Shown here one piece after another: positions 1-47,140 of a stretch of 47,140 nt of DNA (position 1 is its first letter; each line of letters starts with the position of its first letter). Made by a program: the position numbers and the translations under genes. The notes beneath the pieces are model-generated. The model was given only the letters and a program-made list of their open reading frames with translations. It did not search any database and was not told the origin of the DNA. Where the stretch lies: NCBI RefSeq assembly GCF_014174395.1, contig NZ_JABEQD010000020.1:1-47140 (forward strand). The letters are read 5' to 3'. This stretch comes from Gluconacetobacter aggeris. Its GTDB lineage: Bacteria > Pseudomonadota > Alphaproteobacteria > Acetobacterales > Acetobacteraceae.

Positions 1-1
1 C

Positions 2-562
2 GTCGACACGATTGAAAAGGGCGCGCCGGGCTTCAAGAATTATTCTGCTCTTTATGAACAGATGTCTCGGCCGATCGACGCCATGCGGTTCCTGCAATCG
101 CGCAATCTGACCGACACGCAGGGCAACGTGCGCCTGGGCCAACTCGACACGCTGCTGAAGGCGATCCGGCGCGAGAAGGGGAAGCCTGGCTACCGCGAGG
201 CCGACAGCGTGACTGATGAACAGTTGAAGGCGCTGGAGACCCTGCGCGACGACATGCGCTTGGCATCACGCATCGATCTGGGGAAGGCCCGCGGGTCGGA
301 CACCAGCGTCAACATGTTCACGAACAGCAAGCTTCTCGACATGGCCCAAGGGGCGGCCGCAAAAGTGGCCGGGTCTGCCGGCGTTGGCCTCGGCGGCCTT
401 CTGACGGGTGGCTTTGACGGAGGCCTGCTGGCAGGAGGTGCAGCGAAAATGTTCTCTGAAGCGGCCTCAAAGCGAGCGATAGCCCGTGCGGCAGCCACGC
501 GAGACAAGACATTGGATTATCTGGATAACCGCCTTCTCAATCCCTACGGGCGAGGAAACTGA
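2..562 (+). CDS. Probable phage structural protein, C-terminal part (5' end outside window)
   Basis: The reading frame is open to the left edge (it can be read from base 2), so only the last 187 residues or so of a longer protein are present; the ATG at 62 is probably internal. The visible part has a charged, helix-rich N-terminal half (many Arg, Lys, Asp and Glu) followed by a Gly/Ala-rich stretch of about 35 residues (GVGLGGLLTGGFDGGLLAGG-like) that could insert into a membrane, then a basic tail. This architecture resembles the C-termini of large internal virion or DNA-ejection proteins of tailed phages, but I recognise no diagnostic motif, so that is inference. The gene reads toward a terminator and tRNA-Ser, consistent with the end of an integrated element. 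Alternative: a non-phage large protein of unknown role. Confidence 0.5.
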   Translation, partial: VDTIEKGAPGFKNYSALYEQMSRPIDAMRFLQSRNLTDTQGNVRLGQLDTLLKAIRREKGKPGYREADSVTDEQLKALETLRDDMRLASRIDLGKARGSDTSVNMFTNSKLLDMAQGAAAKVAGSAGVGLGGLLTGGFDGGLLAGGAAKMFSEAASKRAIARAAATRDKTLDYLDNRLLNPYGRGN

Positions 563-815
563 CGCCGTGCAAGGTGCGCTCGATCTGCCGGGCGCGCCGC
601 CGGGCGAGAAGGTGGGGGATGAAGGCGCATATCGAGAAGATCGTGAGAAGTGCCAGGAATTCGGGCGGGTCAAAGTGCGGTCTGTCCCCAAAGTCAGTGT
701 AGGACGCCCATTCAAACATCGTGCATGCCAGCGGCACCATCGTCGCGGGCCAGATCGAACCACGCACCCACCAGATTACCCACGCAACAAAGAGGATACC
801 ACCGAACCATGTCAT
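537..815 (-). CDS. Small putative membrane protein
   Basis: A 92-residue frame with protein-like composition: an aromatic-rich hydrophobic N-terminal segment (about residues 3-32, with WVIWWVR), a polar middle with FGDRPHFDPPEF, a second hydrophobic segment (about 52-70) and a basic Arg-rich tail (about 71-81). Two membrane passes are likely. It overlaps the 3' end of the upstream phage-like gene tail to tail. Its ATG overlaps the start region of the plus-strand gene beginning at 809, so the two cannot both have conventional separate promoters and leaders. No clear Shine-Dalgarno sequence precedes it. It could be a real small phage membrane protein or a chance frame; hydrophobic pattern favours real, layout argues against. 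Confidence 0.4.
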   Translation of the reverse strand: MTWFGGILFVAWVIWWVRGSIWPATMVPLACTMFEWASYTDFGDRPHFDPPEFLALLTIFSICAFIPHLLARRRARQIERTLHGVSFLARRD

Positions 816-1126
816 ATGAGCAGGATAATGCAGTTCGTGACGCCAGCACCATGGAAGAATTGTGTGCGGCCATGTCGGGCCAGCCCGGAAGCCCCAATTA
901 TAGCGTCGGCAAGCACATTGCGGAGATTGCCGCTGTCGGTGGCCATAACGAGGTCGAGTTCATGAATCTGCTGAGAGAAAAAGCCCGCGACGGTTTGGCG
1001 ACCATGCTTGGACAAGGGCTTCCGCTTGAGCAGATCAGCGCCGCCATCGTCAATGAAGTCGCCCTCGCCGTCACCGGCCGCGCAATGCTCCGCGCGCGAG
1101 GGACCGGACAAGCTGGGTCCGCGTGA
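809..1126 (+). CDS. Hypothetical protein, possibly phage-encoded
   Basis: A 105-residue protein. I chose the ATG at 809 because an AGAGGA ribosome-binding sequence lies about 13 bases upstream and the upstream extension of the frame (from 650) is low-quality, proline- and arginine-rich sequence. The protein is acidic and mostly helical, without signal peptide or membrane segment. It has no motif I recognise. It is followed after about 75 bases by a strong terminator, so it is the last gene of its transcription unit. Function unknown. Confidence 0.5.
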   Translation: MSYEQDNAVRDASTMEELCAAMSGQPGSPNYSVGKHIAEIAAVGGHNEVEFMNLLREKARDGLATMLGQGLPLEQISAAIVNEVALAVTGRAMLRARGTGQAGSA

Positions 1127-1201
1127 TCTGTGCCCCACTGCTCCACTCTGTATCAGAGGTAGCGCGGTTTCTAAGAGGGATAGCAAGAGGGGTAAGCATT
1201 A

Positions 1202-1230
1202 AGCCGCTTTCGATAAGCGGCTGATTTTAT
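1202..1230 (+). terminator. Rho-independent terminator
   Basis: Perfect 8-bp stem AGCCGCTT (1202-1209) / AAGCGGCT (1215-1222) with a 5-base loop, followed by GATTTTATT. It ends the plus-strand transcription coming from the phage-like genes just before the oppositely oriented tRNA-Ser. Confidence 0.8.
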
Positions 1231-1249
1231 TGTCTGATATTCGGTCGGC

Positions 1250-1340
1250 TGGCGGAGAGAGTGGGATTCGAACCCACGGTACGCTATTAACGTACACACG
1301 CTTTCCAAGCGTGCGCCTTAAGCCGCTCGGCCATCTCTCC
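1250..1340 (-). tRNA. tRNA-Ser (anticodon GGA)
   Basis: Read on the minus strand, the gene begins GGAGAGATGG at 1340 and ends CTCTCCGCCA at 1250, giving a 7-bp acceptor stem and an encoded CCA. The anticodon arm is CACGC-TTGGAAA-GCGTG, so the anticodon is GGA and it reads UCC/UCU. The long variable arm (TACG-TTAATAG-CGTA) is typical of serine tRNAs, and the T arm carries GGTTCGAAT. Length is 91 nt with CCA. Its 3' end faces the phage-like genes, the usual geometry for tRNA-targeted integration. Confidence 0.97.
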
Positions 1341-1469
1341 GGCGCACTGGCGGGGCTGCCGGTGTGGCAGGCCCGTCGGTATGGGGCGGGAACATAGCAA
1401 CAATTCCGGCCGGCGCAAGGGGGAAAGGTGCGCCGGATTTGGGGCCGGCGCGGGTTGGGGTGGTGAGGG

Positions 1470-3287
<1,818 letters not shown>

Positions 3288-3441
3288 AGGCCAAAACCCC
3301 GCGAAAGTCAGCGGGTCGCGCGTAAATTCTCCCGTGGGCCCGGCGCCCGGTGTCCTCGTTCAGGGTCCTGTCAGCTTGATGTGTTAGAGCGCGCTTTCGA
3401 CAGGGGTGGCATCGGGCCATCCGGAGTGCGGGGATGGATGG

Positions 3442-4725
3442 ATGCCAGGGGGCTTGTCGCGGCGGCACGATGCCGAAAAGCCGGGCCTGGGTGCCATTCT
3501 GGCCGTGATCGTGGGGGTGGGTCTGGCCGGGGGGGCGACCGCCGGTCGCGCGCGTGCGGCGGACCTGTCCTTTCGCGATGCCGTCACGGCCGCGTGGGCG
3601 GTCGATCCGGTGCGGACGGAGCTGACGACCAACGGCCAGTCGGCCGATGCGCGGGCCGATGCCGCGAAATCCTGGTTTCCCGGCGGCCCCGTGGTGTCGG
3701 CCCAGTATTTCGACGACCATTTCATCGGCACCAATATCGGTTACACGACCTATGAGGGCACGGTGTCGGTGCCGCTGTGGCTGCCCGGGCAGGGGACGGC
3801 GACGCAGCGTGTGGCGCAGGCCGAATCCGCCACCATCCAGGAAAAGCTGAATGTCGAGCACATGGCGGTGGCCGTGCGCGTGCTGGAGGCGACCGGAGCG
3901 CGGGTGATCGCCCAGCGGCGGCAGACGGTGGCGCTGTCGCTGGTGCAGGCGATGCAGCGGGTTGCCGCCGCCGTGGGGCGGGCCGAACATCAGGGCGAGG
4001 CGGCCGCTGCCGACCGGCAGGCGGCGGATGCCGAGCTGGCGGCCGCGCGGAACGAGGCCGGGCTGGCGCGCGAGCAGGTCGCGACCACCGGCGCGGCGCT
4101 GGAGACGCTGCTGGGGCGGCCGGGGCTGCCGGACATCCTGTCCTATGACGATCGCCTGCTGGCGCGGACGCGCCTGGATATGCCCCAGGCGGTCGAGGAT
4201 AACGACCCGCGCGTGCGGGCCGCCACCCGCGATGTGGCGGCAGCGCGCGAGGGGGTGCGGCTGGCCCGGGCGTCCTTCATGCCCAATCCGGAAATCGGGG
4301 TCGGCGCGATCCATGAAGGGTCGTATGGCAGCCCATGGGACAATCGGGTGGGGGTCCAGATCTCGGTCCCGCTGCCCAGCGAGGCGCGGAACGTGCCGAT
4401 GATGGCCGAGGCCCGCAACCGGCTGGCCGCGGCCGGCAGCCAGGAAGTGCAGGCGCGGCGCATGGTGCGGGTGGAGCTGGCGCAGGTGCGGGCCCGGCTG
4501 GATGCGGCGCGGACGACGCTGGAGGGCGCGCGGGCCTCGGCCACCGCGCTGAACCGGCGGGCCGACGAGATGGAACATTCCTGGCAGGTGGGGGAAACGA
4601 CGCTGATCGAGGCATTGCGGGCGCGGCTGGCCGCCTATAACGCCATTCTGGCGCTGAATTCCGCCGAAATCGGTTGGCATGCGGCCATTCTGCGCGCTGC
4701 CATCGCCACCGGTATGACGCCATGA
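3442..4725 (+). CDS. Outer membrane efflux factor, TolC/CzcC-CusC type
   Basis: About 427 residues from the ATG at 3442 (an in-frame ATG at 3406 is also possible; GGGGATGG lies before 3442). The N-terminus has a hydrophobic core GAILAVIVGVGLAGG and a likely signal peptidase site near ARA-ADL. The mature part consists of long Ala/Arg/Glu/Gln-rich helices arranged as two repeats, typical of the periplasmic alpha-barrel of TolC-family proteins, with more variable strands between for the outer membrane barrel. It would form the exit duct of a tripartite pump. Its stop overlaps the next start (ATGA), so it is the first gene of a translationally coupled operon with the fusion protein and RND pump. 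Confidence 0.9.
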   Translation: MPGGLSRRHDAEKPGLGAILAVIVGVGLAGGATAGRARAADLSFRDAVTAAWAVDPVRTELTTNGQSADARADAAKSWFPGGPVVSAQYFDDHFIGTNIGYTTYEGTVSVPLWLPGQGTATQRVAQAESATIQEKLNVEHMAVAVRVLEATGARVIAQRRQTVALSLVQAMQRVAAAVGRAEHQGEAAAADRQAADAELAAARNEAGLAREQVATTGAALETLLGRPGLPDILSYDDRLLARTRLDMPQAVEDNDPRVRAATRDVAAAREGVRLARASFMPNPEIGVGAIHEGSYGSPWDNRVGVQISVPLPSEARNVPMMAEARNRLAAAGSQEVQARRMVRVELAQVRARLDAARTTLEGARASATALNRRADEMEHSWQVGETTLIEALRARLAAYNAILALNSAEIGWHAAILRAAIATGMTP

Positions 4726-5888
4726 GGCGCCTGCGTGCGGCAATCGGGCTGGCGGCTGCCCTGGCCGGCCTGATCCGGGTGCCCGCCGTCCGGGCCGAGG
4801 CGCCGGCGGGGCTGGAGCCGGTGACGATCGGGGCCGAGGCGCGGCAGGCCGAGGGGGTGGTCGACGGTGTGGCCCGGCCGGGCAGCCTGTCGCGGATGCT
4901 GCCGGTGCTGGCCAGCGTGATGCCGGACGAGACGCGGATCGTGCGGGTGCGGCCGGTCGGTGCGGGCAAGGTGCTGCGGGTGCATGTCATGGCCGGGCAG
5001 CATGTGACGCGCAAGAGTGTGCTGATCGATTATCTGGACCATTCGCTGCATGTCGCGCGGCTGCAATCGGTGCAGATGCAGGCCGCCCTGGCCAGCGCCC
5101 TGGCGGCGGAGGCTGAGGCCGAGGCGGCGTGGAAGCGCGCGCGGGACCTGGCCGGCACCACCGTCTCGCAGGGGGAAGTGCGGCGCCGGCTGGCCGTGCT
5201 GCAGGAGGCGCGCAGCACCGTGGCCGCGCGGCAGGCCGATGTCGGGACCATGACGCATCGCTTCGAGGAGGAGTTCAACTCGATCAGCGAGCGCATCGGC
5301 ACCGGCGGGGACGAGACATCGTCGCTGCTGGCCCCGATTGATGGCATGGTCCAGGAGATGGGTGTGTCGTCCGATGGGGATATCGAGGCCGGGCAGGTTG
5401 CCGCGACCCTGATCGACCTGTCGTCGGTCTGGATCGTGTCCGACATTGCGCCGCAGGATGCCGCCCGGCTGGTGGTGGGCGGGCGGCAGACCGCGCTGCT
5501 GAACGGGCGGCGGATCGAAAGCCGCATCAGCAGCATCAGCGGCGTGGCCGCGCCCGCCACCGGGCTGGTGCGCGTCATCAGCAGCGTGCCCAATCCGGAC
5601 GGTGCGCTGCGCCCTGGCATGATGCTGGATGTGGCGCTGGAAACCGCCGAGACAAAGAGCGGCATCGTGGTTCCGTCCGAGGCGGTGCAGCAGATTGCCG
5701 GCCGCGATGTGGTGTTCGTGCGGAACGGGGCCGACAGCTACCGGCCGGTGCCGGTGACGGTCGGGATCGATAATGGAGACAGCGCGGTCATCGTCTCGGG
5801 CCTGTCGGCGGGGCAGGCGGTGGCCGTCCATGGCAGCTTTGCCCTGAAATCCATGATCCTGCTGGCCGGGATGGGCGGGGACGACTGA
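4722..5888 (+). CDS. RND efflux membrane fusion protein (HlyD/CzcB-like periplasmic adaptor)
   Basis: 388 residues from the ATG at 4722, which overlaps the upstream stop as ATGA; an in-frame TTG at 4674 is less likely. The N-terminus is a cleavable signal (MRRLRAAIGLAAALAG...VRA). A lipoyl-like half motif around GAGKVLRVHVMAGQHV, a coiled-coil hairpin of alternating Ala/Glu/Arg, then the second lipoyl half LLAPIDGMVQEMGVSSDGDI and a beta-barrel domain with LRPGMMLDVALE follow the usual adaptor order. It links the inner-membrane pump to the outer membrane factor. No His-rich N-terminal metal-binding region is visible, so the metal cannot be named. Confidence 0.92.
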   Translation: MRRLRAAIGLAAALAGLIRVPAVRAEAPAGLEPVTIGAEARQAEGVVDGVARPGSLSRMLPVLASVMPDETRIVRVRPVGAGKVLRVHVMAGQHVTRKSVLIDYLDHSLHVARLQSVQMQAALASALAAEAEAEAAWKRARDLAGTTVSQGEVRRRLAVLQEARSTVAARQADVGTMTHRFEEEFNSISERIGTGGDETSSLLAPIDGMVQEMGVSSDGDIEAGQVAATLIDLSSVWIVSDIAPQDAARLVVGGRQTALLNGRRIESRISSISGVAAPATGLVRVISSVPNPDGALRPGMMLDVALETAETKSGIVVPSEAVQQIAGRDVVFVRNGADSYRPVPVTVGIDNGDSAVIVSGLSAGQAVAVHGSFALKSMILLAGMGGDD

Positions 5889-5890
5889 CC

Positions 5891-8959
<3,069 letters not shown>

Positions 8960-8991
8960 GCTGCCCGACCTTAGTGCCAGAAAGGGAAACC

Positions 8992-9660
8992 GTGCGGATC
9001 CTGGTCGTCGAGGATGAAAGGCCGTTGGGGTCGGCGGTGCAGGAGCGGCTGCGCCGCGCCGGGCATGCCGCCGACTGGTTTACCACGCTGGCCGATGCGC
9101 GCGCGGCCCTGGCGGCCATTGCCTATGATTTCCTGCTGCTGGATCTGGGATTGCCGGATGGCAGCGGGCGCGACCTGCTGCGGGAGATCCGCCGGGGCGG
9201 GTCGGCGATGGCGGTGATGATCGCCACCGCGCAGGACCAGATCAGCGACCGTATTGCCGGCCTGTCGGACGGCGCGGACGATTACATCGTCAAACCCTAT
9301 GATTTCGATGAATTGCTGGCCCGGATCGACGCGGTCTCGCGCCGCTATGGGGCGCTTGCCAGCAACCGGCTGGTGCTGGGCGGGGTGGAGATCGACCTGG
9401 GGCGGCGCAGCCTGTCCCGTGATGGGCAGGATGTGGACCTGACGGCGCGCGAATGGGCGGTGATCGAATTGCTGGCGCGGCGGGCGGGGGCGCTGTGCTC
9501 GCGCGAGCAGATCGAGGATGCGCTCTATGGGCTGGGAGAGGAGATCGAGAGCAATGCGATCGAGGTCTTTATCAGCCGTGTGCGCAAGAAGGTGGGGGCC
9601 GGGCTGATCCTGACCGTGCGCGGGCGGGGCTACCGGCTGGCGCGGGAGGGCGGGGCATGA
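8992..9660 (+). CDS. Two-component response regulator, OmpR/PhoB family
   Basis: 222 residues starting at GTG 8992, chosen because AAAGGGAAA lies just upstream and the protein then begins with the canonical RILVVEDE. The receiver domain has acidic pocket E7/D8, phosphoacceptor D51 (in LLLDLGLPDG) and K101 (in VKPYDF). The C-terminal winged helix ends with RVRKKVGAGLILTVRGRGYRL, the OmpR-type recognition region. It lies about 30 bases after the RND pump and overlaps the histidine kinase start as ATGA, so the pair very likely controls the efflux genes, as CzcRS or CusRS do; that link is inference from position. Confidence 0.95.
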   Translation: MRILVVEDERPLGSAVQERLRRAGHAADWFTTLADARAALAAIAYDFLLLDLGLPDGSGRDLLREIRRGGSAMAVMIATAQDQISDRIAGLSDGADDYIVKPYDFDELLARIDAVSRRYGALASNRLVLGGVEIDLGRRSLSRDGQDVDLTAREWAVIELLARRAGALCSREQIEDALYGLGEEIESNAIEVFISRVRKKVGAGLILTVRGRGYRLAREGGA

Positions 9661-11033
9661 GGCGCGATGGCGGAGGATGGAGCCTGGCCACGCGCATCAT
9701 GGCCGGGGTGCTGGTGGTGGTATTGGGTTGTCTGGCGCTGTTGAGCGTGCTGGTGGCGGGTTTTACGCGCTACGAGGTGACGGAGCGGCTGGATAATTCG
9801 TTGCAGGAAGTGGCCGAGCGGCTGGAATTCGTGATTGCCGCCCATGCCGTGCGCCCCGCCGGGGGCATGGTCGCGCTGCTGCCGGAGGTTGGGCCGCGCA
9901 CGCTGGCCTATCAGATCGCGACCCCGGACGGGCAATTGCTGCTGCGGTCGCAGAATGCGCCGACCGAGGCTTTTGTGCCGGTGTTGCGCGGGGGATTTTA
10001 TGACCGGCCGCGTTTTCGCGTCTATGTCGTCAAGGCCTCGGATGGCGGGCATTATATTCTGGTGGGCGAGCCGACCTTCCATCGGCGGGAGGCGGTGCGG
10101 CGGGCGACGCTGATTTCGATCCTGCCGATGATCCTGTTCCTGCCGGCCGTGTGGCTGCTGGTGCGCTGGGTGGTGCGGCGGGCGCTGCAGCCGCTGACAT
10201 CGTTGCAGGCGGAGATCCGTGCCCGTGGCGGCGGCAATCTGGCCCCCATCCCGGCGCTGGATTTGCCGGAGGAACTGTCGGCGATCCATATGGCGGTCAA
10301 CATGCTGCTGGACCGGCTGAAGAAGGCGCTCTCGACCGAGCGGGCCTTTGCGGCCAATGCGGCGCATGAACTGCGCAACCCGATCGGTGCGCTGCTGGCG
10401 CAGGCGCAGATGCTGCGCGAGCAATTGCATGAGCCCGAGGCGCCGGGGCGGGTGGCCGCCATGATCGGGCAGATCCGCCGGCTGGGCCGGATGACGGAGA
10501 AGCTGCTGCAATTGTCGCGCGCGTCGTCGGGTGCCGCGATGGGAGATGACCGGTTCGACCTGATTGCGGTGTTGCAGATCCTGGCGGAGGAATTTGCCGA
10601 CATGCCGCCCGCCTTTCCTGTCGTGACGGTGGATTGCGACGGGATGGAGGCGCTGTTCGCGCGTGGGGATATCGACGCGGCGGGCATCCTGTTCCGCAAC
10701 CTGATCGAGAACGCGGCCCATCACGGCACGCAGGATGCCGTGATCGCCGTCACGCTCTCGCGGGGCGGGGTGGTGGATATCGTCAATGATTGTGCGCCGC
10801 TGCCGGCCGCGATCCTGCCGGGTTTGACCGAGCCCTTCGTGCGCGGGGGGAGTGCCGCCGACGGAAGCGGGCTGGGGCTGGCCATCGCCGCCAGCATTGC
10901 CGGACAGATGGAGGCGCGGCTGGAGATCGCATCCCCGGTGCCGGGGCGCGAGAGGGGATTCCGCGCGCGCGTGGTGCTGATGGAAGCCGTGCCGGTGACC
11001 GAGGGAATCTCCACGCTGGCGTCGCTCCCCTGA
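9657..11033 (+). CDS. Sensor histidine kinase of the efflux operon
   Basis: 458 residues, translationally coupled to the response regulator by ATGA. TM1 is about residues 12-36, a periplasmic sensor loop of roughly 110 residues follows, TM2 is about 152-175, then a HAMP-like linker. The H box is FAANAAHELRNPIGALLAQ with His237. The N box FRNLIENAAHHG and the G2 box GSGLGLAIA are present. The segment between them reads VVDIVNDCAPLP where classical kinases have DxGxG, so the G1 box is degenerate; such variants occur in QseC/TctE-type kinases. A metal-sensing role is inferred only from the operon. The stop is one base from a family A repeat. Confidence 0.93.
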   Translation: MRRDGGGWSLATRIMAGVLVVVLGCLALLSVLVAGFTRYEVTERLDNSLQEVAERLEFVIAAHAVRPAGGMVALLPEVGPRTLAYQIATPDGQLLLRSQNAPTEAFVPVLRGGFYDRPRFRVYVVKASDGGHYILVGEPTFHRREAVRRATLISILPMILFLPAVWLLVRWVVRRALQPLTSLQAEIRARGGGNLAPIPALDLPEELSAIHMAVNMLLDRLKKALSTERAFAANAAHELRNPIGALLAQAQMLREQLHEPEAPGRVAAMIGQIRRLGRMTEKLLQLSRASSGAAMGDDRFDLIAVLQILAEEFADMPPAFPVVTVDCDGMEALFARGDIDAAGILFRNLIENAAHHGTQDAVIAVTLSRGGVVDIVNDCAPLPAAILPGLTEPFVRGGSAADGSGLGLAIAASIAGQMEARLEIASPVPGRERGFRARVVLMEAVPVTEGISTLASLP

Positions 11034-11034
11034 A

Positions 11035-11195
11035 AGCCTGACCGTAAATGCGCGCTGGCGGCGCGTCCTGTGCGCGTTTCCTGCGCTTCGGTGCTCACTT
11101 CCATCAAGGCCGCTCCGCTCCGATGCTCGGAAACCCACGCCGGGCGCGGCCTTCTGGGCCGCTCTCGCTCACCAGCGCACATTTCCGGTCAGGCT
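11035..11195. repeat. Dispersed palindromic repeat, family A, full-length copy A1
   Basis: A 161-bp element whose ends are inverted repeats: AGCCTGACCG (11035-11044) against CGGTCAGGCT (11186-11195), extending to 22 matches in 24. The centre contains GGCCGCTCCG and ATGCTCGG blocks shared with the copies at 34491-34983. It fills the space between two convergent genes almost exactly: one base after the kinase stop (11031-11033) and directly against the LuxR-type gene stop (11196-11198, minus strand). Its likely role is a bidirectional transcript end or a mobile element; no tail of T residues is seen. Confidence 0.85.
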
Positions 11196-12278
11196 CTAAT
11201 TTGTTATGGATATTTTTGTGATGATGGACATCAATTCATTTTGACTGTTTATATTCAATTTAGAAAATATGGTCTTTATCGACGTTCTCGCGCTTTCGTA
11301 CGATATGTTGAGAATATTGGCACTGTCTTTAAGGGATGTCGTCTGACCAAGTATCTGAGCCAGACTGGCCTCTGCGGGAGAAAGCCCCATGGCACGTAAA
11401 ATGTCCCGTACATGACCGTGAGAACCGTTGAAACCGTAAAAGAAGACGGTTTTACATTTATCATTCATTCCCAGGGAATCGACCATCACATCGGGCAGTG
11501 TGATCAATCTTGCAAGCATCTTCCCCTCGTTGGGACTGCTGAAAAAGGCGACGCCCGTATCAGAGGAAAGGGTAATGATTTTCTCCCATTCCCGATGATT
11601 CGACTTTATGTTGAAATGGATGGAGCCTTCTCTGATAAAGAAGAAGCTGTCCTTCAAGTTTTCAAGGAATTTGTTTATAAATATAACCCTATTTTTTGAA
11701 TCGAGAATGCATATTCCGATATTTATTTTGTTGTAAACCATTTCCATTGTTGAGTTGATGGACGTCAAAGATCTGAATTTATCGGATAAGGTAAGACAAT
11801 TCTTGACGTGATTTGAAATAAACGAAATATCGATGCCGTCGTCGTTCTTTCTTTTGTAATGAAGGCCGATCTGGCCGGCTATGGCGTATTCGTTTCCATC
11901 GAGAGAAATATAGCACCGTTCTGTGCTGCTACATCCATATCTGTTCAAAAAATCAACATAATACTCAGAATTCTTAATTTCGTAATCAGATAATATATCT
12001 GTATCCCTTATAATGATATTTCTTCTATTTTGTGGGGAATTCAATCTGTTTTTTGGGTATACGTATTGATAATACTCAACATATTCCTTATCGGAGATTT
12101 TATTTTTGACGGACGATAAAATCTGATCTTGATTATTGACTATTGCCATTGGAACGACAGCAATACTTTCATAATTAAGAAGGCGCGAAAGTTCCGAAAG
12201 AGCGTTCGTCCATTGCTGCGGAAAGGAAGCAGATTCATATAATTGCGAAAGAACTCTATTCAATTCTTTAGGGTTCAT
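11196..12278 (-). CDS. LuxR-type transcriptional regulator with unrecognised N-terminal sensor domain
   Basis: 360 residues. The C-terminal 60 residues form a LuxR/FixJ-type helix-turn-helix: GLSPAEASLAQIL, then SLKDSANILNISYESARTSI and TIFSKLNINSQNELM, matching the scaffold, positioning and recognition helices. The first 290 residues show no clear acyl-homoserine-lactone-binding signature; the middle part (NIGICILDSKNRVIFINKFLE) resembles a PAS fold. The gene is strikingly AT-rich, with Asn, Ile, Lys and Ser codons ending in A or T, unlike every neighbour, so it is likely acquired. It is divergent from glmS-pgaABCD, and a 22-bp dyad stands in the shared intergenic region, so control of that cluster is likely but unproven. 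Confidence 0.88.
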   Translation of the reverse strand: MNPKELNRVLSQLYESASFPQQWTNALSELSRLLNYESIAVVPMAIVNNQDQILSSVKNKISDKEYVEYYQYVYPKNRLNSPQNRRNIIIRDTDILSDYEIKNSEYYVDFLNRYGCSSTERCYISLDGNEYAIAGQIGLHYKRKNDDGIDISFISNHVKNCLTLSDKFRSLTSINSTMEMVYNKINIGICILDSKNRVIFINKFLENLKDSFFFIREGSIHFNIKSNHREWEKIITLSSDTGVAFFSSPNEGKMLARLITLPDVMVDSLGMNDKCKTVFFYGFNGSHGHVRDILRAMGLSPAEASLAQILGQTTSLKDSANILNISYESARTSIKTIFSKLNINSQNELMSIITKISITN

Positions 12279-12336
12279 GCTTGCTTCTGTTGCATTTATG
12301 AAATAAAGACATCGTTATTATTTTATTAAGAATGAG

Positions 12337-12358
12337 TCAAGTCCCAAATGGGGTTTAT
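12337..12358. promoter_or_regulatory. Candidate operator dyad 1 (upstream of glmS and the LuxR-type gene)
   Basis: A 22-bp inverted repeat of form TCAA-GT-CCCAAATGGG-GT-TTAT. The same design recurs at 14466-14487 upstream of pgaA. Size and symmetry fit a LuxR-type dimer site. It lies 59 bases before the regulator start and about 230 bases before glmS. Confidence 0.5.
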
Positions 12359-12590
12359 GGTCGGGGGTCGGCTTCGCCATTCTCGTTGGCAGGAAGTTTG
12401 TACAGGTAATCGTCCCAGAATTGCGGCCCGTTCCATCCCAGGCCTGACATTCCTGGCCGTCTCCGGCCTGGCGGCGCCGTTGCGGATGGTGCGCCGCCCG
12501 TAGTCCCGGCTCATGGAGCGCGCCGGGCCACCGGGATCGGACTGGGCGGACGATTCAAAGGTGCCGTGAACGCGAAGAAGGAAATGACCG
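12359..12590. other. Rest of the regulator-glmS intergenic region
   Basis: About 230 bases without a supported gene. GC content rises sharply from the AT-rich regulator side toward glmS. The only clear signal is the glmS ribosome-binding sequence AAGAAGGAA ending about 10 bases before the ATG at 12591. Confidence 0.5.
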
Positions 12591-14414
12591 ATGTGTGGAA
12601 TATGCGGCGTTGTGGGATCACGCCAGGTGCAGTCCGTTATTCTGGAGGGCCTGCGGCGGCTGGAATACCGGGGGTATGATTCCGCCGGCATCGCCACGGT
12701 GGTCGATGGCGGCATCGGGCGGCGCCGGGCCGCGGGCAAGCTGGATAATCTGGCGGCGCTGCTGGAGCGGGAGCCTCTGCCCGGCCGAACCGGCATCGGC
12801 CATACGCGCTGGGCGACCCATGGCGCCCCATCCGTCTGTAATGCGCACCCGCATGCGACGCCGCGCGTCGCCATCGTGCATAATGGCATTATCGAAAATT
12901 TCGAAACCCTTCGGCATGAATTGGAGAGTGCCGGCCAGGTTTTCGAAACGGAAACGGACAGCGAGACCATTGCCCTGCTGGTGGATTATCACCTGCGGCG
13001 GGGTCTTGCGCCGAGGGACGCCGCCCTCCAGGCACTGAAGCGCCTGGAGGGTGCGTTTGCCGTCGCCTTGATTTTCGCGGACCATGAAGGGCTGATGATC
13101 GGCGCATGCCACAACGCACCGCTGGCCGTTGGTTTCGGTGAGGGTGACATGTTCCTCGGTTCCGACGCGCTGGCATTGGCTCCGCTGACCCGCCGTATCG
13201 TCTACATGCGCAATGGCGATTGCGTGGTGATGACCGCGCGGGGTGCGGAGTTCATGACGTTCGACGGCACGCCGGTAGAGCGTATCGCGCAGATTACGGC
13301 CCTGACGGTCGATTCCGTCGGCAAGGATGGCTACCGCCACTACATGGAAAAAGAACTCCACGAGCATCCGCAGGTGATCGGGCAGACGTTGCAGCGGATG
13401 GTGGACCCATCGACGCGCAGGATCGTGCTGCCGGATCTGCCTTTCGACCTCGCGCGCGTGCCGCGTGCCATTATAACGGCGTGCGGCTCCGCATTCTATG
13501 CCGGCATGGTTGGCCGGTACTGGCTGGAAGACATTGCGCGCCTGCCTGTCGATATCGATGTCGCCAGCGAGATGCGTTATAGAAATCCGCCCCTTGTGTC
13601 CGGCTCGCTCGGTCTTCTGATCTCGCAATCGGGTGAGACGGCCGATACTCTGGCGGCCCTGCGCGGCTTGCGCGAACGGGCCGTTCACATTCTGTCGGTC
13701 CTGAATGTGGAACACAGCACCATGGCGCGTGAGAGTGACCTCGTGCTGGGTACCGTTGCGGGGCCCGAGATTTCCGTGGCGTCAACCAAGGCCTTTACCG
13801 CGCAACTGACGGTCCTGGCCTGCCTGACCGTCGCGACCGCTCGGGCGCGCGGAACATTGAAGGCTTCGGACGAAGAAGAACTGGTCGCAGCCCTGCTGGA
13901 CCTCCCCAGTCGCGTCGCAGACGTGTTCGGCCAAGGCGATGCCATTCGCCAGATGGCACGGGTCGTCGCCGAGGCGCGGGACGTTCTGTACCTCGGCCGT
14001 GGCAGCATGGTCCCCGTGGCGATGGAGGGGGCGCTCAAGCTGAAGGAGATTTCCTATATTCATGCCGAGGCTTATGCCGCGGGTGAAATGAAGCACGGCC
14101 CGATCTCCCTGATCGACGGCAATGTGCCAATCGTCGCCGCCGTGCCTTCCGGCCCGCTTTTCGACAAGACATCGTCCAATCTACAGGAGGCCAAGGCACG
14201 CGGTGGGCGCCTTCTGGTCTTCACGGACACGGAAGGGGCGGGCCGTATGTCCGCGATGGCCGAACGGGTCGTCGTCCTGCCGCGGGTGCATGGCTTCGTG
14301 GCTCCGATCCTGCACGCCATTCCGATGCAGATGCTGGCGTATGAAGTGGCTGTGCTCAAGGGGACGGATGTCGACCAGCCCCGCAACCTGGCAAAGTCCG
14401 TGACCGTGGAGTGA
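12591..14414 (+). CDS. glmS: Glutamine--fructose-6-phosphate aminotransferase (isomerizing)
   Basis: 607 residues, the standard GlmS length. After removal of Met the N-terminal nucleophile is Cys2 (MCGICGVVG). The glutaminase domain has RRLEYRGYDSAG and GHTRWATHG; two SIS domains follow (ITACGSAFYAG, SQSGETADT, and STKAFTAQ; later GRGSMVPVAMEGALKLKEISY), and the C-terminus ends in LAKSVTVE as usual. It converts fructose-6-phosphate and glutamine to glucosamine-6-phosphate in the cytoplasm, the first step to UDP-GlcNAc. Location directly upstream of pgaABCD and flanked by two copies of the same 22-bp dyad suggests a copy dedicated to exopolysaccharide supply; whether a housekeeping glmS exists elsewhere is unknown. 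Confidence 0.97.
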   Translation: MCGICGVVGSRQVQSVILEGLRRLEYRGYDSAGIATVVDGGIGRRRAAGKLDNLAALLEREPLPGRTGIGHTRWATHGAPSVCNAHPHATPRVAIVHNGIIENFETLRHELESAGQVFETETDSETIALLVDYHLRRGLAPRDAALQALKRLEGAFAVALIFADHEGLMIGACHNAPLAVGFGEGDMFLGSDALALAPLTRRIVYMRNGDCVVMTARGAEFMTFDGTPVERIAQITALTVDSVGKDGYRHYMEKELHEHPQVIGQTLQRMVDPSTRRIVLPDLPFDLARVPRAIITACGSAFYAGMVGRYWLEDIARLPVDIDVASEMRYRNPPLVSGSLGLLISQSGETADTLAALRGLRERAVHILSVLNVEHSTMARESDLVLGTVAGPEISVASTKAFTAQLTVLACLTVATARARGTLKASDEEELVAALLDLPSRVADVFGQGDAIRQMARVVAEARDVLYLGRGSMVPVAMEGALKLKEISYIHAEAYAAGEMKHGPISLIDGNVPIVAAVPSGPLFDKTSSNLQEAKARGGRLLVFTDTEGAGRMSAMAERVVVLPRVHGFVAPILHAIPMQMLAYEVAVLKGTDVDQPRNLAKSVTVE

Positions 14415-14465
14415 ACGGGATGCGCGTGCCTCGTATGTCGTTTTGATCTTTTTATGAAAAATATG

Positions 14466-14487
14466 TCAAGACCCAATTGGGAATTGA
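14466..14487. promoter_or_regulatory. Candidate operator dyad 2 (upstream of pgaA)
   Basis: TCAA-GA-CCCAATTGGG-AA-TTGA, a near-perfect 22-bp inverted repeat with a fully palindromic 10-bp core. It matches the dyad at 12337-12358 in arms, spacing and core. It lies about 50 bases after the glmS stop and 300 bases before pgaA. Confidence 0.55.
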
Positions 14488-14790
14488 CGGTTCGGGGCGG
14501 TCATAGGACGATATTTGGGGCTTGCTGTCGGTCAGTCTCTGTAGACTATCGAAGTCGTGAATGTCCGGGTGAGCGCTTATGAAAGCGGAGTGTAAAATAT
14601 AGTACCGTAGCGCTCATTATTTCGTGTCATTTTGTGCATCGCGATCGGTCATGTCACTATTTACTTCTGAATGGACTTGTTTCATGGTTCGTATGTCTGT
14701 ATTTTAAAAAAATATCGGCATATCCGCGACCGTTTCTCGCGTATTGGATGTTCATTCTGATTCTGTAATAAGTGGATAGATCTCTACGTC
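14488..14790 (+). promoter_or_regulatory. pgaA upstream/leader region
   Basis: About 300 bases, AT-rich relative to both neighbouring genes, without a supported frame. It holds a small perfect hairpin AGTCT-CTGT-AGACT (14534-14547), a distant inverted pair GAGCGCT (14571-14577) / AGCGCTC (14609-14615), and a T/A-rich run around 14698-14712 that could hold a promoter. A long untranslated leader would fit post-transcriptional control, as known for E. coli pgaA (CsrA), but no repeated GGA motifs were confirmed. Confidence 0.4.
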
Positions 14791-17235
14791 ATGGCTTGCG
14801 GATTATCTTATAACGGGCGGTGGAAGGGGAATCGGAACAGGATTTTCTTCTTTGTTTTTATCTATTCCTTTTTCCGGGGCAGCCTGTCCGCGTTTGCCGC
14901 GCAGGCAGGGCTCTACGACACCCTGGTGATCAAGGCCCGCAATGGCGATTATCAACCGATATTGAACTGGCTGCGCGATGCGCAGGAGCAGCGCCCGCTC
15001 AGCGAACGTGAAATTGCCGACTGGATCGAGATCAGCGCCTGGGCCGGGCATGACGGCGACATCGTCGCGCTGTGGCGCCGGGCAGAGGGGCCGTCATTGC
15101 CCGATCATACGAAGCTGGTCGTTGCCAGGGCCTATCGCAACCTGAAGCAATGGCAGCAAGCCCTGGCGCTCTTTCGTCAGGCGGGGGCCGACCATTCTTC
15201 CGACGAGGGGGTGCGCAGCCAGTATCTCATGACCCTGGCGGATGCCCGTTCCTTCAAGGAGGCTCTGGCCCAAGGCGCGGATTTCGCACGGCGGTCCGGT
15301 TCCGCCCGTGCGTATCTGACCCTGTCCTATATTCAGGATGCCGCCGGCCAGCGGGAGGATGCCTGGCAGTCCGCGACCAGGGCCTACAGCCTGGACCCGC
15401 GCAGCAGGGAAGTGGGCTTTGCCTACCTTGATGCCAATGCCGAGAACAGGATCGTCGCGGGCGAGCTGGTCGTCGCCGCGCATTTGCCGCTGGGCAGCGC
15501 GCGGCAGCGGCAGATCGAACTGGCCCAGGGGGCGGAATATGTGCGGATCGGCCTGATTCCTCCTCCGACGGAAAAGAACCGGTTCGTATTGGCCGATCGT
15601 ACATTGGCCTATTATCAGGATCTTCTGCGACGCTACGGAAAAGATCCGGCTGCGAAAGCGGATCTGCGCGTCGCGAGGGTCGACCGCCTGGGTGCCCTGC
15701 TGGCGCGCTATCGGATGCGCGAACTGACGGACGAATATGAGGCGCTCCAGGTGGTGGGACCTCTGCCCGCCTATGCGCGGAACTGGGCGGCCACGGCCTA
15801 TCTCTATCTGCGCCAGCCGGTAAAGGCTGCCGCGATCTGGAAGCAGATCATCGACCTGTCCGACCGCGAGGCCGTGAATCTCTATTTCACGGCCCTGGTC
15901 GAATCCCGCCAATTGCGCGAGGCGAAGGCGCTCGTCGCAGTGCTTGAGAAATCCGTACCATACCAGACGGCTATCTACGGGTTGCCGACGCGGCAGGACA
16001 ATGATCAATGGCTGGACGTGCAGCAGATGCGCGTCACCCTTCAGCAGAACGAGAATCGGCTGTCGCGTGCGCAGAGCCTCGCCGAGCATCTGGCAGGCAC
16101 GGCATCGACCAACCAGGAACTCGCGGTGGATCTGGCGGATGTCTATACCGAGCGCGGCTGGCCCAGAAAGGCCGAGGATATTCTCAAGCGTGCGGAATAT
16201 CTCGATCCCAGCAATATCGGCCTGGAGTCCCAGCAGGGGGTCGATGCCCTGGACCTTCAGGACTGGCGAAATGCCACGCTTCTGACCCGCGATGTCGTCG
16301 GACGGGAGCCGGAGAACGAGACCGTGCGGCGTCTGGCCAGGGCGCTGAGCGTCCATGAGATGATGGAACTGGATATCGAGGGGGACAAGGGCATCAGTTC
16401 CAACAGTCCGGTGACCGGTGCCCATGATTTCGATCTGCGGACGCTGCTGTACAGCATGCCTCTTCACTATAACTGGCGCGTCTTCGCCGGTGTCGGTTAC
16501 AATAACAGTCATTTCGAGGAGGGGACCGGCACCGACCGCGTCCAGATCCTGGGTGTCGAATACAGAAACCGTAACAACTGGATCTCGCTGGAAGGCGATC
16601 ATCATGCTTACGGCCATGGCAACGCATTCGGCGGCGTGCTGTCGGGCTGGCATGATTTCGACGACCATTGGCGCCTGGGCGGCAGCCTGGAACGGCTGGG
16701 CGCGCATGTTCCCCTGAGGGCACTACGCAACAACGTTACGGGCAGCACGGGCGCGCTCTATGTGCTGTGGCGCGAGAACGAGAAGCGCCAGGTGCGGCTT
16801 GATTTCGCCGACAGCCGCTTTTCCGACGGCAACAACCGACAGGAATATAATCTTCTGGCCCAGCAGAGGATTTTCAGTTCGGCACGCTGGCTCCTGGACT
16901 TCACGCCCAGCATTAGCTCCAGCCACAATACGGCGCGCAACACGTTCTATTATAATCCTCATCAGGATCTGGCGATCCTGCCGGCCATCACGGCGGAGGA
17001 AATCCTCTATCGCCGCTACGAGATGCAGTGGAGCCAGACCTTCGAAATTGGAGAAGGTGTCTATGTGGAACGGGGCTATCCCACCAAGGCCATCACCAGT
17101 TTCAGTTATGGCCAGAATTTCCAGTTTGACGACACGCTGGCATTCGGTGCGACCGTGATCTGGGACAAGCGCCCCTATGACGGGGAAAGGCAAAGGAATC
17201 TGGCGATCTCGTTCAATCTTAATTACAGGTTCTGA
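14791..17235 (+). CDS. pgaA: PNAG export outer membrane porin PgaA
   Basis: 814 residues, close to E. coli PgaA (807). After a basic start a hydrophobic signal core (IFFFVFIYSFF) ends near AFAAQAG. The first 500 residues or so are helical tetratricopeptide-like repeats (for example AYRNLKQWQQALALFRQAG, and AEDILKRAEYLDPSNIG). The last 300 are a beta-barrel with alternating strands and a terminal Phe (LAISFNLNYRF), the signal for outer membrane insertion. The periplasmic repeats would guide deacetylated poly-GlcNAc to the 16-strand pore. First gene of pgaABCD; pgaB starts five bases after its stop. The start codon has no strong ribosome-binding site, so a nearby later start is possible. Confidence 0.95.
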   Translation: MACGLSYNGRWKGNRNRIFFFVFIYSFFRGSLSAFAAQAGLYDTLVIKARNGDYQPILNWLRDAQEQRPLSEREIADWIEISAWAGHDGDIVALWRRAEGPSLPDHTKLVVARAYRNLKQWQQALALFRQAGADHSSDEGVRSQYLMTLADARSFKEALAQGADFARRSGSARAYLTLSYIQDAAGQREDAWQSATRAYSLDPRSREVGFAYLDANAENRIVAGELVVAAHLPLGSARQRQIELAQGAEYVRIGLIPPPTEKNRFVLADRTLAYYQDLLRRYGKDPAAKADLRVARVDRLGALLARYRMRELTDEYEALQVVGPLPAYARNWAATAYLYLRQPVKAAAIWKQIIDLSDREAVNLYFTALVESRQLREAKALVAVLEKSVPYQTAIYGLPTRQDNDQWLDVQQMRVTLQQNENRLSRAQSLAEHLAGTASTNQELAVDLADVYTERGWPRKAEDILKRAEYLDPSNIGLESQQGVDALDLQDWRNATLLTRDVVGREPENETVRRLARALSVHEMMELDIEGDKGISSNSPVTGAHDFDLRTLLYSMPLHYNWRVFAGVGYNNSHFEEGTGTDRVQILGVEYRNRNNWISLEGDHHAYGHGNAFGGVLSGWHDFDDHWRLGGSLERLGAHVPLRALRNNVTGSTGALYVLWRENEKRQVRLDFADSRFSDGNNRQEYNLLAQQRIFSSARWLLDFTPSISSSHNTARNTFYYNPHQDLAILPAITAEEILYRRYEMQWSQTFEIGEGVYVERGYPTKAITSFSYGQNFQFDDTLAFGATVIWDKRPYDGERQRNLAISFNLNYRF

Positions 17236-17239
17236 CGTC

Positions 17240-19249
17240 ATGGGTTCCTGTCTGGTCTCTCGGGCCGTCCTGTTGCTTGCCGTTCTGGCATTCGGAGCCG
17301 GCCCCGCGCGTGCGGCACCGGATTTCCTCGCGCCGGCCGGGCGGCCGGGGCCGATCACGGACAAGCCTTGGCCCAAGGGCAAATATCTGGTGCTTGCCTA
17401 TCATGATATCGAGGATGGAGGCGCGGATCAGCGCTTTCTGGCAGTCCGGACCAGCGCCCTGGTCGAGCAGTTCGCGTGGCTGAAGGACAACGGATACAAT
17501 ATCATCGGCATCGACGATCTTATTGCCGTGCAGCAGGGCAGGAAGGAACTGCCGGAGAAGGCCGTCGTCCTGACATTCGACGATGGATATGCCGGATTTT
17601 ATAAGAGGGTGTTCCCCCTGCTGAAGGCGTATCACTGGCCGGCGCTGCTTGCGCCCGTCGGTGAATGGATGGATACGCCGGCCGGCAAGAAGGTGGATTT
17701 CGGCGGCCTGCTCTCGCCGCGCGAGCAGTTCCTGAACTGGCAGGAAATACGCGAGATGTCGCAATCCGGCCTGGTCGAGATCGGCGCGCATACCTATGCC
17801 GAGCATAAGGGCATGTTGGCCAACCCGCAGGGCAATACCGAACCCTTCAACGTCAACAGAACCTATGATGCCAGGACCGGGCGGTACGAGACCGCCGGCG
17901 CGTTCGAGGCGCGCGTCGACAAGGATGTCGGCCTGATCACGCAGCGCATCATCCAGGCGACGGGAAAGAAGCCGCGCGTGTGGGTATGGCCGTACGGCGC
18001 GGCCAGCGGCGTCACGCTCGCGGTGGCCAGGCGGCATGGCTATCAGATGGCGATGACGCTCGATGACGGGCTGGCCGACATCAACCGCAACGACAATATT
18101 CCGCGCTTTCTGATCGCCGGCAATCCGTCCTTGCGGGAGTTCGCACAGAGCGTATCGGGGGTTCAGGAGAAGCCGTTCGTTCGCATGGTGCAGGTGGACC
18201 TGGATTATGTCTACGATTCCGATCCGAAGCAGATGTCGCGCAATGTCGATCTGCTGATCCAGCGCGTGGCCGACCTGCATGCCAATTATGTCTTCCTGCA
18301 GGCTTTTGCCGACCCCGCGGGGGATGGGAACATCAAGTCCGTCTATTTTCCCAATCGCTGGCTGCCCGTCCGGGCGGACCTGTTCAACAGGGTCGCCTGG
18401 CAGTTGCAGACCCGGGGCGGTGCACGGGTCTATGCCTGGATGCCGGTCCTGGCATTCGACGCGCCGGACCTGCCCCACGTCCTGGCCTGGAATCCGCATA
18501 CGGGACAGGGGGAGATCAACCCCCAGCAATATCGGCGCCTGTCCTTTTTCAATGAGGACGTAAGAAAAAGGATCATCGGTCTGTATGAAGACCTCGCAGG
18601 CCACGCGGTCTTCAGCGGCATCCTGTTTCATGATGACGCCCTGCTGTCGGATTTCGAAGATGCGTCGCCCGATGCCCTGAAAGCCTATGAGAGCCAGGGA
18701 CTGCCCCCGTCCATCGGCGAGATTCGCGGGAACCCGGCTTATATGCGGCTCTGGACGCGGTTCAAGAGCCAGGCTCTGACGGGTTTTACCATGACGCTGC
18801 TGCAGCATGTCCGTGCAATCCGCGGACCGCAGGTGGAATCCGCGCGCAATATCTATGCCGAACCGGTTCTGCAGCCCGACAGCGAGGAATGGTACGCGCA
18901 GAATCTGAAGGATTTCCTGGGTACGTATGACTGGACGGTGCCCATGGCCATGCCCCTGATGGAAGACGTGCCGGCCGGGAAGGACCTGTCATGGCTGACC
19001 GGGCTTGTCGAGACCATACGATCCAATAAGGACGGTCTGGCACACGCCATTATCGAGTTGCAGACCGAGGATTGGAGAAGGCACCCGGCGAAGCCGGTCG
19101 CGGACGGGACGCTGGTCGAATGGATGAAGAGGCTGCAAGGTCTGGGTGCCGGAAATTACGGATATTATCCGGATGATTTCATAGAAGGTCGTCCGTCCCT
19201 GGAGGCCGTGAGGCCGGTCTTTTCCAATCGCTGGTATCCGCTCCGATGA
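17240..19249 (+). CDS. pgaB: Poly-beta-1,6-N-acetylglucosamine N-deacetylase PgaB
   Basis: 669 residues from ATG 17240 (E. coli PgaB has 672). Two domains: a polysaccharide deacetylase (about 45-300) with catalytic pair D114/D115 in [10 protein letters not shown] and H184/H189 in IGAHTYAEH, the same positions as the metal triad of the E. coli enzyme, and a C-terminal glycoside-hydrolase-like domain (about 310-669) with [20 protein letters not shown]. It partly deacetylates PNAG in the periplasm, needed for export. Odd point: the signal peptide ends in GPARA-APDF with no lipobox cysteine, whereas E. coli PgaB is a lipoprotein, so this one may be soluble. Overlaps pgaC by ATGA. Confidence 0.96.
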
Positions 19250-20598
19250 TCGATCGTCTCATTGCCGTCATCGTGCTCTGCATCGTCCTGAGCCTGCCGT
19301 TAGGGGCCGTTTGGGTTCTGTCGGGAGAGGTGGCGCTTAAATTCCTCTTCTATTGGCCGCTGTTCATGTCCGGAATCTGGATCACCGGCGGGGTGTTCTT
19401 CTGGTTCACCAAGGAACGGCACTGGAACAGGGGCGCGGAACGCCGGCCGCCGGACCTGAAAGGCAATCCATTAATTTCGATACTCATCCCCTGCTACAAC
19501 GAAGGGCCGAACGTTCGCGAGACGATCGAGGCGGCGATCCATCAGAGATACCAATATATCGAAGTCATCGCGATCAATGATGGGTCGAAGGATGAGACCG
19601 GCGAGATCCTGCAACAGATCGCTCATGATTATCCAAAGCTTCGGGTCATCCAACTGGCCGAAAACCAGGGGAAGGCAGTTGCCCTGCGCATGGGGGCGGC
19701 GGTGGCGCGCAGCGACTTTCTGGTCTGCATCGATGGCGACGCATTGCTGGACAAGGATGCGGCCGCCTATCTGGTCGCACCATTATTGGACCTGCCGCGC
19801 GTCGGCGCCGTCACGGGCAATCCGCGCATCCGCACGCGCTCGACATTGATCGGGCGGCTCCAGGTCGGGGAATTCTCGTCCATTATCGGCCTGATCAAGC
19901 GCGCGCAGCGTGTCTACGGTCATGTGTTCACGGTATCGGGGGTCGTTGCCGCCTTCCGCCGCACCGCGCTGGCCGATGTCGGATACTGGAGCCCCGACAT
20001 GATCACCGAGGACATCGATATCAGCTGGAAGCTGCAGTTGTATCACTGGGGCGTTTTCTATGAACCGCGCGCGCTGTGCTGGATCCTGATGCCGGAGACA
20101 TTGCGGGGCTTGTGGAAGCAGCGCCTGCGCTGGGCCCAGGGCGGCGCGGAAGTGTTCCTGAAAAACATGTTCACGATCTGGCGCTGGCGCAACCGGCGCA
20201 TGTGGATGTTGCTGGTCGAGTTCTTCCTTTCGACGATCTGGGCGTTCCTGTTCGCGTTCAGCGTCGTGCTGTATTTCTATGGCCTGTTTTTTCCGCTCCC
20301 GAAAAGCATCTATATCGACACGCTGTTCCCGCCGGCCTTTACCGGCCTGCTTCTGAGTGTCGCCTGCCTTGTACAATTTTCGGTCAGCCTTCTGATCGAA
20401 CGCTCTTATGAGAAGAATATCGCCTCCTCGCTTTTCTGGGTCGTCTGGTATCCGATGGTCTATTGGATGCTCAGCCTGTTCACGACCCTGGTGAGCTTTC
20501 CGAAGACCATGCTGAAAAGCCAGGGACGGCGCGCGCGCTGGGACAGTCCGGATCGGGGGATCGCGCAGATATCCCCGGACCGGACGGAGGCACGATGA
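19246..20598 (+). CDS. pgaC: PNAG synthase catalytic subunit PgaC (GT2)
   Basis: 450 residues (E. coli 441). Two N-terminal membrane segments (about 5-27 and 33-54), a cytoplasmic GT2 domain, then further membrane segments from about 308 to 430. Processive beta-glycosyltransferase residues are in place: D112 (NDGS), D163/D165 (IDGDA), D256 (TEDID) and QRLRW (292-296). It polymerises UDP-GlcNAc into beta-1,6-linked chains and moves them across the inner membrane with PgaD. Start overlaps the pgaB stop as ATGA and its stop overlaps the pgaD start, so the three are translationally coupled. Confidence 0.97.
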
Positions 20599-21098
20599 TG
20601 ACCGTTTCGAACGGGAATATGGAAGAAAATTCCATCATGAACGACAAAGTCATCAAAACGCAGAGAACGAGATTTTATATTGTCGTCGATATAGTGATAA
20701 CCATTTTCGCATGGGGCGGGTTTGTCTTTCTTCTTGCTTCCGGATTTTTTCTGAATTTCTTCAATGTTGACCATGCGCCGGTCAAGGCCAGCGTTTCCGA
20801 GACCATCGGTAGCCTGCTGTTTTATGGTGCCGTCATGATCGTTCTGGCGGCGATCCTGATCGGCTGGGCGCTGTACAATAAGAAACGGTTCAGCGTGGAA
20901 CGGCGCAAAAGGCGCGAGGACATCGGGCATCAGGCCGTGGCGGACAGTTTCGATATCGACCAAAGCGTATTGGGGGCCTTGCAGGCTAATAAAATCAGCA
21001 GGGTCCATCATGATCATGGCGCGAAGATCACACGGGTGGATAACCTGCATCAATCGGCTATGGTGCCCCCTGCGCCCACTACAGAAACGCCATCATGA
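20595..21098 (+). CDS. pgaD: PNAG synthase accessory subunit PgaD
   Basis: 167 residues from ATG 20595 (the adjacent ATG at 20598 is equally possible). Two membrane helices, about 28-55 and 72-94, match the PgaD topology; the C-terminal cytoplasmic tail of about 70 residues is longer than in the E. coli protein (137 residues total). In E. coli, PgaC and PgaD together bind c-di-GMP and PgaD is stabilised by it. Sequence similarity in this family is low, so the call rests on topology and on its place as fourth gene of pgaABCD. Its last 20 bases overlap the convergent regulator gene. Confidence 0.88.
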
Positions 21099-21732
21099 TA
21101 CGGTGCAGGTGATCGGCGGGGGAGGCCTCGAACGGGCCGCCGCCTGCCGCCGCACCGATCAGGGCCAGCAGGGGGGCGGAGCCGATGCCCGCCCGCGCGT
21201 CGACCGCCACTGCGCACAGGGCGCCTTCCGGCCGCAGGACCAGCACCCGGTCATGCCGGCGGACCGGGGTGCCGGGCGAGACCATCAGGATTGTGCCGGC
21301 GCGGAATACGGGCTCGAACAACGCGGTATCCAGCGTGACGGCGTAGAGGTCGGCCTCGGCGGGGCCGGGCATGTCCCACTGGTCCCAATGGCGGCCGCTG
21401 GGCAGGCCCGCGCCGTCGAACATGCCCGGCTGGCCGAGATGCGAGAAGGGGGAGAGGCGCAGGCGCGATCGGCTGGCGCGGGGTGTGGGGGCAAGCGGGT
21501 GCTGGCCGCCTGCCAGACGGGCGAAAGCCTCCAGGCTCAGGCCGGTGATATCCAGCACGCGCGCCAGGCTTTCGGTGCCGGGCCAGCGGGGGCGGCCGGC
21601 GGGGGTGGTGCGTTTCGACGGGTTGAAGCTGGTGGGGTCCAGCCCCGCCGCCCGGGCCAGCCCCGACGGGGTGAGGCCATGTTCGGCAGCCAGCGTATCC
21701 AGCGCGCGCCACAGATCGTCATGCCGCATCAT
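21079..21732 (-). CDS. XRE-type regulator with S24/LexA-like C-terminal domain
   Basis: 217 residues. The N-terminal part (about 5-75) is an XRE-like helix-turn-helix (LAAEHGLTPSGLARAAGLDPTSFN, then ESLARVLDITGLSLEAFARL). The C-terminal half (about 110-205) has the fold order of the LexA/CI peptidase domain: FEPVFRAGTILMVSPGTPVRRHDRVLVL followed by a strand-rich end. The Ser and Lys pair needed for self-cleavage is not evident, so it may sense or dimerise without proteolysis. Its start overlaps the stop of the upstream small gene (ATGA), giving a two-gene unit, and it ends inside pgaD in opposite orientation. Confidence 0.8.
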   Translation of the reverse strand: MMRHDDLWRALDTLAAEHGLTPSGLARAAGLDPTSFNPSKRTTPAGRPRWPGTESLARVLDITGLSLEAFARLAGGQHPLAPTPRASRSRLRLSPFSHLGQPGMFDGAGLPSGRHWDQWDMPGPAEADLYAVTLDTALFEPVFRAGTILMVSPGTPVRRHDRVLVLRPEGALCAVAVDARAGIGSAPLLALIGAAAGGGPFEASPADHLHRIMMAFL

Positions 21733-22040
21733 GGGGGGGACAGGATTTCCGATTCATGCCGGGCCGCGCCCTGTGGGGTCGGGTGGTAGCGGCCGTCGGC
21801 GTCCTGGGTCGCCAGGCCCATGCGCGCCAGCCGTTCCAGGCAGGGCTGGTCTTTCAGCCCCGCCGGGCGCCCCGCCGCGCCGCTGAGCATCAGCCGGTGC
21901 AGCGCCGACCGGCAGCAGGTTTCCAGATAGGGTTCGGTCCACATGCGGTGGAGGATCGGCGTTTCGGGCCCGGCTTGCAACCTTGGCGATGCTTCCCCGC
22001 GCCGGGGGCGATCCGGCGCCTCGTTACCGTTTCTCATCAA
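21729..22040 (-). CDS. Small hypothetical protein coupled to the XRE/S24 regulator
   Basis: 103 residues from 22040, or 71 from the internal ATG at 21944 (MWTEPYLETC). The segment LKDQPCLERLARMGLATQDADGRYHPT looks like a winged-helix fragment (helix, turn, then a wing ending in a proline-rich strand) as found in small MarR- or MobC-like proteins, but I recognise no family. It overlaps the regulator start as ATGA, so the two are probably made together. No signal peptide or membrane segment. Confidence 0.65.
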   Translation of the reverse strand: MMRNGNEAPDRPRRGEASPRLQAGPETPILHRMWTEPYLETCCRSALHRLMLSGAAGRPAGLKDQPCLERLARMGLATQDADGRYHPTPQGAARHESEILSPP

Positions 22041-22144
22041 GGCTGATCGCGGGCCGATGATTTGCGGTTGGAGTAGGCCGGATCTTGGCTCATGGTTGTA
22101 CGGCTGGCACGGCGCCTATTTCTTCGGAATGCAAGAGGATCGAC

Positions 22145-22531
22145 ATGCTTCTGATCGACGACCCCGCCATTGTGGCTGAAGTGACCGCGATGGCCGACCG
22201 GTATGAGGCGGCGCTGATGGCGAACGAGCTGGAGACGCTGGATGCGCTGTTCCGCGATGCGCCGGAGACGATCCGTTATGGTGTGGGTGAGATGCTGTAT
22301 GGCTTTGCCGAGATCGCGGCCTTTCGCAAGGGGCGGGCTGGCGGGTCGCCGCAGCGGCGGGTGCTGCGGCGGGTAATCACGACCTTCGGGAGCGATCTGG
22401 CCACCGTCAATCTGGAATTCCAGCGCGAGGGGGTCACGCGCATCGGGCGGCAGAGCCAGACCTGGGTGCGCACGGATGAAGGCTGGAAGATTACCTGCGC
22501 GCATGTCTCGCTGATGGCCGACATATCCTGA
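22145..22531 (+). CDS. HpxZ-like (DUF3225/SnoaL-fold) protein
   Basis: 128 residues from ATG 22145, which has AAGAGGA seven bases upstream; a longer start at 22085 lacks support. The sequence runs ...YEAALMANELETLDALF..., RYGVGEMLYGFAEIAAFRKGR and ...QSQTWVRTDEGWKITCAHVSLM, the cone-shaped NTF2/SnoaL pattern of DUF3225 proteins annotated as HpxZ (oxalurate catabolism) or AtzH. Neither purine nor triazine genes are next to it, so the biochemical role here is open. Family A repeat begins at its stop codon. Confidence 0.8.
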   Translation: MLLIDDPAIVAEVTAMADRYEAALMANELETLDALFRDAPETIRYGVGEMLYGFAEIAAFRKGRAGGSPQRRVLRRVITTFGSDLATVNLEFQREGVTRIGRQSQTWVRTDEGWKITCAHVSLMADIS

Positions 22532-22623
22532 GAACCTGCCTGGACATGCGCGCTGGTGGCGATCCGGCGCGCGTTTCCTTCGGGCCGCCCTTGCGCGCCA
22601 GCCCACAGTTCCAGACAGGTTCT
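22531..22623. repeat. Dispersed palindromic repeat, family A, short copy A2
   Basis: A 93-bp element with inverted ends AGAACCTGCCTGG / CCAGACAGGTTCT. It keeps the terminal repeats and the GGCGATCCGGCGCGCGTTTCC left arm of family A but lacks most of the centre. The first A is the last base of the upstream stop codon TGA. Confidence 0.8.
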
Positions 22624-22641
22624 GCGTGGTGGCGGAGGGTT

Positions 22642-22763
22642 GTTCTTTTTTGAAAAAAAGAACCAAAAAACTTCTGATCTATTCAGGAGCTTTTTGCCTG
22701 CTCGTTGCGAGGCGCCTGAACGGCTCAAAAGTCTTTTTGCTTCTTTTTCTTCAGAAAAAGAAG
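22642..22763. repeat. Composite three-hairpin repeat, family B, copy B1
   Basis: About 122 bp made of an A/T-rich hairpin (GTTCTTTTTT / AAAAAAAGAAC, 22642-22663), a central CAGG...CCTG inverted pair, and a second A/T-rich hairpin (CTTCTTTTTC / GAAAAAGAAG, 22740-22763). The same blocks occur inverted at 39670-39790 and in decayed form at 25430-25540. It separates the family A copy A2 from the cysG stop, and U-rich tracts on both strands make a bidirectional terminator likely. Confidence 0.8.
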
Positions 22764-22768
22764 GGTCT

Positions 22769-24172
22769 TTACCCTATCGGGGGCGATACCACCCGGTGGC
22801 GTACCACTTCGCCTACCAGGATCAGCGCGGGGCTGCCTATGCCGCTGGTGCGGGCGAGGTCGGGCAGGGTGTCCAGTGTGCCGGTCAGTACGCGCTGGTC
22901 GGGCTGGGTGCCGCGTTCGATGATGGCGGCGGGCCAGTCGGGGGGGAGGCCGTGGCGGACGAGCATCGCGCACAGGTCGGGCAGGGCGTGGACGCCCATA
23001 TAGATGGCGATCGTCTGGCCGGCGCCGGCCATGCGCTCCCACGGCAGGTCCAGCGTGCCGTCCTTGCGGGCGTGGCCGGTGACGAAGAGGCAGGATTGCG
23101 CGCAGTCGCGGTGGGTCAGCGGAATGCCGGCATAGGCGGCGCACCCGCTGGCGGCCGTGATGCCGGGTACGACCTGGAAGGGGATGCCGGCTTCGACCAG
23201 GGCCTCGATTTCCTCGCCGCCCCGGCCGAAGATGAACGGGTCGCCGCCTTTCAGGCGCAATACGCGCTCGCCCGCGCGGGCGCGGCGGATCAGTTCGGCG
23301 TTGATGTCGGGTTGCGGCATGGTGTGGCGGTCGCGCTGCTTGCCGACGAAGATTCGTGTGGCGTCGCGGCGTACGCGGTCCAGCAGGGTGGGCGGCAGAA
23401 GCTGGTCGTAGAGGACGGAGTCGGCGTTCTGCATCAGGTGCAGCGCGCGCAGGGTCAGCAGGTCGGGGTCGCCGGGGCCGGCGCCGACCAGCCAGACCTC
23501 GCCCGTGGTGCGTGTGCCGTCCAGGAGCTGGTCCAGCACCTGTCGGGCGGTTGCGGTATCGCCGCGCTGGGCGGCGGCTCCGCCTGGGCCGTCCAGAAAA
23601 TCTTCCCACACGCGGCGGCGGCGGTCGATGTCGGGGCAGTGTGCGACGACATGGGGGCGGGCGTCGCGCAGGAAGCGGGCGAGGCTGTCGAGGCCGGCCG
23701 GCATTGCGGCCTCGATGCGTTCGCGCAGGCGGCGGGCCAGGACCGGGGCGGCGCCGCCGGTGGAAATCGCGATCCGCACCGGGCCGCGATGGATCTGTGC
23801 GGGGGTGATGAAGCTGGAGGGTTCGGGATCGTCCACCGCGCAGACCGGGATGTTCAGCGCGTCGGCCCGCGCGGCGACGGTGCGGTTGACGGCGCGGTCG
23901 TCGGTTGCGGCGTAGACCAGGCGGCAGCCGGGCAGCATTGCATTCAGTTGGTCGGGACGGGCTTCGGCCGCGATGTGGTGGATCTGCCCGGCGTCGCGCA
24001 GGGCCGTCAGCGCGTCGTCCAGCGTGGGGGCCAGCACCTCGACCCGTGCCGCGTGGGCCAGCAGCAGGCGGATCTTGTTCAGGGCGATGCCGCCGCCGCC
24101 CACGACCAGCACGCGCGCGCCGCGCAGGCGCAGGGCGATAGGGAACCAGCCGGGTTCGTCCGATGCGGTCAT
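22769..24172 (-). CDS. cysG: Siroheme synthase (multifunctional CysG)
   Basis: 467 residues from ATG 24172, the start that overlaps the mobB stop; long upstream extension of the frame is not coding. N-terminal NAD-dependent precorrin-2 dehydrogenase/ferrochelatase with VLVVGGGGIALNK (21-33) and ATDDRAVNR (89-97). The C-terminal uroporphyrinogen-III methyltransferase starts near 225 with VWLVGAGPGDPDLLTLRAL, followed by DQLL, RLKGGDPFIFGRGGEE and VVPGITAASG. It converts uroporphyrinogen III to siroheme, the cofactor of sulfite and nitrite reductases. Coupling to mobB suggests a link to nitrate/nitrite assimilation, where both siroheme and molybdenum cofactor are needed. Confidence 0.96.
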   Translation of the reverse strand: MTASDEPGWFPIALRLRGARVLVVGGGGIALNKIRLLLAHAARVEVLAPTLDDALTALRDAGQIHHIAAEARPDQLNAMLPGCRLVYAATDDRAVNRTVAARADALNIPVCAVDDPEPSSFITPAQIHRGPVRIAISTGGAAPVLARRLRERIEAAMPAGLDSLARFLRDARPHVVAHCPDIDRRRRVWEDFLDGPGGAAAQRGDTATARQVLDQLLDGTRTTGEVWLVGAGPGDPDLLTLRALHLMQNADSVLYDQLLPPTLLDRVRRDATRIFVGKQRDRHTMPQPDINAELIRRARAGERVLRLKGGDPFIFGRGGEEIEALVEAGIPFQVVPGITAASGCAAYAGIPLTHRDCAQSCLFVTGHARKDGTLDLPWERMAGAGQTIAIYMGVHALPDLCAMLVRHGLPPDWPAAIIERGTQPDQRVLTGTLDTLPDLARTSGIGSPALILVGEVVRHRVVSPPIG

Positions 24173-24717
24173 GGCGTGTGTCCTGTGGTCTGGTTTCCTG
24201 GGGGCCGGCAGGGGCGGGCGTGGGCCAGGACGAAGGCGGCGATGGCGTCGGTGTCGTTCAGGTCCAGCCGGGAGATGCCGGGTGGCAGGTCCAGCGTGGG
24301 GGCGTCGGTGGCGACGGCTGCGATCTGGGGCGTGGCGGGCCAGAGCGGGTCCTTGCCCAGGGTGGGGCGGTAGATTTCGATCGCGACCGGCAGGGCCGTG
24401 CGGAAGCCTTCGACCAGGATCAGGTCCGCCGGGGCCATGCGGGCGATCAGGTCGGGCAGGGTGGGGTGGGCTGGGCCATCCTGTTCGTGCAGCAGGGCCC
24501 AGCGCGTGTCGGAGGCCACCAGCACCTCGCGCGCGCCGGCTTCGCGGTGGCGGTGGGAATCCTTGCCCGGACGGTCCATATCGAACCCATGGTGGGCGTG
24601 CTTGATGGTGGAGACGCGCAGGCCCCGTGCGGCCAGCGTTTCCAGCAGCCGGACCATCAATGTGGTCTTGCCCGCGCCGCTGCGCCCGGTAATGCCCATG
24701 ATCGCGGCGTGCCCCAT
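24169..24717 (-). CDS. mobB: Molybdopterin-guanine dinucleotide biosynthesis adaptor MobB
   Basis: 182 residues. Walker A loop GRSGAGKT (11-18), then STIKHAHHGFDMDRPGKDSHRHREAGA, the MobB signature region, and a Walker-B-like LILVEGFR. It binds GTP and helps MobA attach GMP to molybdopterin. Its stop overlaps the cysG start (ATGA), and it is divergent from mobA with about 105 bases between, so the two halves of the MGD pathway share one promoter region. Confidence 0.95.
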   Translation of the reverse strand: MGHAAIMGITGRSGAGKTTLMVRLLETLAARGLRVSTIKHAHHGFDMDRPGKDSHRHREAGAREVLVASDTRWALLHEQDGPAHPTLPDLIARMAPADLILVEGFRTALPVAIEIYRPTLGKDPLWPATPQIAAVATDAPTLDLPPGISRLDLNDTDAIAAFVLAHARPCRPPGNQTTGHTP

Positions 24718-24823
24718 CGTTCCGTCCTGTTGCGTTCCGCGTGTTCGTAGGAGGTACAGGTGCCTTCAATCCCCGATGATGGCAAGGTCGGGACCGGAGG
24801 GGCCGGCGGCAAGGGAGCGTGGG

Positions 24824-25429
24824 ATGGGGTGTGCTGGTGTGGTTCTGGCGGGCGGGGCGGCCACCCGCATGGGTGGGGGCGACAAACCGCTCCTGACCGC
24901 CGGGCGGTTGACCCTGCTGGCGCGGCTGCTGGCGCGTCTGGCGGGGGAGGATATGAAGCTGGCCATCAATGCACGGGGGGACGAAGGGCGCTTCGCGGCC
25001 TATGGGCTGCCGGTGCTGCCTGACGGGATCGAGGGCGCCGGGCCGCTGGCCGGGGTGCTGGCGGCCATGGACTGGGCGGCCGGGCTGGAGTGCGCCTGGG
25101 TGCTGACGGTGCCGGGGGATACGCCCTTCGTGCCGCGCGGGCTGGCGGCCGCGCTGGCGCCCGGGCCGTCGGTGGCGGTGTCGGGCGGGCGGCGGCACCA
25201 TCTGGTGGCGCTGTGGCCGGTGGCGGCGCGGGGGGCGTTGCGTGCGCGGCTGGAGGCGATCGGGCCCGGTGCGCCGCGTGCCGCCTTTGGCGTGCGGGCC
25301 TTTGCCGAGACGGCGGGGATGCGGGAGGTGGTGTTCCCGGATCGGCCGTTCGATCCGTTCCTGAACGTCAATACGCCGGAGGACCTGGTGGTGGCGCGTC
25401 GGATCGCGGAGGCGGAGGACGGGCGGTGA
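24824..25429 (+). CDS. mobA: Molybdenum cofactor guanylyltransferase MobA
   Basis: 201 residues from ATG 24824 (AAGGGAG about seven bases upstream). N-terminal nucleotide-binding signature LAGGAATRMGGGDK (8-21), then PVLPDGIEGAGPLAGVLAAM, the metal-binding VPGDTPFVP and a C-terminal LNVNTPEDL, all typical of MobA. It transfers GMP from GTP to Mo-molybdopterin in the cytoplasm. The stop is followed at once by a decayed family B repeat. Confidence 0.94.
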   Translation: MGCAGVVLAGGAATRMGGGDKPLLTAGRLTLLARLLARLAGEDMKLAINARGDEGRFAAYGLPVLPDGIEGAGPLAGVLAAMDWAAGLECAWVLTVPGDTPFVPRGLAAALAPGPSVAVSGGRRHHLVALWPVAARGALRARLEAIGPGAPRAAFGVRAFAETAGMREVVFPDRPFDPFLNVNTPEDLVVARRIAEAEDGR

Positions 25430-25540
25430 AAGAGCCAAAAAACTTTGATTCGTTCAGGATTCTTGCTGGGGAAGAGGAAGAGAAGGCGATGGCTCTGAAC
25501 GGATCAAAAGTCGTTTTGCTTCTTTTTCGGAAGTCGGGAT
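25430..25540. repeat. Composite repeat, family B, decayed copy B2
   Basis: Shares with B1 the blocks GAGCCAAAAAACTT, TTCAGGA, CTGAACGG-TCAAAAGTC and TTTTGCTTCTTTTTC, but the hairpin arms are eroded and the right-hand arm is incomplete. It lies directly after the mobA stop and ends 2 bases before the stop of the next, convergent gene. Confidence 0.7.
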
Positions 25541-25542
25541 GA

Positions 25543-26880
25543 TTACTGCGCGCCCGTTACCCGCCACACGGTATTGCCGACATCGTCGGCGACCAGCAGG
25601 GCGCCGGATTTGTCCAGCGCCAGCCCGACGGGGCGGCCGTGGACATGGTCTTCGTCGGCGGTGAGGAAGCCGGTCAGCACGTCGCGGGGCGGGCCGGAGG
25701 GGCGGCCGTCGGCGAAGGGGACGTAGAGGACGCGGTAGCCGCTCTTGGGCTTGCGGTTCCATGAGCCGTGCTGGGCGACGAACAGGCCGCTGCGCCACGC
25801 GTCGGGCAGGCTGCTGTCCTGCGAGAAGGCGATGCCCAGCGAGGCCGTGTGCGGGCCCAGCGCGTAATCGGGGGCGATGGCGCTGGCCACCAGGTCCGGC
25901 CGCTGGGGCTGGACGCGGACATCGACATGCTGGCCGTAATAGCTGTAGGGCCAGCCGTAGAACGCGCCCTCCTTTACCGATGTGATGTAGTCCGGCACGA
26001 GGTCGCTGCCGATTTCGTCCCGTTCGTTCACCGCCGTCCACAGGGTGCCGGTCCGGGGCTCCCACGCCAGCCCGTTGGGGTTGCGCAGGCCGGTGGCGAA
26101 GGGGGTGAGCGTGCCGGTGGCAATGTCGAACCTGTCGATCCGCGCGCGGCCTTCCTCGGCTTCCATGCCGTTATCGGCGACATTGCTGTTGGAGCCGATG
26201 GTGACGTACAGCGTGCGCCCGTCCGGGGTGGCCAGGATGTTCTTGGTCCAGTGGTGGTTGTATCCGGCCGGCAGGTCCGCGGCTTTCTCGCCCGGGGCGT
26301 CGATATGGGTTTCGCCCTCGCGATAGGGGAAGCGGACCAGGGCGTTGGCATTGGCCACGTAGAGCGTATCGCCGACCAGTGCCATGCCGAAGGGCGAATA
26401 GAGATGGTCGAGGAAGACGCTGCGCTGGTCGGCGAGCCCGTCGCCATTGGTATCGCGCAGCAGGATGATGCGGTTGGGGCTCGGGGCGCCCGCGCCGACG
26501 CGGCCCATGATCAGGCCGGCGATGCGGTTCTTCAGGGTCTTGATATCGGTGCCGGGCGAATTGGATTCCGCCACCAGGATGTCGCCGTTGGGCAGCCTGT
26601 ACAGCCAGCGCGGATGGTCCAGCCCTGTTGCGAACGCATGCACCGCCAGCCCCGGTGCCGGGACGGGGGCCTGCGTGCCCTGCCAGCCGATGGGGGTGGC
26701 GATGTTGACCGTGGGCATGAAGGTCGGGTTGGGCGGCAGCAGGATCGGATTGGGGCCGGTTCCGGCCGCGACCGACTGCCGGGCTTCTTCCGGGGAGAGG
26801 ATGGCGCGGCAGCCGACGGCCGCCAGCAGCGCCAGGACGCCTGTGCCTGCCAGAAGAAGCCGGAAACGGGGACGTGTCAT
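25543..26880 (-). CDS. PQQ-type sugar (L-sorbosone-like) dehydrogenase, probable lipoprotein
   Basis: 445 residues from ATG 26880; a start at 26910 would put ten extra residues before the signal. The signal [17 protein letters not shown] ends in a lipobox-like AVGC, so lipid attachment at Cys24 is possible. The rest is a six-bladed beta-propeller of the soluble glucose/sorbosone dehydrogenase family: [62 protein letters not shown] and the C-terminal [13 protein letters not shown]. It would oxidise sugars or aldehydes in the periplasm using PQQ and feed electrons to the respiratory chain; acetic acid bacteria use such an enzyme for L-sorbosone. Exact substrate uncertain. Confidence 0.88.
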
Positions 26881-26940
26881 GATGGCCTCGTACTCTGTGG
26901 CTCCGCGCACGCATCCGGAGCCGGTGACGCTGGGAAGGGG

Positions 26941-27292
26941 CTGATCATCATGTCATTTCGCGTGGGAGTGCAACCACCCTCTCTCCTTTCCATGGAGGAG
27001 AAGCCCATGGCAGGTATCGTTCTGACAATAAGGCTCGTCGCTGGTCCTGGCGCGTGCTCATCCGTTGCTGGACGCCCCTGGCTTCCTGCGGCACCTCTTG
27101 CCGCGGTCCCGTCACTTTTTTGGCAGGGGGCGTCTCGAACGAGACATTTGGGGCATGATGAATTTTTCCTAAAAGCGGACAGTCATGTCGACATGTTTGT
27201 CGTAAGCGGCAAATCACGGGATATGGGTGGCGCCATGTCGAAGCAGCTCACCCTCGCCGGGGACCATTCGGCATCCCGAATCGTTGTTTCCT
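26941..27292. other. Gene-free stretch with a cluster of stem-loops
   Basis: About 350 bases without a convincing gene. It contains nested inverted pairs GACGCCCCTG (27071-27080) / CAGGGGGCGTC (27124-27134), inside them TGCGGCA (27087-27093) / TGCCGC (27099-27104), and next to them a perfect GTCTCG-AA-CGAGAC hairpin (27132-27145). A frame 27007-27354 on the plus strand has a good ribosome-binding sequence (TGGAGGAG) but its protein looks random. A structured small RNA or leader is possible; no known class was recognised. Confidence 0.35.
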
Positions 27293-27886
27293 TTATCGTA
27301 GTGTTTCAAAATGTCGGAGAATCCATGAGATTTCATAAATCAATCCGAAGCTGACGAAGGTCATGTGAAATCGGCGATTGGTGGAAACGATTGCGATGCC
27401 GCAAAAGACAAGATAGACCGGCACCCGGAACCAGTATTCGGCCGAAAACATGGCGTAATGCGCCGAACCCTTGATGAGCGTGTCGATCAGGTCGAAGATG
27501 ACAGTCAACGCGAAGAACGAGAAAAACCACTTTCTCCTTGAAATGAAGAAATCCTCGTATCCCGTATAGTCGCTGATTGAATCCGGAAACAGGAACGCGC
27601 TCAGAAAAAACAGGATAATCGCGTAAATGATCAGGAACAGATAGGTCTCGAACGTCCAGGCCGGTAGCGCGACCAGCCAGAACTCCCACCACCAGAAATG
27701 CACGAGCATGAGCAGCAATGTCAACACCCAGCCGATATGAACCGGATAGATCCGCGTCTGTCCGGGATGTTGAATGATGCGCACCAGACCATTGAGCAGG
27801 CGCGTGACGCTCAAACCCACCACCATGCCCATGATGATGCGCACATGCTGAAAAATTTCGGGAGAAGGCAAGGGCGGACTGGTCAT
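27293..27886 (-). CDS. Multipass membrane protein of unknown function
   Basis: 197 residues from ATG 27886; a longer start at 27979 adds a low-complexity basic extension. About five membrane helices are visible: IIMGMVVGLSVTRLL, a long Trp-rich helix around VLTLLLMLVHFWWWEFWLVAL, LFLIIYAIILFFLSAFLF, WFFSFFALTVIFDLI and VYLVFCGIAIVS. The aromatic clusters and a GLSVTRLLNG segment recur in small Proteobacterial hypothetical membrane proteins, but no function is assigned. The gene stands alone between two poorly coding stretches. Confidence 0.75.
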   Translation of the reverse strand: MTSPPLPSPEIFQHVRIIMGMVVGLSVTRLLNGLVRIIQHPGQTRIYPVHIGWVLTLLLMLVHFWWWEFWLVALPAWTFETYLFLIIYAIILFFLSAFLFPDSISDYTGYEDFFISRRKWFFSFFALTVIFDLIDTLIKGSAHYAMFSAEYWFRVPVYLVFCGIAIVSTNRRFHMTFVSFGLIYEISWILRHFETLR

Positions 27887-27920
27887 GGGTGCGTTCTTTC
27901 CGAGCAGGCGTTGATGTTTT

Positions 27921-28325
27921 TCACTCTTCGTAGTGGGAGGAATTGACGACCTTCGATCCGTCCACCCCAAACCGGGCAAGGCTATCGCCCATCATGGCCT
28001 GCCGATGTCCTGCAAACAGGTCGCGTGGCGTCGAATTGTGAGCGTCATCGGTCGTGCGGCTGGAAATATCTAAGACGCTGTTTGCAAAGTCACTCTGCCG
28101 GACATCGCCCCGGACGGCCCGGACATCTTCGAAGGTCGGTGTCTGCGCGATCGCATCTGGCAGGTGATCGGCCGCATTCGGCACGGGGCGGATCGTACGC
28201 CCGCGATCTGTTGCCGGCAAATTGACCGAGGTCGACAACGGCAGGGCTGTCGCGGTGAGTGGCGTGACACGACCAGCAGGCCCAAAGGGGCACGGGGGAG
28301 AGGCAGGGAGAGCGAGCACATCCAC
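27921..28325 (-). CDS. Doubtful hypothetical protein
   Basis: A 134-residue frame. The N-terminal part is Pro/Thr-rich; the C-terminal 60 residues (from about TFEDVRAVRGDVRQSDF to GSKVVNSSHYEE) have a balanced, globular-looking composition, more so than the competing frames. I recognise no motif. It could be a small real gene, the remnant of a larger one, or chance. It lies upstream of and in line with the membrane protein gene. Confidence 0.3.
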   Translation of the reverse strand: MDVLALPASPPCPFGPAGRVTPLTATALPLSTSVNLPATDRGRTIRPVPNAADHLPDAIAQTPTFEDVRAVRGDVRQSDFANSVLDISSRTTDDAHNSTPRDLFAGHRQAMMGDSLARFGVDGSKVVNSSHYEE

Positions 28326-28487
28326 TCCTTTTCCATAGCGGAATGGTATGTCTTTTTACGAAATTCGTCCATCCATGGAAAGTCGGGCGTGCGGGGGGAT
28401 TCGCCTTGCGGGGAATCGCTCTTTGGAGCGACGGGATGCTTGCTGTAGAGTTGGGGTCGAATCACATCCGGTGAATTGAGCATTAGA

Positions 28488-29873
28488 ATGCGCGTGCGGC
28501 AGACGCCCCCAGGCCGGGGCACAGGCGGGGTGGCATCGCCCGGTGGGGGCGGAGGTCCGGCGAAGCCTGCCGGGTCGCGGGGGGCGGACGACCCCGAACT
28601 GCCCAGCCCGGTGGTCGGGCCGAGCCGGCCGCCTCTGTTTCGCGTGCTGGGACCGGGGTTGATCACCGGCGCGTCGGACGACGATCCGAGCGGGATCGCG
28701 ACCTATTCGCAGGCCGGGGCGCAGTTTGCCTATGGGCTGTCATGGACGCTGCTGTTCACCTATCCGCTGATGGTGGCGGTGCAGATGATCAGCGCGCGGA
28801 TCGGGCGGACGACGGGGCATGGGCTGGCGGGCGTGATCCGCCTGCATTGTCCGGCCTGGCTGCTGAGCGGAGTCGTGCTGCTGCTGCTGGTGGCGAACAT
28901 CATCAATCTGGGCGCCGACCTGGGCGCGATGGCCGATGCGCTGGGGCTGCTGCTGCCGGCGCCACATGCGCTGTATGTGCTGCTGTTCTCGGCGATTTCG
29001 ATCTCGATGCAGCTCTTCCTGCAATATACGCGCTATGTGGCGGCGCTGAAATGGCTGACGCTGGCGCTGTTTGCCTATTTCGCCGCTCTGGCCTGCGTGG
29101 CGGTGGATTGGCGGGGGCTGGCCTGGCATCTGGTCTGGCCCGGCCATGCGCTGACATCGGGCTATCTGACGACGCTGGTGGCGATCCTGGGGACCACGAT
29201 CAGCCCTTATCTGTTCTTCTGGCAGGCGTCGGAGGAGGTCGAGGACCTGCATGTCTATCCCCAGCGCGTCGACCTGGTCGATGCGCCGTCGCAGGGCAGG
29301 CGGGCGCTGCGGCGCATCGAGATCGATACGCTGGTGGGCATGGGATTCTCCAACCTGGTCGCGCTGGCCATTCTGGTGACGACGGCGGCGACGCTGAATG
29401 TCCATGGCGTGACCGACATCCAGACCTCGGCGCAGGCCGCCGAGGCGCTGCGGCCGATCGCGGGGGAATTCGCGTCGCTGGTCTTCACGGTGGGCATCGT
29501 GGGCACCGGGATGCTGGCGGTGCCGGTGCTGGCGGGGTCGGCCGCCTATGCCGTGGGGGAGGCGCGGCAATGGCCGACGGGGCTGGAGCGCCGCCCCAAG
29601 GAGGCGCAGGCCTTCTACGCCACGCTGGTGATCGCCACGCTGATCGGCATGATCATCAATTTCGCGCCTGTCGATCCGATCCGCGCACTGTTCTGGAGTG
29701 CGGTGCTGAACGGGGTGACGGCGGTGCCGGTCATGGTCGTGATGATGGTGGTGGCGGCGCGGCGGGATGTGATGGGGCGGTTTGCCATTCGCGGCCCGCT
29801 GCGATGGCTGGGCTGGATCGCGACCCTGCTGATGGGCGGGGTGGTGCTGGCGATGTTCGGCGCTTTGTTGTGA
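28488..29873 (+). CDS. Nramp-family metal transporter with altered metal-binding motifs
   Basis: 461 residues from ATG 28488 (an in-frame TTG at 28476 is also possible; the first 55 residues are a Gly/Pro-rich cytoplasmic extension). Eleven or so membrane helices follow. TM1 reads LGPGLITGASDDDPSGIATYSQAGAQF, where classical Mn/Fe Nramps have DPGN, and the TM6 motif MPH is replaced by SPY in TISPYLFFWQ. The family imports divalent metals with protons; loss of the Asn and Met ligands is a mark of Nramp-related proteins with other selectivity, including some Mg transporters. A perfect terminator hairpin follows the stop. Confidence 0.9.
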   Translation: MRVRQTPPGRGTGGVASPGGGGGPAKPAGSRGADDPELPSPVVGPSRPPLFRVLGPGLITGASDDDPSGIATYSQAGAQFAYGLSWTLLFTYPLMVAVQMISARIGRTTGHGLAGVIRLHCPAWLLSGVVLLLLVANIINLGADLGAMADALGLLLPAPHALYVLLFSAISISMQLFLQYTRYVAALKWLTLALFAYFAALACVAVDWRGLAWHLVWPGHALTSGYLTTLVAILGTTISPYLFFWQASEEVEDLHVYPQRVDLVDAPSQGRRALRRIEIDTLVGMGFSNLVALAILVTTAATLNVHGVTDIQTSAQAAEALRPIAGEFASLVFTVGIVGTGMLAVPVLAGSAAYAVGEARQWPTGLERRPKEAQAFYATLVIATLIGMIINFAPVDPIRALFWSAVLNGVTAVPVMVVMMVVAARRDVMGRFAIRGPLRWLGWIATLLMGGVVLAMFGALL

Positions 29874-29887
29874 GGGGGTGAGCGGTA

Positions 29888-29916
29888 AAAGACGGAAACC
29901 CACGGTTTCCGTCTTT
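29888..29916 (+). terminator. Rho-independent terminator after the Nramp-like gene
   Basis: Perfect 13-bp stem AAAGACGGAAACC (29888-29900) / GGTTTCCGTCTTT (29904-29916) with a CAC loop, starting 15 bases after the stop codon. The T-run is within the stem end (CTTTG). Confidence 0.8.
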
Positions 29917-30007
29917 GGGTGCTGCCGTCTGGTGGGGTGGGCCGTATGGTCCGGGATGTAACGTTCGCTCCCCCAGGAAACGGCCCCGAGGCCGGGAAGA
30001 GGTCACG

Positions 30008-30604
30008 ATGACGAAGCTGCTGGTTCTCTATTATTCCACCTATGGACATGTCGAGACGATGGCCGGGGCCGTCGCCGAGGGAGCCCGCGCGGCGGGCGTC
30101 GAGGTCGATATCAAGCGCGTGCCGGAGACGGTGCCCGAGGAGATCGCGAAGGCGCATCATTTCAAGCTCGACCAGGCGGCGCCGGTCGCGACCCCGGCCG
30201 ATCTGGCGGAGTATGACGCCATCATCATCGGTGCGCCGACGCGCTTCGGGCGGCTGCCGGCGCAGATGGCGGCCTTCTGGGACCAGACGGGCGGGCTGTG
30301 GCTGAAGGGTGCGCTGGTCGGCAAGGTGGGCGCGGCCTTCACCTCCACCGCCAGCCAGCATGGCGGGCAGGAAACGACGCTGTATTCGCTGCTGTCCAAC
30401 CTGATCCATCACGGCATGGTCATCAGCGGCCTGCCCTACAGCTTCCAGGGCCAGTTGAAGCTGGATGAGGTGACGGGCGGCGCGCCCTATGGCGCCACCA
30501 CGATCGCTGCCGGTGACGGGTCGCGCGCCGTGAGCGCCAACGAGCTGGATGGTGCGCGCTTCCTCGGCCAGCACGTCGCCGGCCTGGCCAGGAAACTCAC
30601 CTGA
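30008..30604 (+). CDS. wrbA: NAD(P)H:quinone oxidoreductase WrbA
   Basis: 198 residues from ATG 30008 (GAAGAGG upstream). Flavodoxin-like FMN site [14 protein letters not shown] at the start, then [30 protein letters not shown] and the WrbA-specific [23 protein letters not shown] and [13 protein letters not shown]. Two-electron quinone reductase that limits redox cycling; cytoplasmic, tetrameric in the family. Stands alone between a terminator and a repeat remnant that begins at its stop codon. Confidence 0.96.
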
Positions 30605-30640
30605 GCCTGCCCGAAAATGCGCGTCGGATCGCCGGCAGGG
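30604..30640. repeat. Family A remnant (left end only)
   Basis: Directly at the wrbA stop the sequence reads AGCCTGCCCGAAAATGCGCG, the left end of family A, after which similarity fades (GGATCGCCGGC). No right-hand inverted end was found before the phospholipase stop at 30658. Confidence 0.55.
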
Positions 30641-30657
30641 CGAGTTGGCAAACAGCC

Positions 30658-33162
30658 TCAAATCATGCCCATGGCGGGGTCCGTCCGTCCGGGGTGGCCG
30701 GTTTCGACCCGGCCGGCGAACTGGTAGGCCAGTTGGGGCTCGGCCGGGGTGGTGAGCGTGATGTCGTACCACATCGCGCCCGGTGCCAGGTCGAATGCTG
30801 CCGTGGCAGTTTGGCCCGGGGTTACGCGCAGTGTCTGCCGTGCGCCCCGGTGGCCGGCCAGGGTGCAGGCCAGGGTGATGGTCCGGTGGTCGGTATTGGT
30901 CACGCGCAGGATCAGGTCCCGGCCCTTTCCGTGCAGGTATCCGCATTCCGCCTGCAGGCACAATCCGCCCTGCCGGCCCCTGAAGCGGCGGTAGAAACCG
31001 TTGGGTGCGTGGACCGACACGTCATATAGCCTGCCCGCGAACGACGTCAGGTCGAAGGCCACGTCGAGCGTGTCGCCGGCTGCCACGGCGTAGGTGCCGG
31101 CCTGCATGGCCCCCCTTTTCCTGGTGCCGTCCAGGCCGACGCCGTGGCGGTAGATATTGAAGGGCAGGCCCGCCGCGCGGGCGCCGTGCAATTTCTGGCC
31201 GGCGTGCAGGCGCAGCGCGAGCTGCTCGCCATCCGGCGTCAGGCCGCCATCGCAATAGGGTTCGTAGGGCAGGGCGCAGGAGGGGCGGGTGCCGGGTTCC
31301 TGCCGCACCATGGTGCGCAGGCCTGTCGGATCGGTGCGGAGCACGGCCAGTTCTCTTGCGCGCAGTGCGTGAAAGCCGCCGGGCAGGGGCTGGTCGCGGG
31401 CTTGCTCGATGGTCTGGAGATGCGCGTCGCGGTCCAGATAGGGCAGGGCGGGCACCGTGCCGTCAAAGGGGCGGAAGCAGGAGGTGAGGTCGCCGCTGAT
31501 CGCCCGGCGCCAGGGCGAGATGTTGGTTTCGGTGACCGTCTTGCCGAATTTCCGCTGGATGAAGGTTTCCAGGAATTGCAGGGTCGATGTGTGCTCGAAG
31601 AGCTGCGAGTTGACCCAGCCGCCGCGGCTCCAGGGCGAGGCCACGATCATGGGCACGCGGAAACCCAGCCCGATGGGCCCGGTGCGTGCCAGGCGAGGGG
31701 GGACGCCCCGGTCCTCCTCGTCGCGGGCGGAGGTATATTCCAGACCGTCGGGGCCGATCGCGGCCGATGAGCGGCCGGTCTCCGGACGGTACGGGTCCGG
31801 CGCCGCGTAGGAACAGCCATGGTCGAAATAGCCGTCATTCTCATCGTAGGTGATGAGGAAGATGGTCTTTTTCCAGATTTCCGGGTTTTCGGTCAGGATA
31901 TCCATGATTTCCGACACGTACCAGGCGCCGTACCATGGCGAGGTGGGGTGGTCGGAAAAATGCTCGGGCGCGGCCAGCCATGAGACGGTGGGCAGCGCGC
32001 CCGTGCGCGCATCCTGCCGGAACTGGTACAGGATATCGCCCCTGGGGGCGTCCATGTGCCGCTTTCCGTCCTCGTCGGGGAAGGACAGGGTTTCGAGGGT
32101 CCTGTAATCCGGGTCGCCGCTGTTGATGACGAACGCCTTTTCGAACAGGGCGCGTTCTTCCGGCCGGAGTTTTTCCACCGTGCGGCCGGCCGAGGCGCGG
32201 CGGTGGGTCAGGACCGCCAGCAGGGCCCGGGCTTCGGCCAGTTGTTCGTCGCGCGTTTCGGAGACGAGCATTTCCTGCGTCATCAGCCGGTCGATATGGT
32301 CGGTGCAGTCACCGATGCGTGCTTCAAGCCAGTCGCTGAATCCGGGATTGGCCGAGACGCAATATTGATCGAAACATTCCAGGACGTTGCAGCCGAAATT
32401 GGACAGCCACGCCCGTTCCGGGCCGGTCATGCCACCGGTCTGGGAGAGTTCGTTCTGGTAGAATTTCCAGGAAATGCCGGCTCTCTCCAGCCGTTCGGGG
32501 AAGGTGGTCCAGTTCATGCCGCCCTCCAGGATTTCGCCGTTGCGCATGTAGACCCTGGAATCGGGCGCCTGCAGGTCGCGGACGGTGCCGGTCCAGAACA
32601 GCAGGCGGTTGGGGGTCGTGCCGGTCATCGCGCCGCAATAATGCTGGTCGCAGACGGTGAAGGCATCGGCCAGCGCGTAGTAGAACGGCAGGTCCTCGCG
32701 CGTGTAATAGCCCATCGTCAGCGGATAACGCGCATAGCCCGCGTGCTGCGAGGCCTTGGCGTCGATCCAGCGATCGTGGCCGCCATCGTTCCATGCATCG
32801 ACCTGGCTGTCGCGGGAATGGGGGATGGAGCCCATCCAGGTGATGCGCGTGTCGCGGATGTTCAGCCGCCAGGGCAGGTACGTATGGCCCGAGGCCCCGG
32901 ACTGGGCGAAGACCGGATTGCCGTTGGCAAGGCGCAGCGCCCTGGGATCGTTGAAGCCGCGCACGCCCTGCAGCGTGCCGAACACATGGTCGAACGAGCG
33001 GTTTTCCTGCATCAGGATCACGACATGCTCGGCATCCTGCCAGGTCGAGCCCGGATCGGGCGCGATGGCGAAGGCGCGCCGGATCGCGTCGGGCAGCGTC
33101 GCGGTGGCGCCCGCCGCACCGGACAGGAGAGCGTATTTGAGGAAGTCGCGGCGTGTCGTCAT
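30658..33162 (-). CDS. Phosphocholine-specific phospholipase C, Tat-exported
   Basis: 834 residues from ATG 33162, which gives the twin-arginine signal TTRRDFLKYALLSGAAG. The phosphoesterase domain (about 40-560) has HVVILMQENRSFDHVFGTLQGVRGF, later TYDENDGYFDH and GFRVPMIVASPWSRGG, the metal-binding and catalytic pattern of the PlcH/PlcN acid-phosphatase superfamily. Two beta-rich C-terminal DUF756-type domains follow, one with LYDVSVHAPNGFYRRFRG. It would act outside the cytoplasmic membrane on phosphatidylcholine or sphingomyelin head groups, releasing phosphocholine. It is longer than Pseudomonas PlcN (about 690), mainly in the middle and C-terminal region. Confidence 0.93.
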   Translation of the reverse strand: MTTRRDFLKYALLSGAAGATATLPDAIRRAFAIAPDPGSTWQDAEHVVILMQENRSFDHVFGTLQGVRGFNDPRALRLANGNPVFAQSGASGHTYLPWRLNIRDTRITWMGSIPHSRDSQVDAWNDGGHDRWIDAKASQHAGYARYPLTMGYYTREDLPFYYALADAFTVCDQHYCGAMTGTTPNRLLFWTGTVRDLQAPDSRVYMRNGEILEGGMNWTTFPERLERAGISWKFYQNELSQTGGMTGPERAWLSNFGCNVLECFDQYCVSANPGFSDWLEARIGDCTDHIDRLMTQEMLVSETRDEQLAEARALLAVLTHRRASAGRTVEKLRPEERALFEKAFVINSGDPDYRTLETLSFPDEDGKRHMDAPRGDILYQFRQDARTGALPTVSWLAAPEHFSDHPTSPWYGAWYVSEIMDILTENPEIWKKTIFLITYDENDGYFDHGCSYAAPDPYRPETGRSSAAIGPDGLEYTSARDEEDRGVPPRLARTGPIGLGFRVPMIVASPWSRGGWVNSQLFEHTSTLQFLETFIQRKFGKTVTETNISPWRRAISGDLTSCFRPFDGTVPALPYLDRDAHLQTIEQARDQPLPGGFHALRARELAVLRTDPTGLRTMVRQEPGTRPSCALPYEPYCDGGLTPDGEQLALRLHAGQKLHGARAAGLPFNIYRHGVGLDGTRKRGAMQAGTYAVAAGDTLDVAFDLTSFAGRLYDVSVHAPNGFYRRFRGRQGGLCLQAECGYLHGKGRDLILRVTNTDHRTITLACTLAGHRGARQTLRVTPGQTATAAFDLAPGAMWYDITLTTPAEPQLAYQFAGRVETGHPGRTDPAMGMI

Positions 33163-33407
33163 GATCGGCTCAACCCATGCGTGTCCCTGGTGGCGGAATC
33201 CCTGTCGGTGGGATGCCACATACGGCATGGGGCCGCATTTCCATTGTGACAATTCGATGAAACCGGGCCGGGGGCGGCGGGTTCCCCGGTGCGCCGTCAC
33301 CGGCCCGACATTGCCAACTTGTCAGGAAAAATGATCTGGAAGCGCATTGGAAATGCCGGCCCGGTGATCTATGGCGCTTCAGGCGCCATGACCGATATCC
33401 GGGGACC

Positions 33408-34490
33408 ATGACCAGGACCATTCGTTTTCTTCTGCTGCTGCCCTGCCTGTCCGGTCTGCAAGGATGCTACGAAATCGGGCCCACCCGGCTGGACCGGGAC
33501 CAGAGCGATTATTCGCGCGCGCTGACCAGCTCGGGCAAGCAGCAGACGCTGCTGAACGTCGTGCGCCTGCGCTATGCCGACACGCCGGGCTTTCTGGACA
33601 CCACCCAGATGATCTCGGGCTATCAGTTGCAGCGCAATCTCTCTGTCGGGATCGGGACCTATTCGCTGGCCAGCCGGCCCTATGGCGGCGCGGGCATGCA
33701 GGTGCAGGAAAGCCCGACCTTTACCTTCCAGCCCGTGACCGGCGATGCATACGCGCAGAGCATCCTGCGCCCGCTGCCGCCGGGCAACCTGCTGCCGCTG
33801 GCCATGGGCGGGCTGCCGATCGACGTGCTGTTCCGGCTGGCGGTGCAGTCGGTCAACCTGATCAGCAATGCGGGCTCGCTGGGTGGGGATGTGGGGCGCG
33901 GGTCGCCGGTGTTCTTCGACCTGATCTACGATCTGCGCCTGCTGCAACTGGCGGGGCTGCTGGGCATCCAATTGGAGCGCAGCCCCACCGCCACGGCCAC
34001 CGACAAGGACGGGGCGGCCGACCGCGTGTTCCTGTCGATCGCCTCGACCGACGATCCGGACCTGGCGCGGGTGGTGCATGACACGCGCCGCCTGCTGGGC
34101 ATGGCGCAGGATGACGAGCGGGTGGAGGTCGTCTATGGCGGCGGGCGGCCGCGCCGGGGGCAGATCCGGCTGCTGACGCGCACGGTGCTGGGGGTGCTGG
34201 GGCAGATCGCCTACCAGATCGACGTGCCGGAGGAGGATATTACCTCGGGCCGCACGCGCCCCACCATCCGGCTGGTCGGGCGGGAAACCCGGCCGATCGT
34301 CGTCATTCACGTGACGAAGGAACGCCCGGAGGCGGTCTTCTCCTGGACCAACTACAATCACAAATTCTACTGGATCGCGGACGACGATTTCGACAGCAAG
34401 CTGGCCTTCACCATGCTGCAGATCCTGCTGGAGCTGTCCAAGACCAGCAAGGGGCCGAATACCATCGTCACCATTCCCGCCAACGGCTAG
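33408..34490 (+). CDS. Lipoprotein of unknown function
   Basis: 360 residues. Signal MTRTIRFLLLLPCLSGLQGC with lipobox LQGC and lipidation at Cys20. The mature protein begins with a segment like YSRALTSSGKQQTLLNVVRLRYAD, typical of hypothetical proteobacterial lipoproteins of similar length, continues with a long coiled region (SLGGDVGRGSPVFFDLIYDLRLLQLAGLLG) and ends in strand-rich sequence with AFTMLQILLELSKT. No enzyme motif is visible. It is divergent from phospholipase C with about 245 bases between and ends at the first base of the family A array. Confidence 0.8.
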   Translation: MTRTIRFLLLLPCLSGLQGCYEIGPTRLDRDQSDYSRALTSSGKQQTLLNVVRLRYADTPGFLDTTQMISGYQLQRNLSVGIGTYSLASRPYGGAGMQVQESPTFTFQPVTGDAYAQSILRPLPPGNLLPLAMGGLPIDVLFRLAVQSVNLISNAGSLGGDVGRGSPVFFDLIYDLRLLQLAGLLGIQLERSPTATATDKDGAADRVFLSIASTDDPDLARVVHDTRRLLGMAQDDERVEVVYGGGRPRRGQIRLLTRTVLGVLGQIAYQIDVPEEDITSGRTRPTIRLVGRETRPIVVIHVTKERPEAVFSWTNYNHKFYWIADDDFDSKLAFTMLQILLELSKTSKGPNTIVTIPANG

Positions 34491-34983
34491 AGCCGGCCTG
34501 GAAATGCGCGCTGGTGGCGATCCGACGCGCGCTTCCTGTGCTCCGATGCTCACGGCCATGAAGGCCGCTCCGCTTCGGTGCTCGGAACCGCACGACGGGC
34601 GTGCCGCTTTGCGGCACTCTCGCTCACCAGCGCGCATTTCCAGGCCGGCTCTGCGGGTGGTGCAGTCTGGAGTGCGCTGGCGGCGATCCGACGCGCGTTT
34701 CCTGTGCTCCGATGCTCACGGCCATGAAGGCCGCTCCGCTTCGGTGCTCGGAACCGCACGACGGGCGTGCCGCTTTGCGGCACTCTCGCTCACCAGCGAG
34801 CATGTCCAGGCCGGCTCTGCGGGTGGTGCAGTCTGGAGTGCGCTGGTGGCGATCCGACGCGCGCTTCCTGTGCTCCGATGCTCACGGCCCATAAGGCCGC
34901 TCCGCTTCGGTGCTCGGAACCGCACGACGGGCGCGCCGCTTTGCGGCACTCTCGCTCACCAGCCCGCATTTCCAGGCCGGCTC
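34491..34983. repeat. Tandem array of three family A repeats (166-bp period)
   Basis: Landmark CTCCGATGCT recurs at 34541, 34707 and 34873, a period of 166 bp. The first copy is complete with inverted ends AGCCGGCCTGG (34491-34501) / CCAGGCCGGCT (34640-34650). The second and third lack the left end sequence and begin GTGCAGTCTGGAGTGCGCTGG instead, but keep the right end. The copies differ at only a few positions, so the expansion looks recent. The array starts right after the lipoprotein stop TAG. Confidence 0.9.
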
Positions 34984-35088
34984 TGCGGGTGGGTTCGACC
35001 CGGGGGACGCGTTTCCAGATGGGATCTGCGGGCGTTCGATAAGGTCGGATTTGATCATGCGGTATTTGTGCTTGAGAAATTGAGTGCA
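34984..35088. other. Spacer between the repeat array and the FNR-type box
   Basis: About 100 bases, with no supported frame; composition shifts from GC-rich (GGGTTCGACCCGGGGGACGCG) to AT-rich toward the regulatory site. Confidence 0.4.
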
Positions 35089-35102
35089 TTGATCTGGATC
35101 AA
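35089..35102. promoter_or_regulatory. FNR/FixK-type binding site
   Basis: TTGATCTGGATCAA is an exact match to the FNR consensus TTGAT-N4-ATCAA and a perfect dyad except for the central two bases. It is followed by an AT-rich stretch with -10-like TATATT (35118-35123), and lies about 150 bases before the PAS-GGDEF-EAL gene. Distances fit activation by an anaerobic or microaerobic FNR-type regulator. Confidence 0.65.
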
Positions 35103-35251
35103 ATAAATAATCAATATTATATTACTTTGTGCTCCTTGCATAGCTTTGCAAAAATTAAGCAAGATTTTGAATGATTTCTTTGCGGGGGCTGCGTGCGTCC
35201 GTTGGATGTGCGGGCATCGCTTGTGGAATGAATCGCGCCTCCCTCTTTTGA

Positions 35252-36982
35252 ATGAGGAATCATTCCCGTTTGCTAATGATGGGACGTGAACTGTTGAATG
35301 ACAGGTTCAAGACGAAGGAACGCGAATTTCTTCTGCGCATGATCGACGATCTGCCGGTGGCGGTCATGACCGTGGAGCCGGAGACGATGCTGATCGACTA
35401 TGTCAACAACACGTCCCGGGCGCTGATCCGCAGCCTCGAACATCTTCTGCCGATCCGCGCCGATGCATTGATCGGCACCTCCATCGACGTCTTTCACCGC
35501 TGTCCGGCCTATCAGCGCCATATCCTGTCGGACCCGAGCAACCTGCCGCACAGTGCCCGCATCGGGCTGGGGGAGGAGGTGCTGGACCTCAAGGTCTCCG
35601 CCATTACCGATGCGGACGGCCGGTATCTCGGGCCCATGCTGACCTGGGCGCTGGTGACGAAGGAAGTCGAGGCGGAAAAGCGCATCGGCTATCTGGCGCA
35701 TCATGATGCGCTGACCGGGTTGCCCAACAGGCTGATATTCCGCAGGACGCTGGAGGAACGGCTGGCGGTGCCCGATACGGGCTTCGGGCTGCTCTATATC
35801 GATCTCGATGGTTTCAAGCAGGTCAACGATGCGCGTGGGCACCAGGTGGGCGACGCGCTGCTGCGGCAGGTTGCCGACCGGCTGAGGGCGCTGTGCGGCG
35901 ACCCGGCGATGATGCTGACGCGGCTGGGGGGTGACGAGTTCGCGATCCTGCTGCCCCATGACCACCAGCAGCCGGCCGGACTGCACGCGGAGCGGGTCGT
36001 GGCGGCGCTGGGCCGGCCCTTCGACCTCGAACAGGGGCAGACGATCCAGATCGGGGCGTCGGTCGGCATTGCGCTGGCGCCGGAGCATGGCGAGGCGCCC
36101 GAGAGCCTGCTGGCGCGTGCCGACATGGCGCTGTATGCGGCCAAGGAGGATGGAAAAGGGGTCGCCCGGCTCTTCTCGCGCGATCTGGAACTGCGCGTGC
36201 AGGAACGGACGCGCCTGGAGAAGAGCCTGTATGCCGCCCTGCAGGACCGGCAGGGCCTGTTCGTCTTCTATCAGCCGATCATCGACCTGTATTCGGGGGG
36301 CGTCATGGCGCGCGAGGCGCTGGCCCGCTGGCATCATCCGCAGCGGGGCTGGATCTCGCCCGCCGAATTCGTGCCGGTGGCCGAGCAATGCGGGCTGATC
36401 GACCGGTTGGGGGAATTCGTCCTGGACCGGGCCTGCCGGAGTGCCGCGCAATGGGATGACGGGGCGCATGTTGCCGTCAACATCTCGGCGATTCAACTGG
36501 GGAAGGGCACGCTGGTGCCGGCCGTCTCCGCAGCACTTGCGGCATCCGGCCTGCCGGCGGAGCGGCTGGAAATCGAGGTGACGGAAACCGCGCTGCTGGG
36601 TGACGAGCAGGGCGGTATCCAGGACCTGCTGACCCTGCGCCAGATGGGCGTGCGTATCGCGCTGGACGATTTCGGCACCGGCTATTCGTCGCTGGCCCAT
36701 CTGCGGGCCTTTCCGTTCGACAAGATCAAGATCGACGGTTCGTTCGTCCGCGATGCCCTGACGCGGCCGGAATGCGCCGCCGTGGTCCGGGCCATTGCCG
36801 ATCTGGGCCAGCGCCTGGGGGTGCGGACCGTCGCGGAAGGGGTCGAGACCGAAGAGCAGCTTGCCCTTGTCCGCAGGGAAGGATGTGCCGAGGTGCAGGG
36901 CTATCTGCATGGCCGGCCCATGCCGGCGGCGGAAGATGCCGAGCTGGTGGCACGTCTGGATGAGGGGCTGGGCGCCTGCTGA
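35252..36982 (+). CDS. PAS-GGDEF-EAL protein, c-di-GMP synthesis/hydrolysis
   Basis: 576 residues; starts at 35252 or at the ATG pair near 35276. N-terminal PAS-like sensor (about 20-145, with IDDLPVAVMTVEPETMLIDYVN). GGDEF domain about 150-310: motif GGDEF at 226-230 intact, no RxxD inhibition site upstream. EAL domain about 325-570: EAL at 355-357, EVTETALL, DDFGTGYSSL and EGVETEEQL all present, so both activities look possible; in acetic acid bacteria such proteins are often phosphodiesterases. No membrane segment, so cytoplasmic. An FNR-type box upstream suggests oxygen-dependent expression. Family A sequence begins at its stop codon. It could affect the PgaCD synthase encoded 15 kb away, an inference. 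Confidence 0.95.
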   Translation: MRNHSRLLMMGRELLNDRFKTKEREFLLRMIDDLPVAVMTVEPETMLIDYVNNTSRALIRSLEHLLPIRADALIGTSIDVFHRCPAYQRHILSDPSNLPHSARIGLGEEVLDLKVSAITDADGRYLGPMLTWALVTKEVEAEKRIGYLAHHDALTGLPNRLIFRRTLEERLAVPDTGFGLLYIDLDGFKQVNDARGHQVGDALLRQVADRLRALCGDPAMMLTRLGGDEFAILLPHDHQQPAGLHAERVVAALGRPFDLEQGQTIQIGASVGIALAPEHGEAPESLLARADMALYAAKEDGKGVARLFSRDLELRVQERTRLEKSLYAALQDRQGLFVFYQPIIDLYSGGVMAREALARWHHPQRGWISPAEFVPVAEQCGLIDRLGEFVLDRACRSAAQWDDGAHVAVNISAIQLGKGTLVPAVSAALAASGLPAERLEIEVTETALLGDEQGGIQDLLTLRQMGVRIALDDFGTGYSSLAHLRAFPFDKIKIDGSFVRDALTRPECAAVVRAIADLGQRLGVRTVAEGVETEEQLALVRREGCAEVQGYLHGRPMPAAEDAELVARLDEGLGAC

Positions 36983-37042
36983 GCCTGTCTGGATATGTGC
37001 GCTGGCGGTGCGTCCTGTGCGCGTTTCCTGTGCTTCGGTATG
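36982..37042. repeat. Family A, truncated copy
   Basis: Starts at the last base of the TGA stop: AGCCTGTCTGG...TGTGCGCTGG, then GTGCGTCCTGTGCGCG and TTTCCTGTGCTTCGGTATG. Only the left half of the element is present; the sequence then turns AT-rich. Confidence 0.75.
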
Positions 37043-37094
37043 GGCAATAGAGTGTAAATTCATATCATAACATTTCCGGGTGGTATTGAAAACC

Positions 37095-37195
37095 TCCGCC
37101 CGGGCGGATGGTGGATATCGGATTTTTGCAATTGTGACTGATTCGCATTTGCCTTACTTAAGGCGCCACATGACCGTGGTTGCGAGAGCGAGAGA
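37095..37195 (+). promoter_or_regulatory. Upstream region of the siderophore receptor, possible iron-responsive site
   Basis: Contains a perfect palindrome TCCGCC-CGGGCGGA (37095-37108) and a TGCAATTGTG-ACTGATTCGCATTT stretch (37128-37150) that resembles a weak Fur-type site (ATTCGCATT). The match is poor, so iron control is expected from gene function more than from the sequence. Confidence 0.3.
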
Positions 37196-39655
37196 ATGCC
37201 GAGTCCACTGATCCGTCGCCGTGTTCACCCTGCGCCGCTGATGGCGGGCTTTGCGCTGCTCTGTTCGGGGCTGCATGTCGGTTCGGCGGAAGGAGCCACC
37301 GATGGCGAGGCGGCGGCGGGGCCGAAGCATCATCGCCATGCCGGCCGCAGGATGCATGCCCGTGCCCATCCGGCCGGGGACGCGCCGGTGGCGGGGCATC
37401 GGGCGACCGAACATGCCGCCGGGGCGCGGCCTGATGAGGTTCCGGTGCGGCCGCTGAATGGCCAGAAGCTGGAGCAGGCGGGGCGAAATGCTGCCGAGGA
37501 AGAGCATGTGACCGTCGTGGGCAGTCGCATGAACATCCTGCATGAGGATATCGGCCTCAGCCGCATGCCGCAGGATGTGATGCATACGGCCCAGACCGTC
37601 AATGTCGTGCCCAAGCTGCTGATGGAACAGCAGAACGTGAAGTCGCTGGAAGAGGCGTTGCGCAATGTGCCCGGCGTCACGGCTTCGGTCGGCGAGGGCC
37701 AGGGCGGGATGAGCGGCGACCAGTTCCTGATCCGCGGCTTTCAGGCGCAGAACGATATCTATGAGGACGGGCTGCGCGATTTCGGCGTCTATAGCCGCGA
37801 CAGTTTCGATTATGACCATGTGTCGGTCATCAAGGGTCCGTCCTCCGAAGTGTTCGGCAATGGCACGACGGGTGGGGCCATCAACATGGTCACCAAGATG
37901 CCGCATCTGGGGAACAGCTATGGCGGCCAGTTCTCGGGCGGGTCGGCCGATTATTATCGCGGCACGCTGGACGTGAACCAGCAGATCGGCGAATCCACCG
38001 CCGTGCGCATTGCCGCCATGGGCAATGAGAACGACGAGGTTGGCAGGAACAGCGTTTATTCGCATCGTTGGGGGATTGCGCCGTCCATTGCGTTCGGCCT
38101 GGGCAGGGCGACGACGCTGACGATCGAATATTTCCACCAGACCGACAACCGCATTCCCGATTACGGCGTGCCGCTGCTGAAGAAGCCGGGCACCTCCGTC
38201 TCGCGCCCGGCGACGTCGTTCGGGCTGAATCGGAACAATTGGTATGGCACGCAGTACGATCAGGACGCCACCAATGTCGACATGCTGACGGCGCATCTGA
38301 AACTTGAGCTGAACAGCCATATCTCGTTTTATGACGATCTGCGCGGCGGAATGTACGACCGCTATTATTCGGCATCGCAGGAAGGATGCGATGCGACCTG
38401 CAACGCGGCATATTTCACCGATCCGGCGGCGGCGATGGTGGCCCGTCGCGGGCATGTGGGCGGGCCCGAGCCCTATCAGCAGAATGACTGGTCGGTGCAG
38501 AATGTCTTCTCCACGATCGCGACATTCAATACCGGCGCGCTGAAGCACCAGATCATCGCCGGATGGGACGTGGCGCACGTCTATGACCGGCGTACCAATT
38601 ATGCCTATAACTATAACGGGCAGAACGGCACGCGGGCCGATAAGACCAGCCTGGTCAACCCGACGAACGACGTGCCCGGGCTGCTGCTCGGCGGGCTTGG
38701 CCAATATGGCTACGGTCTGGTGAATATCAGCGGTGTCGGCAAGGCCCTGCACAAGACCGGTGACGGGACCGACGTGGGGGCCTTCTTCTCGGACCAGATC
38801 TGGCTCACGCCGAAATTCTCGGTGCGCGCGGGATTCCGCTGGGATCATTGGGACAGTCATTATTCGGCGAATGAAGGGCCTGCCGGCGCGGGCCAATCCT
38901 TCGGGCAGAAACAGGATACGTACAATCCCACCGTCAACCTGATGTACACGCCCGACGACAATACGATGCTCTATTTCAACTGGGCGCAGTCGACGACGCC
39001 GCTCGGGCTCTATGTGACCAACAGTGTCGAGCCGCTGAAGGCCTCGACCGAGGGGTTCAAGCCCGAGACCAGCAGCCTTTACGAAATCGGCGCGAAATAT
39101 AATGCGTTTCACGGTCGGATGGGCTTTACCGTGTCGGCGTTCAGGCTGGAGAAGGGCAATTCGCTGCTGACGGACCCGTCGACCGGCGATGTGACCTCGT
39201 CGAGCGACCGGCAGCGGAACCAGGGGTTCGAGCTGAGCGCGTCGGGTGAGATCCTGAAGAACTGGAACGTGATCGCGACCTATGCCTATTACGACGCGCG
39301 GACCATTGCGTCGCTGACGGCGGCGGATGTCGGCAAGCGCATTCAATATGCGCCGAAGAATTCGGCGACTTTCTGGACCACCTATACCGCCATGGCGAAC
39401 ACGCCCTGGAACGTCACCTTCGGTGGCGGCCTGACCTGGCGCCAGGGTGTGTGGCTGGATGCTGCCAATACCGCGCGGGCGCCCTCGACGGTGGAATGGG
39501 ATGCCATGATTTCGCACAGCTTCCTCAAGCACTGGAAGGTGCAGATGAACGGCTATAATCTGGCCAATCGCCTGAACTATTCCAATCTGTTCAGTGATCG
39601 CGTGACCCCTTCGACGGGGCGGGCGTTTCTGTTCAATCTTTCGGCGACTTATTAG
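37196..39655 (+). CDS. TonB-dependent siderophore receptor
   Basis: 819 residues. Signal peptide core LMAGFALLCSGLHVGS (16-30). Between signal and plug is an unusual His/Arg-rich spacer (about 45-73, with KHHRHAGRRMHARAHPAG). TonB box EHVTVVG near 103-109. Plug domain with LEEALRNVPGVTAS, DQFLIRGFQAQNDIYEDGLRD and VSVIKGPSSEVFGNGTTGGAINMVTK. The remaining 550 residues are a 22-strand barrel ending in FLFNLSATY with a terminal aromatic. It would import ferric siderophores, probably catecholate or a related type (Fiu-like), across the outer membrane. The His-rich spacer may bind metal. Confidence 0.93.
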   Translation: MPSPLIRRRVHPAPLMAGFALLCSGLHVGSAEGATDGEAAAGPKHHRHAGRRMHARAHPAGDAPVAGHRATEHAAGARPDEVPVRPLNGQKLEQAGRNAAEEEHVTVVGSRMNILHEDIGLSRMPQDVMHTAQTVNVVPKLLMEQQNVKSLEEALRNVPGVTASVGEGQGGMSGDQFLIRGFQAQNDIYEDGLRDFGVYSRDSFDYDHVSVIKGPSSEVFGNGTTGGAINMVTKMPHLGNSYGGQFSGGSADYYRGTLDVNQQIGESTAVRIAAMGNENDEVGRNSVYSHRWGIAPSIAFGLGRATTLTIEYFHQTDNRIPDYGVPLLKKPGTSVSRPATSFGLNRNNWYGTQYDQDATNVDMLTAHLKLELNSHISFYDDLRGGMYDRYYSASQEGCDATCNAAYFTDPAAAMVARRGHVGGPEPYQQNDWSVQNVFSTIATFNTGALKHQIIAGWDVAHVYDRRTNYAYNYNGQNGTRADKTSLVNPTNDVPGLLLGGLGQYGYGLVNISGVGKALHKTGDGTDVGAFFSDQIWLTPKFSVRAGFRWDHWDSHYSANEGPAGAGQSFGQKQDTYNPTVNLMYTPDDNTMLYFNWAQSTTPLGLYVTNSVEPLKASTEGFKPETSSLYEIGAKYNAFHGRMGFTVSAFRLEKGNSLLTDPSTGDVTSSSDRQRNQGFELSASGEILKNWNVIATYAYYDARTIASLTAADVGKRIQYAPKNSATFWTTYTAMANTPWNVTFGGGLTWRQGVWLDAANTARAPSTVEWDAMISHSFLKHWKVQMNGYNLANRLNYSNLFSDRVTPSTGRAFLFNLSATY

Positions 39656-39669
39656 AGGATAGGAAAGGC

Positions 39670-39790
39670 CTTCTTTTTCTGAAGAAAAAGAAGCAAAAAG
39701 ACTTTTGTTGGTTCAGGAGCCTCGGAACGGGCAAGCAAAAGGCTCCTGAACGGAACAGAAGTTTTTTGGTTCTTTTTTTCAAAAAAGAAC
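39670..39790. repeat. Composite three-hairpin repeat, family B, copy B3 (inverted relative to B1)
   Basis: Hairpin CTTCTTTTTC / GAAAAAGAAG (39670-39693), central pair TTCAGGAGCC / GGCTCCTGAA (39712-39750), and hairpin GTTCTTTTTT / AAAAAAGAAC (39769-39790). Block order is the reverse of B1. It fills the gap between the convergent receptor and putA stops. Confidence 0.85.
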
Positions 39791-39804
39791 GGAAACGCGC
39801 CCCC

Positions 39805-42800
39805 TCATGACGCATCCAGCGTCATCAGCGACGCATTGCCGCCGGCGGCGGTGGTGTTGGTGCTGACCAGCCGTTCTTCCAGCAGCCATTCGGGCAGCGG
39901 GCCCTGTGCCGTCAGGGTGTGGACCGTCACCACCGGGCCGTGGCGGCCGGCCTTGTCGTCCAGGGCCCGCACGGCTGCCGCCAGGCCGGGGGCGTCGGGT
40001 TCGGCCAGGATGGTGGCCGGCACCGGATCTGCCAGTCCGATCAGGGAGGCCGCGTCGGGCACCGTGCGGATATGCGTGCGCAGGGTGGGGGGCAGGCTGG
40101 CGGCCCAGGCGGCGGCGTCGCCGGCCAGCAGCACCACGCTGTTGCCGGTGGCCAGGGCCATGCCGGTGGCGCGGCGGGCGGCGGCTTCGGAACTGGCGAG
40201 GCACAGCACGCTGCCGCGCGGTTCGAGCGACCAGAGATTGGTCTCGCCCACCGGGCCGGGCATCGGCACGCGCAGCCCGTGCAGGGGATGGCCGGTCACG
40301 CCGTCCGGGTGGCCGGTGGCTGCCGAGAATTCCTGCCAGTCGCGTGCGGCCTGGGGCAGGGTGCCGGGCCGGGCGTCGGCCGGATCGGATGGTGCCGGCG
40401 CCGGGGGCGTGAAGGCGGGGCAGGCGGCCAGCAGGCGGCGCAGGATCAGCGGGCCGCCGGCCTTGGGGCCGGTGCCCGACAGGCCGCGCCCGCCGAAGGG
40501 TTGGACGCCGACGACGGCGCCGATCGTGTTGCGGTTGACGTAGAGATTGCCCGCCGCGATGCGGCTGGTGACATGATCGACGGTTTCGGCGATGCGGGTG
40601 TGCAGGCCGAAGGTGAGGCCGTAGCCGGTGGCGTTGATCGCGTCGATCAGCCGGTCGAGATGGTCGCGCCGCCAGCGCAGGACGTGCAGGACGGGGCCGA
40701 AGACTTCGCGCCCGATGGCGGCGATGTCGTCGATTTCGATCAGGGTCGGCGGCAGGAAATGGCCGCCCGGCACCGCATGCGGCGTGGCGGGGGACCAGAC
40801 GCGGCAGCCGGCGGCGCGCATGCGGGCGATGTGCGCGCTGATGCCGGCGCGGGCGTCCTCCGTGATGACGGGGCCGATATCGGTGGCCAGCAGTGCCGGG
40901 TCGCCCACGCGCAGTTCCTGCATCGCGCCGCGCAGCATCGCCAGCATGGATTCGGCGCAATCGTCCTGTACGCACAGGATGCGCAGGGCCGAGCAGCGCT
41001 GGCCCGCGCTGTCGAAGGCCGAGGCGATGACGTCGGTGACCACCTGTTCGGCCAGGGCCGAGGAATCGACGATCATCGCGTTCTGGCCGCCGGTTTCCGC
41101 GATCAGCGGCACGGGCTGGCCGTTGGTGCCCACGCGGCCGGTCAGTTGGCGGGCGATGAGGCGCGCGACTTCGGTGGAACCGGTGAACATGACCGCGCCG
41201 ATCCGTCCGTCCGCGACCAGCGCCGCGCCGACATCGCCGCCGCCGGGCAGCAATTGCAGCGCGCCGGCCGGGATGCCGGCCTGGTGCAGCAGGGCGACCG
41301 CGCGGGCGGCGACCAGCGGCGTTTCCTCGGCCGGCTTGGCCAGCACCACGTTGCCGGCGGCCAGCGCGGCCGAGACCTGGCCGAGGAAGATGGCCAGCGG
41401 GAAGTTCCAGGGGCTGATGCAGACGACCGGGCCTAGCGGCATGTGGGTTTCGTTGTTGAATTCCCGCCGGATCGTGGTGGCGTAGTAGCGCAGGAAATCG
41501 ACGGCCTCGCGGATTTCGCCCACCGCGTTGGGGTAGGATTTTCCGGCCTCGCGCACCACCAGGCCGATCAGTTCCGCGTGGTGGGTTTCCAGCAGGTCGG
41601 CGGCGGCCTCCAGGCAGGCGGCGCGCGTGGCGGGGGGACGGGCGGACCAATCCGTCATGGCGGCCAGGGCCAGTTCGACGGCGTGGGGCGCCTGGGTGGG
41701 GTCGGTGAAATGGGCCATGCCCGGCATGTCGTCCGGGCGGGCCGGGTTGGGCACCTTGCGGGCCGGGGTGGTGGGGGCGGCGCCGTCGGCCAGGATCGGG
41801 GCGGCCACCCATTGGCGCGGGCCGGATTCCATGGCGCTGGCCAGTGCGGTCAGGGATGGTTCGTCGGCCAGGTCCAGCCCGGTGGAATTGCGGCGGCTGG
41901 TGCCGAACAGGTCGGAGGGCAGGGCGATGGCCGGGTGCGGCGCCCCCACGGGCAGGCTGCCCTGCGCGGCCAGGTCGCGTGCCGTCTGCACCGGGTCGGC
42001 CACCAGCGTGTCGAGCGGGATGGCGCTGTCGCCGATCTGGTTGACGAAGGAGGAATTGGCGCCGTTTTCCAGCAGGCGACGCACCAGATAGGCGAGCAGC
42101 GTCTCGTGCGAGCCGACCGGGGCATAGACGCGGCAGGGGCGGTCGAGGTTCGCAGAGCCGACGACGTGGTCATACAGCCCTTCGCCCATGCCGTGCAGGC
42201 ACTGGAATTCATATTTTCCGTGGTGGAAATGCGGGCCGGCCAGGGCGTGGATGGTGGCGACCGTGCGGGCATTGTGGGTGGCGAATTGCGGGAACACCGC
42301 ATCCGGCGCGCCCAGCAGCAGGCGGGCGCAGGCGACATAGCTGATATCGGTGTGGCATTTGCGGGTGTAGACGGGGAAATCAGCCTGGCCGTCGAGCTGT
42401 GCCTTCTTGATCTCGCTGTCCCAATAGGCGCCCTTGACCAGCCGGACCATGATGCGGCGCCCGGTGTCGCGGGCCAGGGCGATGATCCAGTCCAGCACGG
42501 CAGGGGCGCGCTTGCCGTAGGCCTGCACCACGAAGCCGATACCGTTCCAGCCGGCCAGGTCGGGGTGGCGGCACATGCCTTCCAGCAGGTCGAGCGACAG
42601 GTCCAGCCGTTCGCTTTCCTCGGCGTCGATATTCAGGCCGATATCGTAGCTGCGCGCCAGTCGTGCCAGGCGGACCAGCACCGGCAGCAGTTCGGCCATC
42701 ACGCGGTCGCGCTGGGCGCGGGCGTAGCGCGGGTGGATGGCCGAGAGTTTGATCGACAGGCCATTGCGGTCGTAGATGTCGCGGCCCTGGCCCTGCGCCG

Positions 42801-43539
42801 CGCGGCCGATGGCGTGGATCGCGGTTTCGTAGTCGCGGCAGTAGCGGGCGGCGTCGGCCTCGGTCAGTGCGGCTTCGCCCAGCATGTCGAAGGAATAGCG
42901 GAAGCCGCGGTCGTAGCGGGCCTGGCTGGTGCGCAGGGCGCTCTCGATCGTCTCGCCGCAGACGAACTGCTCGCCCATCATGCGCATCGCGACGTCGACC
43001 GCGCGGCGGATCAGCGGTTCGCCGCCGCGCGCGACCAGGCGCGTCAGCGCGCCGGCTAGCCCGTGCTGGCGCTCGGGCGTGACCAGGCGGCCGGTCACCA
43101 CCAGCCCCCAGGCGGCGGCGTTGACGAACAGCGAGCGGCCCAGACCGACATGCGCCATCCAGTCGCCGGTGCCGATCCGGTCGCGGATCAGCGCGTCGCG
43201 GGTGGCGGTGTCGGGGATGCGCAGCAGGGCCTCGGCCAGGCACATCAGGGCCACGCCTTCACGCGAGGACAGCGAGAATTCCTGTACCAGCGCCTCCACC
43301 CCGCCGGGGCGGCGGCCGTCGCGCAGCGCGCGGGCCAGGCGGTGGGCGGTGGCGCCTGCCTGGGCCGCCAGTTCGGGCGACAGGGTCGCGTCGTCGATCA
43401 GGGCGGCGACACACGCGGCCTCGGGCCGGCGCAGGCCTGCCGCGATGCGTGCGCGGGCCGCGTCGCGGGGCGGCAGGGCGTCTCGCAGCGCGGCGGTTGG
43501 CGGGAGGGGAGCGGACGGAGGAACGGGCTGGGATGTCAT
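39805..43539 (-). CDS. putA: Bifunctional proline dehydrogenase / L-glutamate-gamma-semialdehyde dehydrogenase
   Basis: 1244 residues. N-terminal arm and proline dehydrogenase barrel (about 90-480) with IYDRNGLSIKLSAIHPRY, MVRLVKGAYWDSEIK and the FAD-binding end LRRLLENGANSSFVNQ. The aldehyde dehydrogenase (about 560-1010) has ISPWNFPLAIFLGQ, FTGSTEVARLI, the glutamate in ETGGQNAMIVDS and catalytic Cys849 in DSAGQRCSALR. A C-terminal ALDH-like domain of about 200 residues ends in NASLMTLDAS. It oxidises proline to glutamate with channelling of P5C. No ribbon-helix-helix repressor domain is present (E. coli PutA, 1320 residues, has one), so control probably falls to the divergent GntR protein. 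Confidence 0.97.
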   Translation of the reverse strand: MTSQPVPPSAPLPPTAALRDALPPRDAARARIAAGLRRPEAACVAALIDDATLSPELAAQAGATAHRLARALRDGRRPGGVEALVQEFSLSSREGVALMCLAEALLRIPDTATRDALIRDRIGTGDWMAHVGLGRSLFVNAAAWGLVVTGRLVTPERQHGLAGALTRLVARGGEPLIRRAVDVAMRMMGEQFVCGETIESALRTSQARYDRGFRYSFDMLGEAALTEADAARYCRDYETAIHAIGRAAQGQGRDIYDRNGLSIKLSAIHPRYARAQRDRVMAELLPVLVRLARLARSYDIGLNIDAEESERLDLSLDLLEGMCRHPDLAGWNGIGFVVQAYGKRAPAVLDWIIALARDTGRRIMVRLVKGAYWDSEIKKAQLDGQADFPVYTRKCHTDISYVACARLLLGAPDAVFPQFATHNARTVATIHALAGPHFHHGKYEFQCLHGMGEGLYDHVVGSANLDRPCRVYAPVGSHETLLAYLVRRLLENGANSSFVNQIGDSAIPLDTLVADPVQTARDLAAQGSLPVGAPHPAIALPSDLFGTSRRNSTGLDLADEPSLTALASAMESGPRQWVAAPILADGAAPTTPARKVPNPARPDDMPGMAHFTDPTQAPHAVELALAAMTDWSARPPATRAACLEAAADLLETHHAELIGLVVREAGKSYPNAVGEIREAVDFLRYYATTIRREFNNETHMPLGPVVCISPWNFPLAIFLGQVSAALAAGNVVLAKPAEETPLVAARAVALLHQAGIPAGALQLLPGGGDVGAALVADGRIGAVMFTGSTEVARLIARQLTGRVGTNGQPVPLIAETGGQNAMIVDSSALAEQVVTDVIASAFDSAGQRCSALRILCVQDDCAESMLAMLRGAMQELRVGDPALLATDIGPVITEDARAGISAHIARMRAAGCRVWSPATPHAVPGGHFLPPTLIEIDDIAAIGREVFGPVLHVLRWRRDHLDRLIDAINATGYGLTFGLHTRIAETVDHVTSRIAAGNLYVNRNTIGAVVGVQPFGGRGLSGTGPKAGGPLILRRLLAACPAFTPPAPAPSDPADARPGTLPQAARDWQEFSAATGHPDGVTGHPLHGLRVPMPGPVGETNLWSLEPRGSVLCLASSEAAARRATGMALATGNSVVLLAGDAAAWAASLPPTLRTHIRTVPDAASLIGLADPVPATILAEPDAPGLAAAVRALDDKAGRHGPVVTVHTLTAQGPLPEWLLEERLVSTNTTAAGGNASLMTLDAS

Positions 43540-43584
43540 GGGGCGGCTTGCCGACGGAGGGGAAGATTGGGTGGATGTTCCCGT

Positions 43585-43601
43585 ATCATATCGTATATGA
43601 T
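43585..43601. promoter_or_regulatory. Candidate operator of the GntR/FCD regulator, site 1
   Basis: ATCATAT-CGT-ATATGAT, a perfect 7-3-7 inverted repeat between divergent putA and the GntR gene. Confidence 0.6.
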
Positions 43602-43606
43602 CTGCA

Positions 43607-43622
43607 AGATGATATATGATCT
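43607..43622. promoter_or_regulatory. Candidate operator, site 2
   Basis: AGATGATATATGATCT, a near-palindrome. The segment ATATGATCTGC occurs at 43595 and again at 43615, exactly 20 bp apart (about two helical turns), so the two sites also form a direct repeat on one DNA face. Spacing suits cooperative binding of two dimers. Confidence 0.55.
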
Positions 43623-43650
43623 GCCGGGTCGCGAAACGGGGAGGACAGGT

Positions 43651-44349
43651 ATGCTGCCGGAGAGTATCTTTACGAGCGCGCAGCAGGAAACGCGCGGCCT
43701 GGCGTCGGAGCGTGTGGGCAACGCGTTGCGCGAGGCGATCCTGGATGGGGTGCTGGTCGACGGGCAGTCGCTGCCGCAGTCGGAGCTGGCCAGCGGGTTT
43801 GGGGTCAGCACCATTCCGGTGCGCGAGGCGTTGAAGCAGCTTGAGGTCGAGGGGCTGGTGCTGTTTCAGCAGAATCGCGGCGCCACGGTGATTGGCCTGT
43901 CGGAAGAGGATATCATCGATTTTTCCGAGATTCGGGCGGCGCTGGAAGAGATGGCGGCGGTGCAGGCGGTGCGGCGCATGACCCGTGTGGACCTGGCGCG
44001 GATCGAGGATGCGTATGAGGCCTTCGTGGCCGGCACCAGCGAGCAGCCGGAGGGGATGGTGCGATCAGGCGCGCTGAACTGGGCGTTTCATGGAGCGATC
44101 TATCAGGCGGCGGGGCGGCCCAGGCTGCTGGACATGATCGAGGGCGTGCATCGCCGTGTCGACCGCTATATCCGGGCGCATCTGGAAATTGCCGGCCGGA
44201 AGACGGTGACGGATGCTGAGCATCTGGCGCTGCTGGAAGCCTGCCGGCGTCGGGATGAGGCAGCGATCGGGCCGTTGACCCGCCAGCATATCCTGGATGC
44301 CGCCACCGTTTCGATCGACGTGCTGCGCCGCAACCGCGCGGGTGCCTGA
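43651..44349 (+). CDS. GntR-family (FadR/FCD) transcriptional regulator, probable putA regulator
   Basis: 232 residues from ATG 43651, preceded by GGGGAGGAC. The N-terminal winged helix has LREAILDGVLVDGQSLPQSELASGFGVSTIPVREALKQLEVEGLV, the GntR signature. The C-terminal FCD domain (about 90-220) carries the helical metal-site pattern: an Asp/Glu near DFSEIRAALEEMAA, HGAIYQAAGRPRLLDM and a final HILDAATVS. It would bind an amino or organic acid. Divergent orientation and two dyads between the genes suggest control of proline catabolism; the ligand is unknown. Confidence 0.9.
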   Translation: MLPESIFTSAQQETRGLASERVGNALREAILDGVLVDGQSLPQSELASGFGVSTIPVREALKQLEVEGLVLFQQNRGATVIGLSEEDIIDFSEIRAALEEMAAVQAVRRMTRVDLARIEDAYEAFVAGTSEQPEGMVRSGALNWAFHGAIYQAAGRPRLLDMIEGVHRRVDRYIRAHLEIAGRKTVTDAEHLALLEACRRRDEAAIGPLTRQHILDAATVSIDVLRRNRAGA

Positions 44350-44372
44350 CGGCCCGCGCGGGATCGTTTCTG

Positions 44373-46154
44373 TCAGTATCCGACGTTGATGGCGATATTG
44401 CCGAATGCACCCTTGTTGCCGAAGCCGTTCAGGGCCCGGCTGGGGGGCAGGCCGTGCAGGCGCCAGCCGACATTGAAGGTCATGCTGGCATAGCGCCCCA
44501 CCCCGCTATGCAGGTCGAGGCCGATGCTGGACAGGTCGCTCTCGTTGATGGATTGCGCGATAGGGTGAACCTGCGACACGTGGCCGTAATCGTAGAACAC
44601 GCCCACCTGCTGGGTGTCATAAAGCGGGGCGTTCGGGGCGATGATATGCGTCAGGCTGAAGGCCGGGGCGCGGACCTCGTTGGTGACGCTGACCCCTTCG
44701 GTGCCGAGCGCGGTATCTGTGGCATAGCCGCGCGCCATGTAGAGGCCGCCGAGACCGAGCTGGTTGCTGTACATCAGATTGGCGCTGGCGACCTGGCCGG
44801 TGGCCTGCAGGATCCATGTTGCGCCGCCCGGCAGCCAGGTGGTGCGGGTCAGGGTCATGGTGTCGTAGACGTAGCGGTTGGAGGCGCCGGGCACGAGTGC
44901 GCGGGCATTGCTTTTCCGGTCGGCGCCGGTCAGGCCGCCGGGGCTGAAAACGAGCTGGTTCTGGAACGTGGTCTGGCCGTACGGATCACTCATCGTCGCG
45001 TTATAGACGATGGGGAACTGATTGACTTCGGCCTCGCTGGCGAAGATTTGGGTGCCGCCGAATTCGAGCGTGTTGTTGGTGGTCTTGAAATCATAGCCGA
45101 TTTGGATGTTCTGGGCCAGGCGCGTATGGGGCCACACGGCAAGGGCCGGCAGGTCATGGATGTAGCGCAGGCTGGCCTGACCGCTATGTCCGGCCTCGTT
45201 GAACGAGATGCCGTTGCTTCTGTAATCCGGATGTTCCCAGGCGTAGGAGCCGAAGACCTGGAGCCGGTCATGCCAGGGCAGTGGCGTGCTCCAGCTGATG
45301 GCATGGCCGCTGTAGAGATCGCTGACGCTGTGGGTGAACTGGTAGGACAGGATCTGCCCCAGCCCCGCGACATTGCCCCATGTGCCGCCGACGGCCCATT
45401 CCGACCGGCCCATCATCGGCACGCCCGCATTGTCGTAGGAGGCATAGACATGCAGGGGCAGGCGGTCGCTGGTCTGCAGGGTGACATCCGTCGTGCCTCG
45501 CGCCGTGCCTGGGGAGAAGAGGCTGTCGACGGTTCGGAAGGGATTGTCGTTCAGTTGGTCCAGGGCGGCCTGCACCTCGGCGAGGTTGAGGGGCCTGCCG
45601 GGAACGAGCCCGCTGTTCTGGCGCAGCAGGGCGCTGGAGAACCAGTGGTTGCCTGTGACTTTGATCGCCCCGAGCCGGTATTCGGTCACGACGATCTGTA
45701 CTGTGCCGGAGCTGATATTCTGCGGTGGTACAATGACGTAGACGAACGGGTGGCCGTTTTTCTTGTAGAAGGCGTTCGTCTCCTGCGCGATGGCGTCCAG
45801 GTCCGATATCTTCAGGGGTTTTCCGAGATAGGCGGCGAGTTTGCGCGTGAAATCCTCTCTCCCCAGCAAGGGCAGCCCTGTATGGACGATGCCGGTTGTG
45901 CCAGCGGGCGGACCGGAGCGGTTCAGGGCCCTGATATCGGGCAGGAAGACCAGTCCTTTCAATACGGGAATGACGACCGCGCCCGACGGGGGTAACGGCG
46001 GGGCCTGGGTACCGGACGGTGCCGGAACGATTGGCGTGGGCGCAAGGGGAAGCTGCTTGGGGGCCAGCCGGTTGTAAGCCTGGGCTTGGGCCAGCGCGGG
46101 CGCAAGAAGGACTGAGACGGCAAGCGCGCAGCCGGAGAAAATGGACGGGCGCAT
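44373..46154 (-). CDS. Two-partner secretion transporter (TpsB; ShlB/FhaC/HecB family)
   Basis: 593 residues. Signal peptide ending ALAQA-QAY, then a Pro-rich spacer (LPLAPTPIVPAPSGTQAPPLPPS), a POTRA region (about 90-230) with EYRLGAIKVTGNHWFSSALLR and LVPGRPLNLAEVQAALDQLNDNPFRTVDS, and a 16-strand barrel ending in GNIAINVGY. It exports the large exoprotein encoded just upstream through the outer membrane. Start and upstream stop overlap as TGATG, so the two genes are translationally coupled. Gene order is exoprotein first, unlike the more common transporter-first order. Confidence 0.94.
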   Translation of the reverse strand: MRPSIFSGCALAVSVLLAPALAQAQAYNRLAPKQLPLAPTPIVPAPSGTQAPPLPPSGAVVIPVLKGLVFLPDIRALNRSGPPAGTTGIVHTGLPLLGREDFTRKLAAYLGKPLKISDLDAIAQETNAFYKKNGHPFVYVIVPPQNISSGTVQIVVTEYRLGAIKVTGNHWFSSALLRQNSGLVPGRPLNLAEVQAALDQLNDNPFRTVDSLFSPGTARGTTDVTLQTSDRLPLHVYASYDNAGVPMMGRSEWAVGGTWGNVAGLGQILSYQFTHSVSDLYSGHAISWSTPLPWHDRLQVFGSYAWEHPDYRSNGISFNEAGHSGQASLRYIHDLPALAVWPHTRLAQNIQIGYDFKTTNNTLEFGGTQIFASEAEVNQFPIVYNATMSDPYGQTTFQNQLVFSPGGLTGADRKSNARALVPGASNRYVYDTMTLTRTTWLPGGATWILQATGQVASANLMYSNQLGLGGLYMARGYATDTALGTEGVSVTNEVRAPAFSLTHIIAPNAPLYDTQQVGVFYDYGHVSQVHPIAQSINESDLSSIGLDLHSGVGRYASMTFNVGWRLHGLPPSRALNGFGNKGAFGNIAINVGY

Positions 46155-47140
46155 CAGTTGGCGTCTCCGAGCGTGTTGGAATAAGGCAGGGGGCGGATGA
46201 TCAACTGGCCGCCCGCAGGCGCTCCGGCCCCGAGCATGGCGTCGGGATTGCCCGACAGGATTGTCAGTCGCCGCGGACTGATACTGGTGTCGCTCGTATT
46301 TGCATCACCCGTGGTCGTATGGCCCGTATCCGATCCCGTGCCGGATGAGGTGGTCGACGTCGAAGCAGAAGTCGCAGTTGAAACTGAAACCGGTGTCGGG
46401 GCGGCGGGAGCCGACGGCATGGGCAGCGGGGAGCCGCTACCGGTAAGAACGACGACAGGCCAGAAGATTGGCTTGGAGTTCGCGACCGGATTCGAGATGG
46501 TCAGCGTCCCGTTCTGGTAGGCAATCATGTAGTTGGCCAGGCCGTTGCCCTGGGCGGCGGAGGCGGTGATGCCGTAGCGGCCGACGGTGCTGGCGCCGGT
46601 GGCGGTGGTGGCGAGGGTGACGCCGGAGACGGTGTCGCCGTTGACCAGGCCGCTGGTGCTGAACTTGGCGGTGCCGAGGACGGGTGTCTGTCCGTAGGTG
46701 CTGGTCTGGTTGAGCGCGGTGACGGTCAGGGCGGCGGGGTCGATGGTCAGCGTGCCGGGCTGGTAGGTGACGGCATAGTTGGCCAGTCCGCTGCCCTGGG
46801 CGGCGGAGGCGGTGATGCCGTAGTTGCCGACGGTGCTGGCACCGGTGGCGGTGGTGGCGAGGATGACGCCGGAGACGGTGTCGCCGTTGACCAGGCCGCT
46901 GGTGCTGAACTTGGCGGTGCCGAGGACGGGTGTCTGTCCGTAGGTGCTGGTCTGGTTGAGCGCGGTGACGGTCAGGGCGGCGGGGTCGATGGTCAGGGTG
47001 CCGGGCTGGTAGGTGACGGCATAGTTGGTCAGTCCGCTGCCCTGGGCGGCGGAGGCGGTGATGCCGTAGCGGCCGACGGTGCTGGCACCGGTGGCGGTGG
47101 TGGCGAGGGTGACGCCGGAGACGGTGTCGTCGTTGACCAG
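46154..47140 (-). CDS. Large exoprotein (TpsA), C-terminal end with MBG-type repeats; gene continues beyond the right edge
   Basis: Open to the window edge. Reading from 47140 leftward it contains two full and one partial copy of an 82-residue repeat with LVNGDTVSGVTLAT..., NYAVTYQPGTLTIDPAALTV, and STYGQTPVLGTAKFST, matching MBG/YDG-type extracellular beta domains of filamentous adhesins (the YGQ turn is diagnostic of that group). After the last repeat follows a 70-residue Pro/Ser/Thr-rich linker (PVSVSTATSASTSTTSSG) and an ending with GGQLIIRPLPYSN. It would be an adhesin or cohesion protein at the cell surface, secreted by the coupled TpsB. Confidence 0.85.
   Translation of the reverse strand: MVNDDTVSGVTLATTATGASTVGRYGITASAAQGSGLTNYAVTYQPGTLTIDPAALTVTALNQTSTYGQTPVLGTAKFSTSGLVNGDTVSGVILATTATGASTVGNYGITASAAQGSGLANYAVTYQPGTLTIDPAALTVTALNQTSTYGQTPVLGTAKFSTSGLVNGDTVSGVTLATTATGASTVGRYGITASAAQGNGLANYMIAYQNGTLTISNPVANSKPIFWPVVVLTGSGSPLPMPSAPAAPTPVSVSTATSASTSTTSSGTGSDTGHTTTGDANTSDTSISPRRLTILSGNPDAMLGAGAPAGGQLIIRPLPYSNTLGDAN
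46490..47140 (-). repeat. Tandem 246-bp coding repeats in the exoprotein gene
   Basis: GACGCCGGAGACGGTGTCG recurs at 46619, 46865 and 47111, an exact period of 246 bp (82 codons). Copies differ by a handful of bases, including one that changes Gly to Asp (LVNDDTV in the right-most unit). The last copy, at the left, diverges in its second half. The array continues past the window. Confidence 0.9.

Follow-up and report, generated by a model that had tools for sequence, protein, structure and literature searches.

A palindromic MITE of Gluconacetobacter with TNA targets, found mostly in one orientation at stop codons

Results

Copies in the window

The window analyzed here is a stretch of 47,140 nucleotides from Gluconacetobacter aggeris, in which six elements or fragments of one palindromic family had been reported in an earlier note to lie at or within one base of stop codons; all six places are present in the sequence. 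A full-length copy of 163 bp, with ends AAGCCTGACC...GGTCAGGCTC, occupies 11034-11196 on the forward strand and adjoins the TGA of ORF 9453-11033, which we take, following the name given in that note, to encode a histidine kinase. This stop codon (11031-11033, forward strand) is the left 3-bp flank of the element and presumably a target copy. At the other end, the last base of the element is shared with the TAG stop (11196-11198, reverse strand) of the LuxR-type ORF 11196-12278, an AT-rich frame with a negative coding score. Complete copies were said to have a matching inverted right end, and the 24-base ends of this one do pair at 22 of 24 positions, as counted by eye. A copy at G000:C1:443930, in the window's own genome (G000), is 99% identical to it by BLAST.

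The remaining copies are also on the forward strand. An internally deleted copy of 91 bp (22532-22622) follows the TGA (22529-22531) of an hpxZ-like gene, a site with longer forms of the element in genomes G007, G003 and G001. A left-end fragment (30603-30623) overlaps the TGA of wrbA (30602-30604), where G003 has a full element, and positions 30624-30659 (reverse strand) hold an end of a second, also palindromic, family (GAGGCTGTTTG...), adjoining the stop codon of ORF 30658-33300, which runs convergently. The first base of another full-length copy (34490-34651) is the G of the TAG of a lipoprotein gene (34488-34490), and two further tandem units without the left stem follow it in a 166-bp register (34674-34983). 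Finally, a left-end fragment (36981-37039) overlaps the TGA (36980-36982) of a GGDEF-EAL gene, a site occupied by a full element in G007. A search of Rfam with positions 10900-37300 and E values up to 1 gave no match to the element, its one weak match (31674-31903) being outside it.

Copy number and placement at gene ends

The absence of copies outside the window, contemplated in the earlier note, was not borne out: the element is a high-copy family in its own genome, with at least 48 BLAST matches (40 of 186 candidates scored) and at least 92 covariance-model matches (150 of 5041 candidates scored), some of the latter being one copy found on both strands. The family was also present in all 13 other genomes of the genus that were searched. 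For counting, we pooled the 104 best-scoring copies among all matches (56 from G000 and 48 from G007), leaving aside later tandem units, a second record of the window copy, the duplicate locus L019 and partial BLAST hits. They form 78 site groups, in which some neighboring sites are merged, in such a way that three components hold 3, 4 and 6 copies. Genes were called from ORF length and a codon score trained on the window, and the frame at L126 shows that such calls can mislead.

An ORF of at least 90 codons ends at -1 to +2 of the left end in 49 of the 78 groups, 41 of them with a positive coding score, against about 5% expected if the TNA stops and the noncoding TNA of the window were hit equally (18/363, from a crude gene caller), which agrees with the previous assertion that random insertion would not produce this pattern. 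Left ends lie at stops far more often than right ends (49 versus 7, p = 7e-9; with coding score 41 versus 1, p = 2e-11). Among the 65 groups in which the gene on the left runs toward the element, the distance from the stop is at most 3 bp in 40 and 4-30 bp in 5, and for right-hand convergent genes a placement within 3 bp was found in 2 of 29. Gene-end placement thus extends genome-wide, and copies scattered without relation to stops were not the picture found, even if a considerable minority of copies lies at a distance from any called stop. Six of the 49 stops are TAG, which is not TNA and counts against the insertion model proposed below.

Orientation is nearly always the same relative to the gene whose stop the element follows; between same-direction neighbors, 38 copies are ++ and 6 are --. 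In the more distant species G011, all 16 copies examined follow a gene end, 13 of them exactly, and none is reversed; this count covers 16 of 30 loci, the other 14 being tandem neighbors that were left out.

The proposal that stop codons come from the element itself does not hold in general, given that the stop is present at the empty sites L002, L011 and L133 and in those orthologues of hpxZ, wrbA and the lipoprotein gene that lack the element. In a minority of groups (8 of 78 by one count, 7 by another) an ORF does end on a stop inside the element.

Insertion, target duplication and decay

Empty and filled versions of the same site were found between close species at five loci (L002, L113, L126, L133 and L007), with one TGA or TCA when empty and two when filled, and a sixth site (L011) is compatible with a 3-bp duplication. 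Each pair alone permits 3 to 6 bases, because the ends of the element repeat the flank, and all five are reconciled by a single fixed length and register, 3 bp. Identical 3-bp flanks were detected in 21 of the 78 groups (TGA 16, TCA 3, TTA 1, CAG 1), compared with a mean of 11.4 and a maximum of 20 in 2000 shuffles. The element is therefore a MITE that inserts with duplication of a 3-bp target, TGA or TCA, which can include the stop codon: it is short, gene-less and multi-copy, has terminal inverted repeats, and shows the duplication at empty sites (five clean pairs plus the compatible one). With only 160-165 bp and no transposase of its own, it does not count as an IS.

The short copies arose by internal deletion, which fits the earlier picture of an active parent and decayed copies. 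Sites L138, L111 and L114 hold full elements in G007 and copies of 57-60 bp in G000; L138 has a 63-bp copy in G003, and the short copy at L111 belongs to another sequence subtype than the full one. Insertion into pre-existing terminator hairpins, hinted at by copy-specific outer stems, was rejected, as no junction hairpin was seen by eye at the empty sites L002, L113, L126, L133 and L007.

Similarity to IS1031-type elements

The ends of the element and its TNA target resemble those of ISGdi1/IS1031A, of the IS5 family. A TNA target is the rule of the IS1031 group, and the element has the 3-bp TNA target copies of this group. In G004, ISGdi1 (named by annotation) has ends GAGCCCGATCCGAAAGTT, and 10 of its 12 full copies lie between identical TNA triplets. 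The IS1031/ISGdi1 ends GAGCCCGATCCGAAA agree at 12 of 15 bases with a common form of the element's ends, as judged by eye; by contrast, ISGdi1 is 930 bp long, carries a transposase and has TGA at just 1 of its 12 sites. Ends and target together suggest an IS1031-type transposase as the helper. Against this, in G000 no close ISGdi1-type transposase was found among 12 loci compared (best identity 26-30%), and no parent IS with matching ends at 5 PF13340 loci and 7 of 9 PF01609 matches.

Fold and covariation

The fold of the copy at 11034-11196 exceeds chance, with z values of -6.15 on one strand and -8.07 on the other. It is maintained across copies by compensatory changes: 32 of 54 pairs are altered on both sides (203 cells), a level reached in none of 500 shuffles. 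There is some chance, clearly below even, that the arms covary through template-switch correction of the palindrome at the DNA level and not through selection on the fold, as double Watson-Crick changes (203) far exceed one-sided ones (21 G-U and 53 A-C), even though the stem mismatches at the hpxZ site are partly uncorrected in G000. Such correction concerns the fold only and can be compatible with the MITE reading.

That the element is kept as a 3'-UTR structure, either a transcription terminator or an mRNA stabilizer, would accord with the compensatory changes and with its sense orientation 3' of genes, as well as with the excess of ++ over -- copies (38 versus 6) between same-direction neighbors; we nevertheless regard it as rather unlikely. 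In the sense RNA, A-C mismatches are more frequent than G-U pairs (53 versus 21), and the antisense RNA is the more stable in 60 of 60 copies (the first 60 of the 104), the opposite of what selection on a sense RNA predicts; such selection was set aside on account of the mismatch count. An uninterrupted stretch of at least four T near the right end (within 12 bases) occurs in 3 of 104 copies, so the hairpin followed by a T run of an intrinsic terminator is generally lacking. A strong terminator would also be awkward in 16 of 25 left-stop copies, where the co-directional next gene starts 31-122 bp on, and deleted copies persist.

Related core in other bacteria

At stops in Ochrobactrum and other bacteria we found a similar core flanked by different ends, a reading based on 34 loci outside Gluconacetobacter, minus L353 and L328 (core at a contig edge), with L356-L385 left out. 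The inner core, TGCTCAC-N8..14-GCTCCGCTYCGRTGCTC, was found in Alphaproteobacteria, Legionella and Bacillus, including other phyla. It is combined in some cases with ends like those of IS1031 and TNA targets, in others with CACTACAG ends and what looks like a TA target. The Ochrobactrum copies with GAGCC ends have identical TNA flanks in 7 of 7 cases; for O. teleogrylli, 29 of 46 matches were examined. It is conceivable, though we would not expect it, that the core acts as a transferable unit, directing small transposons to stops or safely anchoring them there, in one orientation and with any transposase.

Discussion

Taken as a whole, these data make it probable that the element is a MITE mobilized by an IS1031-type transposase at TNA and retained best in sense orientation at gene ends. 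A gene-less palindrome of 160-165 bp would depend on an IS1031-like transposase of the IS5 family acting in trans, and would insert at TNA with duplication of those three bases, as is seen at empty sites. As TGA and TAA are themselves TNA, a hit on such a stop leaves a complete stop before the element and the upstream protein unchanged, the situation found at L002 and L011. Insertions within genes would be lost, and sense copies at gene ends would be the best tolerated, or may be mildly useful as a rigid mRNA hairpin behind the stop, in such a way that they would accumulate. Internal deletions would later shorten the copies, as observed at three sites, and the tandem repeats seen would also be later products, by a putative route.

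The earlier note offered targeting of gene ends, or retention only there, as alternatives; the placement stands, and the two options are not cleanly separated. In favor of retention, an ORF of at least 90 codons with a positive coding score has its stop at -8 to +14 in 9 of 21 identical-flank groups, compared with 41 of the 57 remaining groups (p = 0.03) and all 16 G011 copies (p = 0.0002). Identical flanks indicate age only roughly, and 4 of the 16 G011 copies also bear them. With the exact position (-2 to +2) the age trend is weak: 9/21 against 32/57 of the others (p = 0.32) and 13/16 in G011 (p = 0.04).

That the element-transposase complex itself picks stop codons and a fixed orientation, with little added by selection, appears improbable to us, and retention looks likelier. 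The cues for targeting might be the sequence around CTGA, the structure of the DNA where genes end, or a link to transcription or translation. In its favor, the spike at 0 bp from the left stop is sharper than gene-end tolerance predicts, because an insertion 4-100 bp further downstream should do hardly more harm; C precedes TGA in 27 of 31 NTGA left-flank groups versus 10 of 23 window stops (p = 0.001); and the orientation skew is already present in identical-flank copies (TGA 16 versus TCA 3, p = 0.004), so that selection would have to act early. Against it, identical-flank copies are less often at stops (9/21 versus 41/57), and five groups (L006, L007, L113, L121 and L138) have identical TGA flanks without a called gene end. 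Likewise L126, scored at a stop through a negative-score frame, actually lies between two apparent genes, presumably scpB and tatB judging from their translations. Moreover, the stop types used (38/6/5) are much like those of the window genes (17/5/1), and ISGdi1 has TGA at 1 of 12 copies.

A REP/REPIN-like element moved by a RAYT (Y1) transposase, to which the family is akin as a high-copy, mostly intergenic palindrome, is practically discarded, since Y1_Tnp (PF01797) is absent from all 14 genus genomes (0/14, versus 5/14 control genomes) and the element shows a 3-bp target duplication. Integron attC sites, also considered, have GTTRRRY core sites and are recombined by an integrase. Our literature search, in which subscription literature was thinly covered, found no account of a bacterial mobile element placed so exactly at stops, in one orientation and genus-wide, and the accessible portions of PMC2229807, PMC2267715, PMC3049150, PMC4686929, PMC6267812, PMC10800456 and PMC3163539 do not describe the element. 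The nearest is the pneumococcal BOX, also a small mobile repeat at gene 3' ends, for which the available text reports that 36 of 58 overlapping CDSs overlap it at their extreme 3' end; there (PMC3049150) BOX encodes the stop and no fixed orientation is mentioned, whereas here the existing stop is usually kept. ERIC/MITEPlu5 is a folded MITE of about 120-130 bp, whose orientation is crucial for its effect on the upstream mRNA (PMC2229807, citing De Gregorio 2005), and is in this respect comparable to our fixed-orientation element, but it is described, in the portion available, as of IS630 type with a TA target (PMC6267812). The Bru-RS1/2 repeats of Brucella, another alphaproteobacterium, are palindromic and 103-106 bp long, a likeness of available description and not of sequence.

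For a transposon that restores the stop through its target copy, a stop codon is a natural safe harbor. If targeting is true, transposition is guided by the structure of gene ends or by translation; if selection accounts for the pattern, dozens of genes per genome have acquired a folded 3' end. The young empty and filled pairs between sister species make both directly testable.

Copies of the element in the window and in other genomes

The window holds two complete copies of the palindromic element, of 163 bp (11034-11196) and 162 bp (34490-34651, followed by two tandem units), an internally deleted copy of 91 bp (22532-22622) and two left-end fragments (30603-30623 and 36981-37039), and a stop codon is found at the start of each of them or overlapping it by one or two bases. 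The coordinates of the earlier note, and its match of 22 out of 24 positions between the element ends, were correct to within a base or two.

BLAST detected at least 48 matches in the G. aggeris genome itself (4.32 Mb, 61 contigs) and, this genome being counted, matches in 22 of the 60 genomes searched, namely every one of the 14 Gluconacetobacter genomes, 5 of the 22 from elsewhere in the family and 3 of the 24 from outside it, so that the further copies sought outside the window do exist. A covariance model was built from 41 copies and used with a threshold of E 0.001 or better and 150 candidates scored per genome; including copies matched on both strands, it gave at least 92 matches in G. 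aggeris, at least 113 in G. tumulicola LMG 27725 and at least 41 in G011, the complete genome of a more distant species.

The length classes, attributed earlier to a parent and decayed copies, arise because copies at the same site were shortened: at loci L138, L111 and L114 a full copy in G. tumulicola corresponds to one of 57, 58 or 60 bp in G. aggeris, while in G. asukensis the L138 copy measures 63 bp and the other two are full or nearly full length. The short copy at L111 is to be taken with caution, as it belongs to another subtype and may represent a separate insertion or conversion.

Other repeats were also observed. Tandem arrays of the element with a period of about 160-166 bp occupy 34508-35005 of the window, where the left stem is missing from later units, and 961764-962726 of contig C1 of G011, with six consecutive covariance-model matches. 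Another palindromic family, whose ends read GAGGCTG, lies at 30624-30659 and at loci L146, L152 and L134; those at L146 and L152 and one of those at L134 are also matched by the covariance model, and they start at TGA. An AT-rich repeat of the CTTCTTTTTC...GAAAAAGAAG type has three window copies (22640-22764, 25486-25528 and 39669-39790), 22642-22721 and 39711-39790 being 90% complementary over 80 bases, and direct repeats spaced by 246 bases, 90-93% alike, fill 46496-47140 up to the contig end.

Mobility of the element

The element is securely a MITE. Empty sites in sister strains, suggested earlier as a check, gave five pairs with a target duplication, L002 and four more found by a search with the joined flanks of 17 sites. 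The L002 copy, 99% identical to the window copy at 11034-11196, is missing in the closely related species G. tumulicola and G. asukensis, the site being CATCTGAGACATCC when empty and CATCTGA-element-TGAGACATCC when filled; L113, L126 and L007 have one TGA when empty and two when filled, and L133 likewise one and two TCA. A sixth site, L011, is compatible with a 3-bp duplication. Taken singly, a pair is compatible with a duplication as long as 4 to 6 bases because the element ends repeat the flank, and only 3 bases fit all five pairs with a fixed length and register. Identical 3-bp flanks were found in 21 of the 78 groups into which 104 copies from G. aggeris and G. tumulicola were pooled by flank similarity.

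With regard to the helper, ISGdi1, a 930-bp insertion sequence in the genome of G. diazotrophicus PA1 5, is annotated as an IS1031A-related member of the IS5 family. Its ends are GAGCCCGATCCGAAAGTT, 12 of whose first 15 bases match, by eye, a common form of the element's ends, and 10 of its 12 full copies have identical TNA flanks, the exceptions being one TTA/TAA and one TAT/TAT. No close relative of its transposase was found in G. aggeris among the 12 loci compared, and since the best reach only 26-30% identity, the helper is one that we infer, likely a transposase of IS1031 type.

Placement at stop codons

A same-strand ORF of at least 90 codons ends at -1 to +2 of the left end in 49 of the 78 groups (41 with a positive coding score), and 7 groups have a reverse-strand ORF ending likewise at the right end, of which 1 scores positive for coding. 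By a simple, crude gene caller, which a long frame such as that at L126 can mislead, the left gene points to the element in 65 groups, with its stop at 3 bp or less in 40, 4-30 bp in 5, 31-100 bp in 3, further than 100 bp away in 10 and within the element itself in 7; among 29 convergent genes on the right, the first four bins hold 2, 6, 10 and 11. Between same-direction genes the orientation was sense in 38 cases versus antisense in 6. In G011, a same-strand ORF precedes all 16 copies examined (13 within 2 bp), with 0/16 at the right end. TGA, TAG and TAA are used 38, 6 and 5 times at the element, and 17, 5 and 1 times by the window genes. At the wrbA site of another genome, G005, the wrbA stop has no copy, but the convergent gene carries one at its own stop, in the sense orientation for that gene. 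Downstream of the hpxZ-like gene of this genome (L054, contig C8) there is a long G run where relatives have the element.

That the element supplies the stop codons, as once proposed, holds only for a minority, the seven or eight groups, depending on the gene-calling analysis, in which the ORF stop lies inside it; where it is absent, orthologues of hpxZ, wrbA and the lipoprotein gene end in a stop at the same position, and at L002, L011 and L133 the empty site already contains the stop. These three are the ones at a called gene stop among the six empty/filled sites; L113 lies 27 bases behind one, and L126 and L007 have none called there.

Gene-end counts by flank identity lean towards retention. 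Under a broad rule (a positively scoring ORF of at least 90 codons, with its stop at -8 to +14), 9 of 21 identical-flank groups are at gene ends versus 41 of 57 others (p 0.03) and 16 of 16 G011 copies (p 0.0002); under an exact rule (-2 to +2) the values are 9/21, 32/57 (p 0.32) and 13/16 (p 0.04), and a looser count without coding score gave no difference (11/21 versus 38/57, p 0.30). The deficit under the broad rule speaks against targeting, in which the placement would arise at insertion; the 0-bp spike and the orientation bias, present among younger copies too, speak for targeting, which is the less likely of the two causes.

Fold of the element

The predicted fold, with 54 pairs, has a long stem that closes it, an inner arm and a side hairpin, and 96.4% of the cells are paired. 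Both-sided changes affect 32 pairs and 203 cells, against shuffle means of 15.9 and 52.6 (0/500 shuffles as high) and maxima of 13 and 23 in slid-structure controls. The symmetry is real, although it does not have the look of selection for sense RNA alone: on the sense strand A-C mismatches (53) are commoner than G-U pairs (21), and the antisense RNA folds more stably in 60 of 60 copies folded. DNA-level correction of the palindrome is a fair rival explanation for the symmetry of the arms.

A core shared beyond the genus

A scan with the inner core gave at least 110 stretches, the loci listed including Ochrobactrum, Phyllobacterium, Mesorhizobium, Nitratireductor, Devosia, Bosea, Legionella and Bacillus. 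In Bacillus (L288, L312, L314 and L330) the core has a different conserved surround and adjoins terminator-like hairpins. For 32 of 34 listed loci outside Gluconacetobacter, with ends defined by a crude repeat finder, 15 show an ORF of at least 80 codons with its end at 0 to +4 of the left end and 5 show one no more than 5 bases from the right end, one locus being counted in both. O. teleogrylli carries three sets of ends on one core (CACTACAG..., GAGCCTGTTCC... and GTGTCTGATCC...), with identical TNA on both sides in all 7 cases of the GAGCC set; among 29 copies, a gene end is found at -3 to +8 of the left end in 14 and near the right end in 4, of which 2 have both. Relative to the core, the elements are oriented at gene ends as they are in Gluconacetobacter, which speaks for a candidate cause of the placement within the core and not in any single transposase. 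That core and orientation appear to be shared beyond Gluconacetobacter is the most surprising part of these results.
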